Shown here piece after piece: positions 1-64,000 of a stretch of DNA of 64,000 bases. The stretch comes from Amphibalanus amphitrite. Its lineage: Eukaryota > Arthropoda > Thecostraca > Balanomorpha > Balanidae. The stretch covers positions 248,001 through 312,000 of the forward strand of contig NW_024881520.1 of the NCBI RefSeq assembly GCF_019059575.1, written 5' to 3'. The number at the start of each line of letters is the position of its first letter. The first letter of the stretch is position 1. The position numbers and the translations under genes are program-made. A model generated the notes under the pieces. It was not told where the DNA came from and did not search any database. It saw only the letters and a program-made list of their open reading frames with translations.

Positions 1-155
1 ATAAATGGACGAAAGTGTAGCGTGCGTGTCGCGTTAGGCCGAATGCTGCAGTCTATAGAATTCGACGAGCGTATTTTATTACTTCACCCTTGTTGTAAAA
101 AAGAAATTAAAATGCCAATGAAACGGTGGTTGGGCAATGAACACCGTAGCTTTAA

Positions 156-1314
156 AGGTAGACTGCCACCTTTTTTCCACAAAACGGTTTTCACTAGAGC
201 TGAGCCACCCATGTCCCAGACTGAAGTCGGTTTTCCGAAATTCGAACCCGTTTGCGAGAAATCGGAGACCAAAGTTCAGTTTGATGCCATTTTTTTAGTC
301 CAAGAAAACCGACATCTCTACTGTTTATCGATAACTTTGAAACATGAATTTTCTTATCTTTTGGTAAATATATGTGAAAACTTTGATTGTTTCGAGATCA
401 GAGAAGAATTTTGGAGTGTCAAAATAAAAGTTAAACTTATATATTCAGTAGTTCATTTTTTCCAAAAAAGTGTGGGAAATGGTGTTTAACATGGGCCAGA
501 CCCATTCCAAATGAGCCATTATTTTTAAATGTTTTACGAACTTAAATGCAAAATAAATTAAACATGGCCAATTTCTTATGAAATCATATATTAGTAAATC
601 ATAAAATACCTTACTTTTTCAAATAAAATGTAATAATCTTATGACCTTGAAGTCTAGTGATGTGTAAACATTGTCGCTAGACATTAAAGGGACCCTCCCA
701 CCTTAACATTAGATTTGAGTTGAGATAGCCAAAATGGGGTCCCTGGCTCACAATTACCGGTTTCGGCACTCACAACATCGAGAAATACCTTAAATCGGAA
801 ATATTGAATTTCAAAATTGCAGCATTTTGATTCAGAGGGGCTAATGCTTAGGAATACCCCTCTGAATGTGTGACGTCAGCGCAGATATCTAACGATTTTT
901 AAATGTTTGACTAAAACGTTTTGTAGCACGCGGTGGTATATGCTATTTGCGCGCAGCATCTGCCGCAAACGCCGCACTTCTAAAATAAAGTCGCTAGAAA
1001 CAGCGGAGATCCAAAAAAAGTAAACAAAAGTAAAAGTCTAATATCTTGAAAACCGGTGAATATTTTTCGGTGAAATTTGGTAGATATTCGTTTTCGCTCT
1101 TTCTGAACCGAGCGACATCACTTTCATGCCAATTCATAAACTTTTTTGAAGGTGGGAGGGTCCCTTTAACCGATTGATAAATGTATGATAATCGACAATT
1201 TTTTTCGCGATTCACGTGATGATACTTTGTCAGGTGAATTCTAAAATTTTGTTTTGTCCAGGGAATAAATCATAGGCCGATCTGAGAAAACTTTTTGAAG
1301 GTGGCAGTCTTCCT
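156..1314. mobile_element. TTAA-flanked inverted-repeat element, interrupted by a MITE
   Basis: The left end AGGTAGACTGCCACCTT at 156 and the right end at 1314 (reverse complement AGGAAGACTGCCACCTT) form a 17-bp terminal inverted repeat with one mismatch. TTAA flanks both sides (152-155 and 1315-1318). The ends resemble those of the MITE at 688-1165, which sits inside it, so the two are probably related families. No transposase frame is visible. An open frame at 22-489 crosses the left boundary and is probably chance. The flanking TTAA suggests piggyBac-type mobilisation; this is inference. Confidence 0.7.
688..1165. mobile_element. TTAA MITE, copy 1 of 5 (AGGGACCCTCCC ends)
   Basis: A 478-bp element with the inverted repeat AGGGACCCTCCCACCTT at both ends and TTAA at 684-687 and 1166-1169. 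It is nested inside the element at 156-1314. Other copies in the window are at 49110-49576, 49581-50048, 50053-51581 (interrupted) and 58600-59082. It has no coding capacity. Confidence 0.85.
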
Positions 1315-1318
1315 TTAA

Positions 1319-2177
1319 CACGCGCAGTGGAAGGGGGGGGGCGGATTTCGCCCACCCCTCCTGTTTTTCGCCAATAACTCGCGCCGCGAAGATAATATCA
1401 ATGTGAAATTTTGGCTACTTGTCCAAAATTGAATTGCGGATCTTCTCGTGCAAGAAATAAGAAAATCGGTTCACAACGTTTCTAGTAATAGCGGTGTAAA
1501 GTCAAACATCCTGCCGCGGCGGCGGCGCGGCGGCGCGGCGGCCGGCGCTAGCCGTTACGCGCCGCCTGAATTGTAGACTGTGCCGGGGCGGGACGGTTCC
1601 GTCTTTACATCGCGCTCCTTACCGCTGATTATATTAGATTCGCGTCAAATTCGGTGAGAAGACTGAGAAATGTACAGGCAATCATATGGTCAAAGAATTT
1701 TGAAAATCGGCCGGAAACAATTTGAGTTATGAGTGTGTAAACACAAAATTGTGATTGCCGCGTTTCCCGCGTCCGCCGATCCCGCTTCAGCCGGCAACAT
1801 CTTACCCTTAGCAGGCTTCTAACTGCCATATTTATTGTTGGATTATCTAGAAATTCACCATACATACTCCCAAATGTTCGATCTTTCGTATAGTGAAAGA
1901 AAAAAGAAATTCGGCTGGTAACTTTTTGAGTTATCGGCGTGTAAACGCAAAAAAGTCGCTAATATGGCAGATTTGACCACATTTGACCTCATTTGACCTT
2001 GAAGATATTGACCTAGGGTCATGAAATTCACACACAACAGAGTTCCCCATGGCCTTCACCTACCCTCCAAATTTCGTCTTTCTAGCTCCAGTGGGAGCTG
2101 AGATCTTAGGGGGGGCGACATCCGCCCCCCCCCCCCTTCCACTGGGCGTAGTACTCGCAACCCTTCCACTGCGCGGG
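1319..2177. mobile_element. TTAA element with variable ends (core CGCGCAGTGGAAGG)
   Basis: An 859-bp non-autonomous element flanked by TTAA (1315-1318 and 2178-2181). Its left end starts CACGCGCAGTGGAAGG; the right end, read inward, starts CCCGCGCAGTGGAAGG. The core is repeated a second time about 28 bp inside the right end, next to a C-run. G-run/loop/C-run hairpins lie just inside both ends (about 1328-1355 and 2107-2137). The left TTAA is also the right TTAA of the element at 156-1314, so it inserted exactly at that boundary. The interior contains a CGG-rich block (about 1512-1556) and TTTGACCT-type motifs (about 1975-2020). No coding frame is seen. Confidence 0.75.
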
Positions 2178-2181
2178 TTAA

Positions 2182-2732
2182 ATGAGGTAGTAGCGTAATG
2201 AATTATTATTAGAGTGATAATTTTTTAGTGGCGTTTGTCATTTTTATTTCATAGGTAATAATAAAAAATATAGTCTACCCCAAAAGGTTTAAAATTAGCA
2301 GGGCTACACTAAAAACTTCTAAATGATATTTTTGACAATTTTGGACCTTGTCGCTCAAAAATGAAAGTAATTAATTTTGAAATATTTTCAAAGTTGTAAG
2401 ACGGAACATAGTCATAGTTCTATGATTTCCGATAACATGCCTTTTACTCGATGTTATGACATATTTCTTAGGAGGCCTGTAAACGGTCAAAGGGGCTACC
2501 TTTGATTTGACCTTTGATTGCCTTTGATTTGATTTTGATGTGACCCGTGTCCTCATCGGTTGCACCTAGGTCAACAAAATTTGATCACATGGTAGTGTCC
2601 CAGTGCAGTGGGGCTATCGAACGCCGTTTGAGTTTTGAAAATCGTCTGGACACTTTTCGAGATATTAGGGGGGGGGGGGCGAGACTCCCCCCACGAGTGG
2701 CATGGTCCGGGAATACTCCTACGGGGCGCGAG
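2182..2732. mobile_element. possible decayed TTAA element (right end only)
   Basis: A G-run/loop/C-run segment (about 2668-2692) is followed about 40 bp later by TTAA at 2733-2736. It is preceded by a 'gagatatta' motif like those just inside the right ends of the other variable-end elements. TTTGACCT-like motifs occur at about 2500-2545. No matching left end is found, so this is at best a truncated relic. Confidence 0.3.
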
Positions 2733-3427
2733 TTAATTCAATTATCGAAGCTTAGCGTCGGGTATGTGTCGCTTCACAGTTTCGATAGTCTAGTCATACT
2801 TCACACTTCGCGAAGCATGGAACTGGCGAAGCCTCAGCATTTTAAGGGAAAATTCGACTATTTTCTACTCACTTCCGAGGGAAAAATGACGCCTTACTGA
2901 TGCACCACATGTGCTGATCACTGAAAAGATTTTCTCTACTGGCAACAAGGAAGGAAAATGCAGTTCTTTGCACGCTCAAGGCAAACGTAAATCAACCATG
3001 GAGGTTAGAACCACCTCTTGACCACGCTCACAAACCTTCTGTCATCTTTAGACAGCCCTGTTCCTTGGTGGCGACCGAATCGATACCGGCATCTTGTTGT
3101 GCCGCGGAGTTGTGCGGCGTCAATGTATTTTCTTCTGGCCACGAAGGCACCGGTTACTTACGCCCCAGTTGGCGGAGAAGCACCGGGATCTCGTTCGACT
3201 CCCCAGCACCAACAAAGGAGGTTACGTTGTCAGCTATAGTTCATAGAAACCAGATGCCGGTTGTGGAAAGTGAGGTCCAAAATCGGGGATGGACCAAAAT
3301 CAAAATCGATTTTGTACGGGGATGGACCAAAACCGGTGACAGGTATAGATAATAAAGACATACATTCTTATACAGAGAAAATGATAAAAGACTGTAATTT
3401 GTTCACGATGAAATGCAGTAAATGTTG

Positions 3428-3479
3428 AAAGCATGTCAAATTTGTTTTTACTATAGTAAAAACAAATTTGACATGCTTT
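3428..3479. repeat. 52-bp perfect palindrome
   Basis: Two 26-bp arms beginning AAAGCATGTC meet at a central TA|TA with no spacer and no mismatch. It could extrude as a cruciform or fold as an RNA hairpin. No target duplication or other element feature was recognised around it. Confidence 0.9.
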
Positions 3480-3620
3480 GTATACAAAGGTATTGCCTGT
3501 TTTGCCGAAACGTGCCTAGATGTAGGATTCGTCGTCGACATGACTGTAGGTAGGTAAGTACCCTGGCACTGATCCATTCCAACAGCGAAAATCTGTTTTC
3601 GCTGGCTTCTGGCTTCTGCG

Positions 3621-3713
3621 CTGCGACAAAATTGCCGACAAATGCTGGCAATTTTCAACAAAAAAGGCTTCTGCGACAAAATTGCCGACAAATGCTGGCA
3701 ATTTTCAACAAAA
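3621..3713. repeat. two tandem 50-bp units, each with a hairpin
   Basis: The sequence starting CTGCGACAAAATTGCC at 3621 recurs 50 bp later at 3671, with about 43 bp identical. Each unit holds AAAATTGCC and GGCAATTTT separated by 10 nt, a potential 9-bp hairpin. Confidence 0.85.
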
Positions 3714-4305
3714 TTAGGTGGTGCCCTCGCTTATAGCGTTTGCTGTAACCCAACTTTCATGCCTGAAGAGCTCAACACTTCCACCGAGGCTGGCGGTGCT
3801 CCCGCTAGACTCCGGCAGTCTATAACGCGAACTGTTTGCCTACGTTCCTCTCTGAATACCAAATGCTGCTCGATGGGGTGCCAAAAGCAAAGCTCTGTCA
3901 ATAGCGCAGACCAGCGCAGAATGGGCTTAATCCTGCAGCCACTCGTGGCGAAATGCGGACGACATTTGCATTCGAAAGCTTCAGTATGCGATTGAAATGT
4001 GGTCTTGAGTTGCGATTGAGATGGAAAGTGTTTTGTTGACAGGGCTGATAGAGCTGTGTTACGCTTCGTAGCCCACGCAACCATGTATGATGAACATGAC
4101 GTTTGAAGTCATAAGATAACGTACTTCATAAATTGTCATGATATACCATATACATATTTGTATTTTGTCATAGATATATTATTGTCATAGTTTGCCAAAT
4201 TCATAAATTGGTTCCCTGTGTACGTTTGTGCCTCCGAACTAGCATGATTGTCAGAAACGTTTTGTGCAATAAGTAAGTGTTGATAATTATTCTTCTATTT
4301 TCCAG

Positions 4306-5323
4306 AGCTTACCGCGGCGCCTCGCGGCGCTCCTGTGGCTGCTCTTCTCTCTGGCTGCCGCCAGGGATCAGCCTCGGCTCTCCACGCAGGAGCTGGACGC
4401 GCTGGAGAACATGTGTGACTTACAGTCCCTCTCGGACACCACGTACTGCTACTGCGACCACCTGACGCGTGACGACGCCACCATCAGCAACTGCTGGGTG
4501 TACGGCGACACCAGGCCGAACAGCACCCTCTGGGACACGTTCCATCATCAGAAGCGTCTCCACCGTCTCACCGTCAACCTGCGCGGCGACGGCAGCCTGG
4601 ACTTTGTGCCGTCGCGCATCCTCTCCTATACACCCCAGCTGTGGATGTTTGAGATCAAGAACGCGAACATTACGCGGGTGGTCAGCGAGGCGTTCACAGA
4701 GTCGGAAAGCGTCGCAGAGTTGAGACTCACCAGTAACGGGATAGTGCGCCTTGAAAAGCACGCATTCAACAGCCTGACGAACCTCACTCGTCTCAACCTC
4801 GGCAAGAACAAGATTACGGCTCTAGGGCGACATGTGTTCAAAAACTTACCTAAGCTGAAGCTGCTCTTCATGGACCGGAACGAGATCGCCAAGATTCGCA
4901 GTGGTGCGTTCGTCGGACTAGACGTGCTCCAAGTTCTAGAGCTCTACGACAACAGGCTCGACCACCTATCTCACGGAACTTTCCGTGGACTGAAAAAGCT
5001 GGAGAGACTTGACCTGCACCGTAACCTCATCGAGACGATCGAGGACCGCACCTTCAGCACATTACCGAGCCTGAGAGAGCTAGACTTGGAGGGGAACAGG
5101 ATCAAATACATCAGCGAGAAGGGCTTTAGTGGCCTGAAGAATCTGATGCGTCTGAACTTGCACGACAATAAGCTGCTGAGCATTCTGCCGGGTACTTTTG
5201 TGGAGACGCCTGAACTGTTCTTCCTGGATCTGCGTCAGAATGTGTTGGACACACTGGAGGAAAAGACATTTTCGCCCATCATGGACAACCTGAAGAACAT
5301 CACGATGTACCTCTTCGTCCGAG
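4306..5323 (+). CDS. connectin-like LRR protein, exon with signal peptide, LRRNT and LRRs
   Basis: Large internal exon of a secreted or surface LRR protein. The acceptor is a pyrimidine tract ending TTTTCCAG at 4305, and the donor GAG|GTAAGT is at 5323/5324. The first codons give a hydrophobic leader (LAALLWLLFSLAAA, exon residues 7-19), typical of a signal peptide whose Met lies in a preceding exon. A Cys cluster (exon residues 37, 48, 50, 63) forms an LRRNT cap. About ten 24-residue LRRs follow (for example LTRLNLGKNKI, LQVLELYDNRL, LMRLNLHDNKL). The exon ends in phase 1 after LFVR; the exon at 35114 completes the codon and continues directly into the LRRCT. The assignment to the connectin type rests on overall architecture (LRRNT-LRR-LRRCT-GPI tail), not on a search. 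The role is probably cell adhesion or recognition at the membrane. Confidence 0.88.
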
Positions 5324-5676
5324 GTAAGTGCCATGCCTCGGTTGTCCACAAATGTGTAAAGTTGCAAAATTAAAAAGTCAATGGAGGCCATCAGAAGTTA
5401 AGTATCGTGACCTGACCTTCACGAGTCCTTGACACCCTGACTCACCATAGTCCATGGTACTTACAAAAACATCACTTTCACGTGTTGGTGCGTTTCTTGA
5501 TGAAAAACGCTCAAGATGGTGGGCGCCGACGTGCCTCGGATCGCTTCCCGTCCTGAAAAGGATTTCAGGTTCGATAAAAAAATAGTCATCTGGTTGATAC
5601 TTCAATATTTCCTAATCGTAACAGAAAACACAAACGCCAACATTCAAAGTAGAAATGATCACCTGTCTTTCCTTAA

Positions 5677-7732
5677 CCCGCGCGGGGCTGGGGTCTCCAG
5701 CCGAACGCGCGGGGCTGGGGGGGGGGGGTAAATTTTACCCCCCTGTTATCTCCCGAACTAATGGTCCGATTTGGAAAATTTAAACGCCAATCGAAAGATC
5801 TCATCACGAACAACTAAAAACATGTACTTAATTTTAAGTTTGAGGCCAAAGTCAAGGTCAGGTTAAGGGTACAAATTGCAAGTTCCTACAGTATCGGCCT
5901 TGCACCGTAGTTGCCGAAGAATGGAGTCATGGACTGAGACTGATCGCCCAAAACGTGTTCTTAGGCTACCAAGACAATATTCGTTGCATACAATATCATT
6001 CAGAGGTCAAGGTCAAGGTCAGGTCAGGTCAGGTCAGGTCACCAAAAACAAAATATAGAAAAGGGCATGTGCGACACATGTTGTATGGGTCATTTTACTC
6101 ATAGAATTCAATAGGCACACTCAATAAGTGATATGGACCACCTCTGGATGAATTTCAGGTCGAGGTCAGGTCAAGGTCAGGTAAAGTGAAGTCAAATTTT
6201 GAAGTTGGTTGTTAAGGCCTAAAAAGTTGTCTATCTGATCCAGTTTTTCACGGAGAATCGAATGGTGCTATTTTGGTTTCCGTACGAGGTCTAGAACTTC
6301 CAAAAAAGTCATTTTTCCAAAATTTTTGTGTGTCGTGACGTCATACAATTTTGAATAACTCCCACATTTTTGAACCGATTCTTCTAAAACTTGGTATATA
6401 GGTGCACATAGACCACTTCTCTGACATATATTCCGGTCTTTTCGATACACTCAAAATTTTGGATTTTATAGTTATTTTCCCAAAAAAGTCAGTTTTTTGG
6501 AAAAAATTGGGTCAAAATCCAACATTAAAAAAACGAGATAGCCATTTGATAGACAAAGTAGAATTACGTATATCCTTTTTTTGTTACGTCTTGATTCCTT
6601 TAACCCTATTAGTGGCAGGCTCCTGGCTACCCCATATTAGTGGCAGGGGGGGGGGGCTGTTTACGACCCCCCCTTGATATCTCGAGATCTAACCGGCCGA
6701 TTTTCAAAATTCAAACGGCATTCGATTTGGCTCAACGAGATCTACATTTCTAAAAAAAAAAAAAAAAATTAAAAAATGTCAATAGGGGGGGTAGAGGGGG
6801 GTAAAAACGGGCAAATTGCAGATACATTTTAGACTGTTTATCACGGCCAGGTTTCTGAACCAATCTTAACGCAACTTTTGCCGATCGATAGAGAATGAAC
6901 CAGGAATTCACATGGATCCTAAAAATATGCATTTTCAAAAATCATAGGCGGATACAGATCATTGAGATTGGGGTTACACAAAAAGTATAGTAAATAAGGT
7001 TTTTGTTGGTACTGTTTCTAAAAAGGGTGGCAATGGTCTTGTTATGTTACAATTTTCTTATGAGAGAACGACTAAAATTGTATTGGTCATGCATAGGTGG
7101 TGTCAGGGCACCTATGTTGGGAGGTAAAAAATAACCCCCCTTTTTGGACGCCTGGATCCGCCTATTATAGCAAAAACGTGTCAAAAGAGGATGCACAATA
7201 ACTTTGTATATGTTATCACATGAAACCTTTCATTCACTGTTCGTAAAACTGGTGCAGCATCGTGATCTTCGCCCAAATGACTCACTTCACGAATAAGACC
7301 CCCCAATTCCCAGTGCTCTGGAGCCGCCCCTGGTAAAGTTATGAACTTGAAATTTTCAGGGAATGTGCCCAATTTAGTTTTAGGAAAAGTCAGAAAATTT
7401 CAGCATCGTAGCTTCAGCGGTTTCGGAGATATTCGCGAAAAACCTGAGGGGTGGATAAAAACAACCCCCCTGCCACTAATAGGGTTAAAAATGAAGATGT
7501 TAGCGGCGTTTGAACTTTTGCCGTTTTTTGAGGCGAAAATGGCGAACATGACGTCACTAAAACGTCAATTTCTCAAAAAGTTTCCGACGGATTTCGCTCA
7601 AATTTTCAGGGAACGTGTCGAATTGATGTAAGAAAAGGTACTGAACGTTTGGCGGCGCTGCGCGCCGCCGTTTCTGAGATATTGCAAAACTTCGCGAGGG
7701 GGGTAAAATTTACCCCCCCAGCCCCGCGCGGG
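5677..7732. mobile_element. TTAA element with variable ends (core GCGCGGGGCTGGGG), host of a nested element
   Basis: Flanked by TTAA (5673-5676 and 7733-7736). Its left end starts CCCGCGCGGGGCTGGGG and the right end is its reverse complement. The core recurs at 5706 next to a G-run. Just inside the left end is the hairpin GGGGGGTAAATTTTACCCCC; the mirror form is inside the right end at about 7698-7719. The interior is rich in AGGTCA-type hexamers (6004-6044, 6159-6184). A second element occupies 6604-7484. No transposase is seen. Confidence 0.85.
6604..7484. mobile_element. TTAA element nested in another (core TATTAGTGGCAG)
   Basis: An 881-bp element flanked by TTAA (6600-6603 and 7485-7488). 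It begins CCCTATTAGTGGCAG and ends with the exact reverse complement. The core is repeated about 28 bp inside the left end, leading into a run of ten or more Gs and then GTTTACGACCCCCC. The inner flank (about 6674-6730) carries the 'tatctcgag..' then 'caaaattcaaacggcattcga' type block shared with 5747-5800 and 63744-63795. Confidence 0.85.
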
Positions 7733-7736
7733 TTAA

Positions 7737-8692
7737 GAAATCCTCATCTATTCGTGTTTAATTCCCAGTGGAAATTAATTTTCCTCAATCTTTTGTTTAG
7801 AAACAACGAGTACCGTTCACGCTGAATCGCTTCAACGTTTAAACTGGCACGGTTTGCTGAGAATAGACGTGAAAATCTCAAGCAGGAAATGGGGTTATTA
7901 ATTTCCCTCGGTTACTTTCTATATCTGGACATGGATCACAGTTGTTTGTTGCGATCTTGTTTACGCAATTGATATTTACAGGAAATTTATTGCCGTTTTT
8001 CGTTAAATACGCCAACAGATGTGCGTGCCAAACTCTAGGATTGTCAGCACCTCCCTCATTTGTAACTCCCTCGCCTCACCTCGTCCTGTCAACCACCCTG
8101 ACCTTCCTCCGCCCACTATCCTCCGCTCATCTGTCCTCAAACGCTGCATCTCTCCACCTCCCATCTATCCCCCCTCCCCCCCCCCCCGCTCACCGCTCAC
8201 CGCTCAACACCATCCCCGACAGCGAGTTGGCCGTTCAGTTCTCGGCACCGGTACAGCTTCTGACGGTAGTGTCGAGAGAATACGGTCCCAGAGCGCTCTG
8301 ATCACACACAGATGGCACCGACGGCCGACGGCTGGCCCCGCTCCGTCGGCGGCGACGGCCGCCGGTTCCGACGTCGAGGAGTCGGCTCCGACGCGGGGCG
8401 GCTCGAGTGGCGTCGGATATTCTAAAAGTTGAACTGGCGCGGGTTGGCTTACTGAAAACAGTGCGTGGAGTAAGAATCAAATGGGACGTATTCGTTTTGC
8501 TTGCCTCACCTTCCTTTGCGAAACGTTGCAATAACCTTATTATATATAGTTTATACAATTAAAAGCAAAAAGTAGTTGACATATAAATTTAGGTACAATT
8601 GGTCTTCCTTTTTATTTCATTGACAACGGTTTCTGAAGCAAGTCTCCTCTAACCATAATCATATTGATCCCATTATACATACCCATGGAATG
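7737..8692. other. intronic stretch without a recognised gene
   Basis: No supported gene. It is C/T-rich at 8050-8240, with overlapping open frames on both strands that look like composition effects. Confidence 0.5.
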
Positions 8693-8694
8693 TA

Positions 8695-9985
8695 CAGGGT
8701 GTTGCAGGTAAATTGGGACTAAGTTCATGACCTTACAAAAAATTTGCTATGCGGAGGAACATCATGGAAATTTGACACAATATAATTTCAACAATTGTTT
8801 TTCATTTGATATTGAAATTTTAATCCTAACATATCGCGCGTATCGCGCAGTCATGGAGCAGCGTCGGAGGGAAACGATTGGTGAGTTAGTTCGCGCCGGA
8901 CAGAGTGCGAAGGACATAATAAGTTTAACTGGGTACCCAAAGTCTACCGTGTACCGAACTATCGCGACCGTAGGAGCTGGAGGGGATGTCGCTCGACGTC
9001 CTCACACACCTCGCAGTGACCGAAAACGGACACCAACATTCCTGAGCGGCTTGAAACGCTCGATTCAGGCCAAACCGAGGACCTCGATGAACAAGCTTGC
9101 GCGTGCCCGTCACGTGAGCAAGAGCACCATCAGCAGAGCCGTGAGAGAGGACCTCGGGATGAAGTCGTTTACCAGAAAACGACGAAGCCTCCTGACCGAA
9201 CCAGCAAGGGCGATGCGAAGGGAGAGGGCACCGAAGGTCCTCAATCTCCTCAAGCACCTCGGGAGTGACGTCAGGGTATTTGTCGATGAGAAAAAGTTCA
9301 TCGTAGAAGAGGTCGCCAACCGCCGGAACTCGCGGGCTATCGCCTACAGCGCTGATGAAGTGGCTCCCGTGATGAAAGGCAAAAATCCGGCATCAGTGAT
9401 GGTATTCGGGGTCGTCGCAAGTGATGGCCGCATAATGCCGCCCCATTTCATACCTGCTGGTGTGATGATCGACACTGACGCGTATTTGACCATCCTGAAG
9501 GAGTCTCTCATCCCCTGGATGATGAAATACTATGACCTGAGCAAAGTCATGCTGGTGCAAGACTCCGCCCCAGCACATGCTTCCCAGAGGGTGCAAGATT
9601 TCCTGAGCCAGAGGATCCCCCTTTATGTACCCAAGGACATATGGCCCTCCAACTCGCCTGACTTGAATCCATGCGACTTCTGGATGTGGGGCGTGGTAGA
9701 ACAAAAGTCCAACTCGACCACTCATGCCAACGTTTCTGACCTGAAGAAGGCCATCAGGAAGGCAGTCAGCACCATTGACCAGGACGAGGCCCGGCGCGCG
9801 TGCTCCGCTTTCCGGCGCCGTCTCGAGAGGGTGCGGGACGCCGACGGCGGTCACATCGAGTGACAAGGCTGTGCGTACATGACACAATACACGTGCGAAG
9901 TTTCAACTTTCTATGTTTTCATTCACCGTATTAATAGCATGTTGAAATTAGGTTTGAAAATTCCCAATTTACCTGCAACACCCTG
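8695..9985 (+). mobile_element. complete Tc1/mariner-type transposon (DD37D)
   Basis: A 1,291-bp element with perfect 24-bp terminal inverted repeats starting CAGGGTGTTGCAGGTAAATT at 8695. The reverse complement ends at 9985. The target duplication is TA (8693-8694 and 9986-9987). One uninterrupted transposase frame lies between the ends. Perfect ends plus an intact frame suggest recent or current activity. Confidence 0.93.
8853..9863 (+). CDS. Tc1/mariner-family transposase, DD37D
   Basis: It would cut and paste the surrounding element at TA sites in the nucleus. From the ATG at 8853 (MEQRRRETIGELV) it encodes 336 residues, normal for the family. The frame stays open upstream to 8727, but that extension is AT-rich and unlike the family. 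The N-terminal half has two helix-turn-helix regions (around GQSAKDIISLTGYPKSTVYR, then SMNKLARARHVSKSTISRAV). The catalytic Asp residues lie in VFVDEKKF, VQDSAPAH and NPCDFW, with 37 residues between the second and third, which places it in the DD37D group. The motif SPDLNP before the last Asp is typical. No stop or frameshift is seen. Confidence 0.9.
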   Translation: MEQRRRETIGELVRAGQSAKDIISLTGYPKSTVYRTIATVGAGGDVARRPHTPRSDRKRTPTFLSGLKRSIQAKPRTSMNKLARARHVSKSTISRAVREDLGMKSFTRKRRSLLTEPARAMRRERAPKVLNLLKHLGSDVRVFVDEKKFIVEEVANRRNSRAIAYSADEVAPVMKGKNPASVMVFGVVASDGRIMPPHFIPAGVMIDTDAYLTILKESLIPWMMKYYDLSKVMLVQDSAPAHASQRVQDFLSQRIPLYVPKDIWPSNSPDLNPCDFWMWGVVEQKSNSTTHANVSDLKKAIRKAVSTIDQDEARRACSAFRRRLERVRDADGGHIE

Positions 9986-9987
9986 TA

Positions 9988-12028
9988 TAACGCTAAAGGT
10001 TCTAAAAAATCCTGTTAAAGTATTGAGTAGGTACACAGCAGAATTTAGTCCATGCCTATCATCCGTCAAGCCGGCGCGGCATGTGGCTGCAGGGGCTGCG
10101 AATCGTATCTGCCGTCCAGCGCTGTTCGCTTTGCAACAAATCACCCTGCGGGACAGGACGGTCCTGTGGCTAGGACAGAAATGGACCAATGATGCCTCCA
10201 CCCTGCCCCATATCAACTTCCGGCGGATAGAAGACACGTGCCTTAGTGAGCTGTTTCGGTCGTTAGAGGGAGGGGAGCGAAAAAGGAGAGGTCTCCAGGG
10301 GGCGTTTTCGGGTATACTGACGCCATAGCGTGGGACAGCCTAGTGAGTTAGCGAGCTGTTACGCCGAATGGAATGAGGGCCACGCACACGTGCTAGGGAG
10401 GTCGAGTGAGTGAATGAAGTAGTAGAACTGACACAGCTGAGCCAGTAACCGTATGTCTGGTCCTGTCACGGTATAGATAAAGACTTTGTCAAGGCGGCCC
10501 ATCCTTGACCGAGTCAGTCTATCGGGTCTTGACTCGTGACGGCTTAGAGTCAGACCTTGTCGCGATGGTCCGATGACTCCAGTCCTCATCATGACTGAGT
10601 CGGGATACACCGACTGAGTCAAAGGTGGACTGTTTATATACCTGACCCACGAAACGAGTTGTGTTTACCTGGGCTTCAAGAACTGCCATGAGTCAGTGGA
10701 TGGTGCCCTATGATGAATTGCTGTAAACCTGGTTGCTTTTGCTCTGATGAGTGTATCAGCTTCATCATCATAAGCTCATAATGTAGAAGATATGTCCCAG
10801 CCGGCTCCGTTGTTCTTCCGTATAATTGTTGTGTAAACAAGATTCATAAATTAGTTAATCTTTTAGTGTATTTCCAATGGAACACTGAGCACTGAGCAGT
10901 TTTAGATACATCAGAATGTTTTATAAACGACGTCGTAACAATTTTACTTTGCGAAACTTGGGAAGGCTAAGACTTATGGAGCAAACACGTCTTAAAGGGC
11001 TTTTGCTTTAGAAATGTACTGGTATTGAACGACTTCTTGAACTTGATTAGTCAGTGCGTATATAGGAATAACTTTCCTTTGAGAGACGATTTTTTGGCCT
11101 CGAATAAATCAGCTGGAGCGGGCAAAACTTTTCTCAAGTGCACAACACACACGTTCGTATGGAAACTTTGATCCGCCTAGCACTTAAACTTTGGATAGAA
11201 TAGCGTAATAGCAGCCACTATTCGTCAATATAGTTGCAGATCAGTGGAGATGAAAGATATTGCTTGCGCCATTCGCCGCGATCCCCTGCAGGCTGCAACC
11301 AAGTTTAGACTGCTCAGCTCGCTCAGTCTTGGCTCGTTCCCTCCCTGTTACGCCCTGCTACCAAGCTCTTTTGATTCCTTGCTCACTACTGCTGCTCTGA
11401 CTGTCGTTATGGTCCCTGCTGCTCTCGGCCAGGCCAGCTCCCGGCTCGCCCGTTCGGTTCCTGACTCGATCTGTTGCCTCGTCCATTCTCCGTGCGCTTG
11501 CTTGGTTCTTGAATTACGGTCATAGGTGGCACGCCACAGAAGTTTTTGGCTCGCCAGCTGGGTCCCTGACTTGTCCAGCTGGCTCGCTCTCTCAGCCCCC
11601 AACTCTCCCAGCTTCCTCCCCCGGCCGGCTCTGCAGCTCGTCGCTTCATGGCTCCGTTTGCCTGCCGCCAGTCCGCCCGTTCCTAATGGCAGAGAGAGTC
11701 GCTCAGTGTCCACCCAGGGATATATCGGATGGTACGGCCGACGCTGGTGTTTTTGTTGGCAGTCTAGCTCGCCGCCCCGCAAGCTGCTGATGTCTCGGAC
11801 TTCCGACCGCAGTGTAAAAATGACACCCATTGACGTGGTAATAGTGGCCATTTGTTGACCCACTGAAGAGCTTTGTCGCGTGGACGGCAGTTCGGATTTT
11901 TTGCATGGGCAGCATTTTGGAAATTTTTGTTCTGCAATTGAACGGGATGACTAGTAAGCGGCTAAGGAATTAATTGCACTTGCCTAATGTGTGGGTCAGA
12001 AATGATTATAAAAGAAAAGGTTTGACCT
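9988..12028. other. intronic stretch without a recognised gene
   Basis: No supported gene. Around 10440-10640 the motif GACTGAGTC and close variants recur. Around 11300-11700 CTCGCC/GGCTCG-type short repeats create overlapping open frames on both strands; these look compositional. Confidence 0.5.
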
Positions 12029-12286
12029 TAGTAGGGGAGAGTGGGGAAAGATGCCCAGGGTTTTACTATGTCAGATTTTATTCGAAAATGACGATCGGAA
12101 AGCAAAAACTTGGAGTTTCAACGGAAGCCGACATCATTTTTCTCCAAAAATATCACACTTTCGTGCCTGAAATATGATAACTTTTTTTGCTATTAAGCAT
12201 TTCCCTGAAGAAGTGAAAGGGGGCATCTTACCCCACAGGGTGGGAAAGACGCCCCCCTGGCGTTGGGTAAGATGCCCCCTGCACTA

Positions 12287-14350
12287 TAGGGGAAGTTGGG
12301 GCAATGCCGGAGTTGGGGCAAAGCCGAAATTCGAGATATTTCTAAAACCGTAGGACATGGATGCCACGTCTCAGTGATGCTCTGAAGCTTAAGTGACTAC
12401 AATTATCGCATGTTTGTTACGAGTTGTCATTTGGAATACTTCGGCTGTGAGGGCGCCAAAAGCGTTTTCAAGGTACTTGTACTACATGCGCCTTTGAAGC
12501 TGCATTTCTTACTCATTATGCTACCGTTTGTCTGGCCAATTCGGTCAAGTAATCTTCAGCATGTCTTTGCATAAGTGTGCTGCCTATTTGAAATTTATAC
12601 AGCACGTTTAAAAGTTATGGGCCTGCAAATGAAAGTATGGCTGGCTGGGGTAATGCCGAAAACGTGCAATTACGCACGTTAAAGCACGCTACGTGGACTT
12701 TACTGCTGTAGAATAGCAACGCGTATTTTTAGTCAAACAAATTACACTTTCAGCCGGCAAAACTGCCTGTTACCTATAGGAATGATTTACCTAGCATTTT
12801 TTTATTATATCACACAATTATAACTTCCAGTGTGCACCAAGCGTCCTCAAGCTCTTAAAACGCGTGTCAGCTTTGATGAATTTTGGATAAAGTTTGAGAT
12901 AAATTGGCAAAACATCAATGTCGGCATTCCTCGTAGATCATTTATCCCATTTTCGGCTTTCCCCGCAGTCCGGGGCAACGCCGAAAAAGTCAGTTCTTTG
13001 ATATTTTTAGTTTTTGCGCTTAACCCGGCCGGGCCCGGGGGGTAATCCCAACCACCGCAGCCCGGGGGGGGGCGTTTTTCGCCCCCTCCTGTCTAACTCC
13101 GTAAATAAGGGAGCTACGAAAACAAAAGCGATACCAAACGAAAGGTCCTTACGAGACGATTCTAATGCACCTAAAATTTTTGACCTCAGGTCAATTTTCA
13201 AGGTCAGAGGACAAGGTCAAAGGCCAAAACCGGCACATGTAAGCCTTCTAGAGGACGGCAGGCTGCATCAAACCGGCAAAATTGGGTGTCAAACGAAAGA
13301 AGAGAATCTGAGGATTCTGAAAATGTGCTCCAAATCAAAGGTCAAGGTCAAGGTCACGCTCAAAATTGACCTCAAACTTGTCACTTTTTCGCACATCTTG
13401 CGTGCTAACTTCCAAGATGTTTTGAAATGTTTTGAGGCTTATCAGTTCCCTATTTGTGGTTCATCTTACGATACAAGGCTGCTCAAAGGTCAAGGTCACA
13501 GAAGAGTATCCCTGCTAGAGGCTATTTCACTGATTCAAGTTAGTAATAATAAATAAGACAATTTTGCCATCCGGAAGCTCTAAATGAAGGCTTAGAGGAA
13601 AATAGATGCCAGATTCGTGATCAGCGGGTACAAATCCATCATAAACGACCTTTCATGTGTCAAGGTCAACCAGAGGTCATTCGAGGTCACATGAGGTCAA
13701 TATGAAACTTGACATTTTCCGAACAAAATATATATCATTCGACGCGGCTTGACAAGGCGAATGCGATGGTACCACTGCCGTAGCTCTAGGACCATTTTTG
13801 TCGAAGCTATTTGCGAAAAACTAAAACCACATTTCGAGGTCGTTGACCTGACCTCTGACCTCAGGTCACCAAAACTATTTTTCTATTTTTCTCTAGGTCA
13901 AACGCTACACAGCCGTGCTCGTAATTTGTCTTTATCTCTAAAACTCTATTTTTAGCAGCTATTTGAAGTTTGCGTCTGTGACGCCGATTTTTGCCGTGCA
14001 GGGGTCTAGAAAAATGGACCTTGTGACGTCATCAAGGGGGCTAGGTCCAAATTTTTTACTTCAGAAGATGTCAAATTGATGGGAGAAAAGGTACTGAAAG
14101 TTTCGCCTTCCTATCCCTAAGCGTTCGGGAGTTATCGCAAATATTCGCCAGGGGGGGGGGGCGAAAAACGCCCCCCCCCCCGGGCCCGCGAGGGTTAACG
14201 GTATGCGAATTCATCAAATGCGCCTGGTATGTTTGAAAGACAAAAGACTAGCCTCTCGAATGACGCCAACAAGAATAGCTTATGTTGTCTACCTTGCGTG
14301 CTACGGGCGTCAGAAAAAAAAAGTATTCGGCGTTCCCCCAACTTCCCCTA
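12287..14350. mobile_element. inner DNA transposon with TAGGGGAAGTTGGGG ends
   Basis: The left end TAGGGGAAGTTGGGGCAATG at 12287 matches the reverse complement of the right end (TAGGGGAAGTTGGGGGAACG, 14350). It resembles the outer element's ends, so they may share a superfamily. Flanking CACT/AGTG partly extends the inverted repeat. The interior is cut by the TTAA element at 13024-14194. No transposase is seen. Confidence 0.7.
13024..14194. mobile_element. TTAA element with variable ends (core GGCCGGGCCCG), innermost of a triple nest
   Basis: A 1,171-bp element flanked by TTAA (13020-13023 and 14195-14198). The left end is CCCGGCCGGGCCCGG; the right end is GGGCCCGCGAGGG. A second, weaker core copy runs into a G-run at about 13060. 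The hairpins are GGGGGGCGTTTTTCGCCCCC on the left and its mirror with GCGAAAAACGC on the right (14151-14180). AGGTCA-type motifs recur in the interior (13190-13225, 13337-13358, 13483-13500, 13657-13708, 13833-13868). The open frame at 13014-13556 follows those repeats and is not convincing as a gene. Confidence 0.85.
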
Positions 14351-14422
14351 AGTGACATAAATGGGCACGTGAATCGCCTGAACGAATCAGCAGTCCCTTC
14401 GAGCCTGCAGTAGACACCAAAC

Positions 14423-14735
14423 GTCATCGTAAGGGCCCTCAAAAGTAGTCGTAAGGGGCTTCAGAGGTCATCGTTAGGGCCATCATAGTCCATCGCGGCC
14501 AAACAAGCCTCCGTGGTGGCATTCGGAGACCACTGTGTGGCCCTTATAGGTCTTCATGATGCTTGAGGGCCCTCGAGCCCATCGTGGGGACCTCAGATGC
14601 CAGCGCGGCCCGTGGAGCCAACGTGGGAGCCCTCAAAGGATGTCGTGAGGGGCCCTGGAGCCAATAATGGGGCCCACAGAGGCCGTCGTGAGGGCTCTCA
14701 GAGTCAGATGCCGCCCAAAAAGTCGCTGTAAGGGC
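14423..14735. repeat. decaying 22-bp minisatellite
   Basis: Three clear 22-bp units of the form GTCATCGTAAGGGCCCTCAA start at 14423, followed by increasingly degenerate copies rich in 'cgtgagggccctcagag'. It lies inside the outer transposon 12031-15275, outside the inner one. Confidence 0.7.
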
Positions 14736-15277
14736 CGGGAGACCGGCATGGGAGCACCCGACCGTACTGGACTCTCAATAGTCCCAGATCGGCTTTTGTC
14801 TCTAATCACAAGTATGTAATAAATGATTTGACGGGATGCTTGAAGGACAGCCTACGAATTTAGGGGGGGCGTCTTTCCCCATCAGGACAGGGGGCATCTT
14901 ACCCCAAGGTACCGAAGTAACATTAAATCAGTACAATTTGTTAGCCATAAAACTACACCTTGAAACAAACTGTTTGGGACACAGTACACGCATGTTAATG
15001 TATCACGACTATAGCAAGGGACGCAAAAATTATCTACCTTCTTTGATATTTACAATGTTTTGACACCAAAATATTTTTTGAAAGCAGCAAATAAAAAACA
15101 TGCAATCACCAGCCAGCCGTTGCCCAACTGAGCTTCGCAAATTTTTGTGCAGTTAACAAGGCAGGCTTCCGCTTAACGCTAAGAACATTAATTTCCAGGT
15201 TCGATTCTTTGTTTCGCCGCTAGAGGGGGTGGGGCGTCTTTCCCACCCTGGGCATCTTACCCCACTCTCCCCTACTA

Positions 15278-17037
15278 CATCGAATTTCCACCATATAAGA
15301 TGATGCAGCTTATGTCTGCAATGCCTATAGGTAAGCACCATAGTAAAACAGCGACCAACGTTTGCTTTCCATCTGCAAGTTATATCTGGTTCAAAATCGC
15401 ACTGTTTTGACACAATGGTTTGAAAGTTCAGTTGTCTCCATGCTCGGCTAGTTGCAGGGTCGGTTCACGGTTGAAGCTCGTCAAGACACAAGTCTACAAA
15501 TGTTTCACCGCTCACCACCACTGTGTGAGTCTGACTGGACTGTTGACTTCACGTCTGCTCCAGCTCAGGCAACACCTGTAACATCACATGTTTGACAGGA
15601 CCGTATCACCCCTGGCGAGTGCCGGCTGGTCGGTTCATGACTCATTGACCGTGATATACCTGCACGCAGCGGTGCCTGCAGTCGCTGTCAGCCGTGAGCT
15701 GCAGTCTCGTGTGTCAAGGTCACGTCGATGTCAGCCCGCGGGTCAAGCGGGTCACCTGTGAGTCAGCTCCCTCGGGCACCGCTGGTGCGCGGTGCAAAAC
15801 AGCTCCGATCGGATCAAGCTGGTGTTGCCATCAGTTGAGCCGCCGGGCGGTCACCCCGCCGCCCCGCCCCCGCCCCCGCCCGGTGCCGACAGGCCGCTGC
15901 ACTGCTGCAGCCGGACAGACACCAATGGGCTTCAACTCTCCCCGGAACGGGGCTCGGCGGCTTGTGTATCACCGAGGTGTCTGTGGGGACCCGGTGGTTT
16001 AGAGCCGGCCCAGTAGGATCCAACAGATGAAATGTGTTTGTTGTGAAAGCGTTTCAAGGTGTCCCCTATCAACACGCTATCCTTCAGGATACAAACGAGG
16101 ACCGCGTATTGTAGGAGAGCTCTTTCAAATTGAAGAACATTACAGGATTCCCCTGTACGGATGATCGTGACGCTTTATATTTGAGATCTTGTCTAGTGAC
16201 TGCTCAACCTTGTCGTGTAGAAAGGTTAGCGCTGACGCAAACATCTGTAGAAATGACGCCTAAGCAGTCGGACAGTGATGACCTTTGCAGGTCAGAGAGA
16301 TGATACAGATACGATATTATTCACGCCGTGTCAGCCGGCAGCCACAGCGCCACGAGTGACCGGGCAGAATGCAGGATCAACTGAGTGACGCGTACATTTA
16401 GAAGCGGGAAACTCTGATTCTCAGGGCGACTGCGACAGAGGCTCTCATTTTTTACGTCTCTTTCCGCATTCAGTGACGCATTTTACTTTACACGGAAATT
16501 TAACGTGATTCTTGGCCCACGAGCCAAAAGAAACACTTTCAGGACAAGGGACGAAGATAAATACTCATCGACGCCTCGGTTTCCAGCACACACTCCGAGG
16601 CAGTCGATAGAGCTGGCGATTGGTGGCCGGGGCTGGAAATGCTAAAATATTCGCCACCGACACGGCCGATAGCCCCCGAGCTGACTGCGCCTCGCCAGCA
16701 AAGGCCGAGTTACATCCCGAAGATGCTGCTTTATATTGGCTTAGGGTATATTTCGGCAAGTTACGGCTTGTAATGGAGTGTCGACTGCCAAGAAAAAGAA
16801 AGATATTGATCGGTCCTCCTCGGCATTATTACGCCAGTGGCATCAGAATTTGGAATATTCGTTTACAGATACCATAGATACAGATACCTACCAATGTGCA
16901 GTAAGCAAGACTGTATACCCATGTATGTACGCTTTTACCCGTCAAAGGACATTGTCTAATCACTTCTAATGTGTGATTTTCTGAGTTGGTATTAATCTTC
17001 GCTGCTTAATCGTACATTGTAATTTGTATATTCCTCC
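15278..17037. other. intronic stretch without a recognised gene
   Basis: No supported gene; a few short open frames in GC-rich sequence (15690-16020) look compositional. Confidence 0.45.
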
Positions 17038-17042
17038 GCTGG

Positions 17043-17874
17043 TGTCGCCGACAAACTGTCGTTCGGAGTTCTTTTCTGGTTGGATGTGGACTGTATTTTA
17101 TTCGGTGAGTTTGTGCGACATTCGTAGCCCGCCCGCCTGCTATGTGAGCTCCTGGGTTTTTGATATTCGGCGATTTACAGTTGTAGATAGACGTGAAGAT
17201 TTCTCGTAGAGGATTTATTGAAGTATACGCGAAGCAAGAAGCGGAAGCAGTTGTGAAGAAAACCGGTAGATGAAACACGCAGACACGGAGCACAATTCAC
17301 ATTCACTGTACAAATCTGAAGCACTGACACTGCCCCGCCGGGCGCGGCTGCGCGCAGGAGAGTCGGTCTGCGCGCGTGCTTCTGTACTCTGTCCCCGCTC
17401 AGCCGGGCGAGGCGTCGAGCGGGGCAGATCAGTCCGTGCGCACAGCGCGACGGTCGAAGTGAGACTCTGCCGGGGTCGTACGTGACCCACATTTTATACG
17501 CAATGCTTAAGACGTGTGCAAAACGAGTGCGAACTTGCACTGCAGCGGGGAGGTGGCTGAAGGCGCCAGCTTGGCGGCCTACGTGCCTTAAAACGACGTG
17601 TCTTTAATTCATATCTCGGTCTCGGTGGCGGCCGCGGCGCTGCTGCGTCTCGGCAGCGTCGGCGGCACGCGTACCGACCGCTGGCCGCGTCTGCTCGCGG
17701 CCCCGCCCTGCACAATGCCTCACAACTCATCCTGAGTCTGGACAGGGTGACGGCGGTGCGGCGGCGGGACGGCTGCAACGAGCGGCGGCGGCGCCGCGGT
17801 GGCACGGCGGCCGGCCGGCTATCACGGCGGCACAGCGGTAGCGCGAGCTGGTCCGAACACTTTCGTCGGTGACA
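17043..17874 (-). repeat. 3' LTR of the BEL/Pao element
   Basis: An 832-bp repeat, TGTCGCCGAC at one edge and GTCGGTGACA at the other, matching 24273-25104. A purine-rich tract on the minus strand (ACGGGGGTGGAGTGA, 17875-17889) directly abuts it and is the likely polypurine tract. Confidence 0.95.
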
Positions 17875-18164
17875 TCACTCCACCCCCGTGTTTGACCACA
17901 GGGAGAACACAAAATGACACGATCACCGACAAAGATGTACAAACAAGTACGATTTACACGCCTAAATCGAATAAACTACCAAACACAAACGGCCGTTATG
18001 CGCGAGTTACGAGGCTCATATTCACAAAGCAAAACACGGATGAATAGTGAGTGCGTCGGTAAGCACGTACACGCACAACAGCCTTCCTTACTTTAACTGG
18101 TTCAGGGGCGAGGGCTCGACAGTCCACAGCCAGCCAGCATCATTTCTTGTTTGCGTTCTGTCGG

Positions 18165-19001
18165 CTAATGAGATGGCTGAGGGGGCGACGGGGCAAGTTC
18201 CAGAAGCGCCACCTTCGTGGCAGGCCGGGTATACGTACCACCTGCTGCCGTCTTGAGCTGTACGGCGCGGACTCGGCCGTCAGACCCCGGGAACACTTGC
18301 AGCACGCGCGCCAGCGGCCAGTGACCTCGGGGCGTGTCAGATTCTGCTAGCAGCACCACGTCGCCGACTGCTAGGTTCCGTTGGTCAGCTTGCCATTTTC
18401 TCCTGTGGATCAGGGTATGGAGGTACTCCCTTTTCCATCTTCGCCAGAGATGGTCCGTCAGTGCTTGAACGTACCTCCATCTTTTTTTGGAGTGCAGATC
18501 CTGGCTGCTGAAGACTCCAGGGGGAAGACAACGGCTTCCCCTCCCCAGGAGATAATGGTTCGGCGTGAGAGCTGTCAGGTCTCTCACATCGTCTGTGACG
18601 TGTGTCAGCGGTCTACTGTTGATCATGCTCTCTATTTCGCAGAAGACAGTTGACAGCACCTCGTCTGTTGTCACCTCGCCGCCGAGCACGACCGATAGCG
18701 CTCTCTTGACTGCGCCGATCATTCTTTCCCATATGCCGCCCATGTGGCTCGCGGCTGGTGGGTTGAAACACCATTCGATCTGCTGCTGGCTCAGCTCGTC
18801 AGAGATCTTCTGCTGGTTCCACTGTGTTAGTGCCTCTCGGAGTTCACGTTCCCCGCTTTTCAGGTTTGTTCCGTTGTCGGAGAAAACCTTCTTTGGACGA
18901 CCTCGGCGTGCCACGAACCGTCGGAAGGCCATCAGGAAGCTGTCAGTATCCAGGCTGTTGGACACTTCCAGATGAATGGCTCGCGTGGCCAGACACGTCA
19001 C
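18165..19001 (-). pseudogene. BEL/Pao pol, downstream part (integrase core end and C-terminal domain), out of frame
   Basis: About 278 residues continuing the integrase of the upstream frame, shifted by one base. It carries the second and third catalytic positions of the integrase core (Asp in VFSDNGTN; Glu in GGIWERMIG) and then the DUF5641-like C-terminal domain found in BEL/Pao (around GDVVLLAESDTPRGHWPLAR). There is no ATG at its start; it opens at the point where the upstream frame stops. The likely break is in the A-run (plus strand T-run) at 19014-19018. It could be a real mutation or a homopolymer sequencing error. Confidence 0.88.
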
Positions 19002-22000
19002 CAGCAGGCCGTACCTTTTTCCGTCTTGCGGAACCGCCTGACTGTTAGCGGCCCGAAATAGTCGATCCCCACGAAGCTGAACGGATGGGAGGTGTTTAAC
19101 CGGTCAGCGGGAAGATCGGCCATTCTTGAAGGCTGAGGTCTCGCCCTTCTCTTGCGACAGATGGCGCAGTCGATAAGGACTCGTTTTACCTGCGAACGAC
19201 CCCTCGGAATCCAGAATTTCTGGCGAACTTCATTCAGGGTGTGTTCTGCGCCGGCGTGCATGAGCTGACGGTGCGTTTCGTAGATGATCATCCTCGCCAC
19301 ATCAGAACCTGCTGGGAGTAGAATGGGATGGCGAGTGTCTTCGTCCAGTGGGGCATTCTCTAATCGCCCCCCGACTCGTAAGATGCCATCAGCGTCCAGA
19401 ATTGGTGACAGATCGGCGATGCCGCTCTTCTTGTTGAGCTGCTGACCCGCCTCTAACTGCTGCAGTTCGGTCCTGTAGGCCTCCGCCTGCACCATCTGGA
19501 GAATGGTCTTCTCCGCGTCATGGAGCTCTGACACGGTCATTGGGCCTAGGTTTCGCTGTCGCTTCTGCTCGCCTTTCAGCTTCGAGTTGCGGAGGAAGCG
19601 CAGGATCCAGGCCACCGTGCGCTTGTATTTTGTCCAAGACGAGAATTTGCTCGGTGTCGGCAGTGCTGCCTTTGGATCCCTCACCGTGACTGTGGCGAAG
19701 GCTCCAACTTTCACTTCTACGTCTTCTTCAGCCAGCCTCTGAACGTGAGGCTGCTCTGGCCACCCTTCTTCGTCGCCTCGGAGGAAGTCTGGGCCGGATA
19801 GCCAGAGAGGGTTGTCGGCGAGCTCCTTCACTGTCTCACCCCTGGAGCACAGATCGGCTGGGTTGAGTCGTCCTGGGCAGTGCCGCCACGGACCTATGTC
19901 TGACAGGTCGTGGATTTCTGCCACTCTGTTTGAGACGAATGTATGGAATCGTCTGCTCTCGTTGCTGATGTACTGCAGGACGACCCGGCTGTCGCTCCAG
20001 TAGGTGACCTTCTTGACTTGATCTGGTATCTCCTTTTGGAGCGCGTCCACCAAGCGCACTGCGAGCACTGCTGCCTGCAGCTCCAATCTGACGATCGACA
20101 GTCTCTTCAGCGGTGCAACTCGTGTCTTGCTCATGATGAACGAGCAGTGATGCGTGCTGTCTGGTGAGGTCGTACGGAGATAAGCGACTGCTCCGAACGC
20201 TCCCTCTGATGCGTCGCAGAAGACATGAAGCTGACGTGCTATTGTGTCACTTGATGTTGGACGGAGGCAGCGTGGGACACTGATGTTTCTCAGTGCTGGC
20301 AGTTCTTGGAGCCATTCTTCCCATTCTTTCTGCTCCTCACGATCCAGCTCGTCGTCCCAGTCCAGTTGCTTGGTCCAGAGCTGCTGCATGAACATTTTGG
20401 CTCTGATGACGAAGGGCGCGGCGATACCCAGAGGATCGAAGATCGACGCAGTCCTTTGGAGGACTCCCCGCTTTGTCATCGGGACGCTTGAGTCTCGGAA
20501 TCTGAAGCTCAGACTGTCCTTTTCAGCATCCCAGACCACTCCCAAGGCACCTTGTGTGGGCAGCTCCGCTTCTGTGAGGTCTAGTTCCGGCTGTGCGCGT
20601 TTCTCTCGGGGAATGCTTTCCAGGACGCGCCGCGAGTTGCTTACCCACTTGGATAGATGGAAGCCGCCTCGGGAGAGTGTCTCTGTCACCTGCTTCGTCG
20701 TCTTCAACGCATCATCTTCATGTTCTTCTGATCGTAAGAAGTCGTCCATGTAGAAACTGTTCTTCACAGTTTCCACGGCCTTCTTTGGCAGCCCGCAGTC
20801 TTCTCCATGGTCCGCGACTGTTCTTTGGAGGACGTAGTTGGCAGACGCTGGAGACGATTTGGCGCCGAAGATGGTCACCTGCATCTCGTAGATGTCTGGT
20901 TCTCTAGTTTGATCCAGGTCGCGCCACAGGAAGCTGAGCGCAGGTCGGTCCTTCTCGATGACACGGACCTGGTGGTACATTTCTTGGATGTCTGCCACCA
21001 TGCCGACTTTTTCTTCTCGGAAACGGAGCAGGACACCGGTGAGGTTCTTCAGCAGGTCTGGTCCGGTCAGGAGCTTGTCATTCAGCGATGTTCCGTACGA
21101 TCTGGCTGCCGCATCGAAGACTATCCTGAAGCGGCCTGGCTTATTGGGATTAGTCACGGCATGGTGTGGTAGGAACCAGCGTCTGGGTAGCCGGAGCTGT
21201 GCCTCCTCCCTGGACAGCTTTCTGGCGTGGCCCTTTTTTACATATGCATCGATCGTGGCCTGGTAAGCTGCTGCTTTCTCTTGATCGTTTACCAGACGCC
21301 TCTCGGTGCCATGTAGTCTCTTTGTAGCCATCACCTTGCTGTCTGGAAACGGCGTGTCGTCATCAGTCTTCCAGAGGAGGCCAGTCTCGTAGCGGTTGCC
21401 GGTTAACTTGGTGGTTGTTGACTCTAGAAGCTCTTGCGCTCGACGGTCTTCTTTCGACTGTGACACTGACCTTTCATACTTGGCTTCGAAGGATTCAGTT
21501 GTCCACCAGTCCTTCAGCATGTTTTCCAGTTCCTCGTCAGCAGCGGAGCCTTTCTGGATGAACATCGCTCTTCTAGTTCGTCCATGTTTTCCAGGGTGCA
21601 GGTCGGACACAGCGCCAGTCAGGGTCCAACCAAAAGCAGTACGTACAGCTATCGGTTGGCCTGGTTGACCCACCCGGACCTCTTGCTGGATGACTGCTTC
21701 GCTGACGTTAGCTCCGAGCAACAGTTCCACCTGTCCATGGGAGCACTGAGGAATGTCCAAGTCCTTGATGTGACGCCACTTCTCCCGCTGCTTCTTGCAG
21801 ACGTTCGGCATGGAGATGTCGAGAGATGGAACAGACCACGCCTCAGGCACGATGATTCTTCGAGTTTCCCCAGGGGCCACAGAGCTCAGCTCTAGCTTCA
21901 CTCTAGTTGATGCTTGAGGTTTTCCAGTTCCTTCCACTGTCTGAAGACACAGCTGTTCGTCTTGTCCTGTGATTCCCAGTTGGTTCAGCACAGCTTCACT

Positions 22001-24241
22001 GCAGAAGGAAGATTCTGACCCTGAATCGAGAAGAGCATAGGTGTCACGGTGAGTTCCTGCCTTCTTTCCATGAATTCGAACTGGAACGATTTGTAGAAGA
22101 GTTCCGCCCGTCTTTCCGATGGAGGTAGATGCAGCCACCACACGTACCTCTTCTCCTTCTGCCGCTGAAGTTGTTTCATTGGCAGGCCGACTGGCTACGG
22201 CTCCCGAGCGGTCGGTGAGGGGCGTGGTTCGTTTGGTGCTGCCATGAATCAGCTGATTATGGCGTCTCTGGCACCCATTTACACCACAGAGCTTGGTGTT
22301 GTGACATTCTCTGGCGAGATGTCCCCTTTGCAGACACCAGAGGCACAGTCCCTTGTCGAATATTAGGTCGATTCTTCTTTCGACGTCCAGATTTTTGAAC
22401 TCACGACACTGGTGCAGTCTGTGCTCACCACCGCACTTCGGACACGACGCATTCCCACCTGGTTTCTGTGCCGTTGATGGAGAGGCTGGTGACGAAGTTG
22501 CGGTAGCATGCGCTGCTCGCTTGGTCGTCTGGTCTCTGGTTCTCCCCCGTCTGTCACTCGGCATTTCAGCGGTTTGGCAGAGCGATGCAATTTGGACCTG
22601 CTTCAGCAGCCAAACGTCCAGGTCGATGAGTGATGGATGTCTTGGGTGGAGTTCGAGCACGTGTTTACCCCATTCACGCCGTAGATATTCTGGAAGTTTG
22701 GCCACCGTTCTTCGGAGATTCTCTGTGCTGTACAGGTCCGCCTCATATCCTTGGGCCTGCATGAGCGTGACCGCGCAGTGCAGGGCGGAATGGAAGTACT
22801 CTAACGATCGAACAATGTTCTTCTGAGGAGGTTCAGCCGAGAACACTTTCTCGAGGTGTACCTTAATCACATCCGTGCTTCGGCCGAAACGATCTTGTAG
22901 AGTTTTGAGAGCTTGTTGGTAGAGGTTGCCGTCAAATAACATGCCAGCGATGGCTTCTTGCGCTTGTCCCATCACTGACGCTTGCAGATGAGCCATTCTT
23001 TCCGCGTCGCTGAGCGATGGCTGGTCGTGCACGAGCGCTCGGAACAGTCCGATCCAGCGCGGCCACTCAGACGGCTTGCCTGAGAAGGTCGGCAGCTGGA
23101 GACGGGGAATGCTCTTAGTGAACGCGGATGTCGTAGGAGCCGGACGTGGTGCAGCTGTCGGTCGCAGCTGATCTATCCATGACGTCTGGCTTGTGGACAT
23201 ACCGGGACTGGGCGCCATTCGTGGAGGTTCTAGTTGCGGAGGTTCTTCTCTGATTTCGGTTAGAGGTTCTAGAGGTTCTCTGGGCGTAATGGAGATTGGC
23301 TCGGAGAAACGAAGTTGTGATCTGGAGCAGTTCGGCCTTTGAGAAACGCTTTTCTCGGTGATCGGTTCTCCCAGATTTTCATCCACAAAATCGTCTCGCC
23401 TGTCTGCATTGAGCTCGTCTTCCATTTCTTCCCTCAGGTCCGCCTCCAGTCGGGCAGCTTCAGCTTCATCTCTGGCTTTCTGAAGGTCTCTCTCGTATTG
23501 CAGTTCTTGTTCTTGTTGCCTTATCTTTTGTTCTTGTTCGCGCAGCTCTTGTTCTCGTGTCCTTTCTCTCTCCAGCTGGCGCACGCGTAACTCCTTCAGT
23601 TTGGATGATATCCTGGCTTCAGCTGATGCATGAGAGGCCGCCGAGCTGCCACTGACCTGTGACCTTGCTCGGCGAACGACGCTACGGGTCATGCGTGACA
23701 CTGAGCGTCCCAAGCCGTCTTCAGGTTGCCCTCCTCCATCCTCGCTGAAGTCAGTCTGTCTCGTAGAGGTCAGCTGTAGTTCGTCTGTGGTGCTTGTCAT
23801 GAAAGTATCGATTTTCTCCTCGATTCTCTCTTTCTCCGTACGAACTTCGTTTAAGTACTGAGCCTCATTTTCTTTTTCTTCCTCACTCTGCGTGTATCCA
23901 GAGATACATTCGTGAACGGCCATCAACGCTTGGAAAGCGCTGTCCATTTCTCTGCGGATATTTCCAAACTGGACGCGTGAGGCTCTATCTGTCACGAGAG
24001 CTTCAGCGCGCCGGAAAATCCTTGTGAGAGCCGCCCGATGACGACCTCTCACCTGTCTGAGGTGCCGCCACTCCCCGTTGGAGCATTGGCCTTCTCGTGG
24101 TTCCTCTTGGACTGTTGTCACTGCAGCTTGTCCTTGACCTGCAGCGGCTGGTTCAGCTGGTACTTCTTCCATGTCAGCGGTTTCTTCTTTGTCACTTTCA
24201 CCCATTCGCTCTAGAGACGGGCTTGCTTCTCCACTTGCCAT
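18998..24241 (-). CDS. BEL/Pao gag-pol polyprotein (to the integrase break)
   Basis: A single 1,747-residue frame starting MASGEASPSLERM, 31 bases inside the 5' LTR. Domains in order: acidic N-terminus; a long Glu/Arg/Gln coiled coil (about 205-285); a DUF1759 gag region starting near 377; Cys/His zinc knuckles (about 599-650); an aspartic protease with LLDSGSES (about 739); reverse transcriptase with IVFDAAA (about 1042) and YMDD (about 1164); RNase H with VFCDASEGAFG (about 1342); integrase zinc domain (His near 1664, CAICRKRR near 1695); and the first integrase Asp in GIDYFG (about 1727). It stops shortly after, where the frame is lost. It makes the particle and copying enzymes of the retrotransposon in the cytoplasm. 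Confidence 0.93.
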   Translation of the reverse strand: MASGEASPSLERMGESDKEETADMEEVPAEPAAAGQGQAAVTTVQEEPREGQCSNGEWRHLRQVRGRHRAALTRIFRRAEALVTDRASRVQFGNIRREMDSAFQALMAVHECISGYTQSEEEKENEAQYLNEVRTEKERIEEKIDTFMTSTTDELQLTSTRQTDFSEDGGGQPEDGLGRSVSRMTRSVVRRARSQVSGSSAASHASAEARISSKLKELRVRQLERERTREQELREQEQKIRQQEQELQYERDLQKARDEAEAARLEADLREEMEDELNADRRDDFVDENLGEPITEKSVSQRPNCSRSQLRFSEPISITPREPLEPLTEIREEPPQLEPPRMAPSPGMSTSQTSWIDQLRPTAAPRPAPTTSAFTKSIPRLQLPTFSGKPSEWPRWIGLFRALVHDQPSLSDAERMAHLQASVMGQAQEAIAGMLFDGNLYQQALKTLQDRFGRSTDVIKVHLEKVFSAEPPQKNIVRSLEYFHSALHCAVTLMQAQGYEADLYSTENLRRTVAKLPEYLRREWGKHVLELHPRHPSLIDLDVWLLKQVQIASLCQTAEMPSDRRGRTRDQTTKRAAHATATSSPASPSTAQKPGGNASCPKCGGEHRLHQCREFKNLDVERRIDLIFDKGLCLWCLQRGHLARECHNTKLCGVNGCQRRHNQLIHGSTKRTTPLTDRSGAVASRPANETTSAAEGEEVRVVAASTSIGKTGGTLLQIVPVRIHGKKAGTHRDTYALLDSGSESSFCSEAVLNQLGITGQDEQLCLQTVEGTGKPQASTRVKLELSSVAPGETRRIIVPEAWSVPSLDISMPNVCKKQREKWRHIKDLDIPQCSHGQVELLLGANVSEAVIQQEVRVGQPGQPIAVRTAFGWTLTGAVSDLHPGKHGRTRRAMFIQKGSAADEELENMLKDWWTTESFEAKYERSVSQSKEDRRAQELLESTTTKLTGNRYETGLLWKTDDDTPFPDSKVMATKRLHGTERRLVNDQEKAAAYQATIDAYVKKGHARKLSREEAQLRLPRRWFLPHHAVTNPNKPGRFRIVFDAAARSYGTSLNDKLLTGPDLLKNLTGVLLRFREEKVGMVADIQEMYHQVRVIEKDRPALSFLWRDLDQTREPDIYEMQVTIFGAKSSPASANYVLQRTVADHGEDCGLPKKAVETVKNSFYMDDFLRSEEHEDDALKTTKQVTETLSRGGFHLSKWVSNSRRVLESIPREKRAQPELDLTEAELPTQGALGVVWDAEKDSLSFRFRDSSVPMTKRGVLQRTASIFDPLGIAAPFVIRAKMFMQQLWTKQLDWDDELDREEQKEWEEWLQELPALRNISVPRCLRPTSSDTIARQLHVFCDASEGAFGAVAYLRTTSPDSTHHCSFIMSKTRVAPLKRLSIVRLELQAAVLAVRLVDALQKEIPDQVKKVTYWSDSRVVLQYISNESRRFHTFVSNRVAEIHDLSDIGPWRHCPGRLNPADLCSRGETVKELADNPLWLSGPDFLRGDEEGWPEQPHVQRLAEEDVEVKVGAFATVTVRDPKAALPTPSKFSSWTKYKRTVAWILRFLRNSKLKGEQKRQRNLGPMTVSELHDAEKTILQMVQAEAYRTELQQLEAGQQLNKKSGIADLSPILDADGILRVGGRLENAPLDEDTRHPILLPAGSDVARMIIYETHRQLMHAGAEHTLNEVRQKFWIPRGRSQVKRVLIDCAICRKRRARPQPSRMADLPADRLNTSHPFSFVGIDYFGPLTVRRFRKTEKGTACW

Positions 24242-24249
24242 AGTTCAGG

Positions 24250-24267
24250 ATCCGGCCCGGAGGACCA
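24250..24267 (-). other. primer binding site of the BEL/Pao element
   Basis: On the minus strand, five bases after the 5' LTR, TGGTCCTCCGGGCCGGAT begins with the TGG complementary to a tRNA CCA end. Its complement resembles the 3' end of animal tRNA-Tyr; this identity is tentative. Confidence 0.65.
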
Positions 24268-24272
24268 GCAAA

Positions 24273-25104
24273 TGTCGCCGACAAACTGTCGTTCGGAGTT
24301 CTTTTCTGGTTGGATGTGGACTGTATTTTATTCGGTGAGTTTGTGCGACATTCGTAGCCCGCCCGCCTGCTATGTGAGCTCCTGGGTTTTTGATATTCGG
24401 CGATTTACAGTTGTAGATAGACGTGAAGATTTCCCGTAGAGGATTTATTGAAGTATACGCGAAGCAAGAAGCGGAAGCAGTTGTGAAGAAAACCGGTAGA
24501 TGAAACACGCAGACACGGAGCACAATTCACATTCACTGTACAAATCTGAAGCACTGACACTGCCCCGCCGGGCGCGGCTGCGCGCAGGAGAGTCGGTCTG
24601 CGCGCGTGCTTCTGTACTCTGTCCCCGCTCAGCCGGGCGAGGCGTCGAGCGGGGCAGATCAGTCCGTGCGCACAGCGCGACGGTCGAAGTGAGACTCTGC
24701 CGGGGTCGTACGTGACCCACATTTTATACGCAATGCTTAAGACGTGTGCAAAACGAGTGCGAACTTGCACTGCAGCGGGGAGGTGGCTGAAGGCGCCAGC
24801 TTGGCGGCCTACGTGCCTTAAAACGACGTGTCTTTAATTCATATCTCGGTCTCGGTGGCGGCCGCGGCGCTGCTGCGTCTCGGCAGCGTCGGCGGCACGC
24901 GTACCGACCGCTGGCCGCGTCTGCTCGCGGCCCCGCCCTGCACAATGCCTCACAACTCATCCTGAGTCTGGACAGGGTGACGGCGGTGCGGCGGCGGGAC
25001 GGCTGCAACGAGCGGCGGCGGCGCCGCGGTGGCACGGCGGCCGGCCGGCTATCACGGCGGCACAGCGGTAGCGCGAGCTGGTCCGAACACTTTCGTCGGT
25101 GACA
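24273..25104 (-). repeat. 5' LTR of the BEL/Pao element
   Basis: An 832-bp repeat matching 17043-17874; one difference was noticed by eye. Transcription of the element should start within it, toward lower coordinates. Short open frames inside it are the same in both LTRs and are not genes. Confidence 0.95.
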
Positions 25105-25109
25105 GCTGG

Positions 25110-28100
25110 TTTGCTCTCGTTAATCTCGAGATCGCTCTTCCCGACTGCCTGGTAAAGGCGCCTCTGTGCAGCTGCTCAAGATTCAACTTCAGTGGTCTTC
25201 GGTGGCGTTCGAAGATGATATAATTTACTATTTGATTCTTAACTATATTTACCAGGCGATTGATGAGAACAGGGAAAAAATGCGTCTGCCATTTTGAGCA
25301 TTTCTTGCAAGGAGCCCATTGGGCGTGCTTATCAGGAATCGCTATATACCTCCACCTACGATTATCCGTATGCTAATGCATTACATTACATGTCGCAGTG
25401 GGTTTATATGGCCATGGAAACAGTGTTTCTCTTGATCCAAGAACGACAGCGATTATTTATCGGCACATTATTGTGTATAAAGTAGGAATCTAAATAGCCA
25501 CCAAAGACAATGTCTTCACTCGACGAGTGAATAATGGCCCTCATTGAATGAACCTGTAAACCACGCCCTTGAATGCGAGCGCCATGTGGATATGGGCGTA
25601 TCAGTCACCCCAAATGGAAGGCTCAACAAGAGGCTTGGAACTGCTCATCCCTGATGGCAGCGCCGTACAAGGCGGCGGTCTCCTGAGTCCGGAACTTCTG
25701 AGCCGCCCGTCGGACCTCTGGAATGTTTATCCTTCACCCTCCTGATCCCTGAGATACCTTTCCCAACACTCAGCTGTTTCCTTTAGGTATAACTCCTGAC
25801 CTGACTCAGTGTCCTGTAAATTTTCACCACCATCTTGTTTAGTGTCTCCCAGTTCCTAAACTGTCTCTCCGCCTCCTCCACTATACTATTCCTTGCCTTT
25901 TGATCTGTTTTCTAGACTCAATAATTGTTTCCAAATTCTATGAGCCTCTCCTTTGACCACCGAGTTTTTCATCTGACCTTTAAGCTATTCCCCCAGACAC
26001 CTGAGCTGATCCTCTAACCCGTGAGCTACTCCTTCGACCTCTGAGCTGCTTCTCGGACCCCGCAGCCATCTCTCTCGCCGCCAGCCGCCGTGTGGCCGCG
26101 TCTCACCCTGCACAGACGCTCCGTTTGCATCACTCCTCCATTCATCAGCTGCCGGTCTATCGGCGGCCTGTGACCCGACCAATACATCACTCCACGTATG
26201 GTGCGCGCCGCGCGCGTCACTGCCCTCATCCTTTGGCCGACGGGGCGGGCTGGGCGCGATAGAATCGGGACCGTCACTCGCGCTGATCGCGACAGGCGTG
26301 CGTGCGCATACGATATAGCTGGAGGAAGGGGAATTGCACGCACGTTCTGCTCAGGGGAACAGCGATACAATAAACAATCGCCTTTTTTAGTGTAGGGAAC
26401 TCGATGAAGGGCATTAAGCGTGCAAGAGTAATCGAAGGCTGCGGGTGAAATCAAGGCTGTGATGTGATTTGTGGGCTACTGCTAGCGTAAGCAGTCGTTA
26501 TTACGATCCCTTTCCGGACTGCGAACATTTTCGTGCCTTGGCGTTTAGCTACCCTACCAGCTTGATTGATTTACCAATAGTAGTTTCAAAATCACATTTT
26601 TACGTTTTAATGACTCAATATCAATATAAGTAAGCACATGTGCTTCATTAGTTATAAAAATGTTGTGGGTTTACCATTATTTTGCTTGCCCTGTTGCGAT
26701 GTTTTGGTAAAATCATCTTGTCGAATACTACGCCGATGTGGCGAGAGCTCAATTGTAAAATACACATTTCAGTCGCGGATCACCGGACCAGGAAGTGGCC
26801 AATCTCCTATCTAAACTGCATCTTCCCTCCGCACGAAACGGAGCGTCCTCTCAGAGGGCGACTTTGCGTGCAAATAATGGCCGCCATATCACGCCATCAT
26901 CGCGACAATCGTGGCGCGGAGACGATCCGAACGACGCCGAGAAGTGGCGGTTGGTGCGCCACAATTGGCCCCGAGACGCCGCAAGTGTCGCCTTTGCAGG
27001 CTTTGCAGAGTGCAAGGCTACGCTGCAGTTACGGTGACATTTACGGGGTCAAAAGGTGCTGTTGCACTTCGTGAACCCATTGTGTTCTGGTTTATATCAC
27101 ATTTGGAATATACGAGTATGACAATCGAACTCCGCGGATTTACTTCGTAGGGTATTTGATTTATGCATTCACAATCAGAGAATGGCAGAAAAACTCGGCT
27201 CCGCTAAGGTTTTACAAAGTTACATCAAGCAGAGTCCCAGAGTGACCGGAACAGGTTCACCACCCACTTATCTTTCCTCTTTCATATACGCTTCGTATGA
27301 ACTGAGCTTCAAATTGCCACACCGAGAGGAACGACTCATCTCCATTGCATCAGGCGTCTGATCGGTGTCCCATGAAGTACCTGAGCCCTGTCAACTGTCC
27401 TGTAAGTGACACTGCTTCACTCAGTCCGTCCTGCCACCTGTCACTTGTCCTCCGTTACGGGACCGACTCGATCGGACTGTCCCCTCGTGCGCTGGCGGTC
27501 CAGCTCCTTACGGTGCTGCTCTGAGCCCCGCCCCTCCTCCGTAGCCAGCTCACGTAGCTGCCGGCCGGCCCGGGGACTGATGCTGAATTATGTCGCTGCG
27601 GATCACATGAGGTCGCGTTTCACTTGGAGCTGCATGGCAGAGGCAGCTCAGCCACCCACAGCTGACGGACCAGTATGGTCCGATTTCATTAGCTTTGACG
27701 AACGGAGCTGGTCGGTGCGCAGCCGTCTAAAAAAGAAAGAAATCCATTTCTATGTAGCCATGGTCACTGGCCAGCAGTGGCCAATCCAAGCGTGCCAAGT
27801 CGTGCCTGTATTGCCCATAACGACATACCGCTTTGTGCACTACCCACTGAAATCTAAAACTCACTGGAGACAGGCACGTTTCAGCGGCGCGTGGGATGAA
27901 GAAAACCGCTGCCTACGACGGCGCTGCTGGACGCCCTTGGCCGACGTCAATGATTTATTGTACGCGGGGATTTCAGAGCAGTCGTTTATTATGCAGCTGC
28001 GCACAGGTGTGTCAAAGGTTGCTCATTGTTTTGAAAATTAAAATGAATTCCTCATTTGATTTTAAATGCTTTTAAAGTTCAGGTTATATAGCCTTGCAGA

Positions 28101-31100
28101 TGTGTTCGACGATTTGATGCCTTGAAAGACAGACATGCAAGTCTTTGCTGACCATTGTCTTCTATTCACTGGAACTTAATCACCCAAGAGATCATATCAT
28201 TCTGATTGCCCACTACACCTTGCTAAAGCAAGAATAAGAAAACTCGTGCTCCGTGCATTCTTTCCAACCACCCCTCCTTCCCGATAGCGTCTGCGAGTGC
28301 TGCACATGAGGTCTCTGAGTGACCGAGGTCACCCGATCTGCACACCGGAAACTGGGGGTCACCCCTCCCCTGCCCCTGGCTACCCCTGATATGATCAGCA
28401 CGTGCCTGTAATACCCCTCCCCTCCCCTCTCCTCTCGGCGGTCGACCTCTGGGGGAGGGGTTCGAGCGAGAATGGGGGAGGGGAAGGGGGTAAACCATTC
28501 AGCTGGAACCGACGCTGATTTGCTACGCTGCGTTCTGACCACGCGGCCACCTGCAGGGTGTTACGTGACACGTAGTTGCGGAGCTTTGCGAGTCACCATG
28601 GCCACGGGCCAGGGCTCCCTCGATCGAAAACGCCACGCTTTATTTGGGAGGCTTTTGATGTCAATACATCATACAAAAAGGCAGAGGGCATAGGGCTTCA
28701 AGGAAGTTAGGTATAGGAGGGCTTATACGATAACAGTTTGTTCTGATATTTGTTAGTATGCGAGATTCTGAATGGGTGGCACCAGGGGGATAACACACCT
28801 TGACCTGTTTACATGTTGGCAATGTGTCTGGGCATCATTGCTGGCTGCAGCCAGCAGCTGCAAAGACTCATTGGCTGACTATGAGGTCGGCCGAGCCGGT
28901 TCCTCGGTAGTCTCTCCTTCAAGACTGCTCCGCACTGATCCATTGATTGAAAGCGGCGGCCGGCGTGATACTGTCACTTGACTCTGAAGTCTGAGGCCGA
29001 TATGGCGCGGTGTTCGTTTAACCAGGGCGTGTATGACCTGCTGAGGGCGGCGTGATGCCGACTGAGAGCGGGGTGGTTGTGGTCCTTCGTCTGAGAGACG
29101 GCGTGGTGCAGCAGCGGTGACGTGATGTCACCAGCCGCGGTCACCACACCCGCTGTGTCCACTGTCCATGACTGATGAGAACAGGACGGCCAGCCGATTG
29201 GCCTTGGCGTCAATGCACATGGTGCCCATCACGCCTCCTGCCTGTGCAGGACAGCGTGCTGACCTTGACGACACAGACGCTGACGTTCGTCTTCAGTCGC
29301 GAGCAGGGTCACAACCGCTACCCTGGGCTGTGTTAGAGCGGAGAGAGTGAGTCTCAGTGGATCGCGGCCTATGTGAGGAGGGTGGGGAGGGGTGATGAGA
29401 GGGTCTCATCTGCAGTAGATAGGAGCTACATCCACTTCGTTCCAGGTCATGCACCACCAACCTTGAATCTAACAGACATTCACTGCCCAAACAAGTCCAC
29501 CCCGTTCTGAATAGCCACCATTTATAGTCGTAATTGTAAAACAGACTCCTTTTATTTGGCCGATAACGGTACATGAATTTCAGCCCGGCAATTAGTGGAA
29601 CACCTACAGCGTCGACAACCTCGATAGCGGAACATAAACACGAGATAACCTGCAGTTATAGACACGGCGGCTTCCGCCGGAGTATGTCCATATAAGGCCA
29701 GTCGTTCGCAGCTAGGCGCTGCCATTAGTGCGACATTGACCTAGTGGAGTGCGTCCGTCCTGACCGCGCGCTACACAGCTTGCATTTTATATTGGCCTGC
29801 AATCTGCAATCAGCCGCATGACAATATATCAGCAGCTGCGTTACTCGTTAGGTATTACAACTGAATGACGCGCCTCTGGGCGAATTCCACATCGGTCCTT
29901 GCTTTCACATCAGTAGATACTGCAATATGATGATCAGCGAACTGACAGCACTGAATAGCAAGCTAGTCAAAATGACAAAACCATTTCATATTCAGAATTT
30001 TACAATGTCATCACCGTAGACAGTGTCTGTCAGTGTCTTGCCGGCTTGTTTGATCGCATACTTGCGTTCGCAATAGTAGATAACCATCGCACTACGTGTG
30101 TGGTCGCTCGTGATAGTTTCATTGTAAAACCCTCACTACGCGTGTCAAACTACAAGCTACAGACATTACGGCATGCACGATCGGTGGCCAGCGCCGCGTG
30201 TGTGGTCACTGGGGTGCATCAGCCCTGCGTATCCCATGGTACGTGCCAAAGAATCCTCATTGCGACCGATCTCTGACCCTTAATTGTTTCTTTCCAATGC
30301 CAAATGCTGGTCCACTATCAAACACTCTCAACCAATTGCTGTCTGGACACCAGCGTTTGGTTCCTGACTGCCCCTTCCCCTTACACCGACCGCCATGGTC
30401 CCTACCTATTCTTTACTCTGTGCTGACTGTGACTCCACAAGCTGCAGACCCGTGACTGCTACCTCCCTACCGCCAACTGTCCCTCGACGCTGCCCATGAC
30501 TGCTACCTCCCTACCGCCAGCTACTGGCCACGACTGCTACACTTCCCTCCCACCAACTGCCAGCCCCCGAATGAAGTCACGCGCCTTGTGTTTCCGCTGT
30601 GATGAGGTATTACACAGCCAATTGGTGTGCCATGGCGCGAGTCGCCGTCTGAGGCGGCCATTCTGTGGCGTCATTCAGCCCTGCAACGTGTCATCATCAG
30701 CGACGGAGACTTTTCTACGGACCGACAGCTGAATAGTGCGGCCAGAGTTACGACCGATGAAGCTGTAAAAGATACCATCGTAAAAAGGGCATTATATGCG
30801 ACCATCGATGCACGTAAAAGTCGCCATCTTTGATGGCTGTGTGTTTTATTGAAGGTTGTGTATCAAGATGGTGGTGTTATTAAAGTATCATGACTGTATA
30901 CGATGTGACAGAGTCTTTAACCATTATTTATTGCATGCCACCAACACGTGGAATCGTTGCTTGTGGTGATATTTTTATAACGTGCATTGGACGTGTAAAA
31001 CGATTGTGCCGAACATCGGGTCAGTTCCCATGACAGGCTGCTTGACAGGACATTGTTGCCACCTGGCAACGCATTTGACTGGGACCTGAGGCCTGTACGT

Positions 31101-32676
31101 TTCTGTTCTTTCCTTTACCGGTACATCTTGTGTCTGATCTGTCGCTATGACTGTCTTCCTCCTGACCCTGTCCTGACCTTGTCCTGACCTTGATCTGAGA
31201 TTGTCCTAACGATTTCCTGGCCCCTCCTGACTCAGTTATCCGGTTGCCGTTACATTTTCATTATCCCCTATTGAGTTTGTTCTCTCAGTTTTGCTCTCTT
31301 ACTTTAAATTCTCGCCCTCCCCTGTCCTCTCCCGCTATTTCCTATTCTAACTCACCTGGGCCGTCTCTGATTTTTATACCGCCTTACCACGCCCATTTTC
31401 CTGCTCATGACCTCTCCTGCCCTGACCCAGTCCTGACCCCGTTCTGAGATACCCTGGCCGGGCGTTCTGCCGGTCCTGCCCGGTTCTGGCAGCAGCCACC
31501 CGGGCTGATTTGGCTCTCTGCACCTGCTGGCACCGGCGGGAGGTCGGGTGGGCGGGCTCGGCCCCGCCTCGGTCACGAGCAAGGTGGCGGGCTTGGCCAA
31601 TGTGAGGTTTTGGCCTGACGATTTATGATTCACTCAGGTGCGCATCCGCCACATTGACCGCAACGACATCGAGGATGCTGAGAGTCTTCATTATACCTAT
31701 TAGATTTAGGTACTGAAGAAGCCTGGGTATAGCGGAAAAGTATGGGAAACGTTTCTGTGAAGTGCTTCCTGATGCACATTTGCAATTGAAGTTAAAAGTG
31801 AGGCATACCTACTTACCTTGACTTGCCTGCTAATATTCCGGTGTTTGCATCAGTCAAACATCAATCAATGTACTGTTGCTGCCGCTGGGTGTGACTGCAC
31901 AGTGCACTCTCACGAGCTAGGACTGACCACTTGGCGATGGGAGACAGGTAGGCGGTAAATGTTTATTGTCTACGTACCAGAGAGCTCGGTTTTAGATAAA
32001 TAAAGCCCACTAAGGAGCAACATAATTTGAATCGGTGAAGGAAATGGAAGAGTGACGTTCCTTGCCATATCCTTTTTGCATATTTACCTTGTATGTTTTC
32101 GTTGAGGAGCTGCCTCTATACCAAACAAATAATTTGGCCCAAACCCGAGATCATACACTGCCGTTCAATGAACGAAGAGACCGTTTCGCTCGTAGGTATA
32201 TGTAAGAGACCCAGTCAGTATTCAATTCACCGTGGAGCTAAATAGCCTATTTTGTTTGATTGAATGTGACAGGTTTAGCGAAATGTGTGAATATTTCAAA
32301 TGAGCTCAGGCTTCTAGTCGATTTATCCAACGCGGTGTATCCGATACATGCTTTGCCTATTGATATGTTTAGATATTATTGTTATCGTTATGCTCATTTT
32401 GTGTTATGAATGACCGTAGGTATCACTTGGAGATATGACAAAGGTCTCTTATGTAACATTTATCACGGTAAAAGTCGCGATAAGTAACACCCATCACTAA
32501 GGACTAAAATACGGACGGCTATAACGCATCCACCATTGTCCCATTCCGGCAGCCACGCCCAGCACTGCTGTCTGGATTTATTTAGCGTTATCTGGTGACG
32601 TGTTTTCATGCCGGCTCTCTCATGAGATATGTCTGGGAACGCTGGCGGCTGTCCAGCGGCCAGCGTCTGACCGAGA
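25110..32676. other. intronic stretch without a recognised gene
   Basis: About 7.6 kb with no domain recognised on either strand. The longest open frame is 27406-28041, listed separately. C/T- and G-rich patches occur at 28340-28490 and 31240-31560. Confidence 0.5.
27406..28041 (+). CDS. unrecognised open frame, doubtful
   Basis: 211 codons without a stop. The second half (after LMLNYVAADHMRS) has a more protein-like composition, with motifs such as VWSDFISFDERSW and EIHFYVAMVTGQQWPI. I recognise no family, see no clear splice sites, and it lies in the LRR intron. It could be a relic of a mobile element or chance. Confidence 0.2.
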   Translation: MTLLHSVRPATCHLSSVTGPTRSDCPLVRWRSSSLRCCSEPRPSSVASSRSCRPARGLMLNYVAADHMRSRFTWSCMAEAAQPPTADGPVWSDFISFDERSWSVRSRLKKKEIHFYVAMVTGQQWPIQACQVVPVLPITTYRFVHYPLKSKTHWRQARFSGAWDEENRCLRRRCWTPLADVNDLLYAGISEQSFIMQLRTGVSKVAHCFEN

Positions 32677-32920
32677 CATGGAATGGCGGCTGCGCGCCCG
32701 GCAGGGATATATGAGTGAGAGAGGTTGGAATGGTGGCTACTCGGGAGCCCAAGAGAACTTGGAATGGTGGATGCCTGCTTCCCAAGAGAGCTTGGAATGG
32801 CAACTGGCCTGCTTCCCAAGAGAGCTTGGAATGGCAGATGCCCGGGAGCTCAAGAAGGCTTGAAATGGCGGTTGCCTGGAAGATCAAGAGAGCTTGGAAT
32901 GGTGACTGCCCAGCAGCAGT
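32677..32920. repeat. minisatellite, about 38-42-bp unit, six or seven copies
   Basis: The motif AGAGCTTGGAATGGCGG-CTGCC recurs with variants at about 32678, 32725, 32758, 32796, 32826, 32861 and 32895, with more variable sequence between copies. It directly precedes the GA tract. Confidence 0.75.
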
Positions 32921-32931
32921 TGGATATATTT

Positions 32932-33109
<178 letters not shown>

Positions 33110-33120
33110 TGGGATAAAAA

Positions 33121-33672
33121 ATGTCCAGATACTTAATCAGAAAAGGACAATCAACCGGTGACCGACGAGAAACAGCTTGGTTATGGCAACGGTTGTCAAT
33201 GGCCATCATACGTGGAAACGCGGCAGCAATCATAGGATCGACAACCCATTTTCCCATGAGTTCCGACACCGTTCAACATCAGGTACAATCATGGACCCCA
33301 GGACTACGGCAAACTCAAAAACGACAGACCCAAAATGGCACATGTTACAATCATGCCACCCCAGACCACATCCACTTGCCAACACATCAAGCCAACAATG
33401 CCATCACTGATATCACACAACCATCCTCAGCGCCTAGCATGAATTCTGACACAACACCATCACCCATCACTGCCGATAGCCACACTAATAGTCGCTCTCC
33501 ACCATCTCCAGCAGTTGATAACCCCAGCATATCCGCTCGTTTAGCACGCTACCGTGAACTGTTCCAACAAATAAAATCAGAATTCAGGGTGCAAGGACTC
33601 GAGGTCGAGACTAGCCGCGACTATATGGACGATCCAGAGCTGGCTTACTACTTTACACGCGGGGCAAACTAA
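33121..33672 (+). CDS. unrecognised 183-residue open frame after the GA tract
   Basis: It starts MSRYLIRKGQSTGDRRETAW just after the GA tract and ends YYFTRGAN. Three segments: a Trp/Arg-rich start (LWQRLSMAIIRGNAAAII), a long Ser/Thr/Pro-rich linker, and a more ordered end (ARLARYRELFQQIKSEF). The ends look protein-like, but I recognise no family. It lies in the LRR intron and could be part of a degraded mobile element or a chance frame. Confidence 0.3.
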   Translation: MSRYLIRKGQSTGDRRETAWLWQRLSMAIIRGNAAAIIGSTTHFPMSSDTVQHQVQSWTPGLRQTQKRQTQNGTCYNHATPDHIHLPTHQANNAITDITQPSSAPSMNSDTTPSPITADSHTNSRSPPSPAVDNPSISARLARYRELFQQIKSEFRVQGLEVETSRDYMDDPELAYYFTRGAN

Positions 33673-35113
33673 TGTTCCTGCGTGCCAGCTGTGTTAAGCT
33701 GTCAATGTCTCTGCTTTTTTGTAAAGTGTCTGTAATTTAACCATGTTTGAAAGGACAATTAGAAGCAAAAAATGCTAGAGTTCTGCATTTTGCAAGCATG
33801 ACACATAGGTTCAGGAAGGTAGGCATTGGAACGAGTGAAAAGTGTCTTCCTGAAGACCATCAACCTGCGGGCTGTCTTGTAGCTCTTTCCCTCTCTTCTC
33901 TTTTCCCTTGTCGACAAATGTTTATTGTTTGTTCACCACACTTGTGGTTGTGGCCACCGGCGGCTGTCCGCTTACGAAAACAAACCATGAGCCACTGTTT
34001 TCCCTTCTCGCTGCTGGTGATTCCAAATGAGCCACGCGAATCGCTTCTGCACTGCACAGAGCCATGTTGCCTTGTGTGGCTCTCCAAGCACGTCCGGTCT
34101 AATGCATGGGGCCGACTGACAGATACGCCATTTGTGTACGTACCTTTGTAATGTTACTGGGGGCTTTAGTTCGCACATTTCTCAATGCCCGGTTAGATAT
34201 GGATTGTGTTAATTAAATGCTTAATCCATTGCAAAATGAATGCATGGTTGAATAACCGACGAACTCGATTCGAGCTAAAAGGTTGAGCCGCTGGGCTAGG
34301 ATCTGTAAATATTTGCCTTAGAATGTGTTACTGATTTCCATCTGAATGCATATAAGATAAATGGCTGTGAATTGTTCACTCCAAAGGAGCAGCAGGTCCT
34401 TTATTATGTGACTGTCATTGGGCCGTCAATCCCATAGCATCGCTCGCAAAGTTCCGAAAGACAATGCCGCATCTTCTATATGTGCCGCGGGGCTGAGCCG
34501 GGGCTCGTGGTGGCAGCGGTGTGCTGGCTGGCGGCTCGCCAACCCATACGAATACGGACTCCTCTGGCAGCCAATTCCGGGTGCCGTGCTCATCCCGTGA
34601 ATGGGCCAATGGCAGCACCTGCTCAGCTGACTCACCACCCTGTGACGTCACTGGTTGTCCCGGCCCGTTTAATCAGGGCACTAATAGCACTCGACGACGT
34701 GCGTTTCGCTGTTGACTTTCGCACTAATTCATGCAAAACTTGCTTGGTTAAGCAGCGAGTCGAGATAGCCTGTTGATGCTGGCAGCTGTGAAAATGGTAA
34801 TATGGTGCTCCGGAGAGGAAATGGGCCCGTTTGCACCTGTGCTCTCATACCAACGTAATAGAGCATTGGATCTTATATGGACGGCGGACGCGAAACGAAG
34901 CTCTTTCATTAACATCTTTCGTTTTTTTTTATAGAAATATACCGCCACCAGTGATTAGAAGACCAAGAGTGATTCGTAAGCCTGACTCAAAATGCACCTT
35001 GCACAAAACGTTTACACATGTCCTGCAGAGGGGCTGACTCGACTCGGAACGCCTGCGGACATCACCATCCTTAACACTCAACATTTAATCTCCCGGTTTC
35101 CCTCCTCCCTCAG

Positions 35114-35328
35114 ACAACGCGCTGCACTGCGACTGCCGGCTGGCGTGGCTGCTCGGTCTTCGCACCGCCACCGCCTCCACCCACGTCCAGGCGGCGCTGG
35201 ACAACACCGTGTGTCACATGGAGGGCGACTCGCTGCCTGCCCGGCTGGAGACGGCCGTCACCGCCGACCCGCCTCTGGAGACGAGCACCCTGGGCATCGG
35301 GCCGCCGGTCCGCCTCGTGGACCTCAAG
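35114..35328 (+). CDS. connectin-like LRR protein, LRRCT exon
   Basis: Acceptor CCCTCCCTCAG at 35113. The exon starts with two bases completing the codon from 5323, then reads NALHCDCRLAWLL, a classic LRRCT opening. A further Cys follows at NTVCHMEG, and the last LRRCT Cys is in the next exon (LPCD). Two phase-0 donors are possible: AAG|GTGGGC at 35328 (chosen, giving VRLVDLK before VQELPC) or CAG|GTGGGG at 35367, which adds 13 residues. The frame remains open to 35439, so the donor must be used to reach the exon at 36968. Confidence 0.82.
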
Positions 35329-36967
35329 GTGGGCGCTGCGCCGCTCCGGAAACTGATGCAGCTTCAGGTGGGGCTGCCGCGGCGGCGCGAGGTTGTAGAG
35401 AAGGAGCATGGAGGGTGTGGTCAGTGGCTGGTGACCTAAGAAGTGTTGTAGGAGAGTGGTAGTGGGGTGGGTGAGGCTGCATGGCAAGCATGTGGGGTGG
35501 TGCTGTTTTAGTTACGGTTGAATGAACGTGCATATGTGGTTGTTGATGTGCACGTGAAGCGTAGCTAGAGTGCACCTGTAGTCATGTTAGCAGCATTCGA
35601 CAGTACGATGGACATGCAAAGGAGGGTGCAAGGAGATTGGTCATCTGTGAGACAAGGAATGGCCTATAAAGCAAATATTCAATAAAAAAAAAAACAGGCA
35701 TTGAAAGCCTTCCTCCTTATACTCCATTTTATGTACTTCCGTTGTTTAGATCAAACTTTTAAAGGCCAAGTCCACCCCATGTTATAAATTCCACACACAT
35801 CATTAAGCGTTTAAAAAAGTGCAGCTGGCTGGCTAAGGAGCTACCTCATTAAAACCGCTCTTATTATACCTACTTCTTAACGAGCCCTTCCAGAACGAAC
35901 CGTACGCGTACCAGTAACTCAACTGTATGCAAATGACTATTTCGTCGCCGAATACTTCTGAGCGGTTGCACAGAGATCGACGCTCAGCGTGATGGTTCAG
36001 GACTGCAACAATGCTCCCAGCTCATGAATGCTAATAGCCTATCGACTTGCACTTGGCATGCAACGATTGATCACTGACGGGCATCAAATGCACTGTGGAA
36101 TTCCCCTCATTGTATATCCAGCTCTGAGAAGCCCGGAGTGCGGCCGTTTGGTTCTAGAGATACGAACAGTCTAAATCACTAGAAAACCTATTTTATTTTC
36201 ATTTTGAAGGTATAAAATAAATGCTTATGTAAATGTTACAATTTACTTTCACCTAGTTGAATTTATTTTTATTAGCCAACTTCTCTGAGTTTTTGTATTG
36301 TTTTTTATTGTTTTTCTTTTGCTAGATTGAGCTGTTGAGCTCCCTTGAACCCTTCGGTAACCCTTCAGTGTCACTTCAGTGAACCCTTCAGTGTCACTAG
36401 TCAGTATGTGACTATATGACTATATGTGACTGTTATAGTGACAGTTATTTTTTAAACGTGAGTTGTATGCCTCTTCACTTAGCCACTGTTTATCTTGATG
36501 TATTGTTCTCGGAAAGCTTATTTAGGTCATTTTCTGTATTTAAGTCAAACGGCTGGTTTTGGCCTCCATTTGCATGGCACGAATGTTATTACGTTGTTGT
36601 GTGCTTGATATTTTCTGTATTTGTGCGCATATTGAAGCACAACTGCTGGTGACGTGCCTTATAGTACATTAAGCCTCAAAATAATCTTTAGAAACATATT
36701 TTCAACCAAAACAAACAAATCATCCGGCTATTTGTTTTAAGGACAAACTGACAAATTGTCGTGAGAGAAGCAAACCGTGTTCGTGCGGGCTTTTGGCAGG
36801 AATTCACGAATCAAAACACATACTAATGCCATCCCGCCACCGAGAGCGAAGTGTAGTCCCTACCCTAGTCCGGGTGACGAGCTGAGCAGCTGGAAAATCA
36901 ACCACCGTGCCAAGATGACCTCACCGTATGATATCAGCCCCTGACCATGGCGTATCTGTGCTGACAG
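35329..36967 (+). other. last intron of the LRR gene
   Basis: A GTGGGC donor and an acceptor GTGCTGACAG at 36967 bound 1.6 kb with no other gene or recognised repeat. If the alternative donor at 35367 is used, it starts at 35368. Confidence 0.65.
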
Positions 36968-37324
36968 GTTCAGGAGCTGCCCTGCGACCGACCTCTGGCG
37001 GAGGATGCTATCAAGGGAGACCAACACTCAAAGAAGCCGACCACTCAGCAGCAGCATCAGAAGCATCACCACCGACAGAGGCAGCAGGAGTTGGAGCAGC
37101 AGCATCGTCAGAAGCAGCCGGACCCGCACCATCAGAAACAGCAGGACCAGGGGCAGCTGGATGGGGGCCAGCAGCGGCGGCTCAAGGCCGAGTCGCCTCC
37201 GCCAGCCGGAGCGTCCGTTCGCAGGGAGGATGCTCCGATGGCCCGGGGAGGGGCCGGTGTTGCAGCCTCCAGCGCCTGGGTTCTGTTGCTGACTTCACTC
37301 GCCGTGGCGACCGCGGCACGGTAG
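36968..37324 (+). CDS. connectin-like LRR protein, last exon with stalk and GPI signal
   Basis: It starts in phase 0 with VQELPCDRPLAEDA, supplying the final LRRCT Cys. A Gln/His/Lys-rich low-complexity stalk follows (QQQHQKHHHRQRQQELEQQ and on). It ends with a Gly/Ala/Ser stretch and a hydrophobic tail (SSAWVLLLTSLAVATAAR), then the stop at 37322. A short hydrophobic C-terminus with no cytoplasmic part after a small-residue patch is the GPI-attachment pattern, as known for connectin. With the two other exons the visible protein is about 529 residues without its first codons. No close AATAAA was found downstream. Confidence 0.78.
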   Translation, partial: VQELPCDRPLAEDAIKGDQHSKKPTTQQQHQKHHHRQRQQELEQQHRQKQPDPHHQKQQDQGQLDGGQQRRLKAESPPPAGASVRREDAPMARGGAGVAASSAWVLLLTSLAVATAAR

Positions 37325-39336
37325 GCTGCCGACGACACTCAGACTGAGAATAGTCGTAACGCGGGTGAAGACGGTGATGAATGTGCGAAGAAGGGGAAGG
37401 GGGCTGCTTAGTGCGAAAAGAGCACTTCGTTGTCCATGAAGACGCGTGCATTGTACGAAACCTCAGACGTTGTAACATCACCAACTGATGGCCCTAAGAA
37501 TGACATTTGACGCCATCACAGGACGCAGACACGTTGTGTGACGCTCCGTTTAGTGCGCGTTTAGTGCCAACCGGTTCGTGTCACAGCGATTGTTGTCAGC
37601 GATTACCGATTCCACCGCGGTGTTGGACGCTGGGCGGCAGGTAAGCTTGAAACATTGACAGTGGGACTGGGCATCAGTTGTGACCAGCGAGGTTGCTGGC
37701 AGGATCTTGTAAGACACTGAAAGACAGTCAGGGCCTTTACATCAGCGACAAGCGATGTTCCACAGAGGAGCCTGTGAGTCTCTGAAAGGCAGTGGCTGGA
37801 AGTTACTGACCAGCTTATAGAAGGACCCCGAAAGGCAGACTGAGCCTACAGGTCGCTGATTAATGAGATCGTTAACCAGTCTGTACAGACATTACTGGTG
37901 ATCAGTCACTGGCCATACACTATATGTGAATCCCCCATGCGGACTCGGTCGTCTGTGTAGCATGCATCCCCATTGCCAGTCGACGGGCATTCGAATGAAC
38001 GCAGGTCTTCTTCAGCCCACACTGTCGTGTAACGATGACCCCTTGATATGGATGAACGAACATGGGTGGTGTCCGGTCATGTTCAATTATGTCTGTGCCC
38101 ATGTCTTCTACCACTGATATTCGTTTATGGCGAACCTCAGTGGTTATCTTCATGTACTTTGCTTGTGAGTGTGGTCAAATATTTGCCCTGTGTCGTATCT
38201 CTCTCCTTGGAACATCGTATCCGCTATATACGTGCTCCTCATTAGTCAAACTAATTGGCTCATTCGCATGATAACCGTGTATTCTTTGACAGCCGTGACA
38301 GCCACACTCGTACGCACAAACACACAACACGCACACACATCCCCGCTCACGTCTGCCACCATGGTGCTTCTGTGTTTTACGGTGCTCTCGCCTCTCAGAG
38401 TGGAAAGGTCCTCAACGCCCCGACGACTCATCGTCGACATACTCACGTCATCGCGGCTACTGACACCGCGAGGGGAGTCTCGAGCGTGTGATGAGGAGCG
38501 AGTGGCCGCACCGTCATAGCCGAGCAAACGACACGTAGATTGGGCCAATACTGCGTACCGTCTGGCCAGGTCTTGGCACTTGTTCAAACACTCTCCGGGG
38601 CGAGCGGGCCGGACGCGCCGTCCCGCCCTGTGCATATTTCATGGCGGTGCCTGTGATGGCGGACGGCGAGCGATGCGTGAAAAGGTCTGATATAGGAATA
38701 CCTGTGTAGGCGGCGAATGCTGTCAAAGCTGCAGAGCGGGTTGCATACAGCCTCGTCGGTGCAGTTTGTGCTTTTACAGTATGTGGTAGGATGTGTTTTA
38801 GACTGTCCTATAACTAAACAATACAGCTGTTGGATAAATTGCATTACCGTGGAAAGCACCGTGTTGCTGCGTCTTGAAACTTGTACATTTGGTTTTCTGG
38901 ATGGAATACGACATTCCTATTTACTGCCGGCACGCAGTTCTTTGATTGTGGATTGAGTTGTTAAGTCGAATGGTCCGTTCCTGTTTATAATTTTTCTTAT
39001 CTTTAGTCGCTCTATTTTCCAATTATTTCCGAAAGATCGTGCATGTAGCTAGACCTCCGTTTGGTATCATACCTATCGTCTTTTACCCAATGCCTATTAC
39101 TCTGCACTGGACTGACTACGTTATAGTAGTTCAAAGCGAGAAACTACATAGACGGATGTGTTTTGAATGCTTACTACTCAGGCATGCCTAACATCGATTC
39201 GCAGTAAACGGTCTCGGAAGAATAAATAATTCGCTCTATTTTGGCTTGCATTTTTACGAGTTTTTAAATGCGTCCCCTCCCCAACAGATACCTACAAAAC
39301 AGCTGACTACCAAGCAGACAAACATTCGGTTACCGT
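37325..39336. other. region between the LRR gene and the dehydrogenases
   Basis: It includes the LRR 3' UTR, of unknown length. No other gene is recognised. An AATAAA occurs at about 39219. Confidence 0.5.
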
Positions 39337-39342
39337 TTTATT
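39337..39342 (-). terminator. poly(A) signal of the minus-strand dehydrogenase
   Basis: TTTATT on the plus strand, i.e. AATAAA on the minus strand, about 150 nt after the stop codon. Confidence 0.55.
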
Positions 39343-39492
39343 GAACATAATTTCCTAAATAGGTACATGCAATGACTCAAACAGGAGGTAGGTATCCAGT
39401 CGTCTCGTGCATGTATTGCTCTCGTCATTGTTTCCTTTTGAGCTCTTCGAAGCGTTGAATGTGATGACCGCCAAGAGATCAAGTTTGCATAG

Positions 39493-40419
39493 TTATGCCA
39501 GTCCCACCAGCTTTTCACTGATTTCCCACAATCTGGCAGCGTCGGCGTCCTTCCTCGCTGCTGGAGCCACCTCCTTCTCCTTGCAGTCGACGTAGTATTT
39601 TCCGCTCTCCGTTGCCGCCTTTGGTGACATCGCGCAGAATAGAGAGGTCTCGGCACCGGAGGCAGCGCTCTTGAAGAACGGCTTCAGGAAGACGAGGAAG
39701 CAGCGCTGCCAGGCGGGAGCGTTGGCCCAGATTGGCGTGCGCACCACCCCGGGGTGAACGGCGTAGACGGTCACCCCAGTGCTAGATAGGCGACGAGACA
39801 GCTCGCGCGCGAAAAGGAGATTCGCAAGTTTGCTCTGCGAATAGCTTTTCCACAAGCTGTAGCCACGGGTCAGCTGCAAATCGTCGAACTCTATGCGTCC
39901 TCTCTTGTGTGCAGCGGAAGAGAGAACAACCACGCGAGATGGCGTCGATGCCTTCAACTTGTTCAGGAGCAGCATCGTCAGCAGGAAGTGTCCCAAGTGG
40001 TTGACCCCAAACGTGGTCTCGAAGCCGTCCTGAGTCTCGGTCCTCTCGTCCAGCACCAGGCCGGCGTTGTTGATCAGCAGGTCGAGGCGCGCCTCCTCTC
40101 TGTTGATCCTCTCTGCGAAGGCGCGCACGGACGCCAGCGAGGCGAGGTCGAGCTGCATCACGTGCAGCGATCCGGCGGGCGGCGCGGCGCCGGCCGCCTG
40201 GCGCTCCAGCTGCGCGCGCGCCGCCTCGCCGCGGCTGACGGAGCGCACGGCGAGCAGCACGCGCGCGCCGCGCTCGTACAGGCCGCGCGCCGTCTCCAGG
40301 CCGATGCCGGCGTTGGCGCCGGTGACGATGGCCGTCTGTCCGTCGAGTCGGACGTCGGAGGGCACTCGGTGGCCGCCCATGATGAGCCGAGAGGCGACAG
40401 GGTTCACAGGACTCAACAT
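39493..40419 (-). CDS. short-chain dehydrogenase, retinol dehydrogenase 11-14 type (copy 1)
   Basis: A classical SDR that oxidises or reduces retinoid or other lipophilic alcohols and aldehydes with NAD(P). It is intronless. From the ATG at 40380 (MGGHRVPSDVRLDGQ) it has 295 residues, the usual length. The ATG at 40419 (MLSPVNPVASRLI) and one at 40533 are in frame upstream, and the start is uncertain; in the sister copy the codon matching 40419 is GTG. Motifs: TGANAGIG cofactor loop (residues 20-27), NNAG, catalytic Ser in VVVLSSAAH, and YSQSK with Tyr and Lys. The HPGVVRTPIWAN motif is typical of the RDH11-14 group. It lies head to head with a near-identical copy at 41064-41957. Confidence 0.9.
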   Translation of the reverse strand: MLSPVNPVASRLIMGGHRVPSDVRLDGQTAIVTGANAGIGLETARGLYERGARVLLAVRSVSRGEAARAQLERQAAGAAPPAGSLHVMQLDLASLASVRAFAERINREEARLDLLINNAGLVLDERTETQDGFETTFGVNHLGHFLLTMLLLNKLKASTPSRVVVLSSAAHKRGRIEFDDLQLTRGYSLWKSYSQSKLANLLFARELSRRLSSTGVTVYAVHPGVVRTPIWANAPAWQRCFLVFLKPFFKSAASGAETSLFCAMSPKAATESGKYYVDCKEKEVAPAARKDADAARLWEISEKLVGLA

Positions 40420-41063
40420 AGTCTTGGACAGGCAGATGTCAGTCCGAAAGTAAAACGCCACACACTTCCTAAACATCTTTTCACGGAGCACGTCAGTGGG
40501 ATGAAGCGTTTGACACAAGATGTGATGGCTCATCTAACTGCGACTCCTGAAGTACCTAGTACCTACACACTATATCCGATATCTGCGCGTGGTATGGTAC
40601 TTGGTAGATAGCGGAGCTATCTTGCAAGGTCACGGTGACTCGAGAGTTTTTGGACGTAATGCAAGTTCGATGTTTTGTGTTTATCTGCTTTTCTGTGTTA
40701 GCTTTTTAATTAACTAAATAGCTGATGTTTCTGGGCAAGGTATTTATATAGTTGTATCGCCATGACACAAAGTCATCGATGTCAGTAAACAGATAAGATA
40801 CGGACAATGGAAAGACCAGCGCTTCATCGATTTTAAAGATAGCTGGTTATCAGCTGCGCCGTTCAAAGTTCGTTTGTTCAGTCATGAAGCCACATGAGCC
40901 ATCATTTGCGATACACTTAGTTCCTGACGCTTCATCTGAAACGTTCTCCGTGACAAAGTGACGAACATTTTCATTTTTCAAGGGTGCTGAATCTCAGTGG
41001 CATCTCACACGTGTCTCAAGACCAGTGTTGAGTCCCGCGAACCCTGTCGCCCCTCGGCTCATC
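40420..41063. promoter_or_regulatory. shared divergent upstream region of the two dehydrogenases
   Basis: The only sequence between two divergent genes, so it must hold both promoters unless upstream exons exist. The sequence just upstream of the MGGH codons is still similar in both genes (ACCCTGTCGCC near the start), showing that the duplication extends into the leader. No clear TATA box was recognised. Confidence 0.4.
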
Positions 41064-41957
41064 ATGGGCGGTCACCGAGTGCCCTCCGACGTCCGACTCG
41101 ACGGACAGACGGCCATCGTCACCGGCGCCAACGCCGGCATCGGCCTGGAGACGGCGCGCGGCCTGTACGAGCGCGGCGCGCGCGTGCTGCTCGCCGTGCG
41201 CTCCGTCAGCCGCGGCGAGGCGGCGCGCGCGCAGCTGGAGCGCCAGGCGGCCGGCGCCGCGCCGCCCGCCGGATCGCTGCACGTGATGCAGCTCGACCTC
41301 GCCTCGCTGGCGTCCGTGCGCGCCTTCGCAGAAAGGATCAACAGAGAGGAGGCGCGCCTCGACCTGCTGATCAACAACGCCTGCCTAATACTGGCCGAGA
41401 GGAGCGAGACGCAGGACGGCTTCGAGACCACGTTTGGGGTCAACCACTTGGGACACTTCCTGCTGACGATGCTGCTGCTAGACAAGCTGAAGGCATCGGC
41501 GCCAGCGCGCGTGATCGTATTGTCTTCTGTTGCTCATGAGCGCGGTCAAATATTATTCGACGATCTCCAGCTTACTCGTGGCTATGAGCTCTGGAAAGCA
41601 TACTCGCAGAGCAAGCTAGCAAATGTCCTATTCGCCCGCGAGCTGTCTCGTCGCTTGCATGGCACTGGGGTGACCGTCTACGCCGTTCACCCCGGGGTGG
41701 TGCGCACGCCAATCTGGGCCAACGCTCCCGCCTGGCAGCGCTGCTTCCTCGTCTTCCTGAAGCCGTTCTTTAAGAGCGCTGCCTCCGGTGCCGAGACTTC
41801 TCTGTTCTGCGCGATGTCACCAAAGGTGGCAACGGAGAGCGGAAAATACTACGTCGACTGCAAGGCGAAGGAGGTGGCTCCAGCAGCGAGGAAGGACGCC
41901 GACGCTGCCAGATTGTGGGAAATCAGTGAAAAGCTGGTGGGACTGACGAGTCAGTGA
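41064..41957 (+). CDS. short-chain dehydrogenase, retinol dehydrogenase 11-14 type (copy 2)
   Basis: Inverted duplicate of 39493-40380, encoding 297 residues from MGGHRVPSDV. The frame is open upstream but has only GTG at 41025, so 41064 is the first ATG. TGANAGIG, the catalytic Ser (VIVLSSVAH) and YSQSK are present. The NNAG motif reads NNAC: the Gly is replaced by Cys, and the next residues differ from copy 1 (LILAERSET versus LVLDERTET). The first about 110 residues are nearly identical to copy 1, the middle diverges, and the end is again nearly identical. It ends VGLTSQ rather than VGLA. Activity is plausible, but the NNAG change could affect cofactor-site packing. Confidence 0.88.
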   Translation: MGGHRVPSDVRLDGQTAIVTGANAGIGLETARGLYERGARVLLAVRSVSRGEAARAQLERQAAGAAPPAGSLHVMQLDLASLASVRAFAERINREEARLDLLINNACLILAERSETQDGFETTFGVNHLGHFLLTMLLLDKLKASAPARVIVLSSVAHERGQILFDDLQLTRGYELWKAYSQSKLANVLFARELSRRLHGTGVTVYAVHPGVVRTPIWANAPAWQRCFLVFLKPFFKSAASGAETSLFCAMSPKVATESGKYYVDCKAKEVAPAARKDADAARLWEISEKLVGLTSQ

Positions 41958-42409
41958 ATATGGGGACACATAACTAAAAAAAATAGTGGCATTTTCATGG
42001 GTCCGCTCACTCCGCGGAAGCCTGAAACTATAGCATCAGGGTTAGTGACTCGAGAGCAGCAAACCTATGATTGTGATTGGTATGCACATTGCATTCATTA
42101 TATGTACCTACCATGTCATTTGTCAGTGCGTTGGTATCAGTAGTTCTGATGTGTAGGCCTTCTAATATTTTTGTGGTAGCAGAAAATTGACATGTCATTT
42201 AATTGGCAAGGACAACATAAATATTTGAACTTAGTTACAAGATACAGGTACCTTATCGTTGATTAGGAGTTGAATGAAACCCAACAAAGCTCTGGGAGTC
42301 GGGAGAATATAGTTTTTTTTTTCATCGAAACATTTAGGTATAATAATGGAGACATTACTTTTCTGTTAAAATTGCGATTTGTTATTGCAATTTATTACCA
42401 TATAAAGCG

Positions 42410-42415
42410 AATAAA
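42410..42415 (+). terminator. candidate poly(A) signal of the plus-strand dehydrogenase
   Basis: AATAAA about 450 nt after the stop codon; the first clear hexamer on this strand after 41957. Confidence 0.4.
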
Positions 42416-42872
42416 ACGATTGTTCGATTCCTTATCCACTGTCAAGAGATTATGACCCTACGAAGATCAAATTTTCGTTCGACTCAAAAAGCGAACATGC
42501 GATTGAGGGAAAGTATGAAAAGTTAACGATGACAATGACTACCCAAGCATCAGAATTCATCCAAAGAGCAAATGTGGCATAATCGTCATCTTCGATATTG
42601 TCATTCCGTTTCCTAAAAAAAAAACTCAAATTAAATAGGTAAGCGGGAGCTAGCGCACAGACATCAAAATGCTGCTTCAGTCGTATAGAGTAACTATAAC
42701 AAACATTATACAAAATAGCTAACACACACATGACACACACAATGCGCATACCATGACACAGGAAAGAAATCAGGACACCGTTACTGAAGCTTAGCCGCTA
42801 AATCATCGTTGTCATCAATAGGAACTCAGATTTGTTTTTCAATAGAAAAACACAATTCTAACGAATATGTTT

Positions 42873-43073
42873 TGTAGTTTCTGTATGTATTTCCACACGG
42901 TCGCTCACCCACCACGGGCTATCGCCGACCTCACACTGCCGCGGCCCGCGGCTCCCGTCCACCGCTTGTCGCCGCCGGGGAGACACATGGCCGGCACATG
43001 GGCCCGCGTCGGCCGAGTCCGACCCCAGCCCCGTCCACCCAGCCCGGGTCCGGGCCAGACCGATACAGTTACA
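42873..43073 (-). repeat. 3' LTR of the Ty3/gypsy-type element
   Basis: 201 bp, TGTAGTTTCTG to CAGTTACA on the plus strand, matching 47218-47418. The minus-strand tract AGGGGGGTG (43074-43082) directly before it is the likely polypurine tract. Confidence 0.93.
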
Positions 43074-43155
43074 CACCCCCCTGATCTACAAGATCACAAA
43101 TCCATAATCAACACAAAAATGCACATAACATGACACAACATAACAAGGCGAGTAC

Positions 43156-46100
43156 CTAATAATACACCGGTGTTCCATAGCGCTGTGCCGGGCGACTCTC
43201 CCGCTCGGTGCGCCGCAGGGTTCGTGGTGCAACGACTCCTGGTCCATCGTCATTGGAAGCATCATTAGCACGAGTGCATTCAGTGCGAGGCGTGACATCA
43301 GACATGACACTCACTACGGGGCCAGGACTAGAATCAGCATTATGTGGCTGCGCGGATACGAAAAGTGGCAGCTCATTTTCGGCACCCTCTGTGTCGTCAA
43401 CCAAACAGTTATCGCTCACGTTGACGGTGCGGTGTCGCAGGTTTCTAACATGATGAGGGGTGCCATCAACTACTACTACCTGTGGAGAAACTACTGAGGA
43501 CACGACACCAGGTTCAGACACGTCCGTGCATCGCGTGCCACGGCGCCTGACCCACACAGCGTCACCAGGGGCGAACTCGCCCGTCCCGCGCGGCGCCGCC
43601 GGCTCCGAGCCGTCCGATCCCTCGCGGCCATTCCCACGGCCGTCCGTTCCCTGGCTGCGCCCTTGACCGTCACTGTCACCGACCGGCAGCTGGCGACCAG
43701 CTGACCCGACACAGTCGCGCACTGTGTAGCGATAAATCCGACCGACGGGGGCATCACTGGCGCTGTCGCTGTCGCGGGGCGACACATTGTAAAGATGCAC
43801 GGCCTCTGGGATTGAGCATTGCTTTCGAGCGGCAATAACCTTAACTGTCCGGTGATGCCGTTCAACAATACCGTTACCGCCCGGCTCGTATGCTGCTCGG
43901 AACCGCAAAACCACGCCCCATTTCGCCGCGAACGCCGCAAAATGTCGTCCACGAAACACAGTGTCATTATCACATAGAATCTCGCATGGCGCTCCACGTT
44001 CGCATAATATCGCTTCCAGATGCGACACAACATTTTCCGCGTCCGGCCGACGCAACTGCCGCCACAAACCGAAACGAGACGGACCGCAATCGATCACTGT
44101 CAGGTACGACTGATGCTGGTAGTGGGTGACGTCGATGGCCAGCCGTTGCCACGTCTCCGGTACCTCCAGCGATCCGTGACGCCAGGTGACCGGTGCCGGA
44201 TCGATTGAGCGGCAGACATCACAGTGATGCACAACAGCACGCACCTGAGACCGAGTAATGGTAGGAGCGATGTCACGGCGGGCGAAATACCAGGTGCGGC
44301 GAATCCCTGGGTGACCGGCGCGCTCGTGCAGCTGAGCAATAGAGGCGTCCACTGTTGCCCCGGTCGCCACCGCCGCTTCTGTGCCGGCGGCCACCGCCGC
44401 GCCGACCACCGCGGTCGCACCCGTGTCGGCGGCCACAGCCGTGCCGACTGCCGCTTCCGTGTCGGCGGCCACCGCCGTGCCGACTGCCGCTCCCGTGTCG
44501 GCGGCCACCGCCGTGCCGACTGCCGCTCCCGTGTCGGCGGCCACCGCCGTGCCGGCTGCCGCTCCCGTGTCGGCGGCCACCGCCGTGCCGACTGCCGCGG
44601 GCCCTGATGCGTCATGCCTCAGCCACTCTTTCGGAACCCGTGTCAGGGCGTCTGCGCGATTTTCGTCTGACCTGACCAGGGTCACTGTCAGCACGAGACC
44701 CATTTCTTCCACCAGCTGGCGAATAAGGTCGACACGCCGCCGGATTAACATCTCGCCGTGTGCCTTAGTGCGGAGCCGAGCTCGCCCACTCAGAGCGTCG
44801 TCAATCCATCGATGGACTGTGGCAGAGTCAGTTCGCAGTTCAACAGTTCTCATCCCCCATGCGATGGCTAGGTTGATACCCTTCACAGCAGCATCCAGTT
44901 CAGCCATGTTTATGTGGGTAGAAGCAGCAGCTTCACGCCTCAGCCAGCAGGCATCCTCCACAGGGCCACCGTCTGCGGTCTCCAAAACAACGCCTGCGGC
45001 CAGCGAGCTGGCATCCGTCCACACCACGGCCGCGTCACCTGAGACACACCACACGCCGTGCGCCGGATCGTCACTGTTCACCCGTTCAGCCACATGATCG
45101 ACCTGCGCCTGCAGCGTACGGTCCGCTGTCATGTCGTCCCAGCCGCGTGTCACAGCATTAGCACGGCGTTTGAGCCAGGCTGTAGCGGGACGCAGCCACC
45201 CACAGACCGGGAGGTGGGCCACCAGGCGACCGCACCAAGCAAACACGCTGCGGCGGGTCAGCGGGCTGGGCGGGGGGCCGACAGGGTTGTCTCGCTCCCA
45301 GTGCAGCTCGTCACGCAGTGGGCGAACTCGCAGTCCGAGCAGCCGCGCACCATCAGACACACGCTCAGGGGCCTTGCACTCGAGTCCATACCTGGCGAAA
45401 TGACTGACAACCCGCTCCGCGCTCGCAATGTCCTCATCTACCAGCAAGTCATCCACATATGAGAGCACTGCACGCTGGATTTCAGGGTCCTGTGCCAGCA
45501 CAGCACTGACGACCGCCTTCATGACTAGCGGCCCTAGGCTGAGTCCAAATCCTAGCCTCCCCAGATAGAAGCGCTGGCCACGAATCTCAACCGTTTGATA
45601 CGGCCATAGACTTTCGTCGAGATGGATCTGAAGGTACGCCTTTTTGAGGTCAACGACCGCCACGTTTCTGCCGTGACGCCGCCACTTCCTCAGCTGATCG
45701 GCGCAGACATCTGCTTCAGCGGTGTGGGCGTTTAGGTGGCTGTTTAACTCCCGATAGTCCAGCACCGGCCTCACTTTCTCCTTATTCTTCTGTTGTACAG
45801 CCATCAGCGGTACGAGCCCTCGCGGTGGGCCGAGCCGCTGCTCGTCGTATGGCAGCAGCCAGCCGTTGCTGATCCATGTGTCCAGCTCCGTGTCAAATTC
45901 GTAGCGGGCGGACCGTGGCACGGAGTACTGGGGCACAGAGTTTTCCAGGCACTCAGGGCCAGAGTTGTCCGCCCACTTCCAAGCCACAGTCCACTTTCGC
46001 TCTGCCGAGTCGAACCGCACACTAAAGTCCGGCGCGTCAACTTCGAGTGGTGCACGGGCAGCGGCTCCACAGAAGCGGACTTGAGACGGTGACTGCACAC

Positions 46101-46473
46101 TGACACCCCCCAGGCTAGAGATGCCAGACATGCCGATAATTAGTTCCACTCCCAGGGGCCGCTCGCTCACCACCAGCACACTCACTCGGGCCCGCTGCCC
46201 GGTCACAGTCACCACGTCAGCACTGCCCGAGCCAGTGCACTGAAACTCGTCACCGCTCATCGTCGTCACCGAGACAGGTCCGCGCTGCCATTGTTCGCAG
46301 AACGGTGCATAAATGATGTTATCGGTGCAGCCGGTGTCGATTAGCGCTCGACAGTCTCGCCCGTTGACTCGCAGTTGCACGACTGGCAGAGCGCCGCTCA
46401 GTGCTGCACGCGAGAGGACGCCGGCGCTGACTCGTCCTCTCCTCCGTCGTTTCCCGCAGCTCGGCGGGGGCAT
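43156..46473 (-). CDS. Ty3/gypsy-type pol polyprotein
   Basis: Enzymes of the retrotransposon, made by -1 frameshifting from gag. The frame includes an ATG at 46473, but entry is expected at the slippery site 46449-46455. Domains by residue from 46473: protease with LIDTGCTDN (about 45); reverse transcriptase with VLDYRELN (about 240) and YVDD (about 340); RNase H with VWTDASS (about 484); a repetitive Ala/Gly/Thr linker (about 625-700); integrase zinc domain (HERAGHPG near 717, CDVC near 750); and catalytic Asp, Asp, Glu in AIDVTH, CDNDTVF and GIVERHH (about 780, 836, 870). Near 970 a DAVWVRRRG segment looks like the small C-terminal DNA-binding fold. No stop or frameshift is seen. Confidence 0.92.
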   Translation of the reverse strand: MPPPSCGKRRRRGRVSAGVLSRAALSGALPVVQLRVNGRDCRALIDTGCTDNIIYAPFCEQWQRGPVSVTTMSGDEFQCTGSGSADVVTVTGQRARVSVLVVSERPLGVELIIGMSGISSLGGVSVQSPSQVRFCGAAARAPLEVDAPDFSVRFDSAERKWTVAWKWADNSGPECLENSVPQYSVPRSARYEFDTELDTWISNGWLLPYDEQRLGPPRGLVPLMAVQQKNKEKVRPVLDYRELNSHLNAHTAEADVCADQLRKWRRHGRNVAVVDLKKAYLQIHLDESLWPYQTVEIRGQRFYLGRLGFGLSLGPLVMKAVVSAVLAQDPEIQRAVLSYVDDLLVDEDIASAERVVSHFARYGLECKAPERVSDGARLLGLRVRPLRDELHWERDNPVGPPPSPLTRRSVFAWCGRLVAHLPVCGWLRPATAWLKRRANAVTRGWDDMTADRTLQAQVDHVAERVNSDDPAHGVWCVSGDAAVVWTDASSLAAGVVLETADGGPVEDACWLRREAAASTHINMAELDAAVKGINLAIAWGMRTVELRTDSATVHRWIDDALSGRARLRTKAHGEMLIRRRVDLIRQLVEEMGLVLTVTLVRSDENRADALTRVPKEWLRHDASGPAAVGTAVAADTGAAAGTAVAADTGAAVGTAVAADTGAAVGTAVAADTEAAVGTAVAADTGATAVVGAAVAAGTEAAVATGATVDASIAQLHERAGHPGIRRTWYFARRDIAPTITRSQVRAVVHHCDVCRSIDPAPVTWRHGSLEVPETWQRLAIDVTHYQHQSYLTVIDCGPSRFGLWRQLRRPDAENVVSHLEAILCERGAPCEILCDNDTVFRGRHFAAFAAKWGVVLRFRAAYEPGGNGIVERHHRTVKVIAARKQCSIPEAVHLYNVSPRDSDSASDAPVGRIYRYTVRDCVGSAGRQLPVGDSDGQGRSQGTDGRGNGREGSDGSEPAAPRGTGEFAPGDAVWVRRRGTRCTDVSEPGVVSSVVSPQVVVVDGTPHHVRNLRHRTVNVSDNCLVDDTEGAENELPLFVSAQPHNADSSPGPVVSVMSDVTPRTECTRANDASNDDGPGVVAPRTLRRTERESRPAQRYGTPVYY
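44423..44602 (-). repeat. in-frame 36-bp repeat in pol, five units
   Basis: Units of 36 bp starting at 44423, 44459, 44495, 44531 and 44567 encode GTAVAADTGAAV-type 12-residue repeats. They lie exactly between RNase H and the integrase zinc domain. Shorter degenerate copies continue to about 44345. Confidence 0.9.
46390..46455 (-). promoter_or_regulatory. -1 ribosomal frameshift signal (slippery site plus pseudoknot)
   Basis: On the minus strand GGGAAAC (46455-46449) lies in the gag frame as G-GGA-AAC; slipping one base back enters the pol frame. After a 7-nt spacer, GAGAGGACG (46441-46433) pairs with CGTCCTCTC (46420-46412). The 12-nt loop holds AGCGCCG, which can pair with CGGCGCT at 46396-46390, giving an H-type pseudoknot with stems of 9 and 7 bp. 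The gag stop (46398-46400) lies inside the structure. GGGAAAC is a known efficient slippery heptamer. Confidence 0.88.
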
Positions 46474-46599
46474 GAGAAGGACATATGGCCTATATCACCG
46501 CATGCCCAGCAGCGCCGCGGCCGGCTGGCCCGGCGCGACGGTCCCTCCTGCGCTGACAGCCGCTGACGGGAGAGGGCGGGGGCGAGGGGTGCCGGCCCG

Positions 46600-46637
<38 letters not shown>

Positions 46638-47195
46638 GCGCTCGTCGCTGAGCACAGCTCTGGCGCGCGCCAGCACACTGGCAAGGTCGAGCCCTTCCGC
46701 TCTAGACCCAGCCCGCACCATCTGCCGAACAGACTCGGGCAGACCTGCTACAAAAGCGCAGGTCAGCGCACGCTCCGGTACGCCACCAAACAGCTGTGCC
46801 AGCCGCTGAAGGTCCGCCAGAAACACATCGGCTGACTCTCCACTGCGGAGTCTTCGGGTGGTGAAGGCCTCGTATGCTGCATGCTGATCAAGCGCAAAAG
46901 CCTGGTACAGGCCTGCGCGTATGGCCGCCAAACTGCCACGGCTTTCGTCCGGCAGCTGCGCCCACACGGCGAAGGCTCCGCCGGTCAACCGGAGTGGGAT
47001 GATCGCTGCTGCATCCACTCCGCGGTGCTGGCAGAGCAGCTCCGCTCTGCCCAGCCATTCGACCACATCGCCGGTCCCATCGAATTCGGCGATCACACGC
47101 GCGTCGAATGCGACACTGGGCGCCACCACCACGGTCTGTCCACTCGAGTCCACTCCTTTCACGTCTACAGTCCCACTGCCGGTCTTGTTGGCCAT
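46398..47195 (-). CDS. Ty3/gypsy-type gag
   Basis: Structural protein of the retrotransposon particle. From the ATG at 47195 (MANKTGSGTVDVKG), 22 nt inside the 5' LTR, it has 265 residues. An in-frame ATG at 47243 inside the LTR would add 16 residues. A capsid-like region (about 30-150) contains RLAQLFGGVPERALTCAFVA. An Ala run of about a dozen residues encoded by GCC/GGC repeats (about 46594-46635) follows. The C-terminus has one CCHC zinc knuckle, CWACGDIGHMSFSC. It overlaps pol in the -1 frame. Confidence 0.87.
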
Positions 47196-47217
47196 TTTTC
47201 GCAATGCCGAAATAGCT

Positions 47218-47418
47218 TGTAGTTTCTGTATGTATTTCCACACGGTCGCTCACCCACCACGGGCTATCGCCGACCTCACACTGCCGCGGCCCGCGGCTCC
47301 CGTCCACCGCTTGTCGCCGCCGGGGAGACACATGGCCGGCACATGGGCCCGCGTCGGCCGAGTCCGACCCCAGCCCCGTCCACCCAGCCCGGGTCCGGGC
47401 CAGACCGATACAGTTACA
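47218..47418 (-). repeat. 5' LTR of the Ty3/gypsy-type element
   Basis: 201 bp, matching 42873-43073 with no difference seen. No TGG-starting primer binding site follows directly; the 22 nt to the gag ATG read AGCTATTTCGGCATTGCGAA and on. Confidence 0.93.
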
Positions 47419-47423
47419 TGTTT

Positions 47424-49105
47424 TAAGTATTGACAACAAACCTTCGGTTACTGCGTAGGATGCATACGGCTTGCACTTGGTGGAGATGGAGAACCCGGGG
47501 AGAGCTGTGGCCAACGACATACCATTGGAACGCTGCCTATGAACAATCGAGTTTAGTTACCAGCCCATCGGAGAAGCGTTGCCAGCTTACTCAGCAGTTG
47601 CTATGTGGCTTGTTGATGTCACGCCGTGTGCAAACTTCAATATTTACCGCCAAGTGTTCTAAAGTTTGCACTATTCTTTCAGCATTATCAACACAATGGA
47701 ACGACATCCGCGTCGAATGGGAAGTACCTATGTAAATGTAAGGAGATGCTTTTGGTCCGTTGGATTCCTTGGGCTTCCATACATCTGTGAGCATGAGAAA
47801 ATTAGGATGTTTAGTTTAAACAAGAATATCAGAAGCAATGCGATATGCTATGCCTAACTAAAATGTAATCGAGCACATTCATCAAATTTCAGGATAATAA
47901 ATAAGCCATATGAAACACGACTTCTCACTTTACACATGATTTTGATGTTGAACATTGTGCATGTAACCGTGACATGACCTCCACTGCCGCACATGACCCC
48001 TTATCAAAACGTCCGCCGCTTCCACTGCCGCTGCTCCCGACTCCCTTGCAGTGCACTGCCCACTCCCAAGGCCTGACCCGCGCTGCAGACTACGACATTC
48101 TACCCGACCGGAGCCGGTTAACTATCTGGGCTCAGGTGAGGCTGGCTCAATTTTCTGGCGCAAGGGCCGCCGCCGTCTCCATTGCAGTATGCCATGAGAG
48201 CCGTTGCAGTGTGCAATCTCCAGAGGCCATTGCACACTGGCTAATGGCGGCGGCGGACGCGGCGGAAACGGGCAAGAGGAGAGACATGGGGGAGAGCGAC
48301 AGGGAGGAGAGGAGGGGACTGGGGGAGAGCGACAGGAAGGAGAGGAGGGGACCGGTGGAGAGCGACAGGGAAGAGTGAATTGGGCTGTGGAACAGACAGG
48401 GAGCCCGGCGCCCTGCACCATTTCCTACCTAATAATACTCGTGGCATCAACATTTTACATACTTCCCGCACTGCCACTGCAGAATAATCAACACACTTCA
48501 CTTTTAACGGGCATCACAAATTGAATATCCTTCGCATGACGCTAGCGCCCATGCTCACAGCATTCCTTACATTTGCAGAATGGTCAATTCACGACACAAT
48601 TATGCGCTATAAACAACAGCGCTCTACGTTAATCTATCTAAACCAGAATGCTTAAACTGTCGCGATCATTAACTGCAGTCTGCAGTCTGCAATCAGTCCC
48701 CTTGTTGACTGCTCTCATTCCCAACGCCCTACTCGGATCCTGGGAGTGACACGGTGTGTCAGCGAAGCTCCGGTGTCGGCTCCGGTGTCAGGTCACTCTC
48801 GCAGTCTCCGACGATAACGACGACGGTGCGGGGCCGCTCCGACGTTCCGTCTCGTCCGACTCAGCGTCGGTGGCGTCGGAAAGAACAACACGCGCTGATG
48901 GAGCGACCGACCGCGGACGGGACGGACCGAGCAGCGACAAACAATGGATGAGAATAGACCCGACCAACCGCGCCACCCACCGCTTGTTAAAGCTTTCTTA
49001 ATTGTCATCCCGGCTAGCCGATAGTATACCTATAGCCAGGAAATCAGTCAGTGAGGTAAATACGGACGCATAGCGCAAAGATCACATCACCATTATACAG
49101 TGACT
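47424..49105. other. stretch without a recognised gene
   Basis: No supported gene; contains a 33-bp tandem repeat at 48291-48376. Confidence 0.5.
48291..48376. repeat. 33-bp tandem repeat, 2.6 units
   Basis: Units start GGAGAGCGACAGGGAGGAGA at 48291, 48324 and 48357. Confidence 0.9.
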
Positions 49106-49109
49106 TTAA

Positions 49110-49576
49110 AGGGACCCTCCCACCTTCAAAAAAGTTAATGAATTGGCACGAAAGTGATGTCGCTCGGTTCAGAAAGAGCGAAAACGAATATCTACCAAAT
49201 TTCATCGAAAAATATTCACCGGTTTTCAAGATATTAGACTTTTACTTTTGTTTACTTTTTGGGATCTCCGCTGTTCCTAGCGACTTTATTTGAAAGTGCG
49301 GCATTTGTTGCGCGCAAAGCAGCATATACCACCGCGTGCTACCAAACGTTTTAGTAAAATATTTAAAAATCGTTAGATCTCCGCTGACGTCACAAATTCT
49401 AAGGGGGCATACCAATGCACTAGCCCCTTAGAATCCGAAAACTGCAAGTTTGAAATTCCATATCTCCGAATTAAAGCATTTGTCGATGTTGTGAGTGCCC
49501 AAACCGGTATTTGCAGGCCATGGCCACCAATTTGGCTGTCTCAACTCAAAACTAATGTTAAGGTGGGAGTGTCCCT
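49110..49576. mobile_element. TTAA MITE, copy 2 of 5
   Basis: 467 bp, AGGGACCCTCCCACCTT at the left; the right end carries GGGAGTGTCCCT, a change shared only with the next copy. TTAA at 49106-49109 and 49577-49580. Orientation opposite to copy 1. Confidence 0.85.
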
Positions 49577-49580
49577 TTAA

Positions 49581-50048
49581 AGGGACCCTCCCACCTTCAA
49601 AAAAAGTTAATGAATTGGCACGAAAGTGATGTCGCTCGGTTCAGAAAGAGCGAAAACGAATATCTACCAAATTTCATCGAAAAATATTCACCGGTTTTCA
49701 AGATATTAGACTTTTACTTTTGTTTACTTTTTGGGATCTCCGCTGTTCCTAGCGACTTTATTTGAAAGTGCGGCATTTGTTGCGCGCAAAGCAGCATATA
49801 CCACCGCGTGCTACCAAACGTTTTAGTAAAAGATTTAAAAATCGTTAGGGCTCCGCTGACGTCACAAATTCTAAGGGGGCATACCAATGCACTAGCCCCT
49901 TAGAATCCGAAAACTGCAAGTTTGAAATTCCATATCTCCGAATTAAAGCATTTGTCGATGTTGTGAGTGCCCAAACCGGTATTTGCAGGCCATGGCCACC
50001 AATTTGGCTATCTCAACTCAAAACTAATGTTAAGGTGGGAGTGTCCCT
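49581..50048. mobile_element. TTAA MITE, copy 3 of 5
   Basis: 468 bp, same orientation as and almost identical to copy 2, including the GGGAGTGTCCCT right end. It shares single TTAA sites with the copies on both sides. Confidence 0.85.
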
Positions 50049-50052
50049 TTAA

Positions 50053-51581
50053 AGGGACCCTCCCACCTTAACATTAGATTTGAGTTGAGATAGCCAAAAT
50101 GGGGTCCCTGGCTCACAATTACCGGTTTCGGCACTCACAACATCGAGAAATGCCTTAACCCTCGCCGGACCTATTGGTTTTCTACATACGCGCCGGCCGA
50201 GGGGGGGGGGGGGGGGCGGGTACGACCCCCCCCTCGCCGTTTCGCCCCTGGTGGAGCTAGCGCGTCGCGGAAAAAACGAGCGTGTGCGCCGTTACGAGAC
50301 GCAGAGATTGGTACCCGATTTTAAGGTCCTAGGTCAACCGGTGACCTCTGAGGTCAGGTCAAGTGCCCCAGGGTACGGTTCAGTTTTTGGTGAATAACTT
50401 CGCAAAAAACGGCCGCAGAGCCGCGATTTTGGCAGCATCGTGCTCGCCTTGCTCAGGCGCGTCGAATGATATACTTTTTGTTCGGGTCAGGTCAACTTAG
50501 GGTGTTGACCTCAGGTCAAGGTCAGGTCAGCACCCCCAGGTCACGAAGCTGGTCGAAAGAGGTCATGTCGCATATCATTCGATTCGGCAGGTCTTCCTGA
50601 GTCCATTGGTGGCTTTCCCGACTCGCTAGCTCAATTTGATCGGGAGTTATTGACGAAAAACTAATATGACCTTGATGACGTCATAAATGACGTCACGGAA
50701 GGTCAACATTGCAAAAGTGACGCATCTAACCTTGCAAGGAGTGCATCAAATCACGATTCTGTGTGCTTGAGATAGTTGGAGATCGTTTCCGGCGCCAGAA
50801 TAGCAGTTTGAATTTTTCCCCATTGACTTATAATGGTGAGGTCACGAAAATGACCTGACCTCATATGACCTTTAGGAAAAATCCGAGATATACAAGTTGT
50901 GAGACCCATAATGGATACTAGATCCTGCAAGTTTCATTTCCCTGTGACATCTCCTCTGGCAGTGAGGGCGTTGCGAAGTTGCGACATCTGAAGACCATGC
51001 AGAGGTTCACTTATGACGTCATAGGTCAGTGACCTGACCTGACCCAAAAATGCGGTTGGTGTCAAAAGATGCGGCTTGGATCAAAGGTCAGGTATGCCAA
51101 GTTTCAGCTCTCTATCGCCAGCGTGTTCGGAGCTATCGTGAAAAAAACCTATGGGGGGGGGGGCGGCACCCGCCCCCCCTCGGCCGGCGAGGGTTAAATC
51201 GGAAATATTGAATTTCAAAATTGCAGCATTTTGATTCAGAGGGGCTAATGCATAGGAATACCCCTATGAATGTGTGACGTCAGCGCAGATATCTGACGAT
51301 TTTTAAATGTTTGACTAAAACGTTTTGTAGCACGCGGTGGCATATGCTGCTTTGAGCGCAACAAGTACCGCACTTTCAGCTACCAAACTATTGCTTCCAA
51401 ATAAAGTCGCTAGGAACAGCGGAGATCCCAAAAAGTAAACAAAAGTAAAAGTCTAATATCTTGAAGACCGGTGAATATTTTTCGGTGAAACTTGGTTAGA
51501 TATTCGTTTTCGCTCTTTCTGAACCGAGCGACATCACTTTCATGCCAATTCATAAACTTTTTTGAAGGTGGGAGGGTCCCT
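50053..51581. mobile_element. TTAA MITE, copy 4 of 5, interrupted
   Basis: Same orientation as copy 1, opposite to copies 2 and 3. It is split at 50155-50158 by the element at 50159-51193; removing that element gives CCTTAAATCGG exactly as in copy 1. The right end meets another variable-end element at 51586. Confidence 0.85.
50159..51193. mobile_element. TTAA element with variable ends (core CGCCGG), nested in a MITE
   Basis: A 1,035-bp element, CCCTCGCCGG to CCGGCGAGGG, with TTAA duplicated on both sides (50155-50158 and 51194-51197). The core recurs as CGCCGGCCGAGGG about 34 bp inside the left end, before a long G-run and GTACGACCCCCCC. The mirror hairpin is at about 51152-51180. AGGTCA-type hexamers are frequent (50328-50362, 50484-50540, 50860-50872, 51024-51046). 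No transposase is seen. Confidence 0.9.
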
Positions 51582-51585
51582 TTTA

Positions 51586-52440
51586 CCCTCGCCGGCACAG
51601 GCCATTTTGCGTCCTTCGACGGCACAAGGGGGGGGGGGGGTGGTACGACCCCCCCTCGCGTTTGGCTCCTGATCGAGCTAGAGCTTCGCGGAAAAAAAGA
51701 GCGTGTTGCCCGTCACGAGACGAAGCCGATGATACCCAATTTTAAGGTCCTAGGTCATCGGGTGACCTTCCAGGTCAGGTCAATGACCCGAAAACCGGGA
51801 AAATCGGGACCTGTTAGAAAGTCGTAAAGTGTGGCTGCTATGAGGTTTTCCGGGGTGCTGATCACAAATAGCGTGTTAGTTTTGATCAGAGATGATGTTT
51901 TTAAGCATTTAGACCAGGTCGGGTCAGGTCAGGTCAGGTCAACCGGTAGGGGTTGTGACGGGTATTCGTAATACGTGTCAACCGCCTCTGGCAGCTTCGT
52001 AACATGTTACGAAGGCACCAAAACTACTTCGTAAATGTTCAAATGGTTGCGAAATTCGAATTCAGCTCCAAAAACTAGCCTAGAAACATATAAAACTCGA
52101 AAAAGTGAACCGAGGTCACCCGAGGTCACCAAAGGTCAATGACCTGACCTGACCTTCAGGTGACCTTGACACCCACCCTAATGTATGGGAGCAACATCAA
52201 ATCAAATGTTTGAACGTTTGAAACCACGAAAAGCTTGCAAACGCGCGGCTAATGTGAGCCGACATACGCCGAATCGCGATTTCGGTCAAACATGGTCACG
52301 GAAAAGAGGTCACAGGTCAAAGGTCATTGGGGTCAGGGTCATGAGATTTTTAGGGAACGTGTAAAATTGATCAATGCGAGGGTACTGAAAGTTTCGCCGT
52401 TTATGAGCAGTTGGATTCGATGTTACTCCGTCTCCCTCCC
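51586..52440. mobile_element. TTAA-type element, right end unclear
   Basis: It starts CCCTCGCCGGCACA immediately after TTTA (an altered TTAA, 51582-51585) at the end of the MITE copy. A second core copy CGACGGCACA precedes a G-run and GTACGACCCCCC. AGGTCA-type hexamers are dense (51748-51782, 51913-51945, 52107-52165). The inner-right motif 'ggtactgaaagtttcgcc' (about 52381-52398) matches 14089-14106. The terminal repeat itself is not found; the sequence passes into a G-run at about 52460. Confidence 0.6.
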
Positions 52441-52517
52441 AGGTGAGCCGACGGCGGGCGGTGGGGGGGGGGGGGGCAGTAGGCAGGAATCGAGACCTCT
52501 CGTCGGTTGAATTCTAA

Positions 52518-53040
52518 AGGCCGCCGTCCACTGCGACGGAATTCCGTCCGGAGTCCGTCCGGAATGTCGCCGCACGCTGGCCGCATCCGGTCCGGATGCG
52601 GTCCGGATGCGATCCGGATGCGGAGAGCTAATAAATGTTTCCTATCACTTATTACCAAATAAAATATTGCAAGTAACCAGCAGCGAATACTCTTGCCATT
52701 CTAAGGAAATAATTTTTACTTACTTCATGATGATCGAGTTCCAATTCTTCGTACAATTCACAATGTTTGCCTCCGATACGGCCCCAAACCACGTCTGTTC
52801 CGGACGTTCCGGATGCGTTTTCCGCAGAAAAGTTCAACGCGTCGGACATCACTCTTCCGTCTCCGTAGCAACCGCATCCGAAACGCATGCGGAGAGCTGA
52901 CGGAAAATCAACAGCTGATTGCCGTTCGGATGCGGTCCGGACGGAGCGCACACGATTTCCGTACGGACCGGATGCGCCCATAGGGTTCTGTGTTAAATTC
53001 CGTACGGACCGCACGCGTTCCGCACAGTGGACGGCGGCCT
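52518..53040. mobile_element. PIF/Harbinger-like MITE
   Basis: 523 bp with the inverted repeat AGGCCGCCGTCCACTG at both ends and the target duplication TAA (52515-52517 and 53041-53043), the 3-bp type of PIF/Harbinger. The interior near each end repeats CCGGATGCG and its complement many times (52580-52622 and 52925-52975). No coding. Confidence 0.75.
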
Positions 53041-56000
53041 TAAGAAGCACTTAAACTTCTGAAGTTTTGCTGAAATGTTTTATTTGAACTTATTGATATA
53101 AACGTTTATGAAAGTTACGGCGATTATTGGAGGTCAAATGGTACGAAAGTTTCCTCGAAATCATAAACCTGTAATAAGTATTCACTTTACGGTAGTTAGA
53201 GATACAGATAACAGAAGGTTGGGAAAGAGGACAGAACTCACAGGAACCACCAATTTTCCATGGAACAAGCAACCGACTTTCAGCTTAGCATGCACCAGGG
53301 TGGTGGACACTTTGCGCGTAACTAATGGGAGGTTTGGTTTTCGTCTTCGGAGGACACAAACCTCAAGAATATATGCTTCTAGTTCTATGGGAAACCTTAG
53401 GCATTATCTTTTGAGTTTTGAGCCCGTCTAAAATCTTCGGTCTGACATAGATTTATCAGCGATATCTTTCGTGTCAAAACACGGGATATTGAAAAAGGTT
53501 TTATAACTTCACCTGAAAAGGTCAATCCAAACTTTGAACTAAGGTCAAGCTTGTGACCTGACCGAAAAGTCATGCTGCAGGTAAGTCGATCCGCTTGCTC
53601 AGTTGAACAGATGCGTTGTGTGTGGATAGTTCTTCAATGTCTCTGATCTAACGTTATTGTCCATGCAACTGCTGATGACCTTCTAATGACCCAACACGAC
53701 TTCAGAGGATGTGGATCACTGTCGCAATTACACCATCATCATTCATTAGCATTTTGCTACACGCTATCCAAAAAGTTAAGCATGCATTTGGTCTAAAATA
53801 CGCGCAAGTTTGAGTTCCTTCTAGTAACAAGCATGGCAGATCCTTATGCCTGAGAAAATGATCCTTTTTACACACATCAGTTTTTTTCTCGACACCTTTC
53901 GAGTAACGAGAACCGAGTGACAACAAAGGAACCCGCCTGAGCCAGGTCGATAACAATTTATGACAGCCCTCGCAAGCACAGGTGCAAACTGCATGCGCAG
54001 TCTCGCATGCGAGAAAACACGAAAAATTTGGAGCAGTAGCTGCCATGGCCCGTCCCGTTTCTCTGGCGTCAATATCGACGCACCTGTCTTCACCAGAGCT
54101 CCACAGCGACCGCCGCGACATCTATGTAGCGATATCTGGTGTGCCTCCGGAATACTGCGGCACCGGGGTCGGGTCCAGCTCGGAGGGATGGTGTGTGGCG
54201 ACATCTATGGGACATCTAGCACATGCGACCCTTGGCTGGTAAAGGTGAGAAGCTAACGAGTTATTTATTGTATTTTATTGAGATGCATTCAAAATGGATA
54301 TACCCGTTTGGCATGCAGGAAGCGGGCGCAGACAATGATGCCCACAATATGTTGTGTTTGAGAATTAAATTCGCCAGCAAAATTTACGTGGTGCTTTTTC
54401 CGTTTCACCCAGTTGTTCATGACTAAAAGAATTGCACGACATATTGACAAAGAAGTGAATAGCAAATGAACGCGTCATTGTTGAGATATCGAATTGGTCA
54501 TAGGTATTACGTTACCTATTTATGGCTATTTATTGTTGCATCTATTCACTGCGCCACTGATTATTTATTGTAATACAGTACCTATACCTACATACTATAT
54601 AACCACGCTGATCTGAGCGACTCACGATTGGAGTAACGTCTTCAAACATCCCGCTTCCTTCAAATACGTCGCATGGTGCAAGCCTAACATTGGCAACACG
54701 CATGCGCGGGCGTCACTTCTCGAAATATATTGATGGGGCTCTAATGGTTTATTTTAGGATACCGTCCAAAGCCATTCTTACCACGTAGCGCTATAGGGCT
54801 CATGTTGAGATTCTGAAATTAGGAATTGGTAGGGCTCGGGATTTACCAAGCCTACAAAACGAAAGCCATGCACGCATGACATGCTGCACCATTCCGCTTA
54901 CTCCCTACTGTGCAATTCAACCTTTTAAGAAAACTTGACCGATTTATATCCTGGAAAACTTCTCACCTATGCTCTACTACAAAATATGTTACATATTTTG
55001 CTCATTCATATTCCACACCCGTTCGCGACATGCGAACCAGCATTATTATTCATTTAATCCCGTTTGATATTTTGATCACGTCCCGCGGGCATTGTGTGAA
55101 AATGACAGCCTAAAGCGTGACTGGGAAAGCAAAATAGCGGCCGCCTCCGCCATCCCGTCGACCATTATGCAATCTCAACCTCCTCCTTTTAAATTTTTCT
55201 GTTTTCCTTCTCGTCTCTATCTGGTTCCCCTCTTTTTTTCTAATAGCCTGGTTTATCTCCCTTATTGCATTTCATCGTGCAAAGAAGTCAATATGGTTTT
55301 AAGGACCCTCTCACTGTGGGGCGACAGATTGGGGAGTTAAATGTCGATTTTTCAGTTATCACACAACTCCGCAAATACTCAGCGCGTCCATCGTGCGCCC
55401 CGGCTCGACGTAAACTGCGCTGTTTACCCCCGACTACGCCGGGCACCGCAGTTCCATTTGCTCTTCTCCACCCTGCCCTCGTTATCTGACCCCCTTGTTA
55501 TCTGATCCCCCCCCCCCCCCCGATCCCCTCCCTTCACGCTCCCTCCCCGCCTCCCAGCTGGCTCAGTGTCTCCGTCGTCTCACCTCTGGGCCGCCTATCG
55601 CGATTCGACATCACGGTAATGCTTGATTTTTCCATTATCACGCTTATAAGTTTTTTCCTAATTGTCCTATCATCAATTTGTTTCTTTAAGGAAATCAAGC
55701 GTGCTAGCCGCAGAGAAAATTTGGTGAGAATTTCGGCGAAAAGTGTCGGCCTTCACCCCACCAGCCGTAGCTGTTTACCAAACGTCGCGTCATTATGTCG
55801 TAACCGCTATCCATAACACACTGTGTTGGGCGTCGCTGTGCGCCGGCATAATTTACGTCAGGCCTGAGCTGTAACACACGCCGAGCGTGTTTACAGTCGA
55901 CCATCCCTCGTCCGGCGTCCCCTGTTTATGGCCGTTTATCGCCGTGTTATTGGGCAAACGAGACGACTTGTGGTCAAAATCCGGCCGCAGCCATTACGGC

Positions 56001-56874
56001 CGGTTCCTCCCCCTCTCTGGCTCGTCTGTCACCAGCCCCCCCCCCCAGTGCCCCCCCCCCCCCAGTGTCCGATCCTCAGTTTCCATTCTCTCCCCCCGAG
56101 CGTCGGCTCCCCACCTTGTGCTCTATGTACCCGGGAAAGCTTTCGCGCTCCCCTCTCGGCGACCGCAATAAAGTAGATAGGAAGTTTCCGGCAGGAAAGC
56201 GATGCTGTCGACTCCGACGCCAGCTGTGTGCCGACGCCGTGCCGGAAAGGTCCCGAATTTTCCGCTGGCTAGACTTGGTACGGGCGACGGACCACACACG
56301 GCACCACCCACCGTCCTTAGTCGCCGTCCCAACACTACCTTCACACCCCTGCGCTAGCCGTATTCAACCGAAAACGCCAGACAGCTACCGAGGAGCTATC
56401 GGAAATCTATGTATGTATCTGAACAGCAACTGTTGCCTAACGCAATTAAAACAGACGGCAGAGTGGAGCATTCGGCGTCAGTTTTCGTTTTCGATATGGG
56501 GCGTTGCGCGTGTGCCAACTTTGATGAGATTTCGGTGTCGACTGTCGGGTGACATGTAAGATGAGCTGGCTGGGACACGGTGGGGGGAGGGGTCAGAGGG
56601 ACCGGGGGAGTATGTTGCCGCTTTTGGTGCTGGGTACGCCCACTGTGTTGAATGTCCGAGTCGCCCCGCGCGAGAGGCAGCCGGTCAGCGCATAGCACCG
56701 GCCATTTTGCGAGCACCAATAGTTTGAGGTAGCTGGGTGGCCGGTCATTCACAATCAGAGGCAACCACACTACCGGCATTTTGGAGCAGACATGTATAGT
56801 GAAGCGCTAACAGCAGTGTTCAAGAGAGCCGTCCGGCATTTTACATGGCATGATGAAACTATCATGTAGGAAGC

Positions 56875-57090
56875 CGTCTCACTGTCTCACCGTTCAGTAT
56901 TCGTAGGCAGCCGACTCACTTTCCAAAGGCTCCCTCGCAGACCACAGACAGACTCCGTCTGTCATAGGCAGTTCATAGGCAGGAGTCTCAGTCAATTAGG
57001 CAGTGTTGTCACTGTCTTTCAAGCAGCTGCATAGACAGCGGTCTCGCAGATCATCATAGGCAGGCGGCTCACAGACCATAGGCAGCCTAT
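56875..57090. repeat. degenerate repeats with TAGGCAG and CTCAC motifs
   Basis: TAGGCAG or close variants occur at about 56911, 56964, 56976, 56998, 57057 and 57078, with irregular spacing and CTCAC/CTCGC words between them. Confidence 0.5.
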
Positions 57091-57943
57091 AGAGCCCAGC
57101 CCCGCCACCAGGAGCTGTGCAGCTAGTCACCGTCACCAGGAGCCGCTCGGCAGCCGGGCCACATCCGTATGGTTTCGCCGCCTCTCGGGGGCTTCTTATG
57201 TCGGTCTGCGGGGCTTCGTCGGCACGAGCGACCTGTCACTAGCAGCTGCACCGCGCCGAAAGCTCCTCCGATGATGCCGCGCTTGCATCTGTAGATTATG
57301 TACCAAAAAATCGTCCGAATTGTCATTTTACAACTAAAAGGTAAACTTAGCTTTACCTCAGTGGAAATTAGTTGTGTCCGGCCGAATTTTCAATTGTTAA
57401 AATAATTTATTGTCTATACAATGGACAGGCATTCAAAACAAATTCGCTCGCCGCACGTGCAAATGGCATAAGAACGTGCACAACAGATGCTTGTGACCCA
57501 TTCTGACGCATAACTTCAGGTATCAGGCGACGATGGAGTTACACACACTTGTAAACATATTATGCGGCTGAACTGACGCAGATAAGCTATCAGTTGTTTG
57601 CATTTCCTGTGACAGCGGAGTTCACAGCAAGTCAGAGACCATGGCGGACGAAAGATAACGGATAACAGCAACACAGTCGGGGAGCTGTTCCTGCGCGGGC
57701 ATCAAACCGCAAACGAACGCGACTTTGGCGGGTTCAGTTATAGACGTTGCAAGTTGCACTGCTTTTACTAGTGAGGCCTTTTACTAGCATAAGCCGCTTC
57801 GATATCTTCTCAGAAGTGGGTCATAAATATGTCGATAATTATATATACGGTTGTAGTTAGGCATTACTTCAATAGGTTAAGTGACGGATCTATACGAAAA
57901 CTGAAAAACTCTGTCTAGTGTCTATTTAAGTGAACAAGATGTT

Positions 57944-58204
57944 TTGTTGTGGTTCATCGTAAGTTCTTTGGTCGGAAGTAGCAGTGCGAAAGATCCGATG
58001 CAATGCTTTTCCACGATGAAGGGCAAGGTTAAATATAACATTCGTTATAAAGGAATAACATTCGTAAAAAGCGAGACCACTGGAACTGACAGCAAGTTCG
58101 GCTTCAGAAGCGCTGACGCTCTTCTACTTCATGGCTACTTCAGCTCTGTTTTAGATCGGACTTGTGAAGGGTGGTATCGTTTAGACAGTTTCGGAGCCGG
58201 CTGA
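57944..58204 (+). CDS. unrecognised short open frame
   Basis: 86 codons with a protein-like middle (KVKYNIRYKGITFVKSETTG, then SADALLLHGYFSSVLDRTC). No family recognised and no convincing splice sites; may be chance. Confidence 0.18.
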   Translation: MLWFIVSSLVGSSSAKDPMQCFSTMKGKVKYNIRYKGITFVKSETTGTDSKFGFRSADALLLHGYFSSVLDRTCEGWYRLDSFGAG

Positions 58205-58599
58205 ATGTATCGTACAGCAAAGGCAACTATCGGAAATACTTAGCCAGAGCCCCAACTTTGCACCGGCTCACAGCGCCTGAATAATGCCATAAAAAGGAGC
58301 GGCTATTTCTGCTCGCTGCTGAAGAGCTCGCTGCTGCTGCGGAGCGTTAACTTTTCGGCCCGGGAGACAGAGGGTCGCCGCGGCTGATGCCGATGGCCAT
58401 TGTCAACTGTGCTTCACAGTCCTTTCGCCACAAATATACATACATATGTCGCGCCTACCTGCGTCATCGCTCACTTTGGCTGGCGGAGGAAGTTTTTGAA
58501 CGTCATATTTACAAATAAACCCCGAAGAAAATCATTGGAAAATAATATTGAGTAGCATTCAGCAATTGATAAACACAGGCTAGCCTATTTATATATTAA

Positions 58600-59082
58600 A
58601 GGGACCCTCCCACCTTCAAACAAGTTTATGAATTGGCATGAAAGTGATGTCGCTCGGTTCAGAAAGAGCGAAAACGAATATCTACCAAATTTCATCGAAA
58701 AATATTCACCGGTTTTCAAGATATTAGACTTTTACTTTTGTTTACTTTTTGGGATCTCCGCTGTTCCTAGCGACTTTATTTAAAAGTGCGGCATTTGTTG
58801 CGCGCAACGCAGCATATACCACCGCGTGCTACAAAACGTTTTAGTCAAACATTTAAAAATCGCTAGATATCTGCGCTGACGTCACACATTCAGAGGGGTA
58901 TTCCTATGCATTAGCCCCTCTGAATCAAAATGCTGCAATTTTGAAGCTCAATATTTCCGATTTAAGGCATTTCTCGATGTTGTGAGTGCCGAAACCGGTA
59001 ATTGTGAGCCAGGGACCCCATTTTGGCTATCTCAACTCAAATCTAATGTTAAGGTCTAATGTTAAGGTAATGGAGGGTCCCT
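58600..59082. mobile_element. TTAA MITE, copy 5 of 5
   Basis: 483 bp, same orientation as copies 2 and 3, with TTAA at 58596-58599 and 59083-59086. The right end has an extra TCTAATGTTAAGG duplication before GGAGGGTCCCT. Confidence 0.85.
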
Positions 59083-59736
59083 TTAAGGCCGTTTACCAAG
59101 AGTAATTATGCAATATGATATTTATCAAAGAAGTTTAGTGCAAATCAGTGGCGGAACTTCATGCACAATGCACATTTATTGCATATTGCACACCTATTCG
59201 CTGGGAAAGTTCGGGTTCTTGATTTTGATGCGGTGTTCTCCTCTTGGTTTTCCAATCTGTGTTTTGGACCACAACTTACATAGAGAATGGTGTCCGAGGC
59301 CGGCGAACTGTATATGGGTAACGAACCGAAATGGGTTGCCAGAAACTGAACCGAACTGACGGAACTGGCCAGCACGGGGCGGGCTGAAGGTGCGAATTGT
59401 AAGACGTTTTGAGAACTTCAACTAATTCGGTTTGTGCTATTCATAGGTGTGTTGAGCACGGGATTCACTATCTCTATTTTTATGGTACAGCGTTGGTAAG
59501 AAGAGCAGCGGTATAAAATTCATAGTAATTTCACTCCGGCATAGTGCTCAAAACGGGCATAATCGAGATATGCGGTGTTCTTATTGTCCAGGAAAAGGGC
59601 GGGTACGTATTGCAGGTCTACCCATCCTAAATGTGGCTTACAGTCGCTTTCAGTTCTGAGTTCATTCCTACTTTATCTGCTAACAAAGCGCTTACCTATT
59701 ATAGGGACCTGTTGATATCAGCTCCAGTTTGGCCAG

Positions 59737-59993
59737 AAGCAATCGATTTATTCCTTGGCGGGCCACAGCGCCTTACCTCTTCCAGTGGTGCTTTACTGAG
59801 GGACAGAACGCAAACTGGGTCACATTTACGGGAACTGAATCACCCCTTTATATCAGAATATATCGCCCCGGCCGAGCAGACTTTGGAACGAGCTTTCTCG
59901 TGCCTTACAAATCCATCGAGAGCCGCCGCATCGCATTGTGCAAATCACTCACCACTCAAGACTGGTTCAGCTGCATTCGCGGAAAGTTTCCCT
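59737..59993 (+). CDS. possible exon of an unknown gene
   Basis: Preceded by TTTGGCCAG (59736) and followed by CCCT|GTAAGA. One frame is open throughout and looks like ordinary protein (YLFQWCFTEGQNANWVTF, YIRIYRPGRADFGTSFLVPY, LTTQDWFSC). I recognise no family and no neighbouring exon. Confidence 0.28.
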
Positions 59994-62202
59994 GTAAGAC
60001 ATGTGAGGTCTTACCGGACAGCTCCCCGCCCATGAGCACAACTTCCTTCCCATGACCCCCCACCCCCTCCCGAAACCCAAACACCGCCTCGGCCGACGAT
60101 CTGACCCGGTGTGACGTCACGACAGTCAGCTGATCGGCCCGGCGGCGCGCCAGCTGTTTGTCTCTGCAGTCGTGGCATGACCTTCCGATGGAGACACGAC
60201 ACGGCGCGGCTGGTTACAGATGCCGAGCCGCGGGCCCCACGGCTGTGACCTTGGGGTCGTTTTCTCTTGCTTCACCCTTTGATGGATGGCGTCGAAAGGC
60301 GATTATAATCCACTTTGGTGTGCGCGCCCGGCGCCGGTGTCGTTGAAGGCCTTAGCGCGGAGCTGGGAAGCTCTGACTGTTTTTTTTTTTGTCCGTCGCT
60401 GTGAGGGACGAGGGTCGCGGGCATGGGATTTGAAATGCTGCCCAATAGCCAGGACAGCAATCCTTTTGAGTCAGTTCAAACGATACACCTACGCCCGGTG
60501 CGGTGAATACATAATACTCCCACGAAATGATATCAACTGCGCACTAGCTTTTCCCGGTGATAGCGGGCAGCAAAGAATGGTTATACCGAACGACTTTGAG
60601 CTAAGCCGGATATAAACTCAACTGGAACTCTGTGACCGCTCGATGTCACTGGGGTCTCCGAGCCATCTGAGCCCAATATCCCCGGCGCGGTCGTGCCCGC
60701 CAGCCCATCGAGACGGGGCCGCCACACCCTGGTTTTTGGTCGTCTTTGTGCCCTTTGTATACGCCCGGGGCGTTTTTCGCGATAGTCGGCTCCGTCGGCA
60801 CGCGTCCAGCGCTTTGTGGGTCAGCAGGGGCGCGTTTGACGTGCTAACCGGGTGGCGAATGGTCCTTACGGCTCGACGATCAGCTGATCGCGGCGGCCGG
60901 CAGCCGACGGCCGGCAATTTCCCGGCTAGCCGCAGAGCTGACGAGGGTTCGGCCGACGGCACTGCGGCGCCGCAGCTCGAGCGGGCACTCGGAGGGTGAC
61001 GGGTGCGTGACATATCGTACCGCGCCGTGACGATAGTGACGGTGGGTGTTCGTGTGTGCGTGTGCTCCCCGATCAGCGGCGCGCCGGCCGAATGTACGAC
61101 AACTTTGTCAACAGCTGCGGCGCCCTGTACCAGCGCGAGGTATGTCCGGCCGCGACGGCTTATGTCGCCCGTCGCCTGTCGGTGGGTTGAGTGTTCCCAT
61201 CTTGCAAACGCCCACTGAATGACTGCACCGTGAACACCCACCATAACCCACCAAGACACAGGACTGGTCCCATTTCTTCACAATCATCTGCCCAGAGCTA
61301 TATTTTCCAAGACTAGCCGGCCGAGAAATAGCGGACATCTCTGGCAGTCGGCTAGTTTTTACCAGTCAGCCTGGACTGTGGCCGGGTCTGGTCTGTCTTC
61401 CTTTCTTTACGATGTTTTCTCAATGAGGGGAGGCCGGGTCTGGCTCCATCAGGGCGGTTACCGGACCGTGTCGTTAGGTCTGGTCCGGTCATAATTTTCC
61501 GCCACTCACGCACGGGCAGGCCAAGTGTTTCGCCGCGGCTGGAGACCTTATGCGGCCCTGGCTGCTACATTGTTGGCGGATGTACAGCTGGAGCCCCCAA
61601 CTGGGCCCCGGTGGTGCTGTGGAATAGTTCCCGTCACAAGTGTCACATTTATGACCCATATGTTTAGACGAAGAATAATGGTAACGCTGTGCACAATATT
61701 GATTTTTCTTCAGCAGCATCATATAATTAGTCAAAATGATGCTAACGAAATTAAAAAGCGTCAATTGATTGGTGAATAGCTGAAAATGTAATAGCAAATA
61801 ATTAATTTAGGTTCATATCCTCCGCTTTTTAACGTATATGCGCATTGCGCACCTTTATTACGGAGTAAATCACTTTTTTGAATGCTCGAATTTAGGTGGA
61901 ACCTCAATAAAAAACTCGTTCTGTTTTAACTTGCAATTAAATACTGCCCAATGCAATGTTCCGTTTTCCTAAGCCGCGCCCAATTTATTCTGGGGAAAGT
62001 ACACACGCTCATGCACTGTTCTCCGGGTCACCGATCTGTAGCCAATCAACTGAGAACGGCAGATGCACATTTCAGCAGAGAATGGCAGCTCCACATTGAA
62101 GCCCGATCTCGCTCCACATTGAAGCCCGATCTCACTTTCGCCTCTGATGGTGAGCTGGAGTTGTCTGTCTGCGGTCTGGGAGAGGTAGCCGCATCCGAAG
62201 GT

Positions 62203-62445
62203 CGCCAGACAGACAGAAGGGCAGACAGACGGGCAGACAAACTCACAGACGAACAGACGGACAGACGGACGGACGGACGGACAGACGGACAGACGGGCGG
62301 GCAGATGGACAGACGGACAGACAGATGGGCAGACGGACAGACGGGCGGGCAGACAGACGGACAGATGGACAGACAGACAGACGGACGGGTAGACAGATGA
62401 GCAGACGAGCAGACGGACAGACAGATGGACAGACAGACGAAGAGA
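62203..62445. repeat. imperfect (GACA/GACG)n microsatellite
   Basis: About 240 bp of GACAGACG/GACGGGCA units, with degenerate Cys/Pro/Ser or Asp/Arg/Thr open frames in all phases. Confidence 0.95.
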
Positions 62446-63672
62446 CACAAGCAGGACCTTTCAAGACACCTATGAAAGGCATGCATTGTCAAACCCGAAC
62501 TGATCTGGACAAAACCAAATCTAACCAGTTAATATTGGGATAGAATGCCCAAACTGGTGCATACCAGAACAAACGGGGACCTTCAGGAGCAATGTGGAAG
62601 AAAGCAGATGGTCTGGAACAGGCTTAAACGAACCATGTCAGGCTGAGACAGTCCAAAACAAATCAGAACAGACTGGAACGACCTGCGGCAGACCGGACGA
62701 GCCTAGGACAGACTTGGTTAGACTGGGAGTGCACGTCAAACGGTGAACAATTGATATCCACACAACGGTCGGCTCCATGATACCACAAACAGGCAGATTG
62801 TGCTGCATTGCTGCAGCGCCCTGGCTGCAGCTACATGGCATAGCACATGACTCCAGGCACGACTGCTCAGGGGGGGGGGGGGGGGGGGGCGACGTGCTGA
62901 CTGCTGCGGGAATGGACGTATCGTCGTGTGAGGGCTCGACACAGGAAGTTAAGTCGCCGAAGATGAATTGTTTTACGGGACGCATTCATTAGTAGTTATC
63001 TTTACATTCATTTGAGACATCTCAGTGACCAAAAGCCAGTTTAAGAGGTATGAACAACTTTTGAAATAAGAAGCGATGGAGTGGTGCATCATTGAAAATG
63101 TAAGGCAGAATGAAAGTGACTGTTTACATATACCTACCTTGCCGGGGGTGAATGATCTCCCCGGTGCGCAGTGGTGCGCAGTGGGCCTATGATCCATTTC
63201 AACGGCCGAAACCTAACCCGTATGCCTGACACCTCAAATGACACGGTGGCTGTCACTCGACCCATTACACAACACGACTCGGTTCGTATATAGCTCGGCG
63301 ACCCGTAACCCGACCGTACCCGTACCCGGCGACCCCGCACCTGACCCGTACTTGTTGACCCGGTACGGACCGTACCGTAACCGATCCCTGTAACTCTCCC
63401 TTGATCCTGACATACGTCAGGATCTGGACACCGCTCAGGGGTCCTGGGCATGGGGTGCGGTGTCAGCCCGTGCCTCGCACGGGGGACAGCCCGTACTGCC
63501 GCCCCCTCCCCCACCCCACTTCCGGTGGTCCACAAAGGCTGTTCTCTATGTTGGTGCAAGTCTGCAAAGTGCAAACGGTAACAGGCAAAGGAATTTAGAG
63601 GCAGGGGACCGATCAGAAGCATGAGGGAATAATGAAGATGGCCTGATTGTTAGCTTACCTCCGAGAGATTAA

Positions 63673-64000
63673 CCCGGCAGGCGGTGGGCCTACCAGCCAC
63701 CTTCCACGCGGTGGGGGGGGGGGGGGGCACTTTTTTGCCCCCCCGTATCTCCGAAACTACTGGACGGATCCGGAAAATTCAAACGGCGTTCGATAGCCCT
63801 GTCAAATTTGTCGAAGGAAACCAAATTTCATTGGCCTCGGGGTCACCGATGACGTCACAGGTCAGGTCAAAGATAAAATGTTTCACCGTTCACAGGGCTT
63901 CTAGGGAAAGCGCTATAACACCGAGTAAAACGCATTCTGTCGAAAATCAGCGATAAGGCGTCAGTTGTCTAGTACATATGTTGCTATTAGAGGTCACTGG
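63673..64000. mobile_element. TTAA element with variable ends (core GGCGGTGGG), cut by the window end
   Basis: It starts CCCGGCAGGCGGTGGG after TTAA (63669-63672). The core recurs as CGCGGTGGG about 28 bp in, leading into a G-run and GCACTTTTTTGCCCCCCC. The inner block (63744-63795) matches 5747-5800 and 6674-6730. AGGTCAGGTCAAAG is at 63859. The right end is outside the window. Confidence 0.7.

Follow-up and report, generated by a model that had tools for sequence, protein, structure and literature searches.

The window, the whole 64,000-nucleotide stretch analysed here, holds eight non-coding elements (E1–E8) that are probably piggyBac-type MITEs, moved by an unseen transposase or transposases, with recognition modules that diversified in concert. 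Both ends are present in five of them (E1–E5), and each of these has one short end and one long end; the complete elements measure 867–1179 bp when E2 is taken without the nested E3. Because E3 lies within E2, E2 spans 5673–7736.

E1, 1315 to 2181, minus strand: 867 bp, TTAA on either side; short end at left (CACGCGCAGTGGAAGG), long end at right with a second core at 27 bp
E8, 2423 to 2736, minus strand: long end at TTAA 2733–2736; tip CTC; core repeat 28 bp; hairpin 2668–2692; sub-terminal DNA like that of E3 and E7 as far as about 2423
E2, 5673 to 7736, plus strand: 2064 bp with nested E3, 1179 bp without; long end at left, short end at right; core GCGCGGGGCTG the same in 3 of 3 copies; palindrome loop TAAATTTTA at either end
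E3, 6600 to 7488, plus strand: 889 bp, sits in E2 at a TTAA; core TATTAGTGGCA in 3 of 3 copies; no AGGTCA
E4, 13020 to 14198, plus strand: 1179 bp; palindrome loop CGTTTTTCG at either end
E5, 50155 to 51197, plus strand: 1043 bp; sits at an internal TTAA of a Kolobok/T2-like MITE
E6, 51582 to 52420 (end coordinate approximate), plus strand: long end at TTTA; right tip lost; E2-like short-end block at 52346–52397
E7, 63669 to 64000, plus strand: long end only, continuing past the window edge; core repeat 27 bp

A preliminary description had listed seven positions (1319, 5677, 6604, 13024, 50159, 51586 and 63673), and all seven are element starts. E8, on the minus strand at 2736, was absent from that list and was found by a TTAA scan; a search for its second end found none. 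A second end, attributed to all seven elements, is visible in five (E1–E5); the right tip of E6 is lost, and E7 leaves the window.

Results

In a short end the tip is followed by the core and then by a palindrome that starts 14–15 nt in. In a long end tip and core are followed by a spacer of about 16 nt, a second core and a palindrome that starts 41–43 nt in. This key asymmetry was overlooked in the preliminary description, which took the second end for the mirror image of the first; the two are not mirror images, the long one being extended by 27–28 bp with its core duplicated. E2 serves as the example.

Long end of E2, 5677 to 5743, plus strand: outer core 5680–5690, inner core 5707–5717, G-run 5717–5728, loop 5729–5737, C-run 5738–5743
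Short end of E2, 7698 to 7732, minus strand: tip and core 7719–7732, palindrome 7698–7719

With 31 offsets tried, the top direct-repeat offset in the long end was 27 or 28 in all seven elements E1–E7, and it is 28 in E8. The long-end core repeat was matched in none of 2000 shuffles for E1–E3, in 7 for E4, 15 for E6 and 38 for E7; for E5 the count was 538, and its repeat is not significant when taken alone. All eight long ends fit an asymmetry of the LE/RE type, with both ends visible in five elements. Short-end palindromes are centred at 27.5 (E1), 24.5 (E2), 28.5 (E4) and 25.5 (E5), with no definable centre in E3. The hairpin ascribed to every element is clear in 9 of the 12 ends folded (at most 10 of 200 shuffles fold as well) but weak in the E3 long end, E6 and E8 (28–36 of 200); the short end of E3, outside the 12, is without a clean C-run.

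TTAA adjoins 12 of the 13 definable ends (eight long, five short), one of which, E8, was itself located by the TTAA scan. The tip of Trichoplusia ni piggyBac is CCC; the same letters stand at 11 of the 13 ends, with CAC at the E1 short end and CTC at E8. A TTAA followed by CCC or CAC, claimed for all seven elements, holds nearly throughout but fails at the E6 flank, which reads TTTA. Hairpins of a G-run and a C-run number 27 (both strands, palindromes counted twice), and 10 of them have TTAA exactly 14–15 or 41–43 nt upstream; at the same distances the runner-up tetramer reaches 4, and the frequency of TTAA would predict 0.39. A looser scan placed 12 of 16 TTAA–hairpin pairs at 12–17 or 39–45; in 100 dinucleotide shuffles such pairs averaged 0.39 and never exceeded 3. 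The 12 include two non-ends (7758, a neighbouring TTAA facing the E2 hairpin, and 14923, unrelated). A chance origin of this spacing is ruled out by the hairpin and tetramer count and the shuffle scan, the tested distances having been picked once the elements had been seen.

The host repeat of E5 is a T2-like MITE with four other copies in which the site is empty; T2a is one such paralogue.

T2a, 684 to 1169, unstranded: uninterrupted T2-like MITE paralogue, empty site TTAA at 790–793

Each of these four paralogues has a single TTAA at its empty site, which shows the TTAA duplication for E5. That the flanks are target duplications had been named beforehand as refutable, and it holds for this element; in the others a flanking TTAA is seen. 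The TTTA at the long end of E6 is the 3' TTAA of the T2-like MITE that hosts E5, with one base altered.

Core and palindrome loop agree inside an element and differ across elements. Over 11 positions, core identity is 0.84 within an element (18 pairs), a value somewhat favoured by fixing the register of the inner copy by best offset, versus 0.39 between elements (192 pairs), a difference reached in 0 of 5000 label permutations. When core and loop of the long end are compared with those of the short end, identity is 0.81–1.00 in five of five elements, against a mean of 0.51 between elements (73 pairs). The three core copies of E4 and of E5 show some divergence, the two of E7 and of E8 more. The cores, each known from one element and all within 64 kb, differ between most elements, but calling them unrelated was an overstatement: 7–9 of 11 positions are alike in E5 and E6, and 6 of 11 in E1 and E3 (AGTGGnA in register). 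The statement that the ends vary while the plan is kept is largely right, with the reservation that some cores are related.

DNA just internal to the palindromes is homologous among many elements in a mosaic-like way. In 7 of 28 long-end pairs and 7 of 15 short-end pairs the similarity was reached by none of 300 shuffles, which bears out the inner block said to be common to the elements. The short ends form a chain (E1–E3, E3–E2, E2–E4, E2–E6 and E3–E5), and the long ends link E2, E3, E7 and E8 together and E5–E6 separately; these links support grouping the elements as one kinship. The cores are more variable than the sub-terminal DNA in E3/E8 (82% over 50 nt; core 1 of 11), E2/E3 (76% over 51 and 84% over 38 nt; core 2 of 11) and E3/E7 (95% over 21 nt; core 3–4 of 11), and less clearly in E2/E7 (76% over 51 nt; core 5–6 of 11). 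This does not extend to E5/E6, whose core and long-end sub-terminal DNA (87%) diverged to a similar degree, without excess change in the core. The description of the diversification as fast is not sustained, there being no clock and the two kinds of change being similar in this pair.

The 28 window ORFs of at least 150 aa, a scan that excludes spliced genes, gave no Pfam match to a piggyBac transposase, and neither did 18 shorter ORFs that lie in or overlap E1–E6 and E8. Among 19 ORFs of at least 60 aa in or overlapping the same elements, none had a Pfam match at 0.01; the E7 region was left out of both element scans. These Pfam scans thus showed no transposase remnant within E1–E6 and E8.

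Comparison with known systems

The assignment to the piggyBac type is supported by TTAA flanks, CCC tips and LE/RE spacing. Set against published text, not by alignment with its ends, T. ni piggyBac (IFP2; LE35/RE63) is alike in its TTAA target, in a core and palindrome at each end, in having one end with an insert and a duplicated core offset by 27–28 bp, and in a palindrome centre at about bp 25 (PMC7351741). According to that text, right-end bp 34–63 approximately repeat left-end bp 7–35, that is, at 27–28 bp, and the palindrome at bp 17–33, centred at about 25, is bound by a CRD dimer (PMC7351741); the distances of the palindromic repeats from the TIRs are given as 3 and 31 nt (PMC12324416). 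E1–E8 differ in that the palindrome arms are G and C homopolymer runs, the cores vary by element and a transposase gene is lacking. The text consulted in PMC10954464 has nothing on piggyBac end asymmetry. PiggyBat of Myotis lucifugus, with a tetrameric transposase, is described as alike in its asymmetric ends and in a core motif followed by an imperfect palindrome, but its left-end motif has a period of 44 bp (11–16, 55–60, 99–104) and its right end is without such a palindrome (PMC11707139, PMC13405395). As described there, piggyBat differs, and the 27–28 bp LE/RE displacement is a trait of T. ni piggyBac that is not universal in the superfamily.

Coral CMITEs are likewise TTAA MITEs with mostly CCC tips, with terminal repeats that vary from family to family around a better conserved interior; one family is reported to have a piggyBac-like partner, and a pair of alleles, one carrying the element and one lacking it, is described (PMC2872659). 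They are a published precedent for ends more variable than the interior, and they break the rule, invoked in the preliminary description, that related MITEs normally keep their ends. Unlike E1–E5 (867–1179 bp) they measure about 100 bp, their conserved part is a 75-base internal region, and the text seen describes neither asymmetric core duplication nor a G-run palindrome (PMC2872659). Daphnia Pokey/mPok resembles E1–E8 in that its piggyBac MITEs are large, at about 750 bp, carry repeats close to their ends, fall into two ITR lineages and insert at TTAA adjoining other copies; it differs, in the portion consulted, in its ITR of 12–16 bp, favoured rDNA target and known autonomous partner (PMC3849761). 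PMC titles and abstract openings, a scope that excludes subscription journals and Repbase, yielded no G-run palindrome or conserved 27–28 bp repeat in piggyBac MITEs.

Discussion

If the elements behave as T. ni piggyBac does, a transposase dimer would read the core at either tip, a second dimer may sit on the repeated core and palindrome of the long end, paired C-terminal zinc domains would grip the G-run/C-run palindrome, and TTAA would be the site of excision and insertion. On this reading common ancestry is preserved in the sub-terminal DNA, and the core (three copies) and the loop (two copies) changed jointly in each lineage. The likeliest cause would be that they diverged together with the DNA-reading regions of a number of related transposases, and homogenisation or exchange of ends may help the joint change. 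More tentatively, 64 kb could contain at least six recognition modules on one fixed scaffold, with cores and palindromes changed together repeatedly and the 27–28 bp phasing kept.

A single piggyBac-type transposase might instead move all of the elements, TTAA-CCC, spacing and palindrome being sufficient and the core drifting neutrally under homogenisation by gap repair or end-to-end conversion. A constant plan and spacing with variable cores would suit this, and the coral CMITE authors propose something similar, namely that the tip motif and a conserved inner region may suffice (PMC2872659). However, the within-element core agreement of 0.84 would call for selection or for highly active homogenisation, and transposition in the T. 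ni system is reported to fall to roughly half when the second core motif of its right end is randomised (PMC7351741); we regard the single enzyme as possible but doubtful. Modular shuffling, in which ends and interiors are swapped and each element is a chimera, is a serious possibility if somewhat short of an even chance, and is compatible with the concerted diversification of piggyBac-type MITEs. The long ends of E5 and E6 agree at 87% (z 42), but no likeness is seen in their short-end DNA (z 0.1), that of E6 resembling E2 (z 15) and E4 (z 11), and a block of about 170 nt (171) in E4, the longest interior match, matches E5 at 70% in inverted orientation. Against this, the terminal modules agree between both ends in five of five elements, so that exchange of a single end would need later homogenisation.

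It is improbable that E1–E8 are separate old piggyBac MITE families with their own histories and a likeness imposed by the enzyme family. In favour of this are the differing cores, interior matches that are partial or short (171 nt at most) and the fact that, while 14 of the 28 + 15 sub-terminal pairs lie above every shuffle, the other 29 are less distinct; but the short ends chain E1–E6 and the long ends link E2, E3, E7 and E8, and E5–E6, and these links largely refute separate families as a full account. Kolobok (T2) or another TTAA superfamily in place of piggyBac is most improbable. Kolobok also targets TTAA, and T2-like MITEs are present in the window, but Kolobok tips are RR, reading AG... 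in general and AGGRR in T2 (PMC6004289). The T2-like MITEs of the window have such a tip (AGGGA), whereas E1–E8 combine CCC in 11 of 13 ends, and otherwise CAC or CTC, with piggyBac LE/RE spacing. On these tips Kolobok is rejected for E1–E8.

The eight elements retain the layout gripped by a piggyBac enzyme while the probable recognition letters differ, and they may form a natural series for the study of DNA recognition, a set of differing modules with which to ask how a transposase reads DNA. The long-end insert and duplicated core of T. ni, a puzzle in the most thoroughly studied pair of piggyBac ends, would then be a design found also in elements with mutually differing cores, which supports the two-dimer model. 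The signature of TTAA-CCC, a core, the core again at 27–28 bp and a palindrome could find diverged piggyBac relatives without sequence similarity. Should each module have its own transposase, the series would be a natural recognition code, the transposon counterpart of rapidly diverging DNA–protein specificity.

Additional observations

In local alignment of the published 60-bp CMITE consensus with the eight elements, 20–92 of 200 shuffles scored as high in six, and 2 of 200 in E5 and E8, uncorrected for eight tests; none of these alignments is convincing as a match. A scan of viral contigs with the 17-base T. ni piggyBac tip returned four loci, rejected as the DNA beside the tip is without a piggyBac end; a scan for the short-end architecture returned three, which look like G/C hairpins of terminator type on contigs resembling phage and are not taken for elements. 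The genes and retroelements of the window point to an animal as its source. AGGTCA-type hexamers, attributed to every element, are absent from E3 (no AGGTCA or TGACCT) but strongly enriched in the other seven including E8, with 76 copies against a mean of 3.1 and a maximum of 9 in 200 shuffles.

Shared architecture and insertion sites

Eight elements in the window, E1–E8, share one common plan, in which a long end with a duplicated core is paired, in the five two-ended elements, with a short end carrying a single core. The preliminary description had listed seven elements of uniform plan; the plan held, but the list was incomplete, given that an eighth (E8) lies on the minus strand. Two, E5 and E6, lie in or beside a Kolobok/T2-like TTAA repeat, the T2-like MITE.

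Elements E1–E8 and copies of the T2-like MITE in the window
1315-2181: E1, two ends, TTAA on both flanks, 867 bp
5673-7736: E2, two ends, TTAA on both flanks, 1179 bp without nested E3
6600-7488: E3, inside E2, two ends, TTAA on both flanks, 889 bp
13020-14198: E4, two ends, TTAA on both flanks, 1179 bp
50155-51197: E5, two ends, TTAA on both flanks, 1043 bp
start 51582: E6, flank TTTA, right tip lost
start 63669: E7, extends beyond the window edge
2736, minus strand: E8, long end
684-1169, 49104-49580, 49576-50052, 50049-51585, 58594-59059: T2-like MITE, five copies, TTAA plus AGGGACCCTCCCACC

The short end reads TTAA, CCC (CAC in E1), an 11-base element-specific core and a palindrome of G-run, loop and C-run (E3 lacks a clean C-run), with the G-run beginning 14–15 nt from TTAA in 5/5 cases. 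At the long end a second core copy lies 27 or 28 bp inward, immediately preceding a G-run that begins 41–43 nt from TTAA in 8/8 (counted for E6 from the TTTA at 51582). Among 31 offsets tried, 27 or 28 gave the top repeat in 7/7 elements. Tested per element over E1–E7, the core repeat is beyond shuffles in E1–E3 (each 0/2000), likely in E4 (7/2000), E6 (15/2000) and E7 (38/2000), and not significant in E5 alone (538/2000). By plain counts over 15 columns the same offset comes first in 7/8 elements and fourth in E4, where G-runs confuse the count.

At distances chosen post hoc, with the elements already known, TTAA stands beside 10 of the 27 G/C hairpins found on both strands of the window (runner-up tetramer, 4); wider distance classes gave 12 sites, 2 of them incidental, against a mean of 0.39 and a maximum of 3 in 100 dinucleotide shuffles. 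In single-strand folding, 9/12 hairpins fold better than at least 190 of 200 shuffles, and those of the E3 long end, E6 and E8 do not.

E5 is inserted within a T2-like copy (TTAA-AGGGACCCTCC...), one of three that adjoin with a common TTAA. In four further copies within the window, one of them truncated at an end, a single TTAA occupies the exact insertion point; when the E5 flanks are joined, the local sequence of these copies reappears, barring point differences. These uninterrupted paralogues confirm for E5 the earlier suggestion that the TTAA flank is a target duplication. E3 also entered E2 at a TTAA; a search for a paralogous empty site found none. E6 sits at a TTAA, now TTTA, bordering the same host repeat as E5. 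For Daphnia, ~23% of mPok copies are reported in a TTAA flanking another Pokey/mPok copy, and a target other than TTAA in ~10% of insertions (PMC3849761).

Variation and kinship

Over 11 positions, core identity is 0.84 within elements (18 pairs) versus 0.39 between them (192 pairs; 0.31 expected from composition), a contrast matched by 0/5000 label permutations, with the inner copy taken in its best register, which tilts somewhat towards 'within' identity. Compared register-free, the outer cores of the two ends are identical in E1–E3 and less alike in E4 and E5. The core plus palindrome-loop module agrees at 0.81–1.00 between the two ends of the same element (5/5), and between elements at a mean of 0.51 (highest 0.71, 73 pairs).

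The sub-terminal DNA, just inside the palindromes, is related: 7/28 long-end pairs (one of them, E1/E5, a mere 10-nt match) and 7/15 short-end pairs exceed all 300 shuffles. Long ends group as E2/E3/E7/E8 and E5/E6 (E1 and E4 show a weak affinity to the second group), whereas short ends form a chain of links from E1 to E6, and the two groupings conflict. The long ends of E5 and E6 match at 87%, but their short ends are unlike, that of E6 resembling E2 and E4; the conflict points to exchange of ends. E4 and E5 share a 171-nt block in opposite orientations (70% match).

The earlier statement that the ends vary while the plan is kept is largely right. The core is clearly more changed than the sub-terminal DNA in E3/E8 (1/11 positions shared), E2/E3 (2/11) and E3/E7 (3–4/11) and mildly so in E2/E7 (5–6/11) and E7/E8 (4–7/11), but not in E5/E6 (7–9/11). 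AGGTCA-type hexamers, described as part of the plan, are enriched in seven elements (76 AGGTCA/TGACCT; mean 3.1, maximum 9 in 200 shuffles) but number zero in E3; 47 of the window's 123 fall outside elements. The arrays may have arisen by slippage of a tandem motif, and the hexamers could serve as sites for host factors. TGACGTCA has 15 sites in the window, 12 inside E elements or T2-like MITEs, both TTAA families.

Classification and comparison with piggyBac

Piggybac features are present in the TTAA duplication (established at E5), the CCC tip and the geometry of the left and right ends (LE/RE) of T. ni piggyBac. No piggyBac transposase gene was found in the window among 28 ORFs of at least 150 aa and 18 shorter ones scanned. 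We file E1–E8 as piggyBac-type MITEs with a predicted mobilising enzyme. A Kolobok identity is ruled out by the tip. Identity with CMITEs, coral TTAA MITEs, is ruled out by length, and any resemblance to the CMITE consensus is unconvincing. Varying ends have precedent, since the 2010 report describes CMITE ends as more variable than the interior (PMC2872659). As far as a search of open papers shows, what is new is the combination of variable cores, a fixed 27–28 bp duplication and homopolymer palindromes.

According to PMC7351741, an insert and a second copy of a motif in the T. ni right end make its bp 34-63 almost the same as bp 7-35 of the left end; the tip is held by transposase core domains and the palindrome (bp 17-33) is bound by a dimer of C-terminal zinc domains. 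There, the native enzyme in cells gave excision plus integration only with asymmetric LE35/RE63, and altering the right end, by randomising the second motif or adding 5 bp, about halved activity. As far as that text describes it, the same geometry, in other letters, recurs in 8/8 long ends of E1–E8. In contrast, piggyBat has a 44-bp period and a right end without such a palindrome (PMC11707139). By analogy, T. ni-type transposase(s) would mobilise E1–E8, and the G-run/C-run palindrome is a putative zinc-domain site.

Other features of the window

Repeated GGGGGCATCTTACCCC / GGGGCGTCTTTCCC motifs with G/C hairpins, without the TTAA geometry, occur at 12219, 14863-14905 and 15221-15250. An element recognised by eye at 52519-53042, which has AGGCCGCCGTCCACTG as its terminal repeats and is flanked on each side by TAA, is presumably Harbinger-like, on flank length alone. 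A 378-aa ORF (8727-9863) is by appearance a mariner-like transposase, with a DDE_3 match under the Pfam cut-off. Two short-chain dehydrogenase ORFs at 39499-41945 lie in opposite orientation, 607 nt apart and 93% complementary across 920 nt. The Bel/Pao-type LTR retrotransposon with long ORFs at 17043-24572 is probably recent, because its 300-nt stretches 7230 bp apart are identical. A second retrotransposon (42872-47418) has identical 202-nt repeats and a reverse transcriptase and integrase ORF that holds an 18-bp tandem array (~44338-44634).
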